Origin: Thiomicrorhabdus indica
Lineage (GTDB): Bacteria; Pseudomonadota; Gammaproteobacteria; Thiomicrospirales; Thiomicrospiraceae
Length of the DNA: 64,000 nucleotides
Reading direction: 5' to 3'
Assembly (NCBI RefSeq): GCF_004293625.1
Contig: NZ_CP033040.1
Span: 1,550,001 to 1,614,000, forward strand
Both the position numbers and the translations under genes were made by a program. Under the pieces are notes generated by a model, which saw nothing but the letters and a program-made list of their open reading frames with translations, ran no database searches and was not told the origin of the DNA. Shown piece by piece: positions 1 through 64,000 of the stretch. Numbering within the stretch: position 1 is the first letter of the stretch; every line of letters starts with the position of its first letter.

Positions 1-508
1 GTTTCACAAATCCATCAGTCAACTTCTGAATTTGATCTTCAGCACCATGAGCTTCATCTTCCGTGATTTCTTTATCTTTCAACAAAGATTTAATGTCTCC
101 ATTTGCATCACGACGAACATTGCGAATCGCAACACGGGCTTGTTCAGCCTCTGCACGAGCAACTTTAGTCAAATCACGACGTCGCTCTTCGGTCAAAGGC
201 GGCATTGGTATACGAATCAAATTCCCAGTCGTATTTGGATTAATCCCTAGATCCGATGTCATAATCGCCTTTTCTACCTTTGCAACCATTGGTTGCTCCC
301 ATGGCTGCACAGCAAGTGTACGTGAATCTTCAACATTCACATTAGCGACTTGACTTATTGGCACTTCAGAACCGTAGTATTCAACCATCACGGAATCAAG
401 AATGGATGGATGAGCACGCCCTGTACGGATTTTTGCAAAATTTGATTCTAAATTTTCAAACGATTTTTGCATACGCTGTTTAGCGTCTTGTTGAATTTCA
501 TTTAACAT
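1..508 (-). CDS. frr: Ribosome recycling factor, C-terminus cut off by window edge
   Basis: Ribosome recycling factor splits post-termination ribosomes together with EF-G. Reading the minus strand from the ATG at 508 gives [13 protein letters not shown], and further on the typical RRF segment [16 protein letters not shown], the central [18 protein letters not shown] and the helical [19 protein letters not shown]. About 169 codons are present; the family is about 185 residues, so roughly 16 residues lie beyond the left edge. It follows pyrH with a 2-bp gap, and its ribosome binding site (AGGAG) lies over the end of pyrH, so the two are probably co-transcribed. Confidence 0.96.
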
Positions 509-510
509 CA

Positions 511-1230
511 CTATTCTCCTGAGCTGACCAAGGTGCCTTCATCCTCACCTTTAACAATTCGAATCACTGCTTGGTCTTTAAACATATCAAATACTCGTAT
601 TGGCATATCATGGTCACGACACAATACAAACGCTGTCATATCCATAACTTGCAGATTCTTTTGAATCACTTCATCGTAACTTAGCTCACTGTAACGTTCC
701 GCAGAAGGGTCTTTGTGTGGATCCGCCGTATAAATCCCATCAACCTTCGTTGCCTTAAGAACAATATCAGCACCAATTTCAACACCGCGAAGCGCGGCAG
801 CCGTATCCGTCGTAAAAAATGGAGAACCTGTCCCTGCAGCAAAAATCACAACTTCACCTGCTGCAAGCTGCTTGCGCACCAAATTAGCATTGAAACCTGT
901 TGAAATCCCTTCAATCGACATCGCAGATAAAACCTGAGCCTTCATTTCCAAACTTTCTACAACATCTCTTAACGCTAAAGCGTTGATGACCGTTGCCATC
1001 ATCCCCATATGATCGCCCGTTGTTCGCTGAATCCCCGAACCTTGAATCTGCGCACCGCGAAAAATATTTCCGCCGCCGACAACTATTCCAACTTCGACAC
1101 CTAAATCACGCAAATCTTTAACTTGTTTGACCACCTTGCGAAGCGTATCAGCACAAAGACCAAAGTCTCCATCCCCCATTAACGCTTCGCCACTAAACTT
1201 CAGCAATATGCGCTTATATTTAAGTGCCAT
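511..1230 (-). CDS. pyrH: UMP kinase (uridylate kinase)
   Basis: Phosphorylates UMP to UDP with ATP, the committed kinase step of pyrimidine nucleotide supply. It belongs to the amino-acid-kinase fold, unlike eukaryotic UMP/CMP kinases. The 239 residues match the family length. Visible motifs are KFSGEAL near residues 11-17, the glycine loop VGGGNIFRG near 51-59, [13 protein letters not shown] near 132-144 (UMP site) and [10 protein letters not shown] near 163. It lies directly upstream of frr. A terminator-like hairpin separates it from tsf, so pyrH-frr may also have its own promoter in 1231-1322; I could not identify one clearly. Confidence 0.97.
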
Positions 1231-1322
1231 AAACCATCCTAAAACTTAAATAGATATTGAAAAAACTTTTCTAAATCACTAATTTTTATAAGAATTTTAG
1301 AAAAATCATTTCTTTTAATTAT

Positions 1323-1357
1323 AAAAAAACCACAGCAACCGAAATTGCTATGGTTTT
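1323..1357 (-). terminator. Rho-independent terminator after tsf
   Basis: On the minus strand a 13-base stem (AAAACCATAGCAA pairing with TTGCTGTGGTTTT, one wobble) closes a 6-base loop and runs into a T tract. It starts about 11 bases after the tsf stop codon and would end or attenuate the rpsB-tsf transcript before pyrH. Confidence 0.85.
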
Positions 1358-1368
1358 CAAAGAGCGAA

Positions 1369-2256
1369 TTAACCGCCTTGTGCAACACGTGCTGCTTCAG
1401 CAACTTCGTCTGCAAAGTTGGTTTCTTCTTTCTCAATCCCTTCACCTACTTCTAGGCGAATGAAAGAAGTCACAGAGGCAGAGTTTGACTTAAGAAGCTT
1501 CTCAACCGTCTGATCAGGATCTTTAACGAAAGACTGTCCAAGCAAAGTAATTTCACCAACAAACTTACGCATACGACCTTCAATCATTTTCTCAATGATT
1601 TCCATTGGCTTACCAGAAGACTGTGCTTGTTCAATTTGGAACGCACGTTCTTTCTCGATAACCGCTTGATCTAGATCATCTGAAGAAATAGCCTGTGGCT
1701 TAACCGCAGCTACATGCATTGCAACGTCACGGATTAGTGCTTCATCACCACCTTCCATTGCAACCACTACACCGATTTTTTCACCGTGCTGGTACTGACC
1801 AATTTCACCGTTTGTTTCGATGATTTCTAGACGACGCACACCCATGTTTTCACCGATTTTAGCGATTAACTCACGACGACGCTCATCAACAGTTTTACCA
1901 TTTGACATTGACGCTGCCATAACCGCTTCGATATCCGTTGAGTTATTCGCTAGCGCAATTGCAGCGATCTCATCAGCGAAATCCTTGAATTCATCGCCTT
2001 TAGCAACAAAATCAGTTTCACAGTTAACTTCAGCGATAGCTGCTTTCTTCTTATCATCAGAGATAGCAACAGCAATACGACCTTCTGCAGCAACACGACC
2101 CGCTTTTTTATCAGCACCGGCCATACCTTTTTTGCGCAAAAATTCAATTGCAGCATCCATATCACCGTCTGTTTCAGACAGTGCTTTTTTACAATCCATC
2201 ATTCCTGCGCTCGTAATTTCACGCAGTTCTTTTACCATTGAAGCAGTAATTGCCAT
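1369..2256 (-). CDS. tsf: Translation elongation factor Ts
   Basis: Nucleotide exchange factor for EF-Tu. The 295-residue protein begins [19 protein letters not shown], with the UBA-like N-terminal domain carrying GMMDCKKAL. The diagnostic [13 protein letters not shown] segment, which contacts EF-Tu, lies near residues 78-90. Two dimerisation-type core repeats follow and length agrees with the family (about 283-295). It follows rpsB in the conserved bacterial order; the 77-bp gap contains one exact ACCGGCCGGT and a degenerate partner. Confidence 0.97.
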
Positions 2257-2296
2257 GTTTAAATTCCTTAACTTAGGGTTTGAGATTAAAACAGGA

Positions 2297-2325
2297 TACC
2301 GACCGATAAAACATTACCGGCCGGT
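2297..2325. repeat. ACCGGCCGGT palindrome with degenerate partner, rpsB-tsf gap
   Basis: An exact ACCGGCCGGT at 2316-2325 is preceded at 2298-2307 by ACCGACCGAT, a partner with two changes, about 8 bases away. The two can pair as a short hairpin in the 5' leader of tsf. Function unknown. Confidence 0.6.
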
Positions 2326-2333
2326 AAAAATGA

Positions 2334-3065
2334 TTATTCAGCAGCTTCTTCTACGAAATCATCACCTTCAACTGCAGTCGTGATGGTAGCTTTACCTTCA
2401 TTGATTGCATCTGCAGCGGCAGATAGGTATAGAGAGATTGCACGGATTGCATCATCGTTACCAGGGATAACATAATCAACACCACGCGGATCGTTGTTTG
2501 TATCAACAACACCAACAACAGGAATACCTAAAGTTTTCGCTTCTTGTAGTGCGATTTTTTCGTTACCTGTGTCGATTACAAAAATCGCATCTGGCATAGC
2601 ACGCATATCTTTGATACCACCCAAAGAAAGTTCAAGCTTTTGCTTTTGACGAGTCATCATCAGCGCTTCTTTCTTAGTGATTTTTTCAAAAGTTCCATCT
2701 TGCTCCATCGCTTCAAGTTCTTTTAGACGCTTGATTGATTGCTTGATGGTTTTGAAGTTTGTCAACATACCACCTAACCAGCGGTAATCAACATATGGCA
2801 TACCACAACGTTGAGCTTCTTGTGCAACTAGTTCACGAGCTGCTTTCTTAGTACCAACAAAAAGTACGCGACCTTTGTTCGCAGCAACACCACCCATAAA
2901 ATTCAAAGCATCATTGAACATTGGAAGCGTTTTTTCCAAGTTAACGATATGAATATTATTACGAGCACCAAAGATGAATTCTTTCATTTTTGGGTTCCAG
3001 TAACGAGTTTGGTGACCGAAGTGAACACCAGCTTCCAACATTTGACGCATGGTAACTTTTGCCAT
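2334..3065 (-). CDS. rpsB: 30S ribosomal protein S2
   Basis: Small-subunit ribosomal protein. The 243-residue product starts [27 protein letters not shown], the hallmark S2 N-terminus, and continues with [17 protein letters not shown] and [14 protein letters not shown]. It has the usual acidic C-terminal tail ([10 protein letters not shown]). It is first in the rpsB-tsf operon, preceded by a good AGGAG site and a leader that carries an exact ACCGGCCGGT copy. Confidence 0.98.
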
Positions 3066-3120
3066 GATAGTTTCTCCTAATTGGGGTTAAGCCTCCGTTT
3101 ACCCAGATAAAGCGAACTTT

Positions 3121-3130
3121 ACCGGCCGGT
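3121..3130. repeat. ACCGGCCGGT palindrome in divergent rpsB/map region
   Basis: Exact copy, part of the 12-base palindrome TACCGGCCGGTA. It lies about 55 bases upstream of rpsB, in the 223-bp gap between divergent rpsB and map, where it could fall in the rpsB leader or promoter. Confidence 0.6.
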
Positions 3131-3288
3131 ATCTATTAATTCCAGCCTCAAAGCACCCCGCTCTATGTCACAGTAAACGTGCGGATTTTAAAGTTAATTT
3201 TCTGTTAAAATTGCCTGCAAATTTCAGGCGCGTGATTTATACCACACTCCGCAATAATTCACAATTTAAATCTAAGAAAAGCCAAACT

Positions 3289-4068
3289 ATGAGTATAAAA
3301 ATCAAGACTGCTGAAGAAATCGAGAAACTTCGCATTGCAGGACAACTTGCCGCAGAGGTTCTGGATATGATTGAACCTTTTGTTGTTCCAGGCGTTACAA
3401 CCGGTGAGCTTAATGAAAGAATCCACAAGCATATTACTGAGGTTCAGGATGGCATTCCTGCCACATTAGGCTATCACGGCTTCCCCGCTTCAAGCTGCAT
3501 TTCCATTAACCAAGTTGTTTGCCACGGTATCCCCGGCCCAAAAAAACTCAAAAAAGGAGATATCGTTAACATTGATGTCACAGTTATCAAAGATGGCTAT
3601 CATGGCGACACAAGCCGAATGTTTGAAGTCGGTGATGTTAAACCCTATGCCGCTAGACTTAATAAAGTCGCCAGAGAATGTCTATGGTTAGGAATTGAAC
3701 AAGTCAAGCCCGACGCGACGCTTTACGATGTTGCACTTGCGATTCAAAACCATGCTGAGGCCAATAATTACACGGTTGTAAAAGAGTATTGTGGTCATGG
3801 AATTGGCGCAGAATTTCATGAAGAACCGCAAGTACTGCATTACGCTGCAGAAGAGCTTAAGGATATTGTCCTAAAAGAAGGTATGGTATTTACCATCGAA
3901 CCAATGATTAATATGGGTAAAGCAGACATTAAACTCTTGCCAGATAACTGGACAGTCGTAACAAAAGATCGCAAACTGACTGCTCAATGGGAACATACTT
4001 TAGTCGTGACTAAAGATGGCTATGAAATTTTTACTCTCCGAAAAGACGAAAAGCCTTTCTTGCCGTAA
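3289..4068 (+). CDS. map: Methionine aminopeptidase, type I
   Basis: Removes the initiator methionine from nascent proteins. From the ATG at 3289 the product is 259 residues, MSIKIKTAEEIEKLRIAGQLAAEVL, the standard MAP start; the open frame extends 26 codons further upstream but that extension is not family-like. The five metal ligands are visible: Asp in NIDVTV, Asp in GDTSRMF, His in YCGHGIG, Glu in FTIEPM and Glu in QWEHTLVVT. It is divergent from rpsB and upstream of glnD, the order seen in many gammaproteobacteria. Confidence 0.97.
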   Translation: MSIKIKTAEEIEKLRIAGQLAAEVLDMIEPFVVPGVTTGELNERIHKHITEVQDGIPATLGYHGFPASSCISINQVVCHGIPGPKKLKKGDIVNIDVTVIKDGYHGDTSRMFEVGDVKPYAARLNKVARECLWLGIEQVKPDATLYDVALAIQNHAEANNYTVVKEYCGHGIGAEFHEEPQVLHYAAEELKDIVLKEGMVFTIEPMINMGKADIKLLPDNWTVVTKDRKLTAQWEHTLVVTKDGYEIFTLRKDEKPFLP

Positions 4069-4085
4069 AATTCAATTAAACCACC

Positions 4086-4117
4086 AACCGCTTGAACTCA
4101 AAGGAAATCAAGCGGTT
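4086..4117. terminator. Stem-loop between map and glnD
   Basis: Perfect 10-base arms AACCGCTTGA and TCAAGCGGTT enclose a 12-base loop just after the map stop. No T tract follows on the plus strand, so this may be a weak or Rho-assisted stop, or an mRNA-stabilising hairpin ahead of glnD. Confidence 0.45.
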
Positions 4118-4168
4118 CAAGGCGCTCTCAAATCTCAAGACAACTCGAACTCAACGAACGGATGTATC

Positions 4169-6823
4169 ATGACAAACACTATTTCAGTGAACGACCCTTC
4201 TTTGCCACATTTTATCAGTGCGCTTCAAGACTCAAACCTGAAAGTATTTGAAAAAACAAAATCCGGTCGTGAAGTCGTTCAGCACTTTACACACTACCAA
4301 TTTTCTCAATTTGAAAATGGCTCACATGTAGCAGAGCTCATTAAAGAGCGTGCTAATTTTGTTGATCAAATCCTAAAAAAACTCTGGCAAACATTCATTG
4401 AGGACCCGAATACCAGCCTGATTGCTGTGGGAGGCTATGGACGTGGAGAACTCCATCCCTATTCGGATGTTGACCTTCTGATTATTGCCGATGACCCCAT
4501 GCAACACCAAGAAGCCTTCTCAACCTTTATCACTTTTTTATGGGATATCGGCTTTGAAGTTGGCCACTCGATTCGAAGCCTAGAAGACTGTTTCCAAGAA
4601 GGCTTGGACGATGTCACTACAGCGACCAACTTGTTAGAAGCTCGTTGGATTACTGGAAGCTACGAACCTTTCGAACAGTTACAACAACTTTGGTCAAAAC
4701 CAGATTTCTGGCCAACAAAAACCTTTTTCAAAGCCAAGAAAAACGAACAAGAACAACGACATAAAAGATTCAATGAAACCGTCTATCAATTAGAGCCAAA
4801 CCTAAAAGAAAGCCCAGGTGGATTGCGCGATTTACACACCATTTACTGGATTGCAAAACGTTACTTTAGGGTGCAATCAATCCACGAACTCGTACAGAAA
4901 AAATTTCTAACACCTGAAGAATTCGTTCAAATCGAAGCCGCGAATAAGTATCTTAATCGAGTGCGTTTTGCTTTACATCACATGAAAAAACGACGCGAAG
5001 ACCGACTGCTTTTTGACAACCAACGTTTGATTGCCGAAACCTTCGGTTATCACGATAACCCTGAAAAAATGGCCGTTGAGCAATTTATGTCAGGTTATTA
5101 CCGCAATGTTCAGACCGTGGTCAAACTCAATGAAATCCTAATGCAGCATTTTCATGAGCGCCTATTCGAATCAGATAAAAAAAGCATCCAAAACATTAAC
5201 CCACGATTTTGTTTAATCAATGGATACCTTGATATTCGACACCCAAATGTCTTTGCGCAAAACCCAACCGCGCTTTTAGAAGTCTTTATCGTACTGCAAG
5301 CATTAAAGGAAGCCAAAGGATTGCGTTCAAATGCCATTCGTTCCTTACGAAATCATTTGCATCTAATTAATGACAGTTTTCGAAATGATCCAATTAACAA
5401 AGCACTATTTTTAGAAATATTTCGCCAACCGGCCGGCATCAATGCCGCAGTAAAGAGAATGCATAGCTATGGAATTCTTGGCGCTTATTTGCCAGTTTTC
5501 CAAAAAATTTCAGGGTTAATGCAATTTAATATCTTTCATGCTTATACAGTCGATGATCACACGATTTTAGTCATTCGTAACTTAAGACGTTTTTTTGTAG
5601 ACCACTTCGCTTATGAATTTCCGACTGCCCATCAAATTGCCCAAACAATTTGTAAACCAGAAATCTTATTCATAGCCGCCCTATTTCATGACATTGCAAA
5701 AGGTCGGAATGGCGCTCATGAAATCCTTGGCGCAGAAGACACTCGTCAATTTTGCGAACAACACAATTTGCCTCAAAAAGATGCCAATCTCATTGAATGG
5801 TTAGTTCGTCATCATTTGGATTTTTCGCATGTTGCACAGCGTAAAGATTTAAGCGACCCAAAAATCATTAAAGAATTTGCAGAACTAGTTGATACGCAAG
5901 CCCGTTTAGACCATTTGTATTTGCTTACAGTGGCCGATGTTTGCGCAACATCCGATGATGTTTGGAATGATTGGAAGAACTCCTTGTTCCTAGAGCTCTA
6001 CAATGAAACGTCTAATATGTTGCAACTGAATGAAGATGCTCCAAAAAGTAAGGCTAAAAAAGCCTTAAAAACTCAAGAAGTTGCCAAGGCAACCTTAAGT
6101 AAAATGGAGCTCAAACCATCACAATACAAAACTTTTTGGGAAAGCCTGACGGAAAGTGAATTTTTTAGTCGTCAAACGCATGCTGATGTCGCTCGTTTAA
6201 CAAAAATTTTATATCAACACCAAATGGGCTCAGACAACTGGGTACAAGTTTCTCCAAAATCTTCTCGCGGCGCATCTGAATTAGTCATCTATATGAATGA
6301 CCGCGATTTTCTATTTGCCAATATTGCACACAGTCTTGATCGTCAGAAATTCGATATCATGGAGGCTCGAATTTTTAGTACCACGGACGATAAAACACTG
6401 GTGTTAATGTACTTTCTTGATCGAGACACCCATGAAATTATTAATCAAGACTCCTGTGATACCATTGAATCACGGATTCTCGAGGACTTAATCAAGCCTC
6501 TGCCTGAATCACCGGCTAACGCCTATCCAAGCTACTTAAGTCGGCGTATTCGCTGTTTTGAGACACCTACGCAAATTAGTTTTCACAAAATTAACAAACA
6601 CAAAACAGAACTTTATATCTCTACCCAAGACCGGCCGGGATTATTAGCGCGCATAGGTTTAGCACTTAAACAGTGTAATATTCGCCTACATGATGCAAAA
6701 ATTCATACGGTTGGTGAAAAAGCCGAAGATGTCTTCATTATCAGCGACACACAAGACTTGGCCATTGAAGATAAAGAAGTCCAAAGAATGCTTGAAAACG
6801 CCATTATTGATTTACTCGATTAA
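4169..6823 (+). CDS. glnD: PII uridylyltransferase / uridylyl-removing enzyme
   Basis: Senses glutamine and reversibly uridylylates PII proteins, controlling nitrogen assimilation. The ATG at 4169 gives 884 residues, close to the usual 890; the open frame runs 51 codons upstream into map and is not family-like. The nucleotidyltransferase motif GGYGRGELHPYSDVDLLI lies near residues 88-105. The HD-domain motif ALFHDIAKGRNG is near 505 and supplies the uridylyl-removing activity. Two C-terminal ACT domains lie near 712-780 and 812-880 (TQDRPGLLARIGLALKQCNI) and bind glutamine. Two CCGGCCGG cores fall inside the gene, at 5429 and 6631. The gene arrangement map-glnD is conserved. Confidence 0.96.
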   Translation: MTNTISVNDPSLPHFISALQDSNLKVFEKTKSGREVVQHFTHYQFSQFENGSHVAELIKERANFVDQILKKLWQTFIEDPNTSLIAVGGYGRGELHPYSDVDLLIIADDPMQHQEAFSTFITFLWDIGFEVGHSIRSLEDCFQEGLDDVTTATNLLEARWITGSYEPFEQLQQLWSKPDFWPTKTFFKAKKNEQEQRHKRFNETVYQLEPNLKESPGGLRDLHTIYWIAKRYFRVQSIHELVQKKFLTPEEFVQIEAANKYLNRVRFALHHMKKRREDRLLFDNQRLIAETFGYHDNPEKMAVEQFMSGYYRNVQTVVKLNEILMQHFHERLFESDKKSIQNINPRFCLINGYLDIRHPNVFAQNPTALLEVFIVLQALKEAKGLRSNAIRSLRNHLHLINDSFRNDPINKALFLEIFRQPAGINAAVKRMHSYGILGAYLPVFQKISGLMQFNIFHAYTVDDHTILVIRNLRRFFVDHFAYEFPTAHQIAQTICKPEILFIAALFHDIAKGRNGAHEILGAEDTRQFCEQHNLPQKDANLIEWLVRHHLDFSHVAQRKDLSDPKIIKEFAELVDTQARLDHLYLLTVADVCATSDDVWNDWKNSLFLELYNETSNMLQLNEDAPKSKAKKALKTQEVAKATLSKMELKPSQYKTFWESLTESEFFSRQTHADVARLTKILYQHQMGSDNWVQVSPKSSRGASELVIYMNDRDFLFANIAHSLDRQKFDIMEARIFSTTDDKTLVLMYFLDRDTHEIINQDSCDTIESRILEDLIKPLPESPANAYPSYLSRRIRCFETPTQISFHKINKHKTELYISTQDRPGLLARIGLALKQCNIRLHDAKIHTVGEKAEDVFIISDTQDLAIEDKEVQRMLENAIIDLLD

Positions 6824-6848
6824 ATTTTAGAAAAACAAAGGAAACTTT

Positions 6849-7346
6849 ATGTCCTCTCAAGGTTTAGACGCGATGATTCCAGAGACCATCAAACTTAATA
6901 ATGCGCAAAACTTTGCCAAGTTACACCAATCCACCTTATTTCAATTTGATGAAAGCGAACCAGAGGCTTGGCGTAAAAATTGGAACTACATTATTGACCG
7001 AATCGGTCTAGAGGAAACACCCCCTCGTTTAAAAATGGAAAAAGGTGAAACCAAATCTGGCGAAGAGGCCTTTTTTGAACTTGAGATGGGAGATGTTGAT
7101 GCCAAGTGGTTTTTAGTCTGTCATCACTTTGGTATCCAGGAATGGAGTTTGCAAGGACTTGTACAAAAACTGGAAGAAGATTTTTACGGTGGCAACATTC
7201 CGTTAAAACACCCAGACTCACAAGAAACGAAAAGCCTTCATGAGCATATTCAAGATTTTCTGGACAAGTACCCAAATGGCGGCACTCAAGGAACAGAGTG
7301 CGACATGACTGAGCTATTCACTCTGGAAGAAGTAGAAGATAATTAA
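6849..7346 (+). CDS. Hypothetical protein downstream of glnD
   Basis: A 165-residue acidic soluble protein with no recognised domain, signal peptide or membrane segment. It starts 25 bases after glnD behind an AAGGAAAC ribosome binding site, so it is probably read from the same transcript. Aromatic and tryptophan-rich stretches (EAWRKNWNYIIDRIGLEETPPRLKM, and KWFLVCHHFGIQEWSLQGL) suggest a folded domain; the sequence is shown here only in part. The acidic C-terminus ends in ELFTLEEVEDN. Linkage to glnD hints at a nitrogen-related role, but that is inference from position only. Confidence 0.8.
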   Translation: MSSQGLDAMIPETIKLNNAQNFAKLHQSTLFQFDESEPEAWRKNWNYIIDRIGLEETPPRLKMEKGETKSGEEAFFELEMGDVDAKWFLVCHHFGIQEWSLQGLVQKLEEDFYGGNIPLKHPDSQETKSLHEHIQDFLDKYPNGGTQGTECDMTELFTLEEVEDN

Positions 7347-7368
7347 TTTTTTGACTCACCAGAACTTA

Positions 7369-7395
7369 CCGTCCGGAAACTCTTCACCGGCCGGT
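7369..7395. repeat. Paired palindrome hairpin between convergent genes
   Basis: TTACCGTCCGG and CCGGCCGGTAA, 10 of 11 bases complementary, enclose about 10 bases and include an exact ACCGGCCGGT at 7386-7395. It is the only strong secondary structure between convergent genes ending at 7346 and 7407, so it may serve as a two-way terminator, although neither side has a strong T tract. Confidence 0.55.
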
Positions 7396-7406
7396 AAATT
7401 TCAATT

Positions 7407-7796
7407 TTATATCTCAAATAACTCGATTACATTGCTATCCAAATCTTTGAAAAACAAAGCTTTTCGACCTGAACGACTTTCGGTATAAACAATACCCTTG
7501 CAATCCAACCGCTGCTTGAAAACAGCAATACCCGATACACTTAAAGCAAAATGCTGATCGCGGCCACCATGCTCAGGACGCTTTATAGACCCATATGGAT
7601 TTGGCAACTCAAGTAAATGCAACGTTTGATTTTCTCCCAAACTCAACCAAGCGCCTGGAAAACCTAAACTTGGACGCTCTAAGAGTTCCAACCCCAGAAT
7701 TGACTGATAAAACTCTACAGATTGCTCGGTGCTTTTCACTAAGAGGCTGACATGATCCACCCCTTTTACAACGGCATCATTCATTACTTTCTCCAA
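7407..7796 (-). CDS. VOC-family (glyoxalase/dioxygenase-fold) protein
   Basis: 129-residue single-module vicinal-oxygen-chelate protein. GVDHVSLLVKSTEQSVEFYQSILGLELLERP is the typical first half of the fold, with a candidate metal His in the DHVSL stretch. The second half has DQHFALSVSG and ends KALFFKDLDSNVIELFEI, with the usual terminal Glu ligand. Start could be the Met at position 1 or the one at position 5 (MNDAVVKG). Substrate cannot be told from sequence: the family includes glyoxalases, fosfomycin-type transferases and ring-cleavage dioxygenases. It stands alone, convergent to the glnD operon. Confidence 0.85.
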   Translation of the reverse strand: MEKVMNDAVVKGVDHVSLLVKSTEQSVEFYQSILGLELLERPSLGFPGAWLSLGENQTLHLLELPNPYGSIKRPEHGGRDQHFALSVSGIAVFKQRLDCKGIVYTESRSGRKALFFKDLDSNVIELFEI

Positions 7797-7810
7797 AACT
7801 TATAAACACA

Positions 7811-7836
7811 AAAAAGCCCAGTTTAAACTGGGCTCT
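7811..7836 (-). terminator. Rho-independent terminator of dapD
   Basis: AGCCCAGTTTAAACTGGGCT is a perfect 20-base palindrome-type stem at 7815-7834, followed on the minus strand by TTTTT. It lies about 35 bases beyond the dapD stop codon. Confidence 0.9.
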
Positions 7837-7869
7837 CAAACAAATTACAAAACGTTAAACCTTTTGCAA

Positions 7870-8766
7870 CTAGTTTTTATGAAGTTCACTGTTTAATCCA
7901 CCCCAAAGCGTCCCATCAGTCATAATAGCTTGTACCTTACCGGTTTGAGAATGGCGGCGGAATAGCAATTTTGACTGTCCCGATAAGTCACGTGCAGAAA
8001 CCACTGAACCATCCGGCATTTCAACTTTAGTCCCAGCAGTAATGTATAGACCAGATTCAATAATACAGTCATCGCCCAAAGATATCCCAAGTCCTGCATT
8101 CGCACCAAGAAGGTTACGCTCACCCATTGAAATAACTGTTTTACCACCACCAGAAAGCGTGCCCATAATAGATGCACCACCACCAATATCAGAATGGTCT
8201 CCAACGACCACACCGGCAGAAATACGACCTTCAACCATTGAATTGCCTAAAGTTCCAGCGTTAAAGTTTACAAAGCCTTCATGCATCACTGTTGTTCCAG
8301 GCGCAAGGTGAGCCCCTAGACGAACACGATCCGCATCACCAATACGAACACCTTCTGGAATCACATAGTCGACCATTCGAGGGAATTTATCGATTGAAGT
8401 AATCGTTAAATTAATTTCTTCTTCCGCAATCGCTGCACGTAGGTTTTCAACTTCTGCTGGCAATACAGGACCAGCACTTGTCCATGCCACATTACTTAAT
8501 AGACCAAACACACCATCTAAGTTAATACTATGGGGTTTATAAGCGCATTCAGACAAAAGGTGCAAACGTAAATATGCATCTTCCGCAGATTTGGGAGCAT
8601 CATCTACAGATTCGATTTCAACCGTTACAAAATCACTTTTAATCAAACCTGCTTTTAACGCTAAGCAGTTTCGCGCAATTTCTTTATTTGAACGTGGAAA
8701 CCAAACATCAAGGGTTGCTCCGGTTTTTGCATCTGTATAACGATGCCCAATTCGCTTAATTGTCAT
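7870..8766 (-). CDS. dapD: Tetrahydrodipicolinate N-succinyltransferase
   Basis: Transfers a succinyl group from succinyl-CoA to tetrahydrodipicolinate in the lysine/diaminopimelate pathway. The 298-residue product carries a left-handed beta-helix of hexapeptide repeats from about residue 145 (DADRVRLGAHLAPGTTVMHE, then NSMVEGRISAGVVVGDHSDI and GGGASIMGTLSGGG). It resembles the longer DapD class found in actinobacteria and some proteobacteria rather than the 274-residue E. coli enzyme. dapE, two genes away on the opposite strand, acts two steps later in the same pathway. It has its own terminator. Confidence 0.93.
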   Translation of the reverse strand: MTIKRIGHRYTDAKTGATLDVWFPRSNKEIARNCLALKAGLIKSDFVTVEIESVDDAPKSAEDAYLRLHLLSECAYKPHSINLDGVFGLLSNVAWTSAGPVLPAEVENLRAAIAEEEINLTITSIDKFPRMVDYVIPEGVRIGDADRVRLGAHLAPGTTVMHEGFVNFNAGTLGNSMVEGRISAGVVVGDHSDIGGGASIMGTLSGGGKTVISMGERNLLGANAGLGISLGDDCIIESGLYITAGTKVEMPDGSVVSARDLSGQSKLLFRRHSQTGKVQAIMTDGTLWGGLNSELHKN

Positions 8767-8976
8767 AACTTTTCTCTTAATTTTTTACCAATAAAAAATA
8801 ACGTGCAAAGTATACCTTCTTGCTAGGAAATTGCCTAGGGAAGGACTGGTCTAATATGCTCAGAAAAACAACCAAGATCCATTACAGAGTTTCATGATTT
8901 TGATTTAAACTTGTTTAGGCGTTGCGTCTCATTTACCTAATTTAGGCGATTATTCGGATTAAGAACGCTATATCTT

Positions 8977-9005
8977 TTTATATTGATTTTATATCGTTTT
9001 ATAAT
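8977..9005 (+). promoter_or_regulatory. Putative sigma-70 promoter for the ArsC-like gene and dapE
   Basis: TTTATA at 8977-8982 and a consensus TATAAT at 9000-9005 are 17 bases apart, about 40 bases before the start codon at 9045. The flanking segment is very AT-rich and the ends CGCTATA/TATAGCG form an inverted repeat across it. Confidence 0.5.
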
Positions 9006-9044
9006 TCCAGCTCGTATAGCGAATGATTTCCAAAAGGAGCAACA

Positions 9045-9392
9045 ATGAAAATGTACGGAATCTCCAATTGTGACACGATAAAAAAAGCCAAAAAGTATCT
9101 TGATGCCAATTCAATTGACTATGCATTTCATGACTACAAAAAAAGTGGTATCGATACGGTTACGTTGGAACAATGGTTAAAGTCCGTTTCATTGGAAACA
9201 CTTATCAATAAGCGTAGCACCACATGGCGCCAACTCACGGATGAGCAAAAACACCAATTGATTGAAAATCAAAACTTAGCTATTTTGGTCGAAAATCCAA
9301 CCTTAATAAAACGTCCGGTACTCATTCACCAACAACATATTCTTGTCGGGTTTAAAGAAGCTGACTATCAAGCACTGCTTGAAAAAGAATGA
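9045..9392 (+). CDS. Spx/ArsC-family (YffB-like) protein
   Basis: 115-residue thioredoxin-fold protein of the arsenate reductase-like family. MKMYGISNCDTIKKAKKYL carries the single N-terminal cysteine (NCDTIKKA). The C-terminal half, LVENPTLIKRPVLIHQQHILVGF, is the usual ArsC/YffB segment containing the cis-proline. The CxxS/CxxC redox partner of true thioredoxins is absent. In E. coli and relatives yffB sits immediately upstream of dapE, as here (40-bp gap), which favours YffB over a true arsenate reductase; the cellular role is not settled. Confidence 0.9.
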   Translation: MKMYGISNCDTIKKAKKYLDANSIDYAFHDYKKSGIDTVTLEQWLKSVSLETLINKRSTTWRQLTDEQKHQLIENQNLAILVENPTLIKRPVLIHQQHILVGFKEADYQALLEKE

Positions 9393-9432
9393 GCAGACAG
9401 ATTAACACCCAACACATACTAGGAACGACATT

Positions 9433-10566
9433 ATGAGTGAAACCATTGATTTAGCGCGAAAACTTTTGCAAATCGATTCTGTAACGCCTGAAGATAAAGG
9501 TTGCCAATCATTAATTACCGACTACTTGGAACCTCTCGGTTTCAAGAGCGAATCGATGCCATTTGAAGAAGTTACCAACCTATGGTCTCGAAAAGGAACT
9601 GAGTCTCCTGTTTTAGTTTTTGCAGGTCACACGGATGTTGTTCCTACGGGTCCTGTTGAGTCTTGGGAATATCCACCTTTTTCTGCCCATATTGATGGTG
9701 ACATGCTCTACTCGCGTGGTGCAGCCGACATGAAAAGCTCAATTGCATGCTTTATGGTCGCTGCCAAACAGTTTGTAACCGATTATCCAAAGCACCAAGG
9801 CTCAATCGGCTTTCTAATTACCAGTGATGAAGAAGGTCCTGCAATCAATGGAACCGTGAAAGTCATTGAAACACTTGAATCTCGAAACGAAAAATTCGAA
9901 TACTGCATTGTCGGTGAACCTTCGAGTTCAAACAAATTACTTGATTCCATTAAAAATGGGCGCCGAGGCTCACTTTCAGGAAAATTAACCATCAAAGGAA
10001 TTCAAGGACATATTGCCTACCCTGATTTAGCAGAAAACCCCATACATTCTTTTGCACCTGCCTTGGAACAATTGACAAATGTCACTTGGGATCACGGTAA
10101 TGAATATTTCCCACCGACTTCGTTTCAAATCTCAAATATCAATGGTGGCACAGGAGCAACTAATGTTATTCCAGGTGCGCTTGAAGTTTTATTTAATTTC
10201 CGCTTTTCCACTGAACACACACCAGAAAGTCTTCAAGAAAGTGTACATGCCATTCTTGACCATCATGAATTGGATTACGAACTTGAATGGAATTTATCCG
10301 GACTACCATTTATCACACCTGCAAACGGTGAGTTAATTGATGCCGTTGAGCAAGCCTCTGAAACCGTTTTAGGCTACAAACCTGAACTCTCCACAGGGGG
10401 CGGAACTTCTGATGGACGCTTTATTGCCACCACAGGGGCTCAAACGATCGAGGTTGGCCCTATTAATGCCACCATCCACAAGGTCAACGAATGTGTCAGC
10501 GTTTCTGATTTAGAAAAATTAACCCAGGTTTATTACCAAATTCTCGTTAATATTTTAACGAAGTAA
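9433..10566 (+). CDS. dapE: Succinyl-diaminopimelate desuccinylase
   Basis: Zinc M20 peptidase-family enzyme that releases succinate from N-succinyl-LL-diaminopimelate in lysine and peptidoglycan synthesis. The 377 residues match the family. Metal ligands and catalytic residues are visible: [11 protein letters not shown] (His and Asp), [10 protein letters not shown] (bridging Asp), [12 protein letters not shown] (catalytic Glu plus ligand Glu) and a C-terminal His in [13 protein letters not shown]. It is probably co-transcribed with the YffB-like gene. Confidence 0.97.
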
Positions 10567-10623
10567 TTCAGCTTCTAGAGCTAACACAAGCTGATAGAAC
10601 AGAACAATTGAAAGGAAATAATT

Positions 10624-10884
10624 TTGACAGAAGAAGCTTTACCGGCCGGTATTCAATACTTATTAATAGGCCTTCAAATATTCGCCTTAATCATATTTTT
10701 GTATTTTATTTGGCCGTTAGTGAAGAGTGAAAATTGGAAAGAAAAGTTTATTGAAAATAAAACTGCGAGATCGATTTTGATAGTGTTCGTTCTAATTTTT
10801 GTATTTGTTTTTGGGTTAGGACAGTTGTTTGATTTTCTATTTCCGCTGGAAACCTTAGAAGGGATACAAAGCAACAACCCTTAA
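10624..10884 (+). CDS. Small two-helix membrane protein
   Basis: 86 residues with two hydrophobic helices (YLLIGLQIFALIIFLYFIWP at about 12-31, and SILIVFVLIFVFVFGLGQLF near 50-69) joined by a charged loop (KSENWKEKFIENKT). It begins with TTG after an AAAGGAAATAA ribosome binding site; no in-frame ATG lies near. The start region contains an exact ACCGGCCGGT at 10641, read as Leu-Pro-Ala-Gly. It follows dapE by 57 bp and may share its transcript. Function unknown. Confidence 0.75.
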   Translation: MTEEALPAGIQYLLIGLQIFALIIFLYFIWPLVKSENWKEKFIENKTARSILIVFVLIFVFVFGLGQLFDFLFPLETLEGIQSNNP

Positions 10885-10907
10885 ACTTGTTTGAACCCTA
10901 TTAGATC

Positions 10908-10940
10908 AACACGGCAGGATGTTTTAACACCTGCCCTGTT
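10908..10940. terminator. Hairpin between convergent genes
   Basis: Arms AACACGGCAGG and CCTGCCCTGTT pair with one mismatch around an 11-base loop. It lies in the 70-bp gap between the convergent small membrane gene and the CPXCG gene and probably terminates one or both. Confidence 0.65.
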
Positions 10941-10954
10941 GTCTATCTAGAAAT

Positions 10955-11158
10955 CTAATCGTTTTCCCTAACAACATCAATTGAAACAACTCCAGCTTCT
11001 GAAGTTACAACATGAAATTCAATCGGCTGACAACACACAAAACAATCTTCAGTGTAAGTTTGCTTATCAACAGATGGATCAATCACGACTTCAAACGTTT
11101 CCCAGCAATACGGACACTGAACTTCAACGGGCATTAATGACAAATCAAACGCAACCAT
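10955..11158 (-). CDS. CPXCG-type cysteine-rich protein
   Basis: 67 residues from the ATG at 11158 (an in-frame GTG at 11170 is an alternative). VEVQCPYCWETFEVVID holds the first CxxC and EDCFVCCQPIEFHV the second, so it should bind one zinc ion as a zinc-ribbon-like domain. The usual glycine of the CPXCG signature is replaced by tryptophan (CPYCW). The family is widespread in gammaproteobacteria with no established role. It begins a minus-strand cluster of envelope genes. Confidence 0.85.
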   Translation of the reverse strand: MVAFDLSLMPVEVQCPYCWETFEVVIDPSVDKQTYTEDCFVCCQPIEFHVVTSEAGVVSIDVVREND

Positions 11159-11198
11159 TTCTTTAAACACCTATCAAAAACAATCGATAAATCAAATC

Positions 11199-11525
11199 TT
11201 ATCGTTCTGCACACTGATAGAGCCAAAAACGCATTTCACCGTCTTTCAAATTACTTGCCGGAACAATGGTATCTCCTCCGAGCTTAACCGCTTCATTTTT
11301 AGCAAGCATCACCAAATTCTCTACCACGGTCTCTTTATCACGTTCAATAAACCCGACCTTATCCAAAACACTGGTTTTAATTTCACCAAGTTTTTCACAC
11401 GACTGAATATCTCCAATCGTCATTAAGCGTACAGTATTAGACTCAGGAGCCGCTTTAATCCAAGTGCAACCACTTGAAATCATTCCAACTATAAACACGA
11501 TTAAAAAAGGAAAACTCTTGCGCAC
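11199..11525 (-). CDS. DUF4156-like outer-membrane lipoprotein
   Basis: 108-residue predicted lipoprotein. A hydrophobic signal (RKSFPFLIVFIVGMISSGC) ends in a lipobox with the modified Cys near residue 20. The mature part has VRLMTIGDIQSCEKLGEIKTSV and GGDTIVPASNLKDGEMRFWLYQC; the two remaining cysteines could form a disulfide. The layout resembles the DUF4156/RcsF-like lipoproteins, in which a cysteine pair also occurs. GTG at 11525 is preferred because GGAG lies 6 bases upstream; TTG at 11537 is possible. It follows the next gene upstream with almost no gap. Confidence 0.75.
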   Translation of the reverse strand: MRKSFPFLIVFIVGMISSGCTWIKAAPESNTVRLMTIGDIQSCEKLGEIKTSVLDKVGFIERDKETVVENLVMLAKNEAVKLGGDTIVPASNLKDGEMRFWLYQCAER

Positions 11526-11538
11526 ACCTCTCTCCAAA

Positions 11539-12399
11539 TTACTCTCTTTTACTTTTTACAACAAGATAATGATAAATCGATAAGGACACGATAATTAATG
11601 CCACACCAATAATCAAATACAGAGCATTTAAAAGTTGAGTCGTATCACTTAAAGCAATTTTAAACACGACCATTAATGCTTCAATCGATAAAGCAATAAT
11701 AATCGCTGTTAAAAATTTACTAAGCAGTTTTGCGTCATCTTTTTTATCAGAATAGGCTTTAAAAAATACTTCTCTTTCCATGAGAGTTTTTGATAAATCA
11801 AAAATTGCCAACCCTAATGTTAAAGCGATAATAGGCTTAAAGACGCTATCAATCGAATAGCCCTGCTCTCCAAAAAAGTGAACCGTGTAATCATAGAACG
11901 CATAGCCAATCGACATCAAAGCAAAAAACATCAATGAAGCGCCTATAAGGAAATAAAAGCCTTTCGTGGTTTTATTAAATAACTCATGCCGCTCAATAAA
12001 GCCAAAACGTGACAATAGACGAATTAAATTAAAATCAAAAAATACAAAATGCCCTTCAACCTGAGCGATCAAGGTAATACAAGCCTCCCCTGTCGCAGAA
12101 CTAATATATGGATCACTTATCGAAATATTGGAATCTTTCTCATGAACTTTTTCGACCAAATAACGACGATTTTTGCCAATCGCTTCTTTTAATGTTCGAT
12201 CACGAAATTGATTCACGGAAACTTGTTGATAATTTTCATCCGTGACGTAGATTAGCTCTAAACTTGGAAGAATTTTGTAGAACGCTCGTAAATCTTCAAT
12301 TTTAGGATGGAGGTATTGACCATTGATAAGAATGGTTTCAACCATAAACTTTTCAATGTCTTGATGATGCTGCTGATAAAGTTGAATATTTTCCTGCAT
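11539..12399 (-). CDS. Membrane protein with extracytoplasmic-sensor-like N-terminal region
   Basis: 286 residues. The first 150 resemble a PDC/Cache-type sensor (LELIYVTDENYQQVSVNQFRDR, then ISDPYISSATGEACITLIAQVEG), the pattern that in PDC sensors forms the ligand pocket. Four hydrophobic helices follow (near 163-185, 198-218, 237-258 and 262-280) with a charged cytoplasmic loop between the second and third. Unlike typical Cache receptors there is no N-terminal membrane helix and no kinase or GGDEF output. The start has a strong AGGAGG site. Its role is unknown; sensing without a catalytic output domain is an inference. Confidence 0.75.
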   Translation of the reverse strand: MQENIQLYQQHHQDIEKFMVETILINGQYLHPKIEDLRAFYKILPSLELIYVTDENYQQVSVNQFRDRTLKEAIGKNRRYLVEKVHEKDSNISISDPYISSATGEACITLIAQVEGHFVFFDFNLIRLLSRFGFIERHELFNKTTKGFYFLIGASLMFFALMSIGYAFYDYTVHFFGEQGYSIDSVFKPIIALTLGLAIFDLSKTLMEREVFFKAYSDKKDDAKLLSKFLTAIIIALSIEALMVVFKIALSDTTQLLNALYLIIGVALIIVSLSIYHYLVVKSKRE

Positions 12400-12506
12400 A
12401 ACTGCCTCCTAAATTTTCGAAGGATAAAGCAAGTTTTCAACCTTATTAAAATTTAACAACAAGTTCATTCAGTTAGTAATTTAAGAAAGTTTTCATGTCA
12501 TTTTTA

Positions 12507-12551
12507 AAGCTCTAAAAACAATTACTTTGGTGCAAGCAAATGCTAGAGCTT
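12507..12551 (-). terminator. Weak terminator-like hairpin after the hybrid kinase
   Basis: AAGCTCTA and TAGAGCTT pair around a 29-base loop; on the minus strand TTTAAAAA follows. Lies in the 165-bp gap between the hybrid kinase and the membrane sensor-like gene. Confidence 0.4.
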
Positions 12552-12563
12552 AAGAAAGGAAAA

Positions 12564-14504
12564 TTAAAGATAGCTGTCTAAAATTCTATGTAATTCCGAT
12601 AGGTTTAACGGCTTATTCAAATAATCATCCATGCCAACAGCTAAAAACCTTTCTCTATCGTCTTTCATAGCATTTGCCGTTAATGCAACAATCGGTAAAC
12701 GTCGTGATTTAGTTTGCGCCTCCATTTCTCGGATTTTTTGAGTCGCCTCGGAACCACTCATATTTGGCATATTCTCATCCATTAATACCAAATCATAGGT
12801 TTGTCTGTTGACAGCTTTAATCGCTTGCAAGCCATCTTCCGCTAAATCAAAGTCAATTCCCTGTTTTTTTAGAATGGCACTCATTAACAACTGATTAGTT
12901 TTATTATCTTCTACCAACAGTAATTTCCCATGTCTTTGTTGACTTTTTTGAACAGAATCAATGGATTTCTGCTTAGAAACAGTTTTACCAATACTTGCAG
13001 GAATTCGAAATTTAAATTGACTGCCGGCTCCTAGTTCACTCTCTACAGAAAGTTCTCCATCAAGCAATTCGACCAACATTCTGGAGATGGTTAGCCCCAG
13101 ACCTGTCCCACCAAATTTCCGCGTTGTATCGTTTTCAGCTTGTGCAAACGGTTGAAATATCTTTTTTTTCTGTTCAGGAGTGATTCCAATCCCTTCATCT
13201 TTGACGGAAAAAACCAATTGTTTTTTTTCGTGCTCATAATCAATATCTAGATAAATAGAATGGTGTGATTGTGTAAATTTAACCGCATTTGATAATAGAT
13301 TCGTTAATACTTGCTTGATTCTTAGAGGATCAGAATGCAAAGAGTCAGGAATGTCTTTTGCAATAGTCACATTGAGTTTAAGCTTCTTTTCAAGGCAACG
13401 TGCACGAAACAAATCTGCCACTGAGTTAAACGCAGTATGAGGATTAAAATCAATTTTATCGATTTCTAATTTATTACTTTCAATTTTACTGAAATCCAAA
13501 ATATCGTTAATAATCCCTACAAGACTATGACTCGACTCTTCTATCGTTGTCAGATATTTAATTTTTTCTGGATTAGTCTCTTCTTGCTTCAGCAAGCCTA
13601 AGAACCCGGTAATAGCATTTAACGGCGTTCGGATTTCGTGAGACATATTGGCCAAAAATACACTTTTACTTTTTGTCGCCTCAAGTGCCTGATTTTTCTT
13701 ATCATTTAAATCAACGGCCATTTCTGTGATATGGCGACTAATCACGCGCACCGCAAGTATTGTTAGAATAAACAAAAACAGGGTCGCCGAATAACTTCCC
13801 CATTCAAAATAACGTTTTTGCGTTAGGACTTGTTCGGTTAATGCTTGTTGATTTTGACGTTGCTCAAATTGAACACGATTCGTTTCTTCTAACAAGCGAA
13901 TGAATAACGGTAAGGTATTTTTAATTATGGATTGAACCTTAGACATGTGATCAGCTAAGATCGGACTTTTTTGTTGGTACAAATCGTCTGCAACTGCCAT
14001 CTGACGATCCAATTCACGGAATTTTTCCTCAACGGTTTTAAGCTTTGGTAAAAGTCCGATTTTCAGCACATCAAATGTCTGAGTTTGAATTGGTTCATAA
14101 TGCCAAGTTTTGGTGACATTATCATGCTCTGGCAAATTTAGAATTAATGTTTGCTGAAAGTCGCCACCCTTTTCAAAGACATCTAATAGCTGATAAATTT
14201 TTGCGACGTGCTCAAATGCTTCATCTTGTGAAAGTTTTCTAGCCAAGGGATTAATTTGAGTGGTGATCCGATAATAAATACGTTCAAGCTGGCTAATATG
14301 ATTGATGACTTCACTGCCTAAAACTCGCTTTGCTTGGACATTTTCAAGTTGTTTATCTAAATTTTCTTGGTAATACGAGTTCAAATAATTAATCAGTGCT
14401 AAAGAGCCAAACCCCATAGCAAAAACAATATAGACCAGTCGTAGTTGTTTTGAAATCGACGGATAATCCAATGTCTTGCGATGTTTTGTAAGAGAATGAG
14501 ACAT
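12564..14504 (-). CDS. Hybrid sensor histidine kinase with receiver domain
   Basis: 646 residues from the ATG at 14504 (AAGGTG ribosome site; a GTG three codons earlier is possible). A membrane helix near 25-45, then about 190 residues of helical periplasmic domain, and a second helix near 240-260. Then HisKA ([18 protein letters not shown]), HATPase (N box [12 protein letters not shown]1 DEGIGI, G2 [10 protein letters not shown]) and a C-terminal receiver with phospho-acceptor Asp in LVLMDENMP. No separate response regulator or phosphotransfer gene is adjacent. The all-helical periplasmic domain and the neighbouring binding lipoprotein resemble TorT/TorS-type sensing pairs. Confidence 0.9.
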
Positions 14505-14542
14505 CTTTAACACCTTAAATTTTAAACCAAAGTTTAAACGTT

Positions 14543-14552
14543 ACCGGCCGGT
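14543..14552. repeat. ACCGGCCGGT palindrome between kinase and binding protein
   Basis: Exact copy (12-base form TACCGGCCGGTA) in the 52-bp gap between the binding lipoprotein stop and the hybrid kinase start, close to the kinase leader. Confidence 0.6.
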
Positions 14553-14556
14553 AAAA

Positions 14557-15345
14557 TTATTGCTTTAACTTATCGTATTCTTCCTGAGTCAAAAAGCCAT
14601 AACGCTTAAAAACATCTTGACCATGCGGGCTAGCCGCATACTCGATAAACTTTTTAGCCAGCTCTGGATTTGATGAATATTTAAGTAAACTAATTTCTAG
14701 CGCTCTTGGCTGAGAGATTGATTCAGGCAATAACAGAGTATCGATAAAATCTTGATTTTTATCCCATGTTCCAACGGCATACCAGTTTAGAGTTGCGTCC
14801 GCTTCTTTATTTTTCATAGCTTGAACAAGACGGCGCGAATCTGTCGTTAAATACACGGCATGAGCGTAAGCTTTTTCATAAAGGCCTGACATTTCAAGCA
14901 CTTTTTGGCTCGCTTTGCCGATACTGCCTGTCTGAGGGTTGGCCAGCACCGTATTAACCCCCGGAGAGACAAATGCTTCTAAATCGGCCGTTAAGTTTTT
15001 GGGATTACCTTTTTGTACCATCATGGCAACACGATTGTATCCGACGAACTTATAATCAAGCAGAATACCATCCTTAAGATTATCCGAACGATATTGTGGC
15101 GAACCCGGTAAATACAAGTCTCCTTCGCCGCTCAACTTGATTGAGTCATAAAGATCTTGAGAACCACCTTGGGTTAAAGTGACATTGACAGGGTGGGCTA
15201 ATTCAAACTCTCTGGCAAGTTCTTGCATAGGCGGAATCATGGTAATGCCGCAATAAATCAATAAATTTGACTTCACTTCCGGTTCTGGAGATTTCGAGCA
15301 ACCGATGACAGATAAGAAGACGAGAGATAAAGCAAAGAGCCTCAT
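14557..15345 (-). CDS. ModA-like periplasmic binding lipoprotein
   Basis: 262 residues from the ATG at 15345 (GGAG site). The signal MRLFALSLVFLSVIGCS carries a lipobox with Cys16, so the mature protein is membrane-anchored. The rest is a type II periplasmic binding fold of the molybdate/oxyanion class: LLIYCGITMIPPMQELAREF at the start, QGGSQDLYDSIKLSGEGDLYLPG, LANPQTGSIGKASQKVLE and a C-terminal FIEYAASPHGQDVFKRYGF. No permease or ATPase is nearby; instead the hybrid kinase follows 52 bp downstream. That favours a ligand-presenting sensor partner over a transporter subunit. Ligand unknown; an oxyanion is plausible from the family. Confidence 0.88.
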   Translation of the reverse strand: MRLFALSLVFLSVIGCSKSPEPEVKSNLLIYCGITMIPPMQELAREFELAHPVNVTLTQGGSQDLYDSIKLSGEGDLYLPGSPQYRSDNLKDGILLDYKFVGYNRVAMMVQKGNPKNLTADLEAFVSPGVNTVLANPQTGSIGKASQKVLEMSGLYEKAYAHAVYLTTDSRRLVQAMKNKEADATLNWYAVGTWDKNQDFIDTLLLPESISQPRALEISLLKYSSNPELAKKFIEYAASPHGQDVFKRYGFLTQEEYDKLKQ

Positions 15346-15496
15346 AGTGACACACTCCAATAGTTTACTAACCATTAAATCATTATGCCTGAGTCAATCT
15401 TTGAATTTTTAAGAACTTGTCCAAGTTTGATAAAACTTCACGAAATAACTGGCGACTAAATGATTTCTATCAGCTTTACAAAAAACTCATTCAAAC

Positions 15497-17482
15497 TTAA
15501 TCAACCTGGAGCTGAAATCTTGGTATATGGGCCTCAATACTCACTGCTATTGCCAAAACCACTTCCTCTTCATTCTTGTCGAGTTGTTGATCACCTTCAA
15601 CCATTGAAACAAGTGCAGAAATAAATTGATCTTTTAAACGATCATTGAGCCGACGAATTTTTTTTAATGCTGACTGAATCATCAAATCATTAACCGTTTC
15701 ATCAAGCCTAAAGGTCTGCTGAGAAATGCCTAACTGTAGACAAACCTTATCGTAAAAATCTTGACGTTGTTCCGACCCGACAAACTGGGCAATCATAAAC
15801 TCTAAAACTAAACGAAGCTCCAAATCTACAGGTTTAAAAGTATTAAAAATCGAGTCATCAGAACGTTTTTTTTCTACTAGATGGAATTCTAAAATTTCTA
15901 TTAAAGCTGTTTCATAAACACTGACTTCTTTATCTAACCTAACGACCTGCTCCAAGACTTCTAAAAATAGGGCTTTTTGTTCAGCAGAGAGTTGTTTAAG
16001 GGTAGGCATTGTCACCTCAATCAAACTTAATGCATTGACTTTAGGTAATTTACTTAACAAAGTTTCAATGTTAATTAAGTTACTTTCAATGCCTGGAAAC
16101 TGTGCTTCGTGCCAATCAATGGTTTGGAGCCTTGCAACAAACTCAGTTGACTGCTGCTGTTTTTGTAGAATTAAAACGACGACAAGTGCCACTGAATCTA
16201 ACGGTTCTTGTAAAATTTGAATAAGTTTCCGGTAATTGGTTTCCGATACTGTATCTGTAGCAGAACGCTTTACTTGAAAGGACTGAAGCCACTGAGCGCC
16301 AAACGCTCCAGCAAGCAAACCCAATTGTCCCCATGCAAATTCTGGATTTGCTCCTAAAACGGGATTAAAAGATTCCTTACCGGCCGGCATAGTTTTACCT
16401 TCAACGGTCTTATCACTGACTCGGGGTTCTTTTAAATCAAAACCTTTTAATGTACTTCCATCCCATTTAGGGTCAATTTTTAAAATACGCTCCTTCAGAG
16501 AAGGATGAGTGGCAAACCAATCTAATTTAGACAAGACACCTTGAGCAAAAAACAGATGAGCGTAAATTTCAGAGTTTTGAGATTTGAGATGAGATCCTCT
16601 TTGCTCAGCAGATTGCCGATGAACCACAGGATGTGCGAGAACCTTTAAAGCACCGGCGATACCTTCTGGATTTCGGGTAAATTGCACAGCACTGGCATCA
16701 GCTAAAAATTCACGCTGCCGACTGATTGCCGCTTGCAAAATTTTGGCAAAAAATTCAGCAATCCAACCGATCATCCGCAACAAAATTCCAACCAATACAA
16801 TCAGACCACCTCCTTTTTTGGAACCACGTCGAACTCTATTTGTTCTTCTTGTTGCGGTAAAAAAACGTCCTAAAACGCCTACAAATTCAATCCCTTGAAG
16901 CAACATTATCAAACGAAGATTTAAACGCATATCACCATTTAAAATATGGCTGAATTCATGAGCAATCACCCCTTGCAACTGATCTCGGTCTAGGCGTTCC
17001 AACGTTCCTCGAGTAATTGCGATAATTGCATCGGAAGAGTCAAATCCGGCTGCAAAGGCATTGATATTCGTTTCCTCTTTCAACAAATACAATGGAGGGG
17101 CCGGCAAATTTGCAGCTATCGCCATTTCTTGAACAATATTCAAGGCACGACGTTCGAATCGATTTTGTGTGTTACTTGAGACCAAGGTTCCGCCTAAAAT
17201 TTCTGCGACGGCTGAACCACCACTGGAAAGTTCTCGACTTTTTAAATAAGAGCTAACGAAAGCGCCTATAAATACAAATCCCGAAACGGCAATGAAGACT
17301 GGCCAATTATCAAAATGATAAATGGAAACCATACCATTCGCCTGTTCATGTATAAACAGCGGCACAAGCAGCATTAAAACAAAAGTACTCAGCACAGAAA
17401 CAACAGTGAGAATCACCAGGTACCAAAAAACTAACCATCGTGTTAATTTTTTTGCTTTTTCCTGCTCTTCGAAAAAATTCAT
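15497..17482 (-). CDS. M48 (HtpX-like) membrane metalloprotease with long C-terminal extension
   Basis: 661 residues, more than twice E. coli HtpX (about 290). Two N-terminal membrane helices (about 18-40 and 58-80) are followed by the zinc motif VIAHEFSHILNGD near residue 174 and the third ligand in EFLADASAVQF near 260. Another hydrophobic stretch (GLIVLVGILLRMIGWIAEF) lies between. From residue 380 onward there is a helical region of unknown type, ending in an acidic, possibly cofactor-like domain (QFISALVSMVEGDQQLDKNEEEV). It lies directly after lemA, a pairing seen in many bacteria. A CCGGCCGG core sits at 16380. A role in membrane protein quality control is inferred. Confidence 0.88.
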   Translation of the reverse strand: MNFFEEQEKAKKLTRWLVFWYLVILTVVSVLSTFVLMLLVPLFIHEQANGMVSIYHFDNWPVFIAVSGFVFIGAFVSSYLKSRELSSGGSAVAEILGGTLVSSNTQNRFERRALNIVQEMAIAANLPAPPLYLLKEETNINAFAAGFDSSDAIIAITRGTLERLDRDQLQGVIAHEFSHILNGDMRLNLRLIMLLQGIEFVGVLGRFFTATRRTNRVRRGSKKGGGLIVLVGILLRMIGWIAEFFAKILQAAISRQREFLADASAVQFTRNPEGIAGALKVLAHPVVHRQSAEQRGSHLKSQNSEIYAHLFFAQGVLSKLDWFATHPSLKERILKIDPKWDGSTLKGFDLKEPRVSDKTVEGKTMPAGKESFNPVLGANPEFAWGQLGLLAGAFGAQWLQSFQVKRSATDTVSETNYRKLIQILQEPLDSVALVVVLILQKQQQSTEFVARLQTIDWHEAQFPGIESNLINIETLLSKLPKVNALSLIEVTMPTLKQLSAEQKALFLEVLEQVVRLDKEVSVYETALIEILEFHLVEKKRSDDSIFNTFKPVDLELRLVLEFMIAQFVGSEQRQDFYDKVCLQLGISQQTFRLDETVNDLMIQSALKKIRRLNDRLKDQFISALVSMVEGDQQLDKNEEEVVLAIAVSIEAHIPRFQLQVD

Positions 17483-17512
17483 TTAAACAAACCGAAAACA
17501 AATCAAGGAAAA

Positions 17513-18106
17513 CTAAAAACTCACTTTAGGAGCTTGTTGAATCTTGGCTTTGTCTTCAAATTCAAGAAGTGCTGCATCCATTGGGTGACCAAAAGGCGCG
17601 GCAAACAAAATGGGAGGGAAGCTTTGACGGTAAGTATTGTAAAACATCACCGCATCGTTAAACGCTTGACGTGCAAAAGCAATGCGGTTTTCAGTAGAAG
17701 CCAATTCTTCGTTGAGCTGCATTAATGTTTGATTCGCTTTTAAATCCGGATAGGCCTCAACAACAACATTAAAGCCACTCATTGCATTTTGTAAACGAGC
17801 TTCAGCCTTTTGCAGCTGTTGCATAATTTTTGGTTCGCCGGGAGAACTTGCCGCTTCTTGCAGTGCAGAGTGCGCCATATTTCTTGCTTCAATGACTTCT
17901 TGCAAGGTTTCACGCTCATGACTCATAGCCTGTTTGGAGACATCAATTAGATTTGGAATCAGGTCATAGCGTCGTTTAAGTTGTACATCGATTTGCGCAA
18001 ATGCATTTTGAAATCGATTTTTAAGTTTTACCAATTGGTTATAAATCGAGATGACATAAAGAATAATTATCACCACTGCAACTAAAAAAATAACGAAACC
18101 TGTCAT
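17513..18106 (-). CDS. lemA: LemA family protein
   Basis: 197 residues from ATG 18106. One N-terminal membrane helix (FVIFLVAVVIIILYVISIYNQLV, shortened here) leads into a long helical bundle: QLKRRYDLIPNLIDVSKQ is the LemA signature, followed by ALQEAASSPGEP and SGFNVVVEAYPDLKANQ. LemA proteins have most of the chain outside the cytoplasm, anchored by this helix. The gene precedes the M48 protease by 30 bp, the common LemA-HtpX arrangement, so a joint function at the membrane is likely. Confidence 0.93.
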   Translation of the reverse strand: MTGFVIFLVAVVIIILYVISIYNQLVKLKNRFQNAFAQIDVQLKRRYDLIPNLIDVSKQAMSHERETLQEVIEARNMAHSALQEAASSPGEPKIMQQLQKAEARLQNAMSGFNVVVEAYPDLKANQTLMQLNEELASTENRIAFARQAFNDAVMFYNTYRQSFPPILFAAPFGHPMDAALLEFEDKAKIQQAPKVSF

Positions 18107-18173
18107 GCCAATACTCACTCTCAACTTAGAATTAAAATAAGGTTTAACCTTCGTACAGCCTCAGAAAAATTGT

Positions 18174-19571
18174 TCAAAAATTTATGTTTTCTTCGCCCGT
18201 TTTACCAAACTCAATCACTCGATTGCGCCCATTTTGTTTCGCGTGATACAGTGCTTGATCGGCTTTATCTAGCAATTCAATTTCACTCTTCACAGTCACT
18301 TGAGGATAACAAATCAAACCTAAACTTACCGTCAGAGGGATTAATTGTTCGCCCTCTTTGAAGACAGTATCTTTAACTTGGTTGCGAATCCTATGAGCTA
18401 TTCTGTTCGCATTATCACAATTCGCACCGTTTAAAATCATGAAAAACTCTTCACCACCGTAACGAACGACAGTGTCACCTTCTCGTAAGATATTCTTTAA
18501 GATACCTGCAATTAAGATAATGGCTCTATCACCAGTCAAATGACCGTAAGTATCATTAACACGTTTAAAATGATCGATATCCACCATAATGACACTAATA
18601 GGAGAACTTTCCCGTTCGGCTTTCGAAAACTCTTCTTTTAAACGCGCCATACCGAATCGACGGTTGTAAACATTAGTCAAACTGTCGTAGGCAGCAAGGC
18701 GCTGAAACTTTGAATGTGTTAAAGCGTTATTAAGTGCCAGTCCAACACTGCGACTGAAAATATCCAAAATCATTCGGCAATGCTCTTGCGAACTAAGACT
18801 ACCACTAGCCGCAACAATCAACCCCAGATGTACGCTTTTAAATTCAATCGGAGCCACTAATACTTCTGATGGAGTAAATTGCGTTAAAACCCCATCTAAC
18901 TGAATATGTTCAGGCAAGTGGATGTGTACAAACTCACCTTTTTCCAAGGCATCTTTTAATACCGCACGTTTGCCTAGTTTTTCAGGTTCAAGAATGCCTT
19001 TATTAGCCACCACTTCTAACTCACCACTTTTCGAAATCAAAATCGCAGCGGCACTAAAGTTTGTCGATTTAATTAACAGCTCAACCGTTTTTTCACTCAA
19101 AGCCTCCACTTCTAAATTCTCAGTCATCACTTGAGTAAACTGATTAAACACTTTTTCTGTTTCATGCGCTTCAATTAAAGCCGTCAACAGCTGATTATAA
19201 GAGCTTGCACTAATTCCTATTTCATCATTTGAGACAACATCTAAATGGCAAACATCTACCTGGCATTTTTCCTTGTAGTCCACAAAATGTTTACCTTCAA
19301 GACCACTGGTCATTTCCTGCATCTTTTTGGAAAGAAGTTTCAGATGTGGCCGCACAACCGTAGAAATCAATAAAAAACTGATTAAACCAACCAACTGGCC
19401 TGCAATTTGAGTCACGACAAAAAACTGCCAATTAAACACTTCGTGCTTAGGAAAACCATACCAAACCAAAAAGGGAGGAAAAGCTAAACCAATCAGAACG
19501 CCTGCCAACTGCATATAAATGAGTTGATCTAGAAAGATGCTCTGAGTTAAACGAGGAATTTTTATCATCAT
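18174..19571 (-). CDS. Diguanylate cyclase with GAF-like sensor
   Basis: 465 residues. Two membrane helices (near 17-38 and 50-72) lead to a HAMP/linker-like segment and a GAF-like domain around 155-285 (TNFSAAAILISKSGELEVVANKG type pattern). The GGDEF domain follows: ALNNALTHSKFQRLAAYDSL, DIDHFKRVNDTYGH and the active-site loop VRYGGEEFF. An RxxD inhibitory site (REGD) lies just before the loop, so product inhibition by c-di-GMP is expected. Nothing suggests an EAL partner in the window. Start: two adjacent ATG codons. Confidence 0.92.
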   Translation of the reverse strand: MMIKIPRLTQSIFLDQLIYMQLAGVLIGLAFPPFLVWYGFPKHEVFNWQFFVVTQIAGQLVGLISFLLISTVVRPHLKLLSKKMQEMTSGLEGKHFVDYKEKCQVDVCHLDVVSNDEIGISASSYNQLLTALIEAHETEKVFNQFTQVMTENLEVEALSEKTVELLIKSTNFSAAAILISKSGELEVVANKGILEPEKLGKRAVLKDALEKGEFVHIHLPEHIQLDGVLTQFTPSEVLVAPIEFKSVHLGLIVAASGSLSSQEHCRMILDIFSRSVGLALNNALTHSKFQRLAAYDSLTNVYNRRFGMARLKEEFSKAERESSPISVIMVDIDHFKRVNDTYGHLTGDRAIILIAGILKNILREGDTVVRYGGEEFFMILNGANCDNANRIAHRIRNQVKDTVFKEGEQLIPLTVSLGLICYPQVTVKSEIELLDKADQALYHAKQNGRNRVIEFGKTGEENINF

Positions 19572-19769
19572 TACGTTTTTCCTTGCTGCCTTTATGGTTA
19601 ACTTCTAATACAAAGGTTGCAGATTTAATCTAATTTATAAACCTATCTAATTATTCATGTTTTCCCTCCTTTAGGGAAAAAACGCGCTAAATTCAGATAA
19701 AAATTTTTTAATTTAAGAATCACTTAACTTAATGATTTGCAATGCAAGTCGTGAAAATCAAGGGCACCT

Positions 19770-19798
19770 CTGACGACCTGAAAGGTTTGTGTTACACT
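19770..19798 (+). promoter_or_regulatory. Putative promoter of the FKBP isomerase gene
   Basis: CTGACG at 19770-19775 and TACACT at 19793-19798 are 17 bases apart, with a TG just upstream of the -10 (extended -10 type). The start codon is at 19835. Confidence 0.45.
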
Positions 19799-19834
19799 TC
19801 GCGCCAGTTTTCAACCACACAATAGGATTTTGAT

Positions 19835-20452
19835 ATGTCTCAAAACTACACAACGACTCCTGATATTGTTAGCTATGGTCTAGGCCGTCAGTTTGGTGAT
19901 CAATTAGGCAGTGATCCGTTTGCAGGAATCAATGCGGATGCAATCGCGCAAGGCTTGCTTGATGCAATGCAAGGTAAAGCAAGCCCGATTGCAGATGAGC
20001 AGTTCCAAAAAGCATTCCAAGAAATTAATGAAATCATGCAAGCCCAAGAAGCAGAAAAAGCAAAAGCTGCCGCAGCAGACGGTGAAGCGTTTTTAGCTGA
20101 AAATGCAGATCGTGATGAAGTAGTGGTTTTGGACTCAGGTCTTCAATATGAAATTATCTCTGAAGGCAATGGCGAAAAACCTGCTGAAGACTCAACAGTT
20201 CAAGTTCACTATCATGGAACTTTAGTGGATGGTTCAGTATTTGATAGCTCTATTGAACGTGGACAACCGGCAGAATTCCCTGTGAATCGTGTGATTGCAG
20301 GTTGGACAGAAGCACTTCAATTAATGCCGGCAGGTTCAAAATGGCGTTTATACATCCCGCAGGAATTAGCCTACGGCGCTCAAGGTTCTGGACGAATCGC
20401 ACCTTACTCTGCGTTGATTTTTGATGTGGAACTCTTGGCAGTGGTTCGCTAA
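19835..20452 (+). CDS. FKBP-type peptidyl-prolyl isomerase
   Basis: 205 residues, an FklB/Mip-type isomerase. The N-terminal 90 residues are the helical dimerisation domain (MSQNYTTTPDIVSYGLGRQF). The FKBP domain starts near 100: VQVHYHGTLVDGSVFDSSIE, FPVNRVIAGWTEALQLMPAG and YIPQELAYGAQGSGRIAPYS, with the expected Tyr, Phe, Val, Ile, Trp and Tyr pocket residues. There is no signal peptide, which argues for a cytoplasmic FklB-like enzyme rather than periplasmic FkpA. Confidence 0.93.
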   Translation: MSQNYTTTPDIVSYGLGRQFGDQLGSDPFAGINADAIAQGLLDAMQGKASPIADEQFQKAFQEINEIMQAQEAEKAKAAAADGEAFLAENADRDEVVVLDSGLQYEIISEGNGEKPAEDSTVQVHYHGTLVDGSVFDSSIERGQPAEFPVNRVIAGWTEALQLMPAGSKWRLYIPQELAYGAQGSGRIAPYSALIFDVELLAVVR

Positions 20453-20472
20453 ACTCAACCAAGAGCTTTCAA

Positions 20473-20574
20473 GGAATTAGAGGTTAGATTTAAAAGCTTC
20501 GAGGTTCAGGGATGAACCGAGAGAGTTATCATGGATGAACTTGCAACCTCTTTTAAATCAAACACTCTAATTCC
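20473..20574. repeat. Large imperfect inverted repeat between convergent genes
   Basis: The left arm 20473-20496 (GGAATTAGAGGTTAGATTTA then AAAG) and the reverse complement of 20550-20574 differ by one indel and about two bases. They enclose 53 bases that include a smaller stem GGTTCAGGGATGAACC. The unit fills the gap between the FKBP gene and the sugar dehydrogenase gene. It may be a terminator structure or a small palindromic repeat element. Confidence 0.6.
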
Positions 20575-20588
20575 GAACTCACTCCCAA

Positions 20589-21746
20589 CTAATTCTTTTC
20601 TTTTTCATGTGTTCTCAATGAATACTCAGCTTGAGTTAAGCGCAAAATTTTCCCGGAATCGGTGCCTACATAAACTCGTCCTTTGTCATCAATAGCTAGA
20701 GAACGAATCCGTTCATTTAGATCCGTTAAAGCACGGTATTCACCGGCCGGTAACATTTGTTGATTAAGGCTAACACGATTTAGATGCCGTAATACCAAAG
20801 CACCCGTTAATAAACTGCCTTGCCACATGGAAAACTCATCACCTGAATAAACCAGTAAATCACTCGGGGCAATTGAGGGAATATAAACATATTCAGGATT
20901 TACCATACCAGCCTTCTGCTTCACGCCAACGGCTTTATCAAATCCATACTCTTGGCCTTGCGAAACAACCGGCCAACCATAGTTTTTCCCTTTTTCAATC
21001 CGGTTAATCTCATCTCCACCTCTTGGTCCATGCTCTATTGCCCATAACACATTACGTTGCATATCAAATACCAACCCCTGTGGATTACGGTGCCCATAAC
21101 TCCAGATTTCCGGTTTAAAGCGAGAATGCCCCACAAAAGGATTGTCATCGGGAACACTGCCATCAAGATTCAAACGAATAATGCTACCAATATGATTTTC
21201 ATTATTCTGAGCTGGCGCACGTAAACCTCGATCTCCCACAGAAAAGAACAGGTGACCTTGATCATCAAATGCAATACGACTGCCGTAATGAATATTTCGG
21301 TGACTCGCTGAATCGGTGACCAGAATCTCTTGCCACTCTTTTAATTGATGATTGACTAGCTTGGCTCGTGCTAAAGTCGTTTTACTGGTATCAAAGTCTT
21401 CTTTACTGTAAGTAAAATACAGCCACCCAGTCTGATCATAATCCGGTGATTTGGCAACATCCAATAAACCACCTTGACTGTGAGCGTGAATTTCTGGCAA
21501 ACCTTCAACCCATTGCACCAAATTCGACGACAAATCGTAGATCCCAAGCTTGCCAGAACGGATTGTAAATAGAATTTCAGTTGGACTCACAAACTCCATT
21601 GACCAAATTACACCAAGATTGTTCGTCAACTGTTCAACCTTTATTTGAACAGGCTCAACTTGAGGTTTTGCTTGTGAGTAAGTCGGCAGCAAAACAAGCA
21701 TAACCAGCAATAAATATTTCTTAATTGAATTCGTGATTCTTAACAT
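20589..21746 (-). CDS. PQQ-dependent aldose sugar dehydrogenase (YliI-like)
   Basis: 385 residues from the ATG at 21746, chosen because AAGGAG lies 6 bases upstream. A signal peptide (KKYLLLVMLVLLPTYSQA) directs it to the periplasm. The rest is a six-bladed propeller of the soluble sugar dehydrogenase type: HSQGGLLDVAKSPDYDQTG, SRIAFDDQGHLFFSVGDRG, YGHRNPQGLVFD and AIEHGPRGGDEINRIEKGKN, with the catalytic His in HSQGG. It oxidises the C1 position of aldoses if PQQ is available. Contains an exact ACCGGCCGGT at 20742 read as Pro-Ala-Gly. Confidence 0.9.
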   Translation of the reverse strand: MLRITNSIKKYLLLVMLVLLPTYSQAKPQVEPVQIKVEQLTNNLGVIWSMEFVSPTEILFTIRSGKLGIYDLSSNLVQWVEGLPEIHAHSQGGLLDVAKSPDYDQTGWLYFTYSKEDFDTSKTTLARAKLVNHQLKEWQEILVTDSASHRNIHYGSRIAFDDQGHLFFSVGDRGLRAPAQNNENHIGSIIRLNLDGSVPDDNPFVGHSRFKPEIWSYGHRNPQGLVFDMQRNVLWAIEHGPRGGDEINRIEKGKNYGWPVVSQGQEYGFDKAVGVKQKAGMVNPEYVYIPSIAPSDLLVYSGDEFSMWQGSLLTGALVLRHLNRVSLNQQMLPAGEYRALTDLNERIRSLAIDDKGRVYVGTDSGKILRLTQAEYSLRTHEKEKN

Positions 21747-21780
21747 CGCTGTCTCCTTATTCATTCTTAACCCAAAGCAT

Positions 21781-21790
21781 ACCGGCCGGT
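21781..21790. repeat. ACCGGCCGGT palindrome next to small ORF
   Basis: Exact copy just beyond the stop codon (21794) of the 25-residue ORF and 35 bases ahead of the sugar dehydrogenase start. Confidence 0.6.
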
Positions 21791-21793
21791 AAA

Positions 21794-21871
21794 CTATCGA
21801 TTACGTGTGAAATAGTAAGCAAACAACGCGATCACAAAAACTGCTAGGATCAAAACTAACGAAAAATCCAT
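21794..21871 (-). CDS. 25-residue single-helix membrane protein
   Basis: Reading the minus strand from ATG at 21871 gives MDFSLVLILAVFVIALFAYY followed by FTRNR and a TAG stop. GGAG lies 5 bases upstream, a good ribosome binding site. The chain is one hydrophobic helix with a basic C-terminal end (TRNR), the build of many bacterial small membrane proteins. The gene sits in the gap between the basic-protein gene and the sugar dehydrogenase gene and is too short for ordinary gene callers. Translation is inferred, not shown. Confidence 0.6.
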   Translation of the reverse strand: MDFSLVLILAVFVIALFAYYFTRNR

Positions 21872-21901
21872 ATAAACTCCAAATCTATAAAACACAAAGA
21901 C

Positions 21902-21928
21902 AAAAAAACCTGCACTAGGCAGGTTTTT
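21902..21928. terminator. Bidirectional Rho-independent terminator
   Basis: AAACCTGC and GCAGGTTT enclose a 5-base loop, with A and T tracts on both sides. Ends the ParA/basic-protein transcript ahead of the small membrane ORF. Confidence 0.85.
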
Positions 21929-21957
21929 GATATTTTACTAAATTCGTTAATTCCTAA

Positions 21958-22278
21958 TTAGTCAGGCCAAACACGGCGTGAAACAAATGCTCTTGGAGCT
22001 TCTTCGTTTGTTTCATCTTTTTTAGCCGCAGGTTTTGTTGCTGTTGTTTTTGCAGGAGCTTTCTTTGCAGGTGCTTTACGAGCAGGTGCCTTGCGAGTGG
22101 TCGTTTTCTTAGCAGCCGGTTTTGCTGTCGTTTTTGTCGTAGCAGCCGCTTTTGGAGCTTGAGCCTGCGGAGCTTCAGTCGCCGCAGGCGCTTTTTCCGC
22201 TGTCGTTTCAGTTGTGTCGTTTCCGTCCTTTGCTCGACGAATACTATTGGCTAATTTAGATCCAGTTGTTGTGCTCAT
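21958..22278 (-). CDS. Basic, Ala/Lys/Pro/Thr-rich disordered protein paired with ParA
   Basis: 106 residues. The middle, about 45-90, is repetitive and basic (KTTTRKAPARKAPAKKAPAK), like histone H1/AlgP-type tails, and should be disordered and bind DNA or another polyanion. The first 20 residues (MSTTTGSKLANSIRRAKDGN) and the last 12 (PRAFVSRRVWPD) are not repetitive. The start overlaps the stop of the ParA gene by 4 bases (ATGA) with a strong GAGGAGG site, so translation is coupled. Short, disordered partners with a conserved C-terminal tryptophan also accompany ParA-type positioning ATPases in other bacteria; this is an inference. Confidence 0.8.
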   Translation of the reverse strand: MSTTTGSKLANSIRRAKDGNDTTETTAEKAPAATEAPQAQAPKAAATTKTTAKPAAKKTTTRKAPARKAPAKKAPAKTTATKPAAKKDETNEEAPRAFVSRRVWPD

Positions 22279-22907
22279 AGCACCTCCTCAATAATACAAT
22301 TAATTTCATCCACAGCCGATTCGCCGCGTTTACCCATACAGTATACACTGGCACCTTCAACCGCAGCATTACGATAAATAGCACGTCGTCGAACACTGGT
22401 CGACAAGGTTGGGATATCAAATTCTTCAAGCGCTTCTTTCATCGCTTTCGACAGAGCGCTTCTTGGTTCTAACTGATTAATCACAATATATGGCTTAAGC
22501 TTGCGATTACGAATTTTGGCATGCTCGATCGAATCTGCCAATCGAATACTAGCCCATAAATCGACCGGCGAAGGTAAAACCGGAATAAGAATGACATCAG
22601 ATACCTGCATAGCAAGTGACATAGTACTGGTTTCAAGCGTTGGAGGACAGTCAATGACAATATAATCATAGTCTTTAGCAAAACGCTCAGCCTCTCGAGC
22701 TAAATTGCCACCTACAGCAATGACCGAAACCGGAAACGGCTTGTCATCCGATGACAAACTAGACCACTGTGCAGCAGAACCCTGAGGGTCGGCATCTATA
22801 ATCAAAACTCGACCTCTCTGGCTCAGACCAGCAGCGAAGTTCATACTTAAGGTTGTTTTTCCAGAGCCACCCTTTTGGTTGGCAATTGAAAATATCTTTG
22901 CAGGCAT
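22275..22907 (-). CDS. ParA/MinD-family ATPase
   Basis: 210 residues from the ATG at 22907 (MPAKIFSIANQKGGSGKTT). The deviant Walker A motif KGGSGKTT carries the signature lysine of this family. Walker A' region LIIDADPQGSAAQW and Walker B region YIVIDCPPTLE follow, with VILIPVLPSPVDLWASIRL downstream. There is no N-terminal helix-turn-helix, as in the small orphan ParA ATPases that position cargo, and no parB or parS is near. It is translationally coupled to the basic disordered protein. Confidence 0.92.
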   Translation of the reverse strand: MPAKIFSIANQKGGSGKTTLSMNFAAGLSQRGRVLIIDADPQGSAAQWSSLSSDDKPFPVSVIAVGGNLAREAERFAKDYDYIVIDCPPTLETSTMSLAMQVSDVILIPVLPSPVDLWASIRLADSIEHAKIRNRKLKPYIVINQLEPRSALSKAMKEALEEFDIPTLSTSVRRRAIYRNAAVEGASVYCMGKRGESAVDEINCIIEEVL

Positions 22908-23059
22908 AGAATGACATCCAACGTTAGTGTTTTGTTCCAAACTCAATGGAATCTTGAAAAGTTGTTTTATATGAAATTTGAGTATTATAAACTCGCCAAA
23001 TAGCTTATGCGAATAATTCCTTAGCCCAACAAAGTCTTGATTTATTGCAGGATTCTAAT

Positions 23060-23596
23060 TTAAGGTTTGGGTTGATCTTCAGAGCCAATACGAGCGACTT
23101 CATGATTACCGTTTCGCACATCTAAAGTGTAAATATTAAAGTTAGTATCCATATCGAAGGTTTGAGCGCGCGTCGCATAATTGGTTGACACACTGCCATG
23201 AGGAGAATGCACGCGATGAAAAACATGAGGCATCCAGCCTAAAATTGCAGAACCTTCAAAGATTTTCTTATCATTATGAAAAATCGCATTAGGTGTCACT
23301 TTAAAATTTTCGACTTTACCATGCTTTTTCGAATACAACTGCACCAATCTCACACCTTCATGCACCACAAGCTTGTCCTCTTGATCGGTATGCATATACC
23401 AATACCAAGTATCATCTCCTTCTATCGTAGGGCTTCGTCCATCTTCTCCATGAATAACTAAATCAATTCCAGATAAATCATTCACCACACCATCTATCTG
23501 AAAAAACGACACATTAGGCGTTTCTCGTAACTTTTTCAGCGGCATAATAAAACATAAATTTTCAATATAAATCTGTTTCAGATTCTCAATGGACAT
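23060..23596 (-). CDS. Cupin-like hypothetical protein
   Basis: 178 residues from the ATG at 23596, preceded by AAGGAAAAG; an open frame runs 23 codons further. WYWYMHTDQEDKLVVHEGVRLVQLY looks like the first cupin motif and EGSAILGWMPHVFHRVHSPHG the second, with several His residues that could bind metal. No substrate can be named. It stands between a ParA pair and a nitroreductase gene on the same strand. Confidence 0.6.
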   Translation of the reverse strand: MSIENLKQIYIENLCFIMPLKKLRETPNVSFFQIDGVVNDLSGIDLVIHGEDGRSPTIEGDDTWYWYMHTDQEDKLVVHEGVRLVQLYSKKHGKVENFKVTPNAIFHNDKKIFEGSAILGWMPHVFHRVHSPHGSVSTNYATRAQTFDMDTNFNIYTLDVRNGNHEVARIGSEDQPKP

Positions 23597-23679
23597 AACT
23601 TTTCCTTTTTTATTTGTAAGAAAATAACTATCGTTATGCCATCGGTATTGCAAAACCAATGCCACAAAGCCTTTTTGGA

Positions 23680-24333
23680 TTAAATATCCGTAAAAATCTC
23701 ACCGGCCGGTAAACGTGACTTTGGTAGGTTTGCATTAAAGTCATCATCGCTACGATAACCTAATGCGACAACAACCGTAGCAGTTACCTTTTTCTCAGCC
23801 AAGCCAAACTCTTGATTCAAAACGTCAAAATCTACACCTTCAATCGGCACAGCATCTATACCAAGTGCGCCAGCCCCCAACAATAAATTGCCGACATTTA
23901 AATACACCTGTTTTTGTGTCCAATTAACCAGTTCCAGCTCATCATTTCGATGCAAATCTGCATAAAACCGGCGAACTTTCATCGCAACGTCCTTACCCTC
24001 TATTTTGGGAAAGCGTCCATCTTCAGCTTCTTGGTTTGTGATGTGCTGTAAATACTCATCTGAAATGTCCGTTTTTGCACAAAACACGACAACCATCGCA
24101 GCCTCTAATATTTTCGGCTCATTTGCGTTGTATGGCGCTTGGGCCGATTTTGCAATGCGTTGTTTGCCTTGCTGAGTAGTGGCAACAATAAAGTGCCAAG
24201 GCTGCGAGTTAATCGACGAAGGACTCAAACGCAGTAGGTCTTTCACTTGCTGAATTTGCTTATCGGAAAACGCTTTATTCACATCAAATTTTTTGGTCGC
24301 ATAACGCTGTTTTGCCGCATCTAAAATATCCAT
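23680..24333 (-). CDS. nfsB: Oxygen-insensitive NAD(P)H nitroreductase (NfsB-like)
   Basis: 217-residue FMN flavoprotein that reduces nitroaromatics or quinones by two electrons. MDILDAAKQRYATKKFD, DLLRLSPSSINSQPWHFIV (FMN phosphate contacts in RLSPSSINSQPW), then GALGIDAVPIEGVDFDVLN and VVVALGYRSDDDFNANLPKS are typical. Length equals E. coli NfsB (217). A good AGGAAG site precedes ATG. The exact ACCGGCCGGT at 23701 encodes Pro-Ala-Gly close to the C-terminus. Confidence 0.93.
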   Translation of the reverse strand: MDILDAAKQRYATKKFDVNKAFSDKQIQQVKDLLRLSPSSINSQPWHFIVATTQQGKQRIAKSAQAPYNANEPKILEAAMVVVFCAKTDISDEYLQHITNQEAEDGRFPKIEGKDVAMKVRRFYADLHRNDELELVNWTQKQVYLNVGNLLLGAGALGIDAVPIEGVDFDVLNQEFGLAEKKVTATVVVALGYRSDDDFNANLPKSRLPAGEIFTDI

Positions 24334-24382
24334 ACAACTTCCTTCTAGAATCTAAATTTTTTCATGCTTAAATTAAGAGAGA

Positions 24383-24871
24383 CTATACTTTGGGACTATT
24401 TTTACCTAACCAGCGATCTAGTTCATTGGCAAAGGTTTGTCGGTCTTTTTGGTTAAGAGCATCTGGCCCACCGGTTTGCACACCACTTGAACGAAGCTTT
24501 TCCATAAAATCCCGCATATTTAGCCGCTGCTTGATATTACTTACGGTATACAGTTGACCGCGTGGGTTAAGCGCTAAAGCACCCTTTTCAATCACTTCAA
24601 ACGCCAATGGAATGTCGGCAGTCACCACCAAATCCCCTAGTTGGCAATGTTGAACAATCCAGTTATCTGCAATATCAAACCCAGCTTCAACTTGACGAAA
24701 CTGGATCTGCGCAACCGCAGGCACTCGCATAAAATGATTCGCAACCAACACCAACGGTATTTTGGTTCTTTGAGAAGCTTTAAACAAAATCTCTTTAATC
24801 ACCACCGGACATGCATCGGCATCTACCCAAATCGTTCTTGCCGATACTTCCTCTCGCTCGGTTTTACTCAT
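24383..24871 (-). CDS. yaiI: YaiI/YqxD (DUF188) family protein
   Basis: 162 residues. The family signatures are present: [47 protein letters not shown] and [20 protein letters not shown]. The fold resembles PIN-type nucleases with conserved acidic residues (DADACP, TADIPLA), but the biochemical role is not established. It lies between nfsB and ybiT on the same strand. Confidence 0.93.
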
Positions 24872-24909
24872 ACCATAAACCTATAAACTGATTGTATGAC
24901 TCGTCGTGT

Positions 24910-26511
24910 TTAGTCAGCCATTTTTTCTAAATATGACTCATAATCACCGCGATAGTCTTCAATACCATTTTCTGTCATCACCAATAGACGCGTTGCAATC
25001 GAGGAAACAAACTCACGGTCATGCGACACAAAAATAACTGTACCTGGAAAATTTTCAAGTGCGATATTCAAAGATTCAATGGATTCCATATCTAAGTGGT
25101 TGGTCGGCTCATCCATAATCAACACATTTGGCTTTTGTAGCATGAGCTTGCCAAATAACATGCGCCCTTGTTCACCACCAGAAAGTACCTTCACCGATTT
25201 ATCGATTTCTTTTTGCGAGAACAGCATGCGACCTAAAACTCCGCGTATCACTTGCTCATCGTCGCCTTCTTGTTTCCATTGACTCATCCAATCCAACAAA
25301 TTCAAATCTTCTTCGAAATCAGCAGCATGATCCTGAGCGTAATAGCCAATTTTAGTATTTTCAGACCACTTAACCACGCCTGAAGTTAGCTCCGTATCTC
25401 CGACCAAGCACTTCAAAAAAGTCGTTTTACCAACACCGTTTCCACCAATGACAGCTAGACGTTCTTCGGCCTCCAACATCATGCTGAAATCTTTAATGAC
25501 TTCGTTTTCACCATCTTCGTCCGAATAAGTTTTGCCTAGGTTTTCGATTTCTAACGCCAAGCGGAACAGCTTTTTCTCTTGTTCAAAGCGAATAAACGGA
25601 TTGACTCGGCTGGAAGGTTTCACTTCCTCCAATTCGATTTTATCGATCAGTTTTGCGCGAGACGTCGCCTGCTTAGCTTTAGAGGCGTTTGCCGAGAAAC
25701 GACTAACAAACGTTTTCAATTCATTGATTTGAGCTTGTTTCTTAGCATTTTCAGACAAGAGGCGCTCGCGAACTTGCGTTGCAGCCACCATGTATTCATC
25801 ATAGTTTCCTGGATAGACACGCAACTCACCATAATCCAAATCGGCCATATGTGTACAGACCGAGTTCAGAAAGTGACGATCGTGAGAAATAATAATCATC
25901 GTGCTTTTACGTTCATTCAATACCGTTTCCAACCAGCGAATCGTATCGATATCCAAGTTGTTCGTCGGCTCATCCAGCAACAAAATATCTGGATCGGCAA
26001 ATAGCGCTTGCGCTAAAAGTACACGAAGCTTCCAACCTGGAGCCACTTCACTCATCGGTCCAAAGTGTTGCTCAACCGGAATTCCAACCCCCAACAACAA
26101 TTCACCGGCACGTGATTCCGCAGTGTAACCATCCATTTCTGCAAATTGCACCTCTAGATCGGCCACCTTCATGCCATCCTCTTCAGACATTTCCGCTAGG
26201 CCATAAATACGATCACGCTCTTTTTTCACTTCCCACAATTCAGGATCACCCATAATCACAGTGTCTACCACCGTAAACGCTTCATAAGCAAACTGATCCT
26301 GTTTCAATTTACCTAACTTTTCATCGGGATCTAAACTGACTGTGCCGCTCGTCTGCTCAAGGTCTCCACCCAAAATTTTCATCAACGTGGATTTACCGCA
26401 GCCATTCGCACCAATTAAACCATAGCGATTTCCGTCACCAAATTTCACTGAGATATCTTCAAAAAGCGGCTTTTCGCCAAATTGCATCGTGATGTTTGCG
26501 GTCGATAACAC
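24910..26511 (-). CDS. ybiT: ABC-F type ATPase (YbiT-like)
   Basis: A soluble ABC-F ATPase that acts on ribosomes rather than on transport. I start at the GTG at 26511 (AAGGAAC site), giving 533 residues; an earlier ATG adds 38 unrelated residues. Two ATPase cassettes: Walker [10 protein letters not shown] and GGNGVGKTT; signature [12 protein letters not shown] and [12 protein letters not shown]; Walker [13 protein letters not shown] and [12 protein letters not shown]. The inter-domain linker is helical and charged ([20 protein letters not shown]). Length and motifs match E. coli YbiT (530). Confidence 0.93.
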
Positions 26512-26799
26512 GTCAAGTTCCTTATAAATTCTTCTTAAATGTTCATGTTTAGAATGGGCGCTATTGTGGCATATTTTGAGATTTAATTGATAAGAGTTCA
26601 TTGATAGACAAGTTTCTGACGACATCCGAATAAAACTTCAAGGCCTCAAAATTCGTTAAACCTTCTAAAACACTGATAATTCAACAATATTGATGAATTC
26701 TAGTTTAAATTTTCTGGTTTCAAGAGTATGCTAGTCGGCTATTTGAAATTTATGCGCTGTATTGCGCTTAGCACTATGAAAGGCATTTAAAGCGCTTCT

Positions 26800-28227
26800 A
26801 TGAAATTTACCGAACTTGGGCTAAACGCCCAAATCTTAAAAGCAGTCGAAAACACCGGCTATACCACTCCAACACCCATTCAAGCTCAGGCAATCCCAGC
26901 GATTTTAGAGGGTAGAGATGTCATGGCAGCGGCACAAACCGGAACAGGAAAAACCGCCGGATTTACGCTACCGATTTTAGAAAGACTTTCTCAAGGCACC
27001 AAAGCCAAAGGTAATCAAGCCAGAGCACTCATCCTGACACCAACCAGAGAACTTGCCTTGCAAGTCAGCGAAAGTGTTGAAACCTATGGAAAGGAATTAC
27101 CCTTAACCTCAAGTGTGGTTTTTGGTGGCGTGAAAATCAATCCACAAATGCAGCGCTTACGTAAAGGGGTCGATATTTTAGTGGCCACGCCCGGCCGTTT
27201 ACTGGATTTATATCAACAGAACGCAGTGAAATTTGATGACCTTGAAGTGTTAGTGTTGGATGAAGCAGATCGAATGTTGGACATGGGGTTTATTCGTGAT
27301 ATCAAAAAAATTCTTCAACTACTTCCCAAAAATCGTCAAAACCTATTATTTTCAGCCACTTTTTCACCAGAAATTCGTGAACTGGCAAAAGGTTTAGTCC
27401 ACCGGCCGGTAGAGATTTCAGTCACCCCTGAAAACTCGACTGCCGAAACGGTTAAACAAAAAATTTATCCCGTAGATAAGGCCCAAAAAACCAAGCTACT
27501 GATTAAACTCATCCAAGACAATGCTTGGTTTCAGGTACTGGTTTTTACGCGTACCAAACATGGCGCAAACCGTTTAGCCACTCAAATGGAAAAACACAAA
27601 ATTCGTGCTGCAGCGATTCATGGCAACAAAAGCCAGAACGCCCGAATTCGCGCGCTGAATGAATTCAAAGAAAACAAAATTCAGGTGTTAGTCGCTACCG
27701 ACATTGCTGCTCGTGGGATTGATATTGATTTATTGCCGCACGTGGTGAATTTTGAACTTCCTCATGTTTCAGAAGATTATGTCCATCGAATTGGTCGTAC
27801 CGGTCGAGCCGGTGCCAACGGAGAGGCGATTTCATTAGTATGTATTGAAGAGCAAAAAGAATTACAAGGTATTGAAAATCTGATTAACCAACATTTGCCT
27901 CGTGAAATTATTAAAGGCTTTGAACCAGCACAAGAAGTCCCTCAATCACGTATTGGACTTAAAAAGAAAAAACCTAAAAAACCCAAAAAGAACAAAGTCT
28001 GGGATGAACCCTCATCAGAGCGAAAAACGGATAAACCACAAAAACAGACCAGTGGTGCGAACCGAAGTAGGAAGCAATCTGAAAATAGCCGTGGAAAATC
28101 GACCAACCCTGGTGATCATCAATCTTCACCGGCCGGTAAAGTTTCTAATAAACCGAATAATCGTCCACAAAACAAAAACCGAAGAAAATTCCCAGCGGCT
28201 AAAAAAACGAACAATACATCTAATTAA
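26800..28227 (+). CDS. rhlE: DEAD-box RNA helicase, RhlE type
   Basis: 475 residues. Core motifs: Q motif near [13 protein letters not shown], motif [10 protein letters not shown], Ia [63 protein letters not shown] and [12 protein letters not shown]. From residue 395 a Lys/Arg-rich tail ([17 protein letters not shown]) and an N/K-rich end give RNA affinity. Exact ACCGGCCGGT copies are at 27401 (read His-Arg-Pro-Val) and 28128 (Pro-Ala-Gly). The start has only a weak ribosome site. Confidence 0.95.
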
Positions 28228-28240
28228 GAGGAATTTAATT

Positions 28241-28456
28241 ATGGCACTAGATCAATTACGCGAATTTATTAAAATCATGCAAGATGATCCTGAACTTAAA
28301 GCAAAAGTTTTAGCCTGTGCAACAGCGGATGATGTCGCACGTATTGGCTACAAGCTGGGTTATGAATTCTCTGGCGATGAGCTGTTACGCATGACAGGGC
28401 AAAAAGTCGGCAAAGTGACGGTTCAAAAAGTTGCAACACCTGGTGAATATAACTAA
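28241..28456 (+). CDS. Nif11-like small protein
   Basis: 71 residues, starting 13 bases after rhlE behind AAGAGGAAT. The whole chain matches the Nif11 domain layout: LREFIKIMQDDPELKAKVLA then TADDVARIGYKLGYEFSGDELL. Members of this family include leader peptides of ribosomally made peptide natural products and uncharacterised stand-alone proteins. Here there is no Gly-Gly leader cleavage motif, no modifying enzyme and no exporter nearby, and the tail (GKVTVQKVATPGEYN) is short. A stand-alone role is more likely than a precursor. Confidence 0.82.
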   Translation: MALDQLREFIKIMQDDPELKAKVLACATADDVARIGYKLGYEFSGDELLRMTGQKVGKVTVQKVATPGEYN

Positions 28457-28463
28457 CACTACT

Positions 28464-28730
28464 AGGGTCTGTTGACATTTCAGACTTGACTCTGTTGCTG
28501 CTTAAAAATGCAGCAATCGCGACGCTCAGAGCGTAGTTTGGTTATTCCAAATAAGCGATGGGCAACAAAGAGTGCGACATTTTTAAGCGCAACCCGAAGG
28601 GCTCAAGCCATTTTTGCCCCAGTCGTGTTAGAAATTCGCTCAAATAGAATGACTATTTCACGCTCTTTCTGCCTTACTGGAACGAAAAATGGTTTGAGCA
28701 GAGCTTAATTATGAATTGTCAACAGACCCT
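28464..28730. mobile_element. MITE-like non-coding element, 267 bp
   Basis: Terminal inverted repeats AGGGTCTGTTGACATTT (28464-28480) and AATTGTCAACAGACCCT (28714-28730) match at 16 of 17 positions. TA dinucleotides overlap both ends (CTAGGG on the left, CCCTAA on the right), so a TA target duplication as in Tc1/mariner or IS630 elements is possible. The interior has no convincing gene; the 67-codon open frame inside is not protein-like. It was probably mobilised in trans by an intact relative elsewhere. It separates the Nif11-like gene from the DsbA-fold gene. Confidence 0.75.
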
Positions 28731-28762
28731 AAGACAGCAAATAAACTATTAAATGTAACCAT

Positions 28763-29431
28763 ATGAATAAATTTGAAAAATTCATTTATACAAGTTTAGC
28801 CATTCTAGTTGGTTTACTCATTTATACCGTAAGCGGAATCCCTAATACAGCTGAGAATCATACTTCAGTCAAAGCCTCTAGTTCAAAAACAGGCCAATCC
28901 AGTTTTTGGGCAGCAGAACACTCGCCAGTAATAGGGAACACCAATGCTCGTGTAACACTGGTTGAATTTATTGACCCAGCTTGTGAAGCGTGTCGAGCAA
29001 TGTATCCCTATATCAAACAGATACTCAGCGAATACCCGAATGATGTCAAACTAGTCATTCGTTATGTGGATTTTCACAAAGAATCTGAACAAGCAATCCG
29101 CATTCTAGAGGCTGCGCGACAGCAAGGCTATTTTAACGAAGTTCTGGAAGTCTTAATGGCTTATCAACCGGCTTGGGCTCCGCATGGCAAACAAGGAATT
29201 GATCCTTGGACGTTATTTGAAGGCTCTAAATTGGCGATAGAAAAAGCCAAAACTGATGCGCAAAGTACGGAGATTTCTCAGATCATTCAACTCGACAAAC
29301 AAGACTTTAAGGCATCTGGCAGTCAAAAAACTCCGAGCTTTTTTGTCAATGGAAAACCTTTAACACTGATGCACCCAGATCCGCTTCTAGAAATGATAAA
29401 AAAAGAACTGGCTCCTTCTCAAACCCAATAA
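28763..29431 (+). CDS. DsbA-fold thiol oxidoreductase
   Basis: 222 residues. An N-terminal membrane anchor or signal (FIYTSLAILVGLLIYTVSG) is followed by a thioredoxin fold. The active site CEAC lies in EFIDPACEACRAMYPYIKQI and the cis-proline in SQKTPSFFVNGKPL. The CxxC dipeptide is Glu-Ala, unlike DsbA Pro-His, so its redox potential may differ. It should act in the periplasm on disulfides; oxidase versus reductase cannot be told. The next gene is a Nudix hydrolase 51 bp downstream. Confidence 0.87.
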   Translation: MNKFEKFIYTSLAILVGLLIYTVSGIPNTAENHTSVKASSSKTGQSSFWAAEHSPVIGNTNARVTLVEFIDPACEACRAMYPYIKQILSEYPNDVKLVIRYVDFHKESEQAIRILEAARQQGYFNEVLEVLMAYQPAWAPHGKQGIDPWTLFEGSKLAIEKAKTDAQSTEISQIIQLDKQDFKASGSQKTPSFFVNGKPLTLMHPDPLLEMIKKELAPSQTQ

Positions 29432-29436
29432 TCTTT

Positions 29437-29446
29437 ACCGGCCGGT
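29437..29446. repeat. ACCGGCCGGT palindrome, dsbA-nudix gap
   Basis: Exact copy (12-base palindrome TACCGGCCGGTA) in the 51-bp gap, 5 bases after the oxidoreductase stop. It is the last copy before a 13.8-kb stretch with none. Confidence 0.6.
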
Positions 29447-29482
29447 AACGTTTATTTTTATAAAAAATAGAGAAAAAAATCT

Positions 29483-29911
29483 ATGGCAAACCAACCTGAT
29501 TGGCTACAACAGCGCTCTGCCGCCATTCCACTGATTATCGATAATGATGGAATCAAAGTTGTTTTGATCACCACTAAACCCAAAAAGAACGATAATTGGA
29601 TTTTTCCAAAAGGTCAGGTGGAATTAAATATGACCGCATTTGACTCTGCTGCCAAAGAAGCTTTCGAGGAAGCAGGTGTAATAGGACAAATTAATCCTGT
29701 GCAGTTCGATGAATACCAGCACAAAAAATGGGGTGGAAATATGTCAGTCAAAGTTTACACCCTAGAAGTGAGTCAAATTCTCGACCAGTGGCCTGAAATG
29801 CGTGATCGCCATCGCCAAATTGTCTCATTGGAAAACGCAATTGATTTAGTTCAATCCGTTCAGAAAAACACCCTGATTAAGTTGAAACAGAAACACTTCA
29901 ACACAATCTAG
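29483..29911 (+). CDS. Nudix hydrolase
   Basis: 142 residues. The Nudix box is degenerate at its start (GQVELNMTAFDSAAKEAFEE then AGV): the Glu at position 7 is Met and the usual Arg is Lys, but the catalytic EE-x-G core is intact. The preceding WIFPKGQVE and following KWGGNMSVKVYTLEV fit the diphosphoinositol-polyphosphate-type subgroup. Substrate unknown. Preceded by an AAAAAATAGAG ribosome region. Confidence 0.85.
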   Translation: MANQPDWLQQRSAAIPLIIDNDGIKVVLITTKPKKNDNWIFPKGQVELNMTAFDSAAKEAFEEAGVIGQINPVQFDEYQHKKWGGNMSVKVYTLEVSQILDQWPEMRDRHRQIVSLENAIDLVQSVQKNTLIKLKQKHFNTI

Positions 29912-30069
29912 ACTTTAAATAGACGACAACCAATATCCTCAACTAAAAGTCGTGAATACTTTTTCTGTTTGCATAAGCTCGTTGCAAATTAATTAACGGT
30001 AAATGAGCTATTTGCTATATTCTTTACTGGTAGAAACCTATAAAAGTGAATAACAGGTAGCTTATTAGC

Positions 30070-31077
30070 ATGCTCCAAACCTTTAAATTTAAACTAATTA
30101 AATTTTGGAATCGTGTTTTGCATCGCCTAATGATTAGCGATCAACGCGCTACAGCCAACTTAGCGATTGCACAGCCGTCCTATGATGAGCTATCTTCAAC
30201 CTTAAGTGCTATTCCAGATTTGATGTTTGAGCTAGATGAAGAAGGACTTCACTGGGATGCAAGGGTTTTACGTCCAGAGCTACTTGTCGCACCCGAAGAG
30301 CAATTGTTAGGTCGAACCGTTACTGAGGTTTTACCTCCAGAAGCAGCTCAGATAGTCATGAGAGCACTCAAAGATGCTAAACAAAATGGTTATTCTCATG
30401 GTAAACATATTCTTTTACCAACCCCTCTTGGCAAACTCTGGTTTGAAATCTCTATTGCTCGCAAAGAAACCACAAATGATGAAACGGCTAAACCAAAAGG
30501 CACTCGGTTTATTGTTTTGTCGCGAGATATCAATGAACGTAAGCTTGCACTTTTAGAAGCAGAAAAACTTGCTTATCACGATCAACTGACTAATCTTCCA
30601 AACCGCTACGCTATCAAAAATAATTTAGTACAGAAAATCGCTGCACAACAAGCAGAAGCACATTACTTCGCCATTTTGTTTCTAGATTTGGATAAGTTCA
30701 AAGAAGTGAATGATCAAAAAGGCCACCACACCGGAGACCAATTATTAAAATCTGTCGCCCAACGCCTAAATACTGTAGTTCGTGAAGAGGATATGCTAAT
30801 TCGCTGGGGTGGTGATGAATTTATTATTCTGATAAATGGATTATCAGCCAACCAATATGAAGCACACCAACAAACAAAAGCGACCTGTAAACAGATTGTT
30901 GATGAGGTAAATAAACCTTACAACATTGGAAAGGACGAATTTCTCTGCAGGTTAAGCATTGGTGTACAACTGTTTAATGACCCCGAAACAGATGTTGAAA
31001 AAATTATTCAACAAGCTGACGCGGCCATGTATTTAGCTAAAAAATCCAATAAACCCTTCGAGTTTTACCATATCTAA
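30070..31077 (+). CDS. PAS-GGDEF diguanylate cyclase
   Basis: 335 residues, no membrane helix. An N-terminal PAS-like domain (SSTLSAIPDLMFELDEEGLH near 46-160) is followed by GGDEF near 165-335: DLDKFKEVNDQKGHHTGDQL and the active loop IRWGGDEFIIL. REED before the loop is a candidate RxxD inhibitory site. It should make c-di-GMP in the cytoplasm in response to a PAS signal. First of two cyclases in tandem, 338 bp apart; no phosphodiesterase (EAL/HD-GYP) is nearby. Confidence 0.92.
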   Translation: MLQTFKFKLIKFWNRVLHRLMISDQRATANLAIAQPSYDELSSTLSAIPDLMFELDEEGLHWDARVLRPELLVAPEEQLLGRTVTEVLPPEAAQIVMRALKDAKQNGYSHGKHILLPTPLGKLWFEISIARKETTNDETAKPKGTRFIVLSRDINERKLALLEAEKLAYHDQLTNLPNRYAIKNNLVQKIAAQQAEAHYFAILFLDLDKFKEVNDQKGHHTGDQLLKSVAQRLNTVVREEDMLIRWGGDEFIILINGLSANQYEAHQQTKATCKQIVDEVNKPYNIGKDEFLCRLSIGVQLFNDPETDVEKIIQQADAAMYLAKKSNKPFEFYHI

Positions 31078-31415
31078 CTGGGTGCACTCTGTCACTTATT
31101 TGCTGTCATAGCAATCCTACAAAACACGACTTTCCCCTGGGATAAATACAGCGACCTTAAAGGTTTTTAAGGAACAATGATTGCCTCTAAAAATCCATCT
31201 AGTTTTTTACGCACACACTAAAGTGGCATAAATCACACACAAAACACATTCAAAGAATGATTCAAAAAAATGATTCTATGAAAAAGAAATATAATTCTTG
31301 ACTCACCATAGCTTTATGAGATTAATTAACTGTGTAATAAGATGGTCTCTTTTTAGATTCATGGTTGAAGTTTTTTGTGTTTGAGTGTGATTAGTCGTGG
31401 TAACAAGGAAGTAAT
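31078..31415. other. 338-bp AT-rich intergenic region between two cyclases
   Basis: No gene found. It holds TTGACT followed 17 bases later by ATTAAT, which could be a weak promoter for the second cyclase. I saw no riboswitch-like fold or palindrome copy. Confidence 0.5.
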
Positions 31416-32378
31416 ATGGAATCCCAAAATGAGGTTTTAATCGAGGCATTACAACAAAAGATTTCTGATCTGCAACGTGAAAATTCTGAATTAAAACAAC
31501 ATCAAATCGATATCCAAAAAGCAAAAGAGCTTTATATTGGCATCCTTGAAGACTTTCCAGCTCTTATTTGGCGAGCGAACACTGACAAACTCTGTGACTA
31601 CTTTAATTCAACGTGGCTAGCATTTACCGGAAGAACCATGGAGCAGGAATATGGTTTTGGTTGGTTAGAAGGTGTTCATCCCGACGATCTAGATCGATGC
31701 ATTGAAATTTACACTACTCATTTTGATAAACGAAAGTCATTTTCGATGGAATACCGCCTGAAAAATCACTCAGGAGAATACCGATGGATATTGGATATCG
31801 GCCGACCTTATTACGATTTGGATGAAACCTTTCTCGGCTATATCGGCTCATGTTATGACGTCACAGACCAAAAACAGAATGAAAAACGACTTGAAATGCT
31901 TGCCACAACCGACACTTTGACACAACTCAATAACCGATTTCAATTAGATAACATTTTAGACGCGGAAATTGCAAGAGCCAACCGCTACCAGAACGAACTA
32001 TCTATTATTCTGTGTGATATTGACAATTTTAAATCCGTAAATGATAGCTATGGGCACATCATAGGTGATGAAGTGATTGTTCATATTGCCACAATGCTTA
32101 AAAACAATACACGTTTATTCGACACAGTTGGGCGCTGGGGGGGAGAAGAATTCTTGATCATTTGCCCTGAAACAGACTCTGCATCTGCCGGCCAAATTGC
32201 AGAAAAGTTACGAAAACTTATTGAACAAAGTCCTCCGAAAAATACCGAGATAAAAACCTGTAGCTTTGGTGTTACATCACTTAATAAAAATGACACTCCC
32301 ATTAAATTATTGCAAAGAGTCGATCAAGCTTTATATCTGGCAAAAAATAACGGTAAAAATCAAACAAATGTGATCTAA
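31416..32378 (+). CDS. PAS-GGDEF diguanylate cyclase with coiled-coil start
   Basis: 320 residues. The N-terminal 30 residues are a predicted coiled coil (EALQQKISDLQRENSELKQH). A PAS domain with C-terminal PAC segment follows: EDFPALIWRANTDKLCDYFN, then GWLEGVHPDDLDRC and IGSCYDVTDQKQNEKR. GGDEF is near 160-320 with DIDNFKSVNDSYGHIIGDEV and the active loop GRWGGEEFLI; RLFD before it is an RxxD site. No membrane helix. The AAGGAAGTA ribosome site supports the ATG. It pairs with the preceding cyclase. Confidence 0.92.
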   Translation: MESQNEVLIEALQQKISDLQRENSELKQHQIDIQKAKELYIGILEDFPALIWRANTDKLCDYFNSTWLAFTGRTMEQEYGFGWLEGVHPDDLDRCIEIYTTHFDKRKSFSMEYRLKNHSGEYRWILDIGRPYYDLDETFLGYIGSCYDVTDQKQNEKRLEMLATTDTLTQLNNRFQLDNILDAEIARANRYQNELSIILCDIDNFKSVNDSYGHIIGDEVIVHIATMLKNNTRLFDTVGRWGGEEFLIICPETDSASAGQIAEKLRKLIEQSPPKNTEIKTCSFGVTSLNKNDTPIKLLQRVDQALYLAKNNGKNQTNVI

Positions 32379-32597
32379 CTCATTAATTGTTACCTTTCCA
32401 CTAAACAAACACTATCTACTGAAGAACGCTTACAGAATTTATTGCTTGAAATCAGGCGCATGCCCATATATTCCCATAAATACTCCTCATTATTAAAACG
32501 AATAAATATCTGATAAAAGCAAGCTTGGAAGCCGAAAAGATAGAGAAAAGGTGTAAAAAAGAGAAATAATGAGAATGAGTGGTAAGTGATCAATAAT

Positions 32598-32626
32598 GAC
32601 TGCCAACCCAAAGAGAGTAGGCAGTC
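32598..32626 (-). terminator. Hairpin after the rhodanese lipoprotein gene
   Basis: GACTGCC and GGCAGTC enclose a 15-base loop, about 12 bases beyond the stop on the minus strand. No long T tract follows. Confidence 0.6.
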
Positions 32627-32637
32627 AAATTGTCCTA

Positions 32638-34023
32638 TTATTGCTTATAGGCCTTATCTTCTTCAACAATAGCATTAGTTGAAGCAGCATCTGCATTCAA
32701 CCCATTGATTTGTTGAACATTCAGGTAGTCCGGGTTGTAGGTGATTGATTCTGAATAATCGGTAACATCAGTGCGCCACTGATTATCAAATGCCAACATC
32801 TGATTACCGTTTTTATCGAGCGCATCAGCCATCTTGCCCCACTGAGTCCAGCTGCCGTCATAAACGGCGGTTGGGTAGCCCAGAATAGCCATTTGCACAA
32901 AAGCATTGGCTGAAGCACGAGTGGCTGTTCGACAGTAAGGGTACAAAGTATCCCCCTCTTGATAGCCGGCGTCTATATAGAGCTGCTCCAAATCTGCCAA
33001 GTTTTTATAAGTGTGAGAAGCATCTTTGCTATCGACAATACCATCTCCATTCACATCCACTGTCTGGTCATTTGTATTGAAAAGAGTTGTCCATTCAATA
33101 CGAGCAGCCCCTTTAATATGTCCTTCAAAGGCCGTATAACACTGGCTTACTCCGTCTGCACCACAAGTCTTTTCTTCGGCTTTAGATTTTTTAAGTGCCA
33201 CAATACCATTGTATTCATCTTCACTACGCGCATCCACAATAAACCCTGGCTGCTCTCCGCTAGCAACGGTCATGATATCTCCCATAGTGGCATTAATTAC
33301 CGTGGCATCATATGGAATATCTTTGACCGAAGTCGTTCCATTACCCGGAGGAGTCGACGCATTAGCAACAAAAATGTCCGATAATGCATTGACGCTGGCA
33401 TTATTATTTGGATGCAGCTGATGGGTCGCCGACCCATCCATAATAGCAATATGTTCAGGTGTCACCCCCCAGTAGGTCATCGTCAACCATAAACGAGTAG
33501 CACTTAAATTTGTTCCGCCACCATCACCAGAGACAATTAGAATCATATCCTCATTTGGATTAACCCCTAGAGTCGCCAGAATTCCATCCATAGTTTCACC
33601 GTCCGGCAAAGAGGAAGGCAAGTTAGACACGCCATCATTGCGAGTGTTAGAAAAAGTCGGAGTGCTACAGCAGTCCAAATAGTCGATCGTAAAAACATTT
33701 TCATCGTCATGCTTGATGAAGTTGAATTCATCCTCAGCTCCCGCTGAGTTCAACTGCAAAACAAACAGTCGGCCCTGTATGTTTTCCGGGCGACTTTGCT
33801 CCCAGTTATTGACCCAATCATATACGGTATTAGCACTGACCAAACCACTTTGGTTCTGGTTAATGTCGTTCGCACTTCGAGAAGTTAGACTGCTCAGAGT
33901 GCGTGTTTCAATAGTGGTTTCTACTGGGTTAAGATTAGAATCTGAATCACTATTACAGCCAGTTAAAAACAAACCAGTTGTAATCATAGATGCCATTAAG
34001 ATCTTATTGGTTTTCATTTTCAT
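32638..34023 (-). CDS. Periplasmic lipoprotein with rhodanese-like domains
   Basis: 461 residues. The signal MASMITTGLFLTGC carries a lipobox with the Cys of TGCNSDSDSN as the anchor. Two rhodanese-like parts can be seen: an early one near residues 85-220 (WVNNWEQSRPENIQGRLFVL) and a C-terminal one with FIVDARSEDEYNG and the active-site cysteine in LYPYCRTATRASAN. Between them lie a Ca-binding-type loop VDVNGDGIVDSKDASH (dockerin-like) and a cysteine pair (CGADGVSQC). The arrangement resembles thiosulfate sulfurtransferase-like secreted proteins. It would handle sulfur compounds or cyanide in the periplasm. It diverges from the SMP-30-like gene. Confidence 0.85.
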   Translation of the reverse strand: MKMKTNKILMASMITTGLFLTGCNSDSDSNLNPVETTIETRTLSSLTSRSANDINQNQSGLVSANTVYDWVNNWEQSRPENIQGRLFVLQLNSAGAEDEFNFIKHDDENVFTIDYLDCCSTPTFSNTRNDGVSNLPSSLPDGETMDGILATLGVNPNEDMILIVSGDGGGTNLSATRLWLTMTYWGVTPEHIAIMDGSATHQLHPNNNASVNALSDIFVANASTPPGNGTTSVKDIPYDATVINATMGDIMTVASGEQPGFIVDARSEDEYNGIVALKKSKAEEKTCGADGVSQCYTAFEGHIKGAARIEWTTLFNTNDQTVDVNGDGIVDSKDASHTYKNLADLEQLYIDAGYQEGDTLYPYCRTATRASANAFVQMAILGYPTAVYDGSWTQWGKMADALDKNGNQMLAFDNQWRTDVTDYSESITYNPDYLNVQQINGLNADAASTNAIVEEDKAYKQ

Positions 34024-34768
34024 TAAATGAGTACTCCTCTATCTATATTTTTACCGAGGGTTTAAGCGAGCTAATAGGGTTGATCAAAATGAAAACGACT
34101 CAAATCGTTAAACACTCAACAGCTCGGAGTCTTTCGACATTTAACTGTCGCTGTTTTTATTTTCGGGGTTTTCTTAGAAACCTCTTATTCTTACTCAAAG
34201 GACTTACCCTATACATGCCAAGAGCCTTTGAGATCAAGCCACTATCCTGACCCAATCAAATGGATACAACTTAACCCTCTGTAATTAACGAGAGCTGCAT
34301 TAAGCAAACTATCATTAACCATAGTAATAACTATCTACATTAGTATCAATATCAACTATCACAAAAAAAATTACTGGGTTAATAAATTCAGAGTATCAAA
34401 ACTATTTCACATCTATATTATTGATATAACTTCTCTTAGGAAAAAAGGCCAAGGTATTTATTAATCAGGAAATGAAGTCTAGCAAGCTGGCACCGAACTA
34501 TATATTATAGGTCCAGATACTCTATGCACTAGATGATCAAGGCTATATAGACTCTCCGTCTACGGACCAATAAATAATGATTTAAATACACCATAATCAG
34601 AGTTAAATTTAATACGTAAAAGCATTGATATTTAGGTTAATTGTGAATAAATACTTCAATATAATGAGGTATTTTCTATAACTATAATCAATAAAAATCA
34701 CGCTAAAATAAACAAGTAAAAAGCTGTTTCCAGCACCCTCACGAGCATTCATCTTTCAGGAGTTGATT
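34024..34768. other. 745-bp AT-rich divergent intergenic region
   Basis: Separates two divergent genes for secreted proteins. I find no credible gene; short open frames in it do not look like proteins. A possible promoter for the SMP-30-like gene is listed separately. No copy of the ACCGGCCGGT repeat occurs here. Confidence 0.5.
34637..34665 (+). promoter_or_regulatory. Putative promoter of the SMP-30-like gene
   Basis: TTAATT at 34637-34642 and a consensus TATAAT at 34660-34665 are 17 bases apart, about 105 bases before the start codon. The -35 is weak. Confidence 0.35.
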
Positions 34769-35659
34769 ATGAAATCTACCCAAAGCATTAAAACGTTATT
34801 CTTGGCATCACTGACCGCATTGTGGTCTGCAACCACTACCGCTAGTCCAGAAAGCACCAAAATCATGATCAGCGATGTCGGTTTTGCAACGCCAGAATCG
34901 GTCGAATATTATGCCGATCAGGATGTTTATTTAGTCACCAATATTAACGGCAGTCCATTCGATGCGGATGACAACGGTTTTATCTCCAAACTGAGCCCTG
35001 ACGGTAAAGTAATTGACCTCAAATGGATTGATGGCGCAAATGAAAAAGTTGAATTACATGCTCCCAAAGGCATGACGATTATCGGTAATAAACTCTTTGT
35101 GGCCGACATCACGCAAATACAAGTATTTGAACTACCAAGCGGAAAACAGCTTTCTTCCATTGACGTAAAAGGCAGCAGTTTTCTAAATGGTATTACGGCC
35201 GGTGAGAATAATACCGTCTATGTAACCGATACCGGTATGAAACCGGGATTTGAAGCTTCCGGCACCGATGCCATCTATAAAGTGTCAACAAACGGCAAAG
35301 TGGCAACCATTCTAAAAGACCCTAACATGGGAAGACCAAACGGGATTCTGTATGACAATGGCGACATTTACGTGGTGTTTTTCACCAGCGCAAAAATGAT
35401 CAAAATGAATGACAAAGGCGAAGTCACAGAAATGCCTGAACCCTACGGAGCACGATTAGATGGTTTAGTAAAGCTGAAAGATGGTAGCCTTGCGATGTCT
35501 AGCTGGGAGAGCTCATCAATTGATGTCTATAAAAATGGCGAATACGAAACTATTGCCGAATTCCTAAACTCCCCTGCTGACATGGATGTAGACACCAAAC
35601 GTAACCGACTATTGATTCCGCTATTTAATGAAGATAAGGTATTGATTTTGCCATTGTAG
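34769..35659 (+). CDS. Secreted SMP-30/gluconolactonase-like propeller protein
   Basis: 296 residues. ATG at 34769 (AGGAG site). The signal peptide (KTLFLASLTALWSATTTA) targets the periplasm. The remainder reads as a propeller with NHL/SMP-30-like blades: VEYYADQDVYLVTNINGSPF, HAPKGMTIIGNKLFVADITQ, GITAGENNTVYVTDTGMKPG, GRPNGILYDNGDIYVVFF and SPADMDVDTKRNRLLIPLFN. Asp/Asn-rich loops fit metal binding, but I cannot name a substrate. A hairpin follows the gene. Two decayed copies of its 3' part lie at 38228 and 46281. Confidence 0.85.
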   Translation: MKSTQSIKTLFLASLTALWSATTTASPESTKIMISDVGFATPESVEYYADQDVYLVTNINGSPFDADDNGFISKLSPDGKVIDLKWIDGANEKVELHAPKGMTIIGNKLFVADITQIQVFELPSGKQLSSIDVKGSSFLNGITAGENNTVYVTDTGMKPGFEASGTDAIYKVSTNGKVATILKDPNMGRPNGILYDNGDIYVVFFTSAKMIKMNDKGEVTEMPEPYGARLDGLVKLKDGSLAMSSWESSSIDVYKNGEYETIAEFLNSPADMDVDTKRNRLLIPLFNEDKVLILPL

Positions 35660-35706
35660 TAAAGTGAAATCAAAGACCCCGTTTATGGAAGCCTTGCCTA
35701 TAAAAC

Positions 35707-35730
35707 AACCCGTATTTATCAATGCGGGTT
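35707..35730 (+). terminator. Hairpin after the SMP-30-like gene
   Basis: AACCCGTATT pairs with AATGCGGGTT (10 pairs, one wobble) around a 4-base loop, 48 bases after the stop codon. A second small stem CTCACA/TGTGAG follows. Confidence 0.6.
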
Positions 35731-35819
35731 CTCACATTTAAATGCTGTGAGAAATTCCAAGTCAGACTCCACATAACAATTTTTTTTATAGAAATTTTTT
35801 TTAAGAAACTTCAATTTAC

Positions 35820-38102
35820 TTAAGATCGAATTTGAAACGCTTTTTGAATTTCAGACATCATTTGTTCAAGTTTAATAGGTTTTCGAATCAAGCCATCCAT
35901 ACCGGATGCCTCACAACGTTTCTTATCTTCATCCATGACATTGGCGGTTAGAGCAACGATCGGAATCTTGCGACTCTCTTCCCCTGCGTCCCCTTTACGA
36001 ATCTTTTCCGTAGCTTCAAAACCATCCATTACTGGCATTTGGCAATCCATTAACACCAAATCAAATGATTGTTCCGCTACGATTTTAATTGCCTGTTCAC
36101 CATTTTCAGCAACGGCACACTGCATGCCCAATTTGCGTAAAAAGGCCTCCGCGACTTTTTGGTTAACGATATTGTCTTCCACTAAAAGAGCTTTCTTGCC
36201 AACTAATTTGTTCTTAGGTGCAGCATCTTTTTTCTCTGATTCTTTATTAATCGAAGCAGTGCGTAATTCGCTGACCACCAAAGGAAGGTCTATCCAAAAA
36301 ACAGAGCCTTCACCTACCGTTGACTCCACTCCAATATCACCATGCATAAGGCCGACCAACTTCTTACTAATCGATAGACCTAATCCCGTTCCTCCATAAC
36401 GTCGTGTGGTTGAAGCATCCACCTGTTGAAAGTCCTGAAACAATTTTTGAATTTCATTTTCTTCGATACCACAGCCAGTATCTTCCACTGAAATTCGATA
36501 GCGTTGATCAAGTTGACTAACACGAATTTTAATCTCGCCGTTTTCAGTGAACTTGATCGCATTTCCAACTAAATTAGTCAATATTTGCTTAATTTTATGG
36601 GAATCACCAAGTATCCAATCAATCTTCGGGGATATCTGTGCGGATAACTCCAGTCCTTTTGCTTTAGCTGGTGCCAGCATTAAGCCCACAGTGTCTTCTA
36701 CCGCTGCTTTCAAAGAAAAGCTGTGCTCATCTAGCTCAACTTTTCCTGCTTCAATTTTTGAGAAATCTAAAATATCATTCAGAATATTCAATAGAAGTTC
36801 GCCACTACTATGAACCATATCCAGTCGCTGACGCTGATCTGGACTAAGCTGCTCGTCTAGCAATTGCTCTACTAGTCCTAAAACTCCATTAAGAGGTGTA
36901 CGAATTTCATGCGACATATTGGCCAGAAACTCACTCTTAGCATGACTGGCGGCTTCTGCTTGTTTTTTAGCAGCACGTAAGTTTTGTTCATCAATTTTTC
37001 GACGATTAATTTCCGTAAAAGACCCAACCATGCGCAAAGGGGTTCCGTCTTCTGCACGTTCTACAACTTTGCCTCGATCTTGAACCCAAGTAGAACTGCC
37101 ATCCACCTTGAGCATTCGATGCTCTGAGTAATAATATTCTTGCTCACCATCCAAACAGGCTTTTACTCTTTGCATGACTAATTCGCGATCTTCTGGATGA
37201 AGTTTATTAATAAATCGTTCAACGGTTGATGGGGTTTCAAGCTCTTCTTGACCCAAGATTTCGTACCAACGATCATTGTGCCGAAGTGCGCCAGTAGTGA
37301 CATCCCAATCCCAAATACCTTCCAATGTTGCATCCATGACATAGGAATAACGCTTTTCACTCTCCTCAATACTTTCCCGGGCACGAACAATATCGGTAAT
37401 ATCATGGGCAATAACCAATATCTGCTTTTCACCTTTATCATTTAACAGAGGCTTTTTTATCGACTGGAAATGACGAATTTCCCCTGTTTCAGCATTAGTG
37501 GAGTTCTCATAAACAATTTCTGTTTCCATCTTGCGCATGATTGCTTGTACATTTTCACGAAAGAAACGGTTCTGCTGCTCATTACCAGTGAAATATCCAT
37601 CATCACGGCCAATCATCTCTTCTGGGGTTGTTTTATAAAGGTTCGCCACAGTGCGGTTACAAAGAACAAAGTTACCTTGCCAGTTTTTCATGATAATTAC
37701 ATCGGGACTTTCATCAATCACTGTACGCAACAATTTCTGCTGCTCTTTTAAAGCGTTTTCAAATAGCGTTTCTTCGCTTAAATCTCGAATGGTGTAGATG
37801 AGATAAAAAGATTTTTCAATCAGGACTTTTTTGAATTTCAGTTGTATGTTAATTGCATTATTCGTCAACAAACGAGTTTTGAATGTCGATTCCGTAGGTA
37901 TCTGTTTGCTATCAAGCAATTTCAATGCATTGTTGATATCCATTTCTAAGAAGCTCTGCCAATCAGTTCTTTCTTGAGTTGTTTCAGATGAATTGGAACC
38001 AAAAAGAAGCTCTCTGGCTTCAAGGTTCATATGAACAATACTGTGATCCAAATATGTCACAAGACATGGCTCGGGAAAAATATCAACGTTTAGACAAGAC
38101 AT
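35820..38102 (-). CDS. Soluble PAS-PAS hybrid histidine kinase
   Basis: 760 residues, no membrane helix. Two or three PAS-type sensor regions: near 25-125 ([20 protein letters not shown]), near 140-255 ([20 protein letters not shown]) and near 265-375 ([20 protein letters not shown]), the last with a PAC end. HisKA follows ([18 protein letters not shown]), then HATPase ([39 protein letters not shown]) and a receiver with Asp in [16 protein letters not shown]. It is cytoplasmic, and no partner regulator lies next to it. Confidence 0.93.
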
Positions 38103-38587
38103 GCAAACACCCTTTAAGCTTGGTATCTTAGATATCTTAATGGATTTAAATAGTGCACTAAAAAGTTTTTAAAGAAATGAAACTTGATCTTTTTGAATTC
38201 TGGATAAATTAGAAATTTGTGGCGAAGGCCTTAATCCCTCGACCGACATGAATATAGACACTGCTCCAAACCGTTTACTGATTCCGCAATTTAATGGATG
38301 TAACCTCTTGATTATTTTGTGAAAATATAAGGATTGCTATTAAATCCTATATAAAGAACTTAAAGAAAACGCACAGAATCCCTTTCTTTTCATTAACTCT
38401 TATACAAGAAAGAACCTGTGCGTTGATATTGAGTATTGAAGTAGCAAAATAGATTGCAATACCTTACTAATACCGTGCACTTCTCTAGGCAAACATAACA
38501 AGTGAATGTGGCTTTTCGCCAAACTCCAAGCGGAGATTCTAGCCCACTAAGTGGACGAGCTTCGAGTGTTTTTTTTAAGCTTTATCA
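38103..38587. other. 485-bp gap with gene remnant and hairpin
   Basis: Apart from the SMP-30 remnant, it contains a hairpin near 38370-38425: AACGCACAG and CTGTGCGTT at the ends, with CTTTCTT and AAGAAAG inside. Another stretch near 38480-38560 has several small stems. No gene found. Confidence 0.6.
38228..38319 (+). pseudogene. Remnant of a second SMP-30-like gene (3' end only)
   Basis: About 92 bases match the last 33 codons of the intact gene at 34769-35659, including the matches GACATG(A)A(T)ATAGACAC, ATTCCGC(A)ATTTAATG and TCTTGATT. There is no start and the frame is broken. It lies in the 485-bp gap 38103-38587 that otherwise holds no gene. Confidence 0.75.
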
Positions 38588-39070
38588 TTACTGAACTAGT
38601 GCATCGTCAAAGTTGTAAAATTCTTCATGCTTCGATACGGAAATAAAGAGCTTCGAACCTCGAACAAATAACACCATTGGTTCATCATTACTTAACTCTT
38701 CCGCAACGACAATACCGACAGCTCGGTTTACTGATGACATTGAGGCCAACCAATGAACCAGAGGAAGAGTATCTTCCCAAACTCCTTCTAGCTTATTGCC
38801 TGGTAGACAAAGATTGACTCCAGCATTACAAAATCTTCCGCTTGAATCCTGCTCCAGCCAGAACTCTGATTTCCATGCACCTGAAACGAAGCTCTTATAA
38901 GAGTTATGAAAACGATATATTGGATTGAAGTTTTCAAAGAACGGATGATTAGGAAAATGTGTTGGCGGAACATCATGACCATTGAGAACAAATTCCAGTA
39001 CAGCGGAATGCTCAACAGCTGAAGGTATATTAAGAGGAAGTGATAATAATAGATTATAATGCGTTGACAT
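38588..39070 (-). CDS. Hypothetical protein
   Basis: 160 residues, unknown. AAGGTG lies 6 bases before the ATG. No signal peptide, membrane helix or known motif. It has a tryptophan-rich middle (SGAWKSEFWLEQDSSGRFCN) and VGIVVAEELSNDEPMVLFVRG near the end, which looks like a folded beta-rich domain. It and the neighbouring ankyrin genes form a minus-strand accessory block. Confidence 0.7.
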   Translation of the reverse strand: MSTHYNLLLSLPLNIPSAVEHSAVLEFVLNGHDVPPTHFPNHPFFENFNPIYRFHNSYKSFVSGAWKSEFWLEQDSSGRFCNAGVNLCLPGNKLEGVWEDTLPLVHWLASMSSVNRAVGIVVAEELSNDEPMVLFVRGSKLFISVSKHEEFYNFDDALVQ

Positions 39071-39115
39071 AATTCACCTTATAGCAATAGGATATGTTGA
39101 TAAAAAAGTGCATTG

Positions 39116-39883
39116 TTAGCTGATTTTTTTATTCAAAAGTTCCCTTATAATTTCACACTTGCACTCCCCCTCAAGAGCCCATTCGCCAGGAGTTTGGCCG
39201 TCATTATCATCCTTTACACCTACATCTGCACCATTATTAATAAGCAGCTCAACAATATCTTTTTCACATTTATACGCAGCCATATGCAAAGCAGTAGAAC
39301 CCCATGCCCCTTTGTTATTAAGGTCCACTCCTTCATTAATTAAATACTTTACAATATGGATATGTTTAATCGCGGAATGTAATACACCAGGTGAGTTAAT
39401 GTCTGCACCATAATTTACTAACATCTTTACAAGCTCAAGATCACCTGAGCCAGCCGCCCAAAGCAATGCAGTCCCGTTTTTTGGATCGCTCGGGTTAAGT
39501 GTAGGATCAGCTCCTCGCCCTAACAGTTCTTTAGCCAACTCTAATTGACTCTTATAAATGGCTCGGAATAGAGGTGTTTCACCATCGTTACTAACAACAT
39601 TAATTTCAGCCTTATTTTTAAGAAGAATATCAATTAAAGCTCCTTTCTTTTTATTCACTGCTATAGATAAGGAAGTTTCCCCCTTCATATTACGCGCGTT
39701 TATATCAGCGCCATAGTCAATGAGTAAATTTATCACCTCAGGAAGAGGTCTATATGCACAACAAGTTAGAAAAGGAGTGTCACCATCACAATTTTTAGTT
39801 TCAATATTTATACCGCTATTTAAAATGGCCCTGACGTGATCTATATCGCCTTCAAAAATAGCATCGTGAATAGCGTTACTCAT
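39116..39883 (-). CDS. Ankyrin-repeat protein
   Basis: 255 residues from ATG 39883 (AAGGA site). About seven ankyrin repeats run from end to end: DGDTPFLTCCAYRPLPEVIN, KGETSLSIAVNKKKGALIDI, DGETPLFRAIYKSQLELAKE, NGTALLWAAGSGDLELVKML, HSAIKHIHIVKYLI, WGSTALHMAAYKCEKDIVEL and DGQTPGEWALEGECKC. No signal peptide. These domains bind other proteins; the partner is unknown. It is 45 bp upstream of the hypothetical gene on the same strand. Confidence 0.9.
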   Translation of the reverse strand: MSNAIHDAIFEGDIDHVRAILNSGINIETKNCDGDTPFLTCCAYRPLPEVINLLIDYGADINARNMKGETSLSIAVNKKKGALIDILLKNKAEINVVSNDGETPLFRAIYKSQLELAKELLGRGADPTLNPSDPKNGTALLWAAGSGDLELVKMLVNYGADINSPGVLHSAIKHIHIVKYLINEGVDLNNKGAWGSTALHMAAYKCEKDIVELLINNGADVGVKDDNDGQTPGEWALEGECKCEIIRELLNKKIS

Positions 39884-39929
39884 ACTTATGAATTCCTTTT
39901 TTAAAAATAATAACAATAACTAGCTAACG

Positions 39930-40016
39930 TCTAACAAACCTCGAGCGCTTTTGCGCGAGATCTTCTTCCCCGATAAATCGAACACTCTAGCTACTCAGGT
40001 CGTTATTGTTGTAATC
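39930..40016. repeat. Imperfect inverted repeat resembling an integron attC site
   Basis: TAACAAACCTCGAG near the left end pairs with CTCAGGTCGTTA near the right end with one extra base, the pattern of an attC fold. GTTAGAC (on the minus strand) fits the consensus GTTRRRY and lies about 50 bases from the ATG at 39883. The left side does not fit RYYYAAC on that strand. No integrase or attI is in the window. Confidence 0.3.
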
Positions 40017-40142
40017 AATACATTGATCAATGTCTTAAAGCTGAAAACCAAACTTTAGATAACAGAGCAAAACCTGCCTCGTTTCGATAAAAGCATAAAT
40101 AATAGATAACGACCTCACGTGAAGCTCACAAATCTGGGGGTC

Positions 40143-41747
40143 TTATTTGATCTCGGAGAGAAACATTTCCAAAACCTCGGGACCGTCTTTTTCAACTATC
40201 AGTTCACGGACAGCTTGGCCTTTTATATTTTTTAGATTCAGGTCACCGCCATATTTTAGATAGAGACGAATGAGTGCATGCGCTTTATCGCGATTAAAAA
40301 ACCGAGCGGCACGATGTAAAGGACTATCACCATGATTGTTCTGCAAGTTCGGATCTGCACCTTTATCAAGCATGTATGGTGCGAGCCGTTGTCCAAAAGA
40401 AGTCGCCTCATGCAAAGGTGTGTCGCCCTTTTTATCCTGAGCATTAACATTGGCTCCTTTTTCTATTAACAGCTCAAATAATTCATCGGTAAATCTGTCT
40501 GCATTGCGAGTAGCTTCGTGAAGCGGTGTTTTTCCAGCCTCGTCTCCTAGTTGAACACTGGCGCCTTTTTGAATCAGTTGAATGGCAGCCTGCTGATTAA
40601 AACTTCTTATCGCTGAATACAGAGCTGTGTACCCTTGACTATCCCTCCGTGCATCCAGAAGACTGCATCTCTCTAACAGAAACGCCATTAACTGTAAGCT
40701 GCTTTCTGTTTGATCCCATTCAGCGGCATAATGAAGAACCGTTTTCCCGTAGCAAATCAGAGTATCGCAATCACACTGATCAACCTCGATTAAGCGGCGA
40801 ATCTCAGCTAGATCTTGGTTTAAAAGCGCATACTGTAGTGTCTTGCAGCGCTCCTCTCGGGAAAGCCTAAGCGGTACATCATTTCTTTCATCAGCAAGAA
40901 AGCGTTTAAAAAAACTTGCCATCTGTCGGGCTGTATCTTCTTTCCAAAGCGAGTCTTTAAGTGACATATTTTCAGATATTTCACCTTCTTTTGTGAAAGC
41001 AATAAAGGTAGGCGCGACTTTCGGATCAAGGCCTTGCTGATTTATATAATTAAGCCAATGTAAAGCGTCCACTCTGAAGATACTGGTATGTTTTAACGCT
41101 TCATTCAGAACAGGATGATCCAATAGCCGTTCAAACGCCTGACAGGGCTCGCAGTCTGTCATCGCGATATACATAATAGCCCGATATTCTTTTTTCTTAG
41201 CGCGCTCTGTCAATTGCTTGATGACGCTGTTTTTCATGGTGGCTGGCGAACGTTTTGTCCGGGTAAAAATAAAATCACCACTGAGCTTGGGTCTGGCGGG
41301 CATAGCTGCAAGAGTAATACCTGCATTTGCAGCTGATTCGATTATTCTTTTAGATTGGTTTTTTCGAGAGATAAAACCATAATAAGAATCGCTACAATCA
41401 TTGTATTGTAGGAAGACAAATTGCTTCAGATATAACCAGTCGTTAAAAGCCTGCAACCCCTCCTCAACAGAATCTTCACCATCCAAGGTAAATTCTGGCG
41501 TCAACTCGTGAGTACGAGCCATAGCATTTGCTTGCCAAACCAGCTCATCCAACCCCTTAACGTCCAATTGCATCAACAACCAATGCTCTTCGGGATTCAG
41601 CGACACCAATGCGTAAAATAGAGCATTTATAAAAGTCTCACCCTCTTCATAATCATAGGTATCTATCAATTGTTTTAGTTGTTCAAGACTTTTTTCAGGC
41701 AACTTGCGGGTTATATTGGTGAAAAAAGACAGTTCATGTTCATTCAT
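40143..41747 (-). CDS. Thioredoxin-like domain plus ankyrin repeats
   Basis: 534 residues from the ATG at 41747 (AGGATG site; an ATG six bases upstream is possible). The N-terminal 150 residues are unknown (YDYEEGETFINALFYALVSL). Near 190 lies a thioredoxin-like core with CEPC in MYIAMTDCEPCQAFERLL and cis-Pro in VAPTFIAFTKEGE. From about 310, five ankyrin repeats: DCDTLICYGKTVLHYAAEW, QGYTALYSAIRSFNQQAAIQ, AGKTPLHEATRNADRF, KGDTPLHEATSFGQRLAPYM and HGDSPLHRAARFFNRDKAHA. The fusion of a redox fold with ankyrins is unusual; the role is unknown. Confidence 0.85.
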   Translation of the reverse strand: MNEHELSFFTNITRKLPEKSLEQLKQLIDTYDYEEGETFINALFYALVSLNPEEHWLLMQLDVKGLDELVWQANAMARTHELTPEFTLDGEDSVEEGLQAFNDWLYLKQFVFLQYNDCSDSYYGFISRKNQSKRIIESAANAGITLAAMPARPKLSGDFIFTRTKRSPATMKNSVIKQLTERAKKKEYRAIMYIAMTDCEPCQAFERLLDHPVLNEALKHTSIFRVDALHWLNYINQQGLDPKVAPTFIAFTKEGEISENMSLKDSLWKEDTARQMASFFKRFLADERNDVPLRLSREERCKTLQYALLNQDLAEIRRLIEVDQCDCDTLICYGKTVLHYAAEWDQTESSLQLMAFLLERCSLLDARRDSQGYTALYSAIRSFNQQAAIQLIQKGASVQLGDEAGKTPLHEATRNADRFTDELFELLIEKGANVNAQDKKGDTPLHEATSFGQRLAPYMLDKGADPNLQNNHGDSPLHRAARFFNRDKAHALIRLYLKYGGDLNLKNIKGQAVRELIVEKDGPEVLEMFLSEIK

Positions 41748-42394
41748 AATCATCCTAAAGTTTCTTGGATATCGAAATCATTTAATGCCCAGCACACTTT
41801 GATCGTTGCTCAATAAAAAGTAAAACTCAGTGCCGGATTGATTGGGGCTTTTTAAATTTATAGCGTATTTTCAGGCATTATTTACTTCATATTTGATTAA
41901 ACCTTTCACATAGACAGGTTCCCTTACATTACGAGACAACATTGACCAAAACCAAATACATTCCTGCATGATATTAAAAATAAAAATCTTTTACCAGATG
42001 AAATTCGCATTATTTTGCGTAGATAAGGTTATGGTTATTCAACCGAGAATAGTTATTGTGACAGAGTTAAACGCTTTATACGTTTTCATGGTTACCCATC
42101 GAAAGCCACGACAACATCAAGCGGTTCCATTTTTATCGCAGTACAACAACCTTAACCACCTTAATTAGTATTCATTTAATTTTTTATGCATATAAAAAAG
42201 TTGAAAATTCAATTTTACTCTGACCCGAATATTCTTGAATACCAGGGAACGAGTCCACCTAATCCCAATTATTGACATTCACCATTAATTTCTCAGTTTT
42301 AAGAACTACCAACCTCTCTAAAAAACTCAATGTTGAAATCCAATATGGAATAATAGCGATTCAATTTTATTCAACCTCAAGCAGTGAGACACCT
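41748..42394. other. 647-bp intergenic region with no gene
   Basis: No convincing gene or known RNA. The 66-codon open frame starting at 41968 shows no conserved features. TTGACA near 42270 could be a -35 element for the helicase, but no good -10 follows at the right distance. Confidence 0.45.
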
Positions 42395-43579
42395 ATGTCA
42401 TTTGCCAAACTTGGATTATCCGCCCCTATTCTTCAAGCACTTTCAGAATCCGGCTATGAAAAGCCAACGGAAATCCAAGCCAAAGTGATTCCTCACATCT
42501 TAAAAGACGAAGACATCATTGCATCCGCTCAAACGGGTTCCGGTAAAACGGCAAGTTTTGTTTTGCCAATTCTGCATAAAATCGAACAAAAAATTGAAAA
42601 AGGGCAAACGCTTCGTGGTCGCTCGATTCGAGCCTTAATTCTCGTGCCAACTCGAGAATTGGCCATGCAAGTTCTGGCCAATGTGCAACAGTATGGACGT
42701 CATCTAACAATCAGTTCACTGGCAATTTATGGTGGAACCAATATTGAAGACAATAAAAGCGAACTGGCTAAAGGAATTGATCTTTTGGTTGCAACGCCCG
42801 GACGATTACTGGATATGGCTTATCAACGCGCTGTGTTCTTCAATGACCTTGAGTTTTTTGTTATCGATGAAGCAGATCGAATGCTTGATATGGGATTTAT
42901 CGAGGATTTAAACAAAATCATTGAACGACTGCCGGCTTCACGTCAAAGCATGTTATTTTCCGCCACATTAGATTCGGATATTCGCTACCTAGCTGAGACC
43001 GTTTATAACGATGCCATCGAAATAGACTTAACACCCCAAAATAAAGCTGCCAGCAATATTTCACAATGGCTGGTCACGGTCGACAAAGACACAAAATCCT
43101 CACTTCTGAGCTTTTTAATTAAAGAACAAAACTGGAAACAAGCACTGATTTTCGTCGAGAAAAAACACTCCGCTGCCAAACTCGTCGAGCAGCTTGGAAA
43201 ACGCGGAATAACGGCGGACTCAATTCATGCCGGCCGGTCACAAGCACAACGTGAAAAAGTTTGGAATGCCTTTAAAAAAGGGGAATTACAATTTCTGGTG
43301 GCAACCAGTGTTGCGGCTCGAGGTTTAGATATGACCAATCTCGAACGAGTGGTCAACTACGATTTGCCCTTCCCTCCGGAAGAATATATCCATCGCATTG
43401 GTCGTACCGGTCGAGCTGGAAAATCGGGAGAAGCGGTTTCACTGGTTTCCAAAGACGACTTTAAAAACCTCTGTATGATCGAAAGCCTTTTAGGTCACAT
43501 TATCGAGCGCCAAGAATTTGAAGAGTTCCCGGTACGTAAAACTGTGCCAGTTTCCATTCTAAATTATCACCTGCGATAA
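42395..43579 (+). CDS. Second DEAD-box RNA helicase
   Basis: 394 residues from the ATG at 42395 (MSFAKLGLSAPILQALSESG); an open frame runs 41 codons further. Motifs: PTEIQAKVIP (Q motif), AQTGSGKT (I), PTRELAMQV (Ia), [13 protein letters not shown] (II), SATLDSD (III), ATSVAARGLDMTN (V) and [10 protein letters not shown] (VI). The basic C-terminal tail of RhlE is absent. It belongs with RhlE-like or CsdA-distinct short helicases. Contains a CCGGCCGG core at 43230. Confidence 0.93.
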   Translation: MSFAKLGLSAPILQALSESGYEKPTEIQAKVIPHILKDEDIIASAQTGSGKTASFVLPILHKIEQKIEKGQTLRGRSIRALILVPTRELAMQVLANVQQYGRHLTISSLAIYGGTNIEDNKSELAKGIDLLVATPGRLLDMAYQRAVFFNDLEFFVIDEADRMLDMGFIEDLNKIIERLPASRQSMLFSATLDSDIRYLAETVYNDAIEIDLTPQNKAASNISQWLVTVDKDTKSSLLSFLIKEQNWKQALIFVEKKHSAAKLVEQLGKRGITADSIHAGRSQAQREKVWNAFKKGELQFLVATSVAARGLDMTNLERVVNYDLPFPPEEYIHRIGRTGRAGKSGEAVSLVSKDDFKNLCMIESLLGHIIERQEFEEFPVRKTVPVSILNYHLR

Positions 43580-43637
43580 ACACTCAAACAGAAGTGACAA
43601 TCGTTTCAGATTTGAAACCATTGCAAACTCTATTCAT

Positions 43638-44246
43638 TTACTCAGATTTTGACCAAACCAAAATCCGATTATTGACTGGCATTTCAATATCATTTTCAAG
43701 TATCAGTCCAGCATCCATTGCTAATTGATGACACCACTCAAAATCTTTAATGCTACTTTGTGGATTGCGCTGCTTTAACCAAACATCAAAATTTGCATTA
43801 CTCTCAGAGGTAAACGCATTGTTGTAGTTAAAGGGCCCATAAATCAAAACATGTGCGCCCTCTTGCAACACACCTGCAATATTGGCAAAAAAATCGACCA
43901 CATTTTGCTGACTCATAATATGAAAGCTATTCGCACTGAATACCGCATCATATTTGCAATCAGGCCACACGGATTCAGAAACATTTAACTCTACCGGCCG
44001 GTGAATATTTGGCAAATCCGCCTCATCCAACCACTGACAAATGCCAGAATGTGACTCGATTAAATCGGAAGTTTGCCAAGTCAAATGCGGCAACTGACTA
44101 GAAAAATACACAGCATGCTGCCCTGTTCCACTCGCAATCTCTAACACCGAAGATTTATTCGCTAAATACGGATGAATCGACTCAAAAATAACAGTTTTAT
44201 TCTCTTCACTCGATTGTGAAAAAGGTTTTGGTGTTGCAAATTTCAT
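43638..44246 (-). CDS. DUF938-family class I SAM-dependent methyltransferase
   Basis: 202 residues from the ATG at 44246 (GTGGAAA site); a TTG 24 bases earlier also opens the frame. SSVLEIASGTGQHAVYFSSQ is the SAM-binding loop (motif I), and YDAVFSANSFHIM (motif IV-like) and GAHVLIYGPFNYNNAFTSES follow. The family is common near housekeeping genes and its substrate is unknown. Exact ACCGGCCGGT at 43993. Confidence 0.9.
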   Translation of the reverse strand: MKFATPKPFSQSSEENKTVIFESIHPYLANKSSVLEIASGTGQHAVYFSSQLPHLTWQTSDLIESHSGICQWLDEADLPNIHRPVELNVSESVWPDCKYDAVFSANSFHIMSQQNVVDFFANIAGVLQEGAHVLIYGPFNYNNAFTSESNANFDVWLKQRNPQSSIKDFEWCHQLAMDAGLILENDIEMPVNNRILVWSKSE

Positions 44247-44310
44247 GAGATTTCCACTAATAAGCTTCAAATATTATTTAGATTTTAAAACTAAGACGTG
44301 ACCTTCAAGA

Positions 44311-44390
44311 TTCTTTTTTTCTCAAAGGCTCAAGCAAATACTTTAAACCATTGTGATCTAACTCATGCATCAATGCCAACAACTGCCCCA
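44311..44390. repeat. Direct duplicate of the 3' end of the DUF3820 gene
   Basis: About 80 bases match 46711-46793 at roughly 92 percent, in the same direction, covering the last 27 codons of the DUF3820 gene on the minus strand. The shared core runs CAAGCAAATACTTTAAACCA and TTGTGATCTAACTCATGCAT. The intervening 2.3 kb holds an unknown gene, an IS3-type element and an SMP-30 remnant. Confidence 0.85.
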
Positions 44391-44526
44391 ATTACCGTCT
44401 GGATCCCATTTAAAAACCCTAAATACAAAAAATCAATTTAGTTCAAGCTTATTGATTTTATTCATATTGATCACGAAAATACTACTTAACACATTAAATT
44501 AATGTAATTATTTCAGTAAACAATAA

Positions 44527-45027
44527 TTACATTGCAGCATTACACAACTGAAAAGCTGGCCGTTTAAATCGTTCTATTAAGAGTAAATATTTTCCCTTTT
44601 TGGTAGTAATTTCCAAAAATCTTTGTTTTCTAGTTTTATTAAATAGTATTTCTAAAACACTTGGTTTTCTGATGTAAAGATGACCTGATAAGACGATCTT
44701 TTCATCAACACTCATTTCATCGTCAGCTATGGTAAGTCTGCCTGGGTAAATATATCCGTCAATATTCCTTTCAATTGCCATATTTGAATCATAAGAACTT
44801 AGATTACTTAGGGAACTATGGTAATAAAAAGAATCGGTTCCTGTTTTTATTTGTAAGTCTCTAGCTTGAATAGTTATTGGTTTCACACAATCATCTATTT
44901 TTTCTAAATGAGGCTCAAGGATACCTGTAAATAGAATTAAAACTAAAACAATCAATATAATAAAATTTATGGTGTGCTTATAGTGCAGCGCATCTATCTT
45001 AATACTCTTCAATTTTGTTATAGTCAT
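44527..45027 (-). CDS. Hypothetical membrane-anchored protein
   Basis: 166 residues from the ATG at 45027; a GTG at 45060 is possible. One membrane helix (TINFIILIVLVLILFTGIL) near residues 19-38, then about 120 residues likely in the periplasm with VSDEMSVDEKIVLSGHLYIR-like content (ADDEMSVDEKIVLSGHLYIR) and a charged end. No known family recognised. The IS3-type element begins 45 bases upstream, so its promoter may have been separated. Confidence 0.55.
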   Translation of the reverse strand: MTITKLKSIKIDALHYKHTINFIILIVLVLILFTGILEPHLEKIDDCVKPITIQARDLQIKTGTDSFYYHSSLSNLSSYDSNMAIERNIDGYIYPGRLTIADDEMSVDEKIVLSGHLYIRKPSVLEILFNKTRKQRFLEITTKKGKYLLLIERFKRPAFQLCNAAM

Positions 45028-45087
45028 AGTTGTTTCTAATATAGGTGTTAAAGAATCCACCTTGAGAAGATTGTAAACCTCCCACTT

Positions 45088-45943
45088 TTAGTGGCACTCT
45101 AATTTAGAGTTTTCAAGCGGGTTGTATTTGGCCAGATATTCCCAAGGCGTTAAATCACCAAGCGAATCATGAGGTCGTTCTTCGTTATATTCCCTTACCC
45201 AGTTATCAGTGATTTCCCGAACTTCATTCAGCGTCCTGAACAAGTACATATTGAGGATCTCATCCCGATACGTTCGATTGAATCGTTCAACATAAGAATT
45301 TTGAGTTGGCTTCCCTAGTTTAATGGATTCCAACTGAATGTAATTCACTTCAGTCCAATCTGCAAGAACCGTTGAGATAAGTTCAGGGCCGTTATCCATT
45401 CGAATTTTGTCCGGGTAACCGCGCCAAGCCGCAATACGCTCCAATACCCGAGTCACCCTTAACGCTGGCAAGCTGAGACCTACTTCGATAGCTAGAGCTT
45501 CACGGTTAAAATCATCCACTACGTTAAACGTTCGAAAGCGACGCCCGCATTGCAAGCTATCGCTCATAAAATCCATTGACCAACATTGATTGGCTGCCAA
45601 TGGAACACTTAAAGGCTCTGGATTCGGCGTTGGTAATCGTTTTTTACCTCGTCTGCGTTTGTTCAGTGTGAGTTCGCAATACAGACGATAGACGCGTTTG
45701 TGATTCCATACATACCCTTGTCGTTTCATGACCTTAAACAGTTTGTCAAAACCGTAAGCCGGTTAACGTTCAACGGCTTCCTGTAATGCTTGAATAACGG
45801 GCTCGTCTTTACGTTTATCCGGCTTGTAACGGTAAACAGAGTCACTAATACCAACAATGCGACAGGCTCGCCGAATACTGGTGCCAAAGGCTTGTCTGGC
45901 ATAATCAACCTGTTCACGTCGAATTGCTGGCTTTACAGCTTTT
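45088..45943 (-). pseudogene. IS3-family OrfB (DDE integrase), nonsense mutation
   Basis: The transposase catalytic part. The DDE domain is readable: [20 protein letters not shown] (first Asp), [17 protein letters not shown] (second Asp) and [20 protein letters not shown] (Glu). At 45763-45765 an in-frame TAA replaces the expected Tyr codon within AVER[13 protein letters not shown], so translation through OrfA-OrfB would stop at about codon 60 of OrfB. Frame continuity otherwise holds from the slip site to the C-terminal LEC end. The copy is not active unless read through. Confidence 0.88.
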
Positions 45944-46199
45944 TTTCAACGATGTCCTTGAGTATCTTGTGGTCCAAACTAAGTTCAGCGAACATCTGCT
46001 TGAGGCGACGATTATCCTCTTCAAGTTCTTTCAGACGCTTCACATCCGATACTTCCATACCGCCGTATTTGGCTTTCCAGTTATAGTAAGTCGCATCGGA
46101 TATGCCGTAATCTCGACACACTTCTTTAACTAGCCGTCCGGCTTCGACTTCTTTCAGGATTTTGAGAATTTGTGTTTCGCTAAAGCGTGACTTCTTCAT
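45933..46199 (-). CDS. IS3-family OrfA (helix-turn-helix protein)
   Basis: 88 residues from the ATG at 46199 (GGAG site); an upstream ATG adds four residues. MKKSRFSETQILKILKEVEA then KEVCRDYGISDATYYNWKAK is the transposase helix-turn-helix. A leucine-zipper-like stretch follows (LKELEEDNRRLKQMFAELSL). It ends KDIVEKKL, overlapping the A AAA AAG slip site at 45939-45945 where a -1 frameshift would give the OrfAB fusion. Confidence 0.92.
   Translation of the reverse strand: MKKSRFSETQILKILKEVEAGRLVKEVCRDYGISDATYYNWKAKYGGMEVSDVKRLKELEEDNRRLKQMFAELSLDHKILKDIVEKKL
45939..45945 (-). promoter_or_regulatory. Programmed -1 frameshift site of the IS element
   Basis: A AAA AAG heptamer on the minus strand, six bases before the OrfA stop codon. 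It switches into the OrfB frame (KKAVKPAIRREQ), the usual IS3-family arrangement. Confidence 0.75.
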
Positions 46200-46280
46200 A
46201 GTGCTCTCCATTTTGCTCAGTATAAGCCGGAGAACTCTAATTTAACATGCCCCTATTTTATGGGAGGGTTACAAAATAAC

Positions 46281-46620
46281 CTACGGTAATAAATTGAACC
46301 TGGCTCCATTGATTTACAGAGACGATATCTACAAAGTGGTTTTCAGTAGCGCAAAAATAGACAAAATGAATGAAAAAGCAAGATCACCGAAATGTCGAAA
46401 CCATAAAATGCAAGATTAGATAATTTGGTGAAATTAAAGGTGATAGCTTCGCTTTCTCCAACGGAGAAAGCTCGTCAATTGATGTTTATAGAAACCCTGA
46501 ATAGGAAGCTGTTGCATAATTTATTAACTCCCCTACCGACATAGATACTCACACCAAATATAACCTGTTTACTGGTGTCGCTATTTAGTGAAAAGATTTT
46601 GATTTAACCGCTGTAAGAAA
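46281..46620 (+). pseudogene. Decayed SMP-30-like gene copy
   Basis: About 340 bases match the last third of the intact gene at 34769-35659. Matching points include GATATCTACAAAGTGGTTTT, AGCGCAAAAAT, AAAATGAATGA, AGCTCGTCAATTGATGT and AACTCCCCTACCGACAT. Stops and frameshifts break the frame. It lies directly right of the IS3-type element, whose insertion may have started or accompanied the decay. Confidence 0.82.
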
Positions 46621-46653
46621 AGAAAACAATGACAATCAACAAACGCTAAATAC

Positions 46654-46676
46654 AAAAAAACCTGCAACTGCAGGCT
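46654..46676 (-). terminator. Rho-independent terminator of the DUF3820 gene
   Basis: CCTGC and GCAGG with a 4-base loop at 46661-46674, followed on the minus strand by a run of seven T. Confidence 0.75.
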
Positions 46677-46708
46677 TAAAAAATTATTGAACGCTATTTA
46701 GTTGAATT

Positions 46709-46924
46709 TCAGTTATTCTTTCTCAAAGGTTCAAGCAAATACTTTAAACCATTGTGATCTAACTCATGCATCAAAGACAACAACTGGCCCAAACTCCCCT
46801 CAGGAAAGCCCTTAGCCGCAAACCAGTTGAGATAATTTCCCGGCAAATCAGCAATCACACGCCCCTTATATTTGCCAAAAGGCATCGTCACTTCAACAAG
46901 CTTTTTTAAGTTTTCTGGATTCAT
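46709..46924 (-). CDS. DUF3820-family protein
   Basis: 71 residues. MPFGKYKGRVIADLPGNYLN then WFAAKGFPEGSLGQLLSLMH is the DUF3820 pattern (a small helical domain also found in exonuclease-related proteins). Function not established. Its 3' end is duplicated at 44311, suggesting that something inserted or recombined at this locus. The product ends RKNN. Confidence 0.88.
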   Translation of the reverse strand: MNPENLKKLVEVTMPFGKYKGRVIADLPGNYLNWFAAKGFPEGSLGQLLSLMHELDHNGLKYLLEPLRKNN

Positions 46925-47014
46925 AATTCAAAATCTAATTGGGTTTCATATTTACAGATACATGCATTCTCTCTCAGGAGAGTGGGAGCGAGACAATAAA
47001 TAAAACTTTAATTT

Positions 47015-47815
47015 TTAATCACTAAATTCATTCTCTTTATTATTACGTTGAAACTCAACTATTTTTATGTCGTAAATTCCATCTAATTTTTGCTTGTCAT
47101 GCGGTTCATGCTCAAGGGAAGTCGAATTCAAAAGCACTATATTGTCATTGTCTATATTAATCACCTTATTAAAATTCAAATAATGAATCAAGAATATCCA
47201 TAGCGAAGTTCCACCCGCTAAACTATAAATTTTTCCAAAAGGCTTGTCTTGAAATTTACCTAAGGAGCTATTGTATTCAATGAAAAGTGATTGAAGAAAA
47301 GCAGAATTATTCATTTCTTCACTTTGTGACTTCTTAATAAAATACAACAATGCTTTAATTAAGAAAAAGTCATATGGATTATTACCTTGATTTAATTCTC
47401 TAGATTCATATGCTTTTAAATTGTGCTTTCCTTTCATCTCCTGTAAGAGTTGATTAGTATTAATCGAGCTGTCTTTAAGATCGTCTATCTTGATAGTTAA
47501 TTGTTCCAATTTTGCGACGTCGGAACCTAAAGAATTACCTGATTTTTTTAATGAATCAACCACTTCTTTAATCATTCCCATTTGTTCAGATATAGCTTCT
47601 GATTTACGGTCTTGGCTTCCACTTTGTACAAATCCATAAATAATTGCTAACACTGCTAAGATTATTGAAGTTATTGTTCCTGCAAAAGAAACATAACCTA
47701 ATGCAGAACCACTATTTGAATTCTCAAACGAGACGTAAAAAACAAAACCTTCTACAGTCATTAAAATGACTATCAGCATCAGCCAATGAACAAAATCCAT
47801 TTTAAAATTTTTCAT
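47015..47815 (-). CDS. Membrane protein with coiled coil
   Basis: 266 residues (AAGGTTAG ribosome site). Two membrane helices (MDFVHWLMLIVILMTVEGF near 6-25 and GTITSIILAVLAIIYGFVQ near 46-65) lead into a cytoplasmic coiled coil (about 72-130, KEVVDSLKKSGNSLGSDVAK) and a C-terminal domain (FLIKALLYFIKKSQSEEMNN). No known family recognised. The layout of paired helices plus a coiled coil occurs in some defence and scaffold proteins, but nothing here proves that. Confidence 0.65.
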   Translation of the reverse strand: MKNFKMDFVHWLMLIVILMTVEGFVFYVSFENSNSGSALGYVSFAGTITSIILAVLAIIYGFVQSGSQDRKSEAISEQMGMIKEVVDSLKKSGNSLGSDVAKLEQLTIKIDDLKDSSINTNQLLQEMKGKHNLKAYESRELNQGNNPYDFFLIKALLYFIKKSQSEEMNNSAFLQSLFIEYNSSLGKFQDKPFGKIYSLAGGTSLWIFLIHYLNFNKVINIDNDNIVLLNSTSLEHEPHDKQKLDGIYDIKIVEFQRNNKENEFSD

Positions 47816-47891
47816 AATCTAACCTTTCAATAATCAATTGCTCAAATAACAACACAAACATTATCTTATTCTATATTTTAATTTATGAATT

Positions 47892-47916
47892 AAAAAACCA
47901 GCACTGAGGCTGGTTT
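47892..47916 (-). terminator. Rho-independent terminator
   Basis: AACCAGC and GCTGGTT around a 6-base loop, then T6 on the minus strand. It is about 270 bases after lpdA with no gene between, so it likely ends the lpdA transcript. Confidence 0.8.
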
Positions 47917-48071
47917 CTTCAAATATCAAATAGGGAGATAAAACAGTCAAATACGAGGTGGGGAAATGTTGAAGATGCTGTAGCAACATGCAATTATTTT
48001 CCCAACAAAGAAATTGGGTGTTTTAGACGCAACCCAAATTATTTCGCAAAATAAGAATTAAACCGTGATGA

Positions 48072-48167
48072 GAACCGCTTAGGCTAGGCAAAAATTCTTG
48101 AAAGAGCGGAGTTTACAAATAGTAAATGAGCATCTTGAGAGAATTTTTAACAACGCCTAAGCGGTTC
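48072..48167. repeat. Palindromic MITE-like element after lpdA
   Basis: GAACCGCTTAGGC (48072-48084) and GCCTAAGCGGTTC (48155-48167) are perfect inverted arms. Inside lie AAAAATTCTTG and GAGAATTTTTA, and GAGTTTAC AAATA GTAAATGAG at the centre, so the whole 96 bp folds into one long hairpin. It lies right after the lpdA stop. Confidence 0.7.
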
Positions 48168-48182
48168 GCAGTAGGTTTAAAC

Positions 48183-49946
48183 TTATTTTTTCTTCTTGGG
48201 TGGCATTAGGTCTGTTATCGTCCCTTCCGCCATCTCCGCTGCGAAACAAAGTGTTTCACTTAGCGTTGGATGTGGGTGAATGGTCAGACCAATGTCTTGC
48301 ATATCTGCACCCATTTCGATGGCTAGCATGGCTTCGGCAACCAGTTCACCGGCGTTTGGACCGACAATACCGCAACCCAATAGACGATGAGTTTTGGCAC
48401 AGAACAAGGCTTTGGTTAGACCTTCGTCACGACCTAAACTTAAGCTACGGCCAGATGCTGCCCACGGGAATGCACCTTTTTCGTATTCAATGCCTTCAGC
48501 TTTTAGTTCGTCTTCGGTTTTACCTGCCCAAGCCACTTCTGGATCAGTATAGGCAACTGATGGAATGCCCATTGGTGTAAAGGCTGAGTTCATGCCAGAA
48601 ATCACTTCTGCCGCAACTTTACCTTCATGTACCGCTTTGTGCGCAAGCATTGGCTGACCAACGATATCACCGATTGCATAGATGTGATCCACATTGGTTT
48701 TTTGACGTTCATCGACTTCGATAAAGCCCCAGTCGTTCACTGCAACACCGGCTTTTTCCGCATCGATCAATTTACCATTTGGCGAGCGACCAACCGCAAC
48801 TAGAATACGATCAAAGGTATCTTTCTCTGGGCAATTTTTGCCTTCAAACGTTACTTCTAACCCTTCCTCTTTGGCTTCCACATTGGTCACTTTCGAGTTT
48901 AGGTAGATGTTTTCATATTTCTTTTTAATGCGTTTAAGCAATGGCTTGGAAATATCTTTGTCAGCACCCGGAATAATGGTATCGCCTAATTCGACCACTG
49001 TAATATTCGCACCCAGTGAATCGTAAACTTGCGCCATTTCCAAACCGATAATTCCGCCACCGATGACCAGCATACGGTTTGGAACTTCTTCCAATTCCAG
49101 CGCGTCGGTCGAGTCCATCACACGAGGGTCGTCATGAGGAATAAACGGCAATTTGATTACCCGAGAACCGGCGGCAATAATCGCTTTTTCAAACGCGATG
49201 GTTTTCTTAGAACCATCAGCCGCTTCAACTTCGACCGTGTTACTTGAACTGAATTTTCCGTAACCGTGAACCACTTCCACTTTACGCGCTTTGGCTAGCC
49301 CTGCTAACCCGCCGGTTAATTTTCCAATCACCGAATCTTTGTAGGCACGCATTTTATTGACGTCGATTTCTGGCTCGGCGAAAGTAATGCCGTGTGCGCC
49401 CATTTCACGGGTTTCGTTCAGTACCACTGACATGTGCAACAATGCTTTTGACGGGATACAACCGACGTTTAGACAAACACCACCGATGTTTTCGTAGCGC
49501 TCAATCATCACCACTTTTTTACCAAGGTCTGCCGCGCGGAATGCCGCCGTATAACCACCTGGACCGGAGCCCAATACTAAAACTTCACAGTTCATATCGG
49601 CTTCAATGCCATCACTTGAAACAGCCGTTGGTTGAGGTGTCTCTTCCGCAGGAGCTGCTGTTGCAGCCACACTGTGCTCAACGTTATCCGTAACCGTATC
49701 GATGTCGGCAATTTCCATGGTTCCGATAATAGAACCTTCAGAGACTTTATCGCCCACTTCTGCGGTAAAGGTTGCAATCTTACCGGCAAACGGTGCTGGG
49801 ATTTCCATCGTGGCTTTATCCGATTCCAGCGTTAGCAGTGAATCATCCTGCATCACCTCTTCGCCAGCGCTAACAAGCGTTTCAATGACTTCAACTGCCG
49901 CGAAATCACCAATATCAGGAATAACAATATCTACAATCTTACTCAT
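48183..49946 (-). CDS. lpdA: Dihydrolipoyl dehydrogenase with N-terminal lipoyl domain
   Basis: 587 residues (E3 of pyruvate dehydrogenase). Residues 1-80 are a biotinyl/lipoyl domain with the lipoylated Lys in LTLESDKATMEIPAPF. The FAD dinucleotide fold starts near 118 (CEVLVLGSGPGGYTAAFRAA), and the redox disulfide is GGVCLNVGCIPSKALL. NAD site near MLVIGGGIIGLEMAQVYDSL; C-terminal active base in TIHPHPTLSETLCFAAEM. A lipoyl-fused E3 is seen in several proteobacteria. It follows aceF by 9 bp, so the two are co-transcribed. Confidence 0.96.
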   Translation of the reverse strand: MSKIVDIVIPDIGDFAAVEVIETLVSAGEEVMQDDSLLTLESDKATMEIPAPFAGKIATFTAEVGDKVSEGSIIGTMEIADIDTVTDNVEHSVAATAAPAEETPQPTAVSSDGIEADMNCEVLVLGSGPGGYTAAFRAADLGKKVVMIERYENIGGVCLNVGCIPSKALLHMSVVLNETREMGAHGITFAEPEIDVNKMRAYKDSVIGKLTGGLAGLAKARKVEVVHGYGKFSSSNTVEVEAADGSKKTIAFEKAIIAAGSRVIKLPFIPHDDPRVMDSTDALELEEVPNRMLVIGGGIIGLEMAQVYDSLGANITVVELGDTIIPGADKDISKPLLKRIKKKYENIYLNSKVTNVEAKEEGLEVTFEGKNCPEKDTFDRILVAVGRSPNGKLIDAEKAGVAVNDWGFIEVDERQKTNVDHIYAIGDIVGQPMLAHKAVHEGKVAAEVISGMNSAFTPMGIPSVAYTDPEVAWAGKTEDELKAEGIEYEKGAFPWAASGRSLSLGRDEGLTKALFCAKTHRLLGCGIVGPNAGELVAEAMLAIEMGADMQDIGLTIHPHPTLSETLCFAAEMAEGTITDLMPPKKKK

Positions 49947-49955
49947 GATTCACCC

Positions 49956-51266
49956 TTATAGAATTAGCTGGCGTAGGTCAGAAAGATAGTTGGCAACCGT
50001 GGTCGTAAAGCGAACACCTTCCGCACCATCAATGGCACGATGGTCATAAGAGACGCTAAACGGCATCACCAAACGTGGCTCAAATTCTGAACCGTTCCAA
50101 ACTGGCTGCATTTTCGCTTTTGACAATCCCATAATTGCCACTTCTGGAGCATTAACGATTGGCGTAAATTGCGTGCCACCGATTCCACCGAGTGAAGAAA
50201 TCGTAAAGCAACCACCCTGCATATCTTTTGGCCCTAATTTACCGTCACGTGCTTTGGCTGAGATTTCCATCAAATCGCGAGAAAGATCGTAGATACCCTT
50301 CTTATCGACATCTTTGACGACGGGTACAACCAAACCATTTGGCGTATCAACGGCAATACCGATGTTGTAGTAGTGTTTTTTAATAATCGACTGGCCATCT
50401 TCAGAGAGTGACGCATTGAAGCTTGGGAAATCTTGCAAGGCTTTGACAACCGCTTTCATGACAAACACTAATGGCGTTAGCTTAATGCCTTGTTTTTCAG
50501 CCGCAGCTTTTTGGTCTTTACGGAATTGATCCATTTCCGTGATGTCGCACTCGTCAAACTGTGTGACATGCGGAACATTTAACCAACTCGCGTGCAGGAA
50601 CTTACCAGAAATTTTCTTGATACGTCCAAGCTCTTCGGTAGTGGTGTCACCAAACTGAGAGAAATCGATACCCGGAATCGGCGGAATGCCTGAACCAGAC
50701 ATTGCACCTTGACCCGGTGCTGGCGCTTGACCAGACATCACTGCTTTAATTGCTGCTTCAACATCGGTTTGCTGGATACGACCTTTCGGCCCTTTCCCTT
50801 CAACGTGCGTTAGATCGACACCCAATTTACGTGCAAAAGCACGAACCGATGGAGAGGCGTGGAAAGCTGCACCCATTGCTTGTGGATTAACAGGTTTTGC
50901 ATTAGAAACGGTTTGTGCAGCCGCTGGTGCTTGCGTTGGTGAAGAAGTCGGTGCTTCAGTTGGTGCTGGCATTGCCGTTGAGACGGTTTCTGCTTTTGGT
51001 GCTTCTTTCGGTGCTTCCGCAGCTTCGTCAGACGCTTCAATATCTAGAAGATAGTCGCCCTCTGAAACAGAATCACCCACTAAAATTGCAATTTTGGTAA
51101 TTTTTCCTGAGAACGGTGAGGGGATTTCCATCGTCGCTTTATCGGATTCGAGTGTGATGAGTGAATCATCCACTTCAACTTGATCACCTTCGGCAACCAA
51201 AACTTCAATGACTTCAACCGAGTCGAAATCACCAATATCTGGGACATTAACTTGTGTAATCGCCAT
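49956..51266 (-). CDS. aceF: Dihydrolipoamide acetyltransferase (E2 of pyruvate dehydrogenase)
   Basis: 436 residues with one lipoyl domain (LESDKATMEIPSPFSGKITK near 38-57), a Pro/Ala-rich linker (APTEAPTSSPTQAPAAAQTV), an E3/E1-binding domain (SVRAFARKLGVDLTHVEGKG near 140-160) and the acetyltransferase core with the active site SYDHRAIDGAEG. E. coli AceF has three lipoyl domains, so this one is short; single-lipoyl E2 is common elsewhere. Its leader contains two exact ACCGGCCGGT copies in a large hairpin. Confidence 0.96.
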   Translation of the reverse strand: MAITQVNVPDIGDFDSVEVIEVLVAEGDQVEVDDSLITLESDKATMEIPSPFSGKITKIAILVGDSVSEGDYLLDIEASDEAAEAPKEAPKAETVSTAMPAPTEAPTSSPTQAPAAAQTVSNAKPVNPQAMGAAFHASPSVRAFARKLGVDLTHVEGKGPKGRIQQTDVEAAIKAVMSGQAPAPGQGAMSGSGIPPIPGIDFSQFGDTTTEELGRIKKISGKFLHASWLNVPHVTQFDECDITEMDQFRKDQKAAAEKQGIKLTPLVFVMKAVVKALQDFPSFNASLSEDGQSIIKKHYYNIGIAVDTPNGLVVPVVKDVDKKGIYDLSRDLMEISAKARDGKLGPKDMQGGCFTISSLGGIGGTQFTPIVNAPEVAIMGLSKAKMQPVWNGSEFEPRLVMPFSVSYDHRAIDGAEGVRFTTTVANYLSDLRQLIL

Positions 51267-51285
51267 GGGAATTTTCCTTATCTGA

Positions 51286-51364
51286 TTTACCGGCCGGTAT
51301 TTGTCCGAGTGGGTGAATTTTTATTCACTTTCCACCCATTCGAACATAAATACCGGCCGGTAAA
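51286..51364. repeat. Large hairpin with two ACCGGCCGGT copies in the aceE-aceF gap
   Basis: Exact palindromes at 51289-51298 and 51352-51361 are the outer arms of a nested inverted repeat: the strands beyond them (ATTTGTCCGAGTGGGTG and CACCCATTCGAACATAAAT) also pair with few mismatches, closing on GTGAAT/ATTCAC with a short loop. It covers most of the gap between the aceE terminator and aceF. Confidence 0.75.
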
Positions 51365-51394
51365 TTTTTAAATACTATGTTTTGACTTAGCATG

Positions 51395-51424
51395 AAAAAA
51401 GCCGCTCACGAACATGCGAGCGAC
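51395..51424 (-). terminator. Terminator after aceE
   Basis: GTCGCTCGC pairs with GTGAGCGGC (9 pairs, two wobbles) around a 6-base loop, then TTTTTT on the minus strand. It begins 7 bases after the aceE stop codon, upstream of aceF, so it should attenuate read-through into aceF-lpdA. Confidence 0.75.
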
Positions 51425-51430
51425 TTCGTT

Positions 51431-54091
51431 TTAAGCATAAATTGGATAAACCTTGTTGGTATCCAATTCGTATTTCTCAATCGCTTTGGTCACAATCGAT
51501 GCTTCAATTGTGCCAGCATCCGCAAGTGCTTTAAGTGCTTGCACCACAACGTAGTAGCGATCCACTTCAAAGAACTTACGAAGCTGTTCACGAGTATCAG
51601 AACGACCAAAGCCGTCTGTACCCAATACATAGTATTCACCAGGAACATATTGACGAATACGCTCAGGATAATCACGGATATAGTCCGTTGCAGCAATAAA
51701 TGGTCCTTCTGAACCACTTAGCATTTGCGTCGCATAAGGCACTTGTGCTTCCGCTTCTGGATTTAGCATATTTTGACGCTTGACTTCAATTCCATCACGA
51801 CGCAATAGGTTAAAGCTTGGAACACCCCAAATATCAGCCGCCACATCCCAATCAGATTCAAGCATTTCAGCCGCAGCAATGACTTCACGGAAAATTGTTC
51901 CTGAACCCATTAGCTGAACTTTTGTTTTATGCTTCGCCGTTGAATCTTTAAATTTATAAAGACCTTTTAGGATGCCCTCTTCGGAACCTTCAGGCATTGC
52001 AGGGTGTGAGTAATTTTCGTTCATCGCTGTGATGTAGTAATAAACGTCTTCCTTATCGTGGAACATGCGCTTGATACCGTCACGAATAATTACCGCCAAC
52101 TCATAAGCAAACGTTGGGTCATAAGACAGACAGTTAGGGACATGGTCAAACTGAATTAAGTTATGACCGTCTTGGTGTTGTAGACCTTCACCTTCAAGCG
52201 TCGTACGACCGGCAGTACCACCGATTAAGAAACCACGTGCACGTGAGTCACCGGCCGCCCAAGCCAAATCCCCAATACGTTGGAAACCGAACATCGAGTA
52301 GTAGATGTAGAACGGGATCATACTCACGCCATAGTTGGCATAAGCCGTTGCCGCAGCCACCCAGTTCGCCATCGAACCGGCTTCGTTAATCCCTTCTTCA
52401 AACACCTGACCGTTAGCTGATTCTTTGTACCACATCAACTGGTCACTATCCATTGGCTCATATAACTGACCAGCCGGATCGTAGATACCCACTTGTCGGA
52501 ACAAGCCTTCCATTCCGAATGTACGCGCTTCATCTGGAATAATCGGTACAACACGCGGTCCAAGCGCTTTGTCACGTAGCAAGATAGAAATAATACGAAC
52601 AAATGCCATAGTGGTCGACATTTCACGATCACCCGTACCATCTGTCAGCATCTTGAAAGTGGATAGCTCTGGTACTGGCAATGGCTCAGCATTGTCGTGA
52701 CGGGATGGCATATCACCGCCCAACTCTTCACGACGCGCTTTCATATATTTCATCAGGTCAGAATTTTCATCTGGACGATAGAAAGGAATATCTTTTTCCA
52801 AAGCTTCATCTGAAACCGGTACCGAAAAACGGTCACGGAAATATTTCAGACCTTCTTTGTCTAATTTCTTTTGTTGGTGAGCCGTGTTAGCAGCTTCCCC
52901 GTATTTACCCATACCATAACCCTTAACCGTTTTCGCAAGGATAACGTTTGGTTGACCTTTGTGGTCTGTCGCACGTTTGTAGGCATTGTAAATCTTACGT
53001 GGCGAGTGACCACCACGTGTTAGACCGAAGATTTCATCATCAGTCATGTCTTTTACTAATTCTGCGGTTTCTGGATACTTACCAAAGAAGTGGTCACGAA
53101 CAAACTTACCATCTTTCGCTTTATACGCTTGGTATTCACCGTCAGGCACTTCGCCCATACGCTCAACCAACTTACCAGTTTTATCTTTTTGTAACAGACG
53201 ATCCCAACCAGAACCCCAGATAACTTTAATGACGTTCCAACCAGCACCACGGAACATACCTTCCAGTTCTTGGATGATGCTGTCGTTACCACGAACCGGA
53301 CCGTCAAGACGCTGGAGGTTACAGTTGATAACAAAAATCAGGTTATCTAGCTTTTCACGTTTCGCTAACTGAATCGCACCACGAGATTCCGGTTCATCCA
53401 TTTCACCGTCACCCAAGAATGCCCAGACTTTACGACCGTCTGTTTGTGCTAGACCACGCGCTTGCATATATTTCATGAAACGCGCTTGGTAAATAGCCAT
53501 TAGAGGTCCAAGACCCATTGAAACGGTTGGGAACTGCCAGTAATCCGACATTAACCAAGGGTGTGGGTAGGATGAAAGTCCTTCACCATCCACCTCTTGG
53601 CGGAAATTCTTTAAGCGGTCTTCATTCAAACGGCCTTCTAAAAACGAACGTGAGTACATCCCCGGCGCTGTGTGGCCTTGGAAGAAAACCATATCCTGAC
53701 CCAATTCATGTTTAGGTCCTTTGAAAAAGTGGTTCATCCCCACTTCATAGAGCGTACAGCTTGAAGCGTAAGAAGCAATGTGCCCTCCAACGCTTGTGCT
53801 TTTATTCGCACGCGCCACCATCGCCATCGCATTCCAACGTAGAAGTGCACGAAGTTTGTGCTCTAGCGTTAAATCACCAGGGTAGTTTTCTTGTTCTTCA
53901 ACTGAAATGGTGTTGATATACGGTGTATTCGCAGAATATGGAATATCGATGCCGTGGACACGGGCTTTTTCGATAAGAGATGCAATGATGTGCTGAGCTT
54001 TATCACTTCCTTCAAATTCGACAACGGCTTCAAGCGCATCGATCCACTCTTGAGTTTCTTGTGGATCTTGATCTACAAACTGTTCGCTCAT
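51431..54091 (-). CDS. aceE: Pyruvate dehydrogenase E1 component (homodimeric)
   Basis: 886 residues, matching E. coli AceE (887). Decarboxylates pyruvate with thiamine diphosphate and passes the acetyl group to lipoyl-AceF. The ThDP motif is FLGDGEMDEPESRGAIQLAK plus FVINCNLQRLDGPVRGN. The N-terminal part (EWIDALEAVVEFEGSDKAQH) is the AceF-binding region. Good GAGGA site before ATG. Its 5' leader carries two hairpins. Confidence 0.97.
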   Translation of the reverse strand: MSEQFVDQDPQETQEWIDALEAVVEFEGSDKAQHIIASLIEKARVHGIDIPYSANTPYINTISVEEQENYPGDLTLEHKLRALLRWNAMAMVARANKSTSVGGHIASYASSCTLYEVGMNHFFKGPKHELGQDMVFFQGHTAPGMYSRSFLEGRLNEDRLKNFRQEVDGEGLSSYPHPWLMSDYWQFPTVSMGLGPLMAIYQARFMKYMQARGLAQTDGRKVWAFLGDGEMDEPESRGAIQLAKREKLDNLIFVINCNLQRLDGPVRGNDSIIQELEGMFRGAGWNVIKVIWGSGWDRLLQKDKTGKLVERMGEVPDGEYQAYKAKDGKFVRDHFFGKYPETAELVKDMTDDEIFGLTRGGHSPRKIYNAYKRATDHKGQPNVILAKTVKGYGMGKYGEAANTAHQQKKLDKEGLKYFRDRFSVPVSDEALEKDIPFYRPDENSDLMKYMKARREELGGDMPSRHDNAEPLPVPELSTFKMLTDGTGDREMSTTMAFVRIISILLRDKALGPRVVPIIPDEARTFGMEGLFRQVGIYDPAGQLYEPMDSDQLMWYKESANGQVFEEGINEAGSMANWVAAATAYANYGVSMIPFYIYYSMFGFQRIGDLAWAAGDSRARGFLIGGTAGRTTLEGEGLQHQDGHNLIQFDHVPNCLSYDPTFAYELAVIIRDGIKRMFHDKEDVYYYITAMNENYSHPAMPEGSEEGILKGLYKFKDSTAKHKTKVQLMGSGTIFREVIAAAEMLESDWDVAADIWGVPSFNLLRRDGIEVKRQNMLNPEAEAQVPYATQMLSGSEGPFIAATDYIRDYPERIRQYVPGEYYVLGTDGFGRSDTREQLRKFFEVDRYYVVVQALKALADAGTIEASIVTKAIEKYELDTNKVYPIYA

Positions 54092-54123
54092 AATAATTTT
54101 TTCCTCAATGGGTTGGAATTTTG

Positions 54124-54180
54124 TCTTCAGGAGCTGGGTAAGCCTGAAGGGCCTTCAATCTTGATAGTTCATATCAAGAT
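54124..54180 (-). promoter_or_regulatory. Two stem-loops in the aceE leader
   Basis: CTTCAGG and CCTGAAG (54124-54147), and ATCTTGATA and TATCAAGAT (54158-54180), lie in the 5' leader about 33 and 67 bases from the aceE start. They may affect mRNA stability or translation; no known operator, such as a PdhR site, was recognised. Confidence 0.4.
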
Positions 54181-54419
54181 CGCCAACAACTTTTTTCGTT
54201 TCGGGTTCCAGCTACTTAGTATTTCCAAAACGCTGAATTCGCACACAGGTGTTTCATTTTGAGCTTTCAAACACCTGATTAAACGCATATTCATCAATTT
54301 TAATTCGTTAACCATGGCGGTTAAGTTATTGATTATGCAATTGTTATGGTTTTCAACGACCACTTGCGGATTCACAAAGTGCGTGCATCATACCATTTTT
54401 TATTCACATTTCACATTTC

Positions 54420-54429
54420 ACCGGCCGGT
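54420..54429. repeat. ACCGGCCGGT palindrome, aceE-rppH gap
   Basis: Exact copy 23 bases from the rppH terminator stem, in the gap upstream of aceE. Confidence 0.6.
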
Positions 54430-54451
54430 AAAAAAACCTTCCATACACAGT

Positions 54452-54475
54452 AAAAACCCCACTTCAGTGGGGTTT
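54452..54475 (-). terminator. Rho-independent terminator of rppH
   Basis: AACCCCACT pairs with AGTGGGGTT around a short loop, with an A5 run on the left that reads as T5 on the minus strand. Confidence 0.85.
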
Positions 54476-54510
54476 ATGAAATCATTTTGACAGATTTAAA
54501 CGCTTCTTGG

Positions 54511-55038
54511 TTATGACTCTTCCGTCTGTACTCTTTGTTCATAAGGCTCAATTTGCGGTAGCCAAAATCGTTCAAGTACGGCTTCAAGTTCAGTTAAAGC
54601 TTGCTGATAAACCGCTTGCTTGAAATTAACCACTTCTTGAACCGGCCGCCAATACTCGACCCATTGCCAATCTTCAAATTCAGGCGTGTCGTGGCGAGTC
54701 AAATCAATTCGGTCATGATCAGACTCCAGCCCTAGCAAAAACCAAATCTGTTTTTGACCGATACAAACCGGCTGACTGTAGTGCCGAATCAAATGTTTCG
54801 GTAAGTCATAGTGCAGCCAATCTTTGGTGCAACCTAAAACTCGAACATCCGCCGGTTCTAGACCAACCTCTTCTTTTAATTCGCGAAATGCAGCCTGTTG
54901 TGGTGTCTCATGCTCTCGAATGCCACCTTGAGGAAACTGCCAAGCCTCTTGATTGACTCGTTTTCCCCAGAACAACCTACCTTGTTTGTTGACAATTATT
55001 ATGCCGACGTTTGGACGATACCCGTTTTCATCTATCAT
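54511..55038 (-). CDS. rppH: RNA pyrophosphohydrolase
   Basis: 175 residues. Removes pyrophosphate from the 5' end of mRNA, starting RNase E-dependent decay. MIDENGYRPNVGIIIVNKQG is the RppH N-terminus and the Nudix box GGIREHETPQQAAFRELKEE then VGL is canonical. C-terminal part EYWRPVQEVVNFKQAVYQQA matches the family. It diverges from the HAD phosphatase gene, an arrangement common in gammaproteobacteria. Confidence 0.96.
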   Translation of the reverse strand: MIDENGYRPNVGIIIVNKQGRLFWGKRVNQEAWQFPQGGIREHETPQQAAFRELKEEVGLEPADVRVLGCTKDWLHYDLPKHLIRHYSQPVCIGQKQIWFLLGLESDHDRIDLTRHDTPEFEDWQWVEYWRPVQEVVNFKQAVYQQALTELEAVLERFWLPQIEPYEQRVQTEES

Positions 55039-55184
55039 TGAATTCTGTATTTAAAATTTTCTAATGGGCTAATAGTGCCGAAAAAACCATTTTTTTTCAA
55101 TTTAAAAATCACCCCAGAACATTTCTCAAGATAATAAATCGTTTAAATTGACTTAAACCTCTCGCTATTTTCAATTCAATCTCT

Positions 55185-55194
55185 ACCGGCCGGT
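55185..55194. repeat. ACCGGCCGGT palindrome, rppH/HAD divergent region
   Basis: Exact copy in the 238-bp gap between divergent genes, about 80 bases before the phosphatase start. Confidence 0.6.
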
Positions 55195-55276
55195 AGCTTT
55201 TTATGCATGATCAAATTGACAAAAGCCCTGTTTTCGCTAGGATGACTGCAATTTTATTAGATGAGCGAGTTTCTCC

Positions 55277-55933
55277 ATGGCCTTAGCAATTTTTGACTTA
55301 GACAACACACTGATTAGCAACGACAGTGATTATTTGTGGGGCGAGTTTTTAGTGCAAAAAGGCTATGTGGATGCCAAAGAGTTTGCAGCGACCAATGCCC
55401 AGTTTTATGAAGATTACAAAGCCGGCACCTTGGACATCTATGCGTATCAACGATTTGCCCTCAAGCCTCTGAGTGAACACACCTCAGACACACTGGAAAA
55501 ATGGCATCAGGAATTTATGGCCGAATTTATCGAACCGATTGTACTTCCCAAAGCACTTGAATTAGTCCAAAAGCACAAGGATGCCGGTGATGAACTCATG
55601 ATTATTACTGCCACTAATACCTTTATCACTCGCCCGATTGGACGACGCTATGGAATTGAAACTTTGTTGGGAACAGAAGGTGAAATCATCGATGGCCGAT
55701 ATACGGGTGAAGTGGCTGGTACACCAACCTTCCAGGAAGGCAAGGTCGTGCGTTTAAATGAATGGTTAAAAGAAAATAATAAAACACTTGAAGGTAGCTA
55801 TTTTTACTCAGATTCTCACAATGACCTGCCACTGTTGAAAATCGTTGATCATCCGGTGGTGGTCGACGGAGATGAAAAACTGGTGACATACGGCCAACAA
55901 CAAGGCTGGCCGTGTATTTCACTTAGAGATTAA
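55277..55933 (+). CDS. HAD-IB family phosphatase
   Basis: 218 residues. Motif I is IFDLDNTLISNDSD (nucleophile Asp), motif II LMIITATNTFI, and motif III/IV FYSDSHNDLPLL with the metal-binding Asp. The cap and order fit HAD subfamily IB, related to SerB. Candidate substrates are small phosphomonoesters; the sequence does not decide. It diverges from rppH. Confidence 0.9.
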   Translation: MALAIFDLDNTLISNDSDYLWGEFLVQKGYVDAKEFAATNAQFYEDYKAGTLDIYAYQRFALKPLSEHTSDTLEKWHQEFMAEFIEPIVLPKALELVQKHKDAGDELMIITATNTFITRPIGRRYGIETLLGTEGEIIDGRYTGEVAGTPTFQEGKVVRLNEWLKENNKTLEGSYFYSDSHNDLPLLKIVDHPVVVDGDEKLVTYGQQQGWPCISLRD

Positions 55934-55953
55934 TTGATGACATCAGTATTGTT

Positions 55954-57327
55954 TCAGGCACCTATCCAAACTTGCTGGACATTGACAAACTCCAAAATAC
56001 CGTGTGGCCCCAACTCGCGACCATACCCCGATCGCTTAATACCGCCACTGGGCAATCTTGGATCGGTTTTCACTATGCCATTGATTGCCACTTGTCCGGC
56101 TTCAATTTGATTCGCCATCTCGATTCCCTTTTGGGTATCCGATGTCCAGATGGAAGCGGCTAAACCATAAGGGGTATCATTGGCAATCTCTAACGCCTCT
56201 TGGGCAGAATCCGCTTTCATTACCACTGCAATAGGCCCAAAGGTCTCCTCGCAAGAAGCCTGCATTTTAGGTGTCACATCAACCAATAGAGTGACCGGAT
56301 AAAAGAAACCCGACCCTTCTGGCATCTCTCCCCCCAGAAGACATCTTGCCCCCTGATTAATAGTGGTGGACACTTGACGGTGCAATGCATCCCTTAAGTC
56401 CTCTCGAGCAATTGGCCCGACTTGGGTTTCCGGTAGCGATGGATCGCCAACCTTCAGCTTCTCTAAATGCGATTTGAGTTTTGAAATAAACTCGTCATAC
56501 ACACTCGCTTCAACAATCAACCGTTTGGCCGCAATACAAGACTGCCCCGCATTAATAATACGAGAGATCGCCAAAGTCTCTGCAGCTTTGGAAATATCGG
56601 CATCCGCCAAAACAATACTTGGGTCAGAGCCACCTAGCTCCAATACTGCCGGTTTAATCTGGCTGGCGGCCAAGGAAGCCACGGCACTCCCGGCTGCACT
56701 AGAACCTGTCAAGGAAACTGCTTGCACGACCTCACTTTTAATGACTTGCGCCACTTGCTCTCGATGAATGGGGAGGTTTTGAACAATACCGGCCGGTAAA
56801 TCTAAACGGTTACAAGCCTGATCAAATAACTCGGCAATCGCAATCGCACATTTTGGCACATGCTCATCATGCTTCATTAAACAGACGTTTCCAGCCATCA
56901 AAGCTGGCGCAGCAAAACGAAATGCCAACCAGAATGGGGCATTCCAAGGTAGCACTCCTAAAATTGACCCCAAAGGCAGGTGTTGGACGTAACTGTGAGC
57001 CGCATCCGAAGGCAAATCCACTGGAGATAGATATTGCTCTCCGAATTCTGCGTAATGTTCGGCACACCACGCTGACTTTTCCAGTTCACCATAGGACTCA
57101 TTAATCGGCTTGCCCATTTCTATCGTCATCAATCTAGCCAAACGTTCACGATCAGCGCGCATCAACTCTGCGACTTTTTTCAACATTGCCGCACGCTGAG
57201 CAAAACCGGTAGTTTTCCAGGACTGAAACACCTCTTGTGAACGCTCAATAGCTTGGGATAACTCATTTTCATCCATGGGTGGATAGGCGTGAATCGACTC
57301 ACCAGTCGTTGGATTGGTTGCAATTAG
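55954..57327 (-). CDS. doeC: Aldehyde dehydrogenase, likely aspartate-semialdehyde dehydrogenase of ectoine breakdown
   Basis: 457 residues from the ATG at 57327 (AGGAGG site). NAD(P)-dependent aldehyde dehydrogenase: cofactor-loop segment QAVSLTGSSAAGSAVA, catalytic Glu in VLELGGSDPSIVLADA and catalytic Cys in NAGQSCIAAKRLIVE. The gene overlaps the doe operon (4-bp gap after doeA). In ectoine catabolism DoeC oxidises aspartate semialdehyde to aspartate; family alone would also allow succinate-semialdehyde dehydrogenase. Exact ACCGGCCGGT at 56788. Confidence 0.85.
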   Translation of the reverse strand, partial: LIATNPTTGESIHAYPPMDENELSQAIERSQEVFQSWKTTGFAQRAAMLKKVAELMRADRERLARLMTIEMGKPINESYGELEKSAWCAEHYAEFGEQYLSPVDLPSDAAHSYVQHLPLGSILGVLPWNAPFWLAFRFAAPALMAGNVCLMKHDEHVPKCAIAIAELFDQACNRLDLPAGIVQNLPIHREQVAQVIKSEVVQAVSLTGSSAAGSAVASLAASQIKPAVLELGGSDPSIVLADADISKAAETLAISRIINAGQSCIAAKRLIVEASVYDEFISKLKSHLEKLKVGDPSLPETQVGPIAREDLRDALHRQVSTTINQGARCLLGGEMPEGSGFFYPVTLLVDVTPKMQASCEETFGPIAVVMKADSAQEALEIANDTPYGLAASIWTSDTQKGIEMANQIEAGQVAINGIVKTDPRLPSGGIKRSGYGRELGPHGILEFVNVQQVWIGA

Positions 57328-57331
57328 CATC

Positions 57332-58615
57332 TTAACCTCCTGACTTTGACTTGGTTTTGGCGGACGTCTGGATCGCTTTCGACTTCCGGTCATCTTCTGC
57401 ACTCATGCCCTCAACCGTTTTAAGAGTTTTTTCATTGACCTGAGTTTGAGTAGGCTTAACCACAAAATCGCGATCAAAGTCATCAAAAAAAGATCCACAG
57501 CCATCTTCGGTAATGTAAAAGGTATCTGAAATACCACAGGTCTTGTCACCATCCACTCCCCAAAGCCAAGGAATAATATGGAATGTCATCCCGGGCTTCA
57601 AAATATCCGACTGACCTTGGGTCAAGCTCAAAATATATCCCTCGTCCCATGAAGGGGGGAAAGCAATGCCGATGGAATAGCCAGAACGCGTAATCAAACG
57701 CGCCCCCACTTTGTTTTCATGCAAAATGGAACGTACCATTCGGTCGACATCGGAAACCGTCACTCCAGGTCGCAGCTCGTTCTTCAGCCAACTCAAAGCT
57801 TTTTTCATAACCTCTTGCGCTTGATACATACTGTCGCTTAGTTCACCACAAACGGCCGTACGCATCATTGCTGTATGGTATTTACGGTATGAACCTGCCA
57901 CCTCGATAAATACATGTTCACCTGGCTTAACCACTCTACCCTCAAAAGAAGCGTGCCCAATCATCGTTCTCGGCCCGGAGGTCACATAAGGCATGACCGA
58001 AGGAATTTCCCCGCCGGCGGAAAACATCGCCTGACTGATCGCACCACCGATTTCATTTTCCGTCACCCCTGCTTGCACCGCATCCAAACCGGCTTTCATC
58101 CCAGCTTTGGTGGCGATGGCCGCTTTTTTCATAACCTCAAGCTCATAGTCTGATTTGCAAATTCGACTCTGCTCGACAATCCCAAAACAGTCCATTAAAC
58201 GACTTCTGACAAAAGAAGTGCGGAAGACATCTTGATGATAGGCATTGAAATAATAAGAATTACGCTCATAGCCAATGGTACCGCCAGCGAGACCAAATTC
58301 CACCAAGGAGCTAATTAACATCTGAATGGCATCACCGGTGTCCGGGTAGGGACGAGTCACTTCGACCCAAGTCCGATGAATCACGTTTGACTCTTCAAGC
58401 TTACGAGTCACCATGAATGGTTCACCCTCAAGCGGCACCACAAGGGCTTGAAAAAATGAATAACCGGTGGTCTGGTAATCGGTTAGGTACAGGATATTTT
58501 CAGCATCCGAAATGATAACCGCATCCAGCAGCCGCTCTTTCATTCGCTCACGCAACTCTCCCAAACGGCGCATATATTCCGAAAACGGAAAAGTCATATC
58601 GTCTCTTTCTCTCAT
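57332..58615 (-). CDS. doeA: Ectoine hydrolase (M24-fold), DoeA
   Basis: 427 residues, creatinase/aminopeptidase (M24) fold. The N-terminal domain has LLDAVIISDAENILYLTDYQ and TTGYSFFQALVVPLEGEPFM; the C-terminal pita-bread domain has MPYVTSGPRTMIGHASFEGR, KPGEHVFIEVAGSYRKYHTA and ITRSGYSIGIAFPPSWDEGY. The metal ligands differ from peptidases: the usual Asp-Asp pair is replaced (FIEVAGSYRKYHTA), as expected for ectoine hydrolase. It opens the ectoine ring to N-acetyl-diaminobutyrate. Start has AGGAG. Confidence 0.88.
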   Translation of the reverse strand: MRERDDMTFPFSEYMRRLGELRERMKERLLDAVIISDAENILYLTDYQTTGYSFFQALVVPLEGEPFMVTRKLEESNVIHRTWVEVTRPYPDTGDAIQMLISSLVEFGLAGGTIGYERNSYYFNAYHQDVFRTSFVRSRLMDCFGIVEQSRICKSDYELEVMKKAAIATKAGMKAGLDAVQAGVTENEIGGAISQAMFSAGGEIPSVMPYVTSGPRTMIGHASFEGRVVKPGEHVFIEVAGSYRKYHTAMMRTAVCGELSDSMYQAQEVMKKALSWLKNELRPGVTVSDVDRMVRSILHENKVGARLITRSGYSIGIAFPPSWDEGYILSLTQGQSDILKPGMTFHIIPWLWGVDGDKTCGISDTFYITEDGCGSFFDDFDRDFVVKPTQTQVNEKTLKTVEGMSAEDDRKSKAIQTSAKTKSKSGG

Positions 58616-58625
58616 AACACTTCTC

Positions 58626-59891
58626 CTATACTGCCGTGTTTAAGCGCAAATGCTCATCAATCGCTGCCTTAAAGATTTCCAAACCAGCATGTAAATCCTC
58701 ATCAGGAATCGTCAGTGGCGGAATCAACTTCATAACCTCACCGCCAATACCACAAGGGCCAAACAGCATGCCATTTTCAAAACAGGTCTTAGCAATTGCT
58801 TTCGAAAGCACTCCATCTTTCACATCCAGTGCTTGCATCATGCCTTTGCCTCGAACTTCAAAACCTTTGTCACGGTATTGTTTGGCAATGTCTTGCAGGA
58901 AATGATGCATAATTTCCCCCTTACGGCGAACCTCGCTCATCAACTCATCATCTTCAAAATAACGAAGCGCTTCACGTCCAGCAACAAACGATAAGTTCTG
59001 CCCGCGGAAAGTACCGGTATGCTCACCTGGCTGCCAGTGCTTATCGAATTCCGGTTTCACCAGATTCATTGCCATTGGTGTCCCCATGCCACCGATTCCT
59101 TTTGCCAAGGTAATAATGTCAGGATTAATGCCTAAATCTTCAAAACTGAAATAATTTCCTGTTCGGCCACAGCCTGCTTGAATGTCATCAACGATCAATA
59201 ACGCTCCCACCTCTTTCGCAAGACTTTGCAAGGCTTGCATCCACTCTTTTGAAGCAACATTGACCCCGCCTTCTGCCTGAACGGTCTCTACGATAAATGC
59301 GGCAGGTGCTTCTACACCACTAGACGTGTTGAGATACATCGCTTTAAGGGTTTCAATGGTCGAAAGCCCACCTCCAAAGTGAGTTTCAAAAGGACATCGA
59401 GAGACATTATTTAAGGTTACACCGGCAGCATTTCGGAAATATTCATTGGCGGTACAGGCAAGAGCACCCAGTGTCATACCGTGGAAGCCTTGCGTGAAAG
59501 CGACAATATTTGACCGGCCGGTCACTTTGCGAGCCAACTTCAAAGCGGCTTCAACCGCATTGGTCCCCGTCGGCCCCATGAATTGCAATTTATAATCTAA
59601 GTTTTTCGGTTGGAGAATGGTTTCAACAAAGGCTTGAATAAAGTCTCGTTTGGCTGGCGTCATCATATCCAGTGTATGAATAACCCCCCCTTGATTTAGG
59701 TAATCGACCATTGCCTTGGTCATCTTAGGATTGTTATGCCCAAAATTGAGCACTCCTGCACCAGCATAAAAGTCGATATAAACCTTTCCCTCCTCATCGA
59801 CTTGCTTTGCATTATCACCCTTAACAAACACCGCTGGATAGGCTCGACTGTAGGCTCTAATCTCTGATTCATAGCTTGTAAACCAGTCCAT
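58626..59891 (-). CDS. doeD: Diaminobutyrate aminotransferase, DoeD
   Basis: 421 residues from the ATG at 59891 (AAGGAGGG site). PLP-dependent class III aminotransferase: GPTGTNAVEAALKLARKVTG, FTQGFHGMTLGALACTANEY, LIVDDIQAGCGRTGNYFSFE and ITLAKGIGGMGTPMAM with the PLP Lys. Very similar layout to EctB, the biosynthetic enzyme, but the doe neighbours assign it to degradation. It turns diaminobutyrate into aspartate semialdehyde. An exact ACCGGCCGGT is at 59513, read through Thr-Gly-Arg. Confidence 0.88.
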   Translation of the reverse strand: MDWFTSYESEIRAYSRAYPAVFVKGDNAKQVDEEGKVYIDFYAGAGVLNFGHNNPKMTKAMVDYLNQGGVIHTLDMMTPAKRDFIQAFVETILQPKNLDYKLQFMGPTGTNAVEAALKLARKVTGRSNIVAFTQGFHGMTLGALACTANEYFRNAAGVTLNNVSRCPFETHFGGGLSTIETLKAMYLNTSSGVEAPAAFIVETVQAEGGVNVASKEWMQALQSLAKEVGALLIVDDIQAGCGRTGNYFSFEDLGINPDIITLAKGIGGMGTPMAMNLVKPEFDKHWQPGEHTGTFRGQNLSFVAGREALRYFEDDELMSEVRRKGEIMHHFLQDIAKQYRDKGFEVRGKGMMQALDVKDGVLSKAIAKTCFENGMLFGPCGIGGEVMKLIPPLTIPDEDLHAGLEIFKAAIDEHLRLNTAV

Positions 59892-59966
59892 AACTCCCTC
59901 CTTCATTCAAAAAATACCGTCCATTTTTGGGCAGTAATGACTTTAAAGCATAGATTAAGCCACCTT

Positions 59967-61118
59967 TTAATACTTGATCGCTAAATTAATAAACACACGC
60001 ATAACTCTCTCAATAAGCTGATCATTAAATTGATAATGCGGACTATGACAAGCGTAGCTGAATGAAGCGTTCGTTTGATCACTCATACCTAACAAAGCAA
60101 AGGCTCCAGGAATCTGTTGTAAGTAATAGCTAAAATCCTCTGACGCCATAATCGGCAACATCAAGTCGACTTGGTCGCAGTTCTGACCAAACACTTCTGC
60201 AAGGACTTGACGATAATTTTGAGCAGCCTGCGGGTGATTAATCGTTGCTTCATATCGAGGACGAATCTCTACTTGAGCAGTCACACCATAAGCCGCTGCT
60301 GTCTGTTGGGCGATTTCGGTAATCAATTGATTGATTTGAGGACGATATTTAGGATCGGAAAGACGAATCCCACCACTGACTTCAGCAGTTTGAGGAATCA
60401 CTGTGACGGAACTCTCTGCATTAAGATGGGTCACACTTAACACCACAGCTGCCTGTGGTGGCATTTTTCGACTAACGATTTGCTGTAGATTCAGTGTTAT
60501 CGCTGCAGCAGCAAGTACCGGATCTTGACAGACTTCTGGCTGAGAGGCATGTCCTCCCAAACCACTGACTTGAATATGAAAACTGCCATTCCCCGACATC
60601 ACGGCACCGTTTGGGCAGACAGCAGTTCCAAACGGCATTGCAGGCCAGTTGTGCCATCCATAGATAAAATCAATGCCATCCAAGGCACCTTCATCAATCA
60701 TATGCTTTGCACCATGACCTCCCTCTTCAGCCGGTTGGAACAAAAAGGAAACCGGATGTTTCAACTGAACCTCATTGAGTTTCAACCACAGAATCGTTCC
60801 CAGTAAAGCCGCCATATGTCCATCATGACCGCATGCATGCATTTTACCGTCCACTTCCGATTGGAAGTCCAACGAGGTTTGCTCTTGAATTGGCAAAGCA
60901 TCCATATCCGCCCGAAGTGCGATATGTTCACCCTGTTTTTCTTTACCCAACGTCGCAACCGTTCCATAGGTGGCACATGCCCGCCATTCCACCTGCCAGT
61001 CCGTTAGACACTGGCGAATCTTTGCCGCGGTATTCTTTTCTTGCCAAGTTAATTCTGGATGACGATGAAACCATTGCCGTAAATCAACCGCCTTATTAAC
61101 AACCTCTTGCCATTGCAT
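59967..61118 (-). CDS. doeB: M20-family deacetylase, probable DoeB
   Basis: 383 residues from the ATG at 61118; an upstream TTG frame adds 22 residues. M20 amidohydrolase: LRQWFHRHPELTWQEKNTAA, ALRADMDALPIQEQTSLDFQ, KMHACGHDGHMAALLGT (metal Cys/His), QPAEEGGHGAKHMIDEGAL and a dimerisation lid. Placed first in the operon, it should remove acetate from N-acetyl-diaminobutyrate. M20 members are the doeB2-type alternative to the AspA-like deacetylase. Other M20 amide substrates cannot be excluded by sequence alone. Confidence 0.82.
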   Translation of the reverse strand: MQWQEVVNKAVDLRQWFHRHPELTWQEKNTAAKIRQCLTDWQVEWRACATYGTVATLGKEKQGEHIALRADMDALPIQEQTSLDFQSEVDGKMHACGHDGHMAALLGTILWLKLNEVQLKHPVSFLFQPAEEGGHGAKHMIDEGALDGIDFIYGWHNWPAMPFGTAVCPNGAVMSGNGSFHIQVSGLGGHASQPEVCQDPVLAAAAITLNLQQIVSRKMPPQAAVVLSVTHLNAESSVTVIPQTAEVSGGIRLSDPKYRPQINQLITEIAQQTAAAYGVTAQVEIRPRYEATINHPQAAQNYRQVLAEVFGQNCDQVDLMLPIMASEDFSYYLQQIPGAFALLGMSDQTNASFSYACHSPHYQFNDQLIERVMRVFINLAIKY

Positions 61119-61247
61119 GTCAAACACCCCAGAAAATAAAATGGAAGGTTTTTTCACCTTATCAAACAAAGACTGCTTCAGCAAAAAATTTGGAGCATGT
61201 GCATCCCCCTAAAGAGTCGACTTTGAATCACCAACTAAAAACAAAAA

Positions 61248-61277
61248 AGCCAGAGCCGACAAACGTCGACTCTGGCT
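61248..61277 (-). terminator. Rho-independent terminator of the flavodoxin gene
   Basis: AGCCAGAGTCGAC pairs with GTCGGCTCTGGCT around a 4-base loop, followed on the minus strand by TTTTTT. It separates the flavodoxin gene from the doe operon, which therefore needs its own promoter. Confidence 0.9.
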
Positions 61278-61307
61278 TATTGTCAATTCAGAGGGTTCTG
61301 AAATCGG

Positions 61308-61820
61308 TTACATTTCAAACTCTTCTTTGACCTGTGCAACCCAAGCAGCTACACGTTCATCAGTTAATTCTGGTTGCTGGTCTTCATCAATTCCTAACCC
61401 AACAAAAAACTCTTCATCTTCAGTAATCGCTTTAGATTCATCAAATTCAAAGCCATCAGTAGAGGTGTAACCGGCCGGCATCGCACCATTTTCAACCGCC
61501 ACATCATGCATCAAACCCATTGCGTCTAAAAAATACTCCGAATAATCTGCCTGATCGCCTAAACCAAAACAAGCTACCGTCTTGCCAGTAAAGTCAATAC
61601 CTTTGAAATCTTCCCAAAAGTCGTCCCAAGAACTCTGCAATTCGCCATAGTACCAAGTTGGCTGACCCAAAATAATTTTGTCATACTGTGCAAAGTCATC
61701 CGCTTTTGCGGTCGCAATATCATGTACATCCACGTTATCTGCACCAATTGCATCCTTAATCAAGTCTGCAACACGCTCAGTATTTCCTGTATCCGTTCCA
61801 TAGAAAAGGCCAATTTTGCT
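61308..61820 (-). CDS. fldA: Flavodoxin, long-chain
   Basis: 170 residues from the ATG at 61820 (AAGGATAG site). FMN-phosphate loop GTDTGNTERVADLIKDAIG, the isoalloxazine loop in LGQPTWYYGELQSSWDDFWE and ACFGLGDQADYSEYFLDAMG. The acidic surface fits an electron carrier. A CCGGCCGG core is at 61471, read as Ala-Gly. The acidic terminus VAAWVAQVKEEFEM matches FldA-type length. Confidence 0.94.
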   Translation of the reverse strand, partial: SKIGLFYGTDTGNTERVADLIKDAIGADNVDVHDIATAKADDFAQYDKIILGQPTWYYGELQSSWDDFWEDFKGIDFTGKTVACFGLGDQADYSEYFLDAMGLMHDVAVENGAMPAGYTSTDGFEFDESKAITEDEEFFVGLGIDEDQQPELTDERVAAWVAQVKEEFEM

Positions 61821-62099
61821 CATGAGTCTATCCTTTATAAAGCAATCTTTAAGAGTCATTTAAAGCGAACCACGCCAGCCAAAACCGTTCACAGCCGCAT
61901 ATCATATGATGTTATTGAATCTTAAAGCCAAACGAAATTCAATTACTAAGAGTTGATTTAGATCGGTTTCGTAACTTTCCGTCAGATTTTTCCTAAATTT
62001 TTCGGTGTGAAACGCCATCAAAATTTTACAACCCTAAAATCAGAAGAGATAATAGCACTCACATTCTATTCCTTGAACAGACTCTTTTTATTATTTGAA

Positions 62100-62327
62100 A
62101 TGAAAAAAACTGATTTTATTGATTGTTTTGCCTGCAAGCATTTTTACGTCACCTGGGATCAAAACAACCCAAAAGGTTGTCGCGCATTCGGCTTTAAAAC
62201 AAAGAAAATGCCCAGTGTGGTTGTGTTTGAAAACTCTGGGGAAAAATGCCTGAAGTTTGAATTAAAAGACGAGCACAAAAAACAACAGGAAAAGAAAGCG
62301 CCAAAAAAAAGAGGTTGGACGGCTTAA
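62100..62327 (+). CDS. Small cysteine-containing conserved protein
   Basis: 75 residues from the ATG at 62100; an open frame extends 31 codons upstream without a family match. FIDCFACKHFYVTWDQNNPK then GCRAFGFKTKKMPSVVVFEN has four cysteines (DCFACKH, GCRAF and SGEKCLKFE) that could bind a metal. Similar small proteins are common in proteobacteria and are often mis-annotated as uracil-DNA glycosylase. The tail is Lys-rich (KKQQEKKAPKKRGW). No function known. Confidence 0.75.
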   Translation: MKKTDFIDCFACKHFYVTWDQNNPKGCRAFGFKTKKMPSVVVFENSGEKCLKFELKDEHKKQQEKKAPKKRGWTA

Positions 62328-62338
62328 ATCAAAACTCA

Positions 62339-62348
62339 ACCGGCCGGT
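62339..62348. repeat. ACCGGCCGGT palindrome between convergent genes
   Basis: Exact copy in the 70-bp gap between convergent genes ending at 62327 and 62398. No other hairpin lies there. Confidence 0.6.
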
Positions 62349-62397
62349 AAACTTTTACAAAAATAGAGTAGAAGATAAAAAACCTTAAACAAACACC

Positions 62398-62955
62398 TTA
62401 ATTCGTTAAGTTTATTAGTCGCCATAACGCTGGCCAGTTGAAATAACGACCTGGATCAGTTTTTCGGCCAGGTGCAATGTCACTGTGACCGACAACTGCA
62501 GCTTTTGGAATGTTTGGATAGCTTTTTTGCAAAGCTAAAATGATTTGCGCTAATTGCTGGTATTGAATCGCGGTGTAAGGCGTATCATCAGTTCCCTCAA
62601 GTTCAATTCCAATCGAGAAGTCGTTACAACGCTCCTGCCCTTGATATGAAGAAATCCCAGCATGCCAAGCTCTCTTTTTAGGGGAAACAAATTGCGTTAC
62701 CTCACCACCACGTTGAACAAAAAAATGTGCCGATACCCTTAGCCCTTCAATTTTTTTAAAGTATGGGTCTTCATCTGGGTCTAATTGATTCAAAAACAGC
62801 TGATGTACATAGCCACCTCCAAATTGATTTGGCGGCAATGAAATACCATGCACCACGATCAGGTTTGGCTGAACACCGTCTGGACGGTCATCACAGTTTG
62901 AACTTAAACAAACTTCAACCCCTTGAAGATAGTCACCCGACTCATCAAACCACAT
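62398..62955 (-). CDS. ampD: 1,6-anhydro-N-acetylmuramyl-L-alanine amidase AmpD
   Basis: 185 residues. Zinc amidase in peptidoglycan recycling. First zinc ligand is in NLIVVHGISLPPNQFGGG, the later ligands in AVVGHSDIAPGRKTDPG. Catalytic region RAWHAGISSYQGQERCNDFS. No signal peptide, as in AmpD and unlike AmiD. It diverges from nadC, the classic neighbour. Confidence 0.94.
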   Translation of the reverse strand: MWFDESGDYLQGVEVCLSSNCDDRPDGVQPNLIVVHGISLPPNQFGGGYVHQLFLNQLDPDEDPYFKKIEGLRVSAHFFVQRGGEVTQFVSPKKRAWHAGISSYQGQERCNDFSIGIELEGTDDTPYTAIQYQQLAQIILALQKSYPNIPKAAVVGHSDIAPGRKTDPGRYFNWPALWRLINLTN

Positions 62956-63116
62956 TTTCGATTCCTTTAAATTAAACGACCTATATTGTACCGCTTCCCT
63001 TTATAATTAAAATTTATTCAGTAAGTTTCATACCTGTCACTTATTGGCAGTCAGTCGTAGGCTTGCACCATCGTAAACAATACTTAATTTAACTTTTAGA
63101 AGTTCATCCTATCCCT

Positions 63117-63959
63117 ATGAAAAAAATCAACTATTTTGAGAATCTAAACCTAAACGTACGCCACGCACTTGAAGAAGATATTAAAACCGGTGACTTGACG
63201 GCAAGTTTAATCCCAAAGACAACCCAAGCAGAAGCAACGGTTATTAGCCGTGAAAAAGCCATTGTTTGTGGCCGTCCTTGGGTGGATGAAGTCTTCAAGC
63301 AAGTGGATTCATCGATTGAAATCAAATGGTTTAAGGCTGAGGGGGAACCTGTCGAAGCAGATGAAACTCTTTTCACTTTACAAGGCCCTGCACGCTCAAT
63401 CTTGACTGCCGAACGGAGCGCTCTCAATTTTTTACAGACATTAATGGCTACCGCAACCGTTGCCAATGATTATGCAAAACATCTAGAGGGTACACACACC
63501 AAACTTCTGGATACTCGGAAAACACTGCCAGGTTTGCGCTTAGCTCAGAAATATGCCGTGGCATGTGGAGGCGCACAAAACCATCGCATTGGACTTTATG
63601 ACGCGATTCTTATTAAAGAAAATCATATTTTTTCAGCTGGTTCGATTGCTAATGCTGTGTCTCAGGCAAAATCACTTTACCCTGAAATTACAGTCGAAGT
63701 TGAAACTGAAAACCTTGAGGAAGTTCAACTAGCATTAGACGCTGGAGCTGACATTATTATGTTGGATAATTTCACGCTTGAAATGATGGAAAAAGCCGTT
63801 AATCTAAGTCACGGCAAAGCCAAACTTGAAGTCTCTGGTAACGTCGAAATTCAGCATTTACCAGAGTTGGCAAAAACCGGTGTCGATTTTATTTCAACGG
63901 GTGCGATAACAAAACACTGCCGAGCCATTGATCTTTCGATGCGATTTAAAAGCAAGTAA
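63117..63959 (+). CDS. nadC: Nicotinate-nucleotide pyrophosphorylase
   Basis: 280 residues. Converts quinolinate plus PRPP to nicotinate mononucleotide in NAD synthesis. Motifs: ERSALNFLQTLMATATVAND, LLDTRKTLPGLRLAQKYAVA, GGAQNHRIGLYDAILIKENH and EVETENLEEVQLALDAGADI. The product reaches its stop within the window. No clear ribosome binding site precedes ATG at 63117. Confidence 0.96.
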   Translation: MKKINYFENLNLNVRHALEEDIKTGDLTASLIPKTTQAEATVISREKAIVCGRPWVDEVFKQVDSSIEIKWFKAEGEPVEADETLFTLQGPARSILTAERSALNFLQTLMATATVANDYAKHLEGTHTKLLDTRKTLPGLRLAQKYAVACGGAQNHRIGLYDAILIKENHIFSAGSIANAVSQAKSLYPEITVEVETENLEEVQLALDAGADIIMLDNFTLEMMEKAVNLSHGKAKLEVSGNVEIQHLPELAKTGVDFISTGAITKHCRAIDLSMRFKSK

Positions 63960-64000
63960 CCCTTTTAAATTCAATTGATTAAATACATATTTAAACTAAA

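What the first reader, a model, noticed from the sequence alone, without database searches (positions are those of the whole stretch)
2316..62348. An iterated perfect palindrome (ACCGGCCGGT) marks this genome and is absent from its accessory DNA
Nineteen exact copies in 64 kb were read directly. From base composition (about 41 percent GC) well under one copy (about 0.02) is expected. Five further octamer cores occur, all in genes. Copies avoid 29.45-43.23 kb and 44.0-51.29 kb: about 21 kb covering most of the signalling/ankyrin/IS region plus lpdA and aceF. Being a palindrome it is suited to a homodimeric protein or a methyltransferase, like cyanobacterial HIP1 (GCGATCGC), or could be an uptake or segregation signal. 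I know of no description of this motif for such a genome, but I could not search.
Basis: partly seen in the sequence, partly recalled or inferred. Interest (0 to 1): 0.92.

Follow-up and report, generated by a model that had tools for sequence, protein, structure and literature searches.

The report
Palindromic DNA tag, possible uptake signal
One sulfur-oxidising bacterium carries about a thousand exact copies of a ten-letter DNA palindrome that the relatives searched nearly lack, laid out much like the DNA uptake signals known from two other bacterial families, although nobody has shown what it does.

Summary
ACCGGCCGGT occurs 19 times in the window and 1025 times in the genome, against 1 for the reversed control. 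The 31 other genus members searched have 0-15; of 402 other genomes none exceeds 46. The real element is a 24-bp dyad, AAAnTTT-ACCGGCCGGT-AAAnTTT, both flanks independently enriched.

It meets most published hallmarks of uptake sequences: perfect copies outnumber one-mismatch copies, preference for non-coding DNA and gene ends, close pairs forming hairpins, origin by substitution, and an A-then-T flank as in Pasteurellaceae USS. Regular spacing is met only at short range. A full ComEC is present. No match to cytosine methylase families PF00145 or PF01555 argues against a HIP1-type explanation.

Best reading, about 48%: a third, palindromic DNA uptake signal. Main rival: a genome-wide dimeric DNA-binding protein. 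No receptor was found and no function shown. "Absent from accessory DNA" is only partly right.

The parts
2316..2325 (.). decamer between rpsB and tsf (intergenic, same-strand genes)
   Evidence: genes
3121..3130 (.). decamer in the leader of rpsB, inside an Rfam t44 match
7386..7395 (.). decamer between convergent genes
10641..10650 (.). decamer between convergent genes
14543..14552 (.). decamer between same-strand genes; dyad flank score 10 of 12
20742..20751 (.). decamer inside a glucose/sorbosone dehydrogenase-family gene, phase 2 (xPAG)
21781..21790 (.). decamer between same-strand genes
23701..23710 (.). decamer inside the 3' end of a nitroreductase-family gene, phase 2
27401..27410 (.). 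decamer inside a RhlE-like helicase gene; the same site in two relatives differs by substitutions, no gap
28128..28137 (.). decamer inside the same RhlE-like gene, phase 2; dyad flank score 10 of 12
29437..29446 (.). decamer just after a thioredoxin-family gene; dyad flank score 10 of 12
43993..44002 (.). decamer inside a DUF938 gene
51289..51298 (.). decamer between aceE and aceF
51352..51361 (.). second decamer between aceE and aceF, 63 bp from the first
54420..54429 (.). decamer upstream of aceE, between same-strand genes
55185..55194 (.). decamer between divergent genes
56788..56797 (.). decamer in an aldehyde dehydrogenase gene inside a 5.4-kb segment absent from the same place in T. marina
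59513..59522 (.). decamer in a class III aminotransferase gene in the same 5.4-kb segment
62339..62348 (.). decamer between same-strand genes; dyad flank score 10 of 12
5429..5436 (.). octamer core with the outer A but not the outer T, in glnD
6631..6638 (.). octamer core with the outer A but not the outer T, in glnD
16380..16387 (.). octamer core with the outer A but not the outer T, in an HtpX-like gene (below the family cut-off)
43230..43237 (.). octamer core with the outer T but not the outer A, in a DEAD-box helicase gene
61471..61478 (.). octamer core with the outer A but not the outer T, in an ORF of 183 aa
29912..42395 (.). 12.5-kb signalling/ankyrin island absent from the syntenic place in T. 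marina; no decamer, 4.1 expected

Best explanation
The element is a 24-bp two-fold symmetric sequence, AAAnTTT-ACCGGCCGGT-AAAnTTT, and is most likely a DNA uptake (self-recognition) signal. Inferred mechanism: a receptor of the cell-surface DNA uptake machinery binds DNA carrying this dyad much better than other DNA; the DNA is drawn in and passed through ComEC as single strands; recombination then replaces the homologous stretch. Because fragments with a perfect site are taken up more often, perfect sites accumulate genome-wide by drive rather than by selection on each site, wherever the sequence tolerates them (non-coding DNA, gene ends, and the peptide xPAG in genes). Two neighbouring copies form a stem, so some pairs may have been put to use as transcription terminators. 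Shown here: copy number, symmetry, placement, hairpin-forming pairs, origin by substitution at the few sites that could be aligned, restriction to this species in the sample searched, a full ComEC, and no match to two cytosine-methylase families. Inferred: competence, the receptor, uptake bias, the drive, and terminator activity.
For: 1025 copies against 1 for the reversed control. Perfect 270, all one-mismatch forms 79 (18.8 expected), 43 of the 79 at the outermost base and 0 at the centre. Density per kb in the 750-kb sample: convergent gaps 2.45, tandem 1.19, divergent 0.40, coding 0.25. 12 pairs 18-34 bp apart; 11 of them lie among the 108 copies classified as intergenic, where 3.4 pairs are expected (sd 1.7, largest of 1000 runs 9). 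The 22 copies of those 11 pairs are beside same-strand or convergent genes; all 11 fold into stems of 10 or more pairs, and 6 of 11 (8 of 15 gene-oriented readings) have 5 or more T in the next 10 nt. Short-range evenness: gaps of 100-500 bp 19 seen, 30.6 simulated (P 0.008); gaps of 2-4 kb 78 seen, 58.9 simulated (P 0.003). Substitution, not insertion: 13 of 15 aligned pairs, at 9 of 270 sites, have no gap in the core. PMC1626085 (sections 3, 7, 9 read) gives for USS/DUS: strong consensus, non-coding preference, close opposite pairs, regular spacing; for H. influenzae USS, no insertions; and for USS a flank whose first bases are usually As and final 3 or 4 bases Ts. ComEC is full length. 58% genic lies between the 65% and 35% reported for H. 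influenzae and N. gonorrhoeae (PMC1939737, passages).
Against: The element is a palindrome with both flanks used equally and independently (two-sided model better than one-sided by 20.5 ln units); USS and DUS are non-palindromic (PMC3388099, passages) and the USS A/T segments lie on one side of the core, so two-fold symmetry looks more like a homodimer site. No other genus member searched has the motif in number and samples of the two closest showed no comparable word, whereas USS and DUS are shared across families. Evenness is not robust: variance/mean of 20-kb bins is 0.60 or 0.99 depending on where the bins start, and the spread of gaps equals simulation. Only 9% of copies (24 of 270) are in close pairs, against nearly 50% as inverted repeats in meningococcus (PMC3388099), although about 10% is given in PMC1939737. 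No receptor was found; pilin-like genes fall in clusters of unknown role. ComEC occurs in 28 of 32 genus genomes, so it does not single this species out. Density, 1 per 2.8 kb, is below the one per kb of USS and DUS. Competence of this organism is untested.
Confidence: 0.48

Rival explanations
1. A cytoplasmic homodimeric DNA-binding protein (nucleoid-associated or chromosome-organising) binds the 24-bp dyad across the chromosome. Sites sit outside genes and at convergent gene ends where they disturb least or act on supercoiling.
For: Two-fold symmetry with independent flanks. Enrichment at convergent ends. Every 20-kb stretch sampled has at least one copy.
Against: Perfect copies outnumber one-mismatch forms 270 to 79; PMC1626085 contrasts the strong USS/DUS consensus with the more relaxed consensus of regulatory-protein sites. 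About 1000 sites would each carry very weak selection (inference). 157 of 270 are in genes.
Confidence: 0.28
2. A HIP-type sequence: a DNA methyltransferase reads part of the palindrome and methylation-guided mismatch repair ratchets sites upward.
For: Palindromic, GC-rich, highly iterated; one-mismatch forms fall mostly at the outermost base, as reported for HIP1. An rCCGGy HIP exists in Oscillatoria PCC 10802 (PMC4390886, passages and part 1 of section 18 read), and the decamer contains two overlapping rCCGGy sites.
Against: The genome has 0 matches to PF00145 and 0 to PF01555, and the octamer core has no A to methylate. In PMC4390886 alternate HIPs come with a specific methylase, although some HIP1-rich genomes lack the CGATCG enzyme. 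Gene-end preference and hairpin pairs are not part of that model in the parts I read. Other methylase families were not searched.
Confidence: 0.1
3. A family of transcription-terminator or REP-like elements selected at gene ends.
For: 11 of 12 close pairs lie at gene ends and form stems of 10 or more pairs, 6 of 11 with a T-rich tail.
Against: Only 24 of 270 copies are in such pairs and 157 of 270 are in genes; a single 10-bp palindrome should form no useful hairpin (inference).
Confidence: 0.05
4. A small mobile element, or a recombination/insertion target, whose copies were inserted.
For: Near-perfect copies in one species only. One edge of a 4.2-kb block shared with T. marina falls 7 bp past a copy.
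Against: Aligned relatives show substitutions, not insertions, in 13 of 15 pairs, and no pair shows a 10-base gap at the core. Flanks are graded, not copied. Only one such block was examined.
Confidence: 0.03

Closest known systems
Pasteurellaceae uptake signal sequence (USS; AAGTGCGGT and ACAAGCGGT)
   Same: Core ending in GGT followed by an A-then-T segment; strong consensus; non-coding preference; close opposite pairs; arose by substitution (PMC1626085); inverted repeats as terminators (PMC12616744 introduction).
   Different: Here a perfect palindrome with the A/T segment on both sides, no second A/T segment visible out to +20, no GCGG inner core, one species only in the sample, 1 per 2.8 kb. 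The two USS words occur 5 and 8 times in 750 kb of this genome.
Neisseriaceae DNA uptake sequence (DUS; GCCGTCTGAA)
   Same: A ten-base word in very many copies (about 2000 in meningococcus), some pairs used as terminators (PMC3388099 passages).
   Different: Not palindromic, inner core CTG, no flanking motifs; 0 copies in 750 kb of this genome.
Cyanobacterial HIP1 and alternate HIPs (GCGATCGC, rCCGGy)
   Same: GC-rich palindrome iterated genome-wide; extensions that stay palindromic (PMC4390886 passages).
   Different: HIPs generally go with DNA methyltransferases; here no match to the two cytosine-methylase families searched, plus A/T-tract flanks and gene-end pairs. GCGATCGC occurs twice in 750 kb.
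Noc/SlmA-type chromosome binding sites (recalled, no call)
   Same: A/T-flanked dyad read by a dimer (recalled).
   Different: Those are tens of sites with a gap at the terminus (recalled); here about 1025, 157 of 270 sampled in genes, and no empty 20-kb stretch sampled.

Membership tests
DNA uptake sequence (USS/DUS type, in the general sense) | A short word hugely over-represented in the genome | tested here: met
   1025 against 1 control; 270 against 1.04 expected in 750 kb
DNA uptake sequence (USS/DUS type, in the general sense) | Many more perfect than one-mismatch copies | tested here: met
   270 perfect, 79 one-mismatch in 750 kb
DNA uptake sequence (USS/DUS type, in the general sense) | Preference for non-coding DNA with many coding copies | tested here: met
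   157 of 270 genic in DNA that is 16% intergenic; densities (my own gene predictions)
DNA uptake sequence (USS/DUS type, in the general sense) | Closely spaced pairs forming terminator-like hairpins | tested here: met
   12 pairs; 11 among classified intergenic copies against 3.4 expected; 11 of 12 folded, all stems
DNA uptake sequence (USS/DUS type, in the general sense) | More regular spacing than random | tested here: inconclusive
   too few 100-500 bp gaps and too many 2-4 kb gaps, but 20-kb variance/mean is 0.60 or 0.99 by bin start and the spread of gaps equals simulation
DNA uptake sequence (USS/DUS type, in the general sense) | Arose by substitution, not insertion | tested here: met
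   13 of 15 aligned pairs ungapped in the core; the other two have 1-2 base gaps; only 9 of 270 sites could be aligned
DNA uptake sequence (USS/DUS type, in the general sense) | Shared or in dialects across the genus or family | tested here: not met
   0-15 copies in 31 genus members; no comparable word in samples of the two closest relatives
DNA uptake sequence (USS/DUS type, in the general sense) | Competence machinery present | tested here: inconclusive
   Full ComEC; pilus-like genes; other competence genes not tested
DNA uptake sequence (USS/DUS type, in the general sense) | Motif promotes DNA uptake through a specific receptor | not testable with these tools
   needs uptake assays
Pasteurellaceae USS | GCGG inner core; A/T segments on one side only | tested here: not met
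   core is CCGGCCGG; flanks two-sided, nothing further out to +20
Neisseriaceae DUS | CTG inner core, non-palindromic | tested here: not met
   the decamer has no CTG and is a palindrome
HIP (highly iterated palindrome) | Iterated GC-rich palindrome | tested here: met
HIP (highly iterated palindrome) | Cognate cytosine methyltransferase in the genome | tested here: not met
   0 matches to PF00145 and PF01555; the controls rang in 10 and 11 of 14 named genomes. Other methylase families not searched.

The most novel reading that the evidence does not exclude
A third, independently evolved sequence-specific DNA uptake system, in a sulfur-oxidising bacterium of a genus of chemolithoautotrophs, whose signal is a 24-bp palindrome instead of a directional word, and which is confined to one species in the sample although nearly all sister species have ComEC: self-DNA recognition that arose within a genus and rewrote about a thousand sites.
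Probability: 0.43. Interest if true: 0.92.

Novelty: new variant of a known kind. Interest (0 to 1): 0.8.

Why it matters
Neisseriaceae and Pasteurellaceae are stated to be the only families known to recognise self DNA by genomic uptake motifs (PMC12616744, introduction). A third case, with sister species that lack the motif, would make the open question of how such systems arise directly testable: the before and after states lie in one genus. A palindromic signal would also constrain how the receptor reads DNA. If it proves to be a cytoplasmic dimer site instead, a genome-wide dyad with so strict a core and no match to the two cytosine-methylase families would still lack a counterpart in what I read.

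Tried and rejected
Literal search for the decamer in 5.39 million papers gave 9 hits with titles on trypanosomes, Alzheimer's risk, a geminivirus, lemur MHC, a metallo-base-pair duplex, cancer metastasis, prions, kiwifruit and papillomavirus; seen as a listing only, none opened. Searches for HIP1, uptake sequences, palindromes and Thiomicrorhabdus/Thiomicrospira listed no paper whose title or abstract start describes this motif. Passages only were seen of PMC5217627 (a survey of spaced motifs; no hit for Thiomicrospira or CCGGCCGG), PMC3497702, PMC6501319, PMC10608990 and PMC3630211. Subscription papers are not held, so this is not proof of absence.

One-sided (USS-like) extended motif: tested by EM and by model comparison and rejected. 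The EM's higher raw likelihood did not survive its BIC penalty (-205), and left and right flanks are uncorrelated.

Dialects in relatives: k-mer counts of 257 kb of G013, 140 kb of G024 and 149 kb pooled from 27 short loci showed no comparable dispersed word (top 10-mer in G013: 13 against 1.6). The pooled set's top words are probably conserved sequence of the shared aceE locus (inference).

Phages: one viral-contig scan for ACCGGCCGGTAANNTTT gave 24 stretches; 23 held one decamer and one held two.

Receptor hunt: 12 pilin-like hits in the genome (3 below the family cut-off) fall in a cluster that I took by eye for type II secretion, a cluster of large pilin-like proteins with relatives in G013 and G024, and a pilus-like cluster with a probable DGR; none singled itself out.

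Accessory test by gene: genes without a T. marina orthologue between anchors had 17 copies in 68 kb, orthologous genes 12 in 76 kb, opposite to the depletion claim. Islands picked by eye from that table gave 8 of 50 copies in 30% of the block. Both are given because they disagree; fast-evolving genes count as non-orthologous in the first.

The 20-kb evenness depends on bin start. Evenness was therefore lowered from met to inconclusive, and the best explanation from 0.50 to 0.48, the dimer rival raised from 0.27 to 0.28 and the novel case lowered from 0.45 to 0.43. The five octamers are now described as having one outer base changed.
Full report
What the sequence is. Proteins of the window match Thiomicrorhabdus (aceE: 93% to T. 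marina 6S2-11, then other Thiomicrorhabdus and Hydrogenovibrio). The window is 1,550,001-1,614,000 of a single 2,829,883-bp contig. No call names the species itself.

The observation. ACCGGCCGGT is at the 19 stated places and 100 shuffles gave none. The genome has 1025 copies, 1 per 2.76 kb, against 1 of the reversed word. In the first 464 kb of the genome read, the decamer and words overlapping it topped the over-representation lists: 171 copies, counted as 342 on two strands, against 1.42 expected by order-3 Markov. In 750 kb, 27% of the genome, there are 270 against 1.04 expected.

It is confined to this species in what could be searched. The other 31 genomes of the genus have 0-15. Among 403 distinct genomes, this one included, the next highest has 46, with 34 of the reversed control. 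Twelve named records reached through loci have 0-15. G013 and G024, the two closest by aceE, have 15 each, partly clustered: five of 15 within 21 kb in G013 and groups of 4, 3 and 3 of 15 in G024. Part of the G013 cluster is a 4.2-kb block 92.9% identical to this genome, with two copies intact in both and CusF, multicopper-oxidase and outer-membrane-efflux genes, against about 75% for aligned DNA generally. So motif-bearing DNA has moved between these lineages; the direction is inferred from copy number.

The real element. Bases next to the decamer are A-rich at +1 to +3 and T-rich at +5 to +7 in both genic and intergenic copies. Both sides show it independently: of 270 sites 90 have the T tract on both sides, 125 on one and 55 on neither; a symmetric model beats a one-sided model by 20.5 ln units. 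The element is therefore AAAnTTT-ACCGGCCGGT-AAAnTTT, with T tracts about one helical turn from the dyad (inference from the spacing). The core is strict: 79 one-mismatch forms in 750 kb against 270 perfect, 43 of them at the outermost base and none at the central base.

Where it sits. With gene predictions made by my own script, 157 of 270 copies are in genes, 108 between classified genes and 5 at stretch edges, in DNA that is 16% intergenic. Density per kb falls from convergent gaps (2.45) through same-strand gaps (1.19) and divergent gaps (0.40) to coding DNA (0.25). In genes, 110 of 157 fall in the frame that encodes xPAG (peptides). Twelve pairs lie 18-34 bp apart. Eleven are among the 108 classified copies, all beside same-strand or convergent genes, against 3.4 expected if copies are scattered within their class; the twelfth is at a stretch edge and was neither classified nor folded. 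The eleven fold into stems of 10 or more pairs at -19 to -26 kcal/mol; 8 of 15 gene-oriented readings have at least 5 T in the next ten bases. Spacing is more even than random at short range (100-500 bp gaps 19 seen, 30.6 simulated; 2-4 kb gaps 78 seen, 58.9 simulated), but not at 20 kb, where variance/mean is 0.60 or 0.99 depending on bin start, and the overall spread of gaps equals simulation.

How it arose. Only 9 of 270 motif sites could be aligned to the parts of G013 or G024 fetched (15 pairs, one of them to a non-syntenic place). Of these, 13 pairs have no gap in the core, two have a 1-2 base gap, and 4-7 of the 10 bases are identical. The sites arose by substitution, not insertion.

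What reads it. The octamer core holds only C and G. The genome has no match to C5 methylases (PF00145; 16 of 32 genus genomes have one) or to N4/N6 methylases (PF01555; 9 of 32). This argues against the HIP1 model, in which alternate HIPs come with a methylase (PMC4390886; passages and part 1 of section 18 read); the same paper notes HIP1-rich genomes without the CGATCG enzyme. Other methylase families were not searched; they would have to act on the outer A. A full ComEC is present (930 aa, three Pfam domains), and 28 of 32 genus genomes match the ComEC family. The pilin-like genes found do not single out a receptor.

Comparison with uptake sequences. PMC1626085 (sections 3, 7 and 9 read) lists for USS and DUS: preferential but not exclusive non-coding location, somewhat more regular spacing than random, closely spaced opposite pairs, and far more perfect than one-mismatch copies; for H. 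influenzae USS, origin by substitution; for USS, an A/T segment just 3' of the core whose first bases are usually As and last bases Ts. All but regular spacing are met here, and spacing is inconclusive. Not met: sharing across the family, a directional core and one-sided flanks. It is therefore not filed as a USS or a DUS. The claim is that it most likely works like one. [quoted passage not shown]

The accessory-DNA claim. In the 147-kb block collinear with T. marina, islands chosen by eye hold 8 of 50 copies in 44.7 kb (two-sided P = 0.03); the two islands over 10 kb hold 1, but these were partly chosen because they were empty. By gene, non-orthologous genes are not poorer in copies than orthologous ones. 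Decamer-free gaps over 10 kb are about as frequent as chance predicts, although the longest, 23.4 kb, is longer than the 15 kb expected. Depletion in large islands is likely; absence is wrong.

Verdict. A real, strong, species-level genomic signal with most of the anatomy of an uptake sequence and the symmetry of a dimer site. I put about 48% on uptake and 28% on a genome-wide dimeric binder, with HIP-type, terminator-type and mobile-element readings below that.

Noticed in passing
L258 (G000:C1:1858000-1869000), 1622-10912: A reverse transcriptase ORF (RVT_1, with an Lcl_C match at its start), a bAvd-like ORF and a protein ending in an Lcl_C domain lie beside T2SSE- and T2SSF-type genes and a weak PilO-like match: it looks like a diversity-generating retroelement attached to a pilus-like system.
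   Followed up: partly
G000:C1:1649247-1660450 (L156, L157): A run of 14 small predicted genes, 13 on one strand, with a few direct repeats in the region, no orthologues found in the T. marina contig and no decamer inside: possibly an integron-like cassette array.
   Followed up: partly
L262, 2695-6882 (G000:C1:102694-106881) and G013:C11:239639-243815: A 4.2-kb block with CusF, multicopper-oxidase and outer-membrane-efflux genes is 92.9% identical between this genome and T. marina, much above their background; one edge falls 7 bp past a decamer.
   Followed up: partly
window 3086-3201: Rfam t44 match upstream of rpsB (ribosomal protein S2), with a decamer inside the leader.
   Followed up: partly
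window 45792-45934: An Rfam isrN match (66.5 bits) beside an IS-type integrase ORF with rve domains (45088-45729); not examined further.
   Followed up: no
window 29912-42395: 12.5-kb island with two GGDEF proteins, a rhodanese-domain protein, a hybrid histidine kinase-like protein and two ankyrin-repeat proteins, absent from the same place in T. marina.
   Followed up: partly
G000:C1:1816338-1839722: The longest decamer-free stretch in the 750 kb read, 23.4 kb at 38.9% GC; contents not examined.
   Followed up: no
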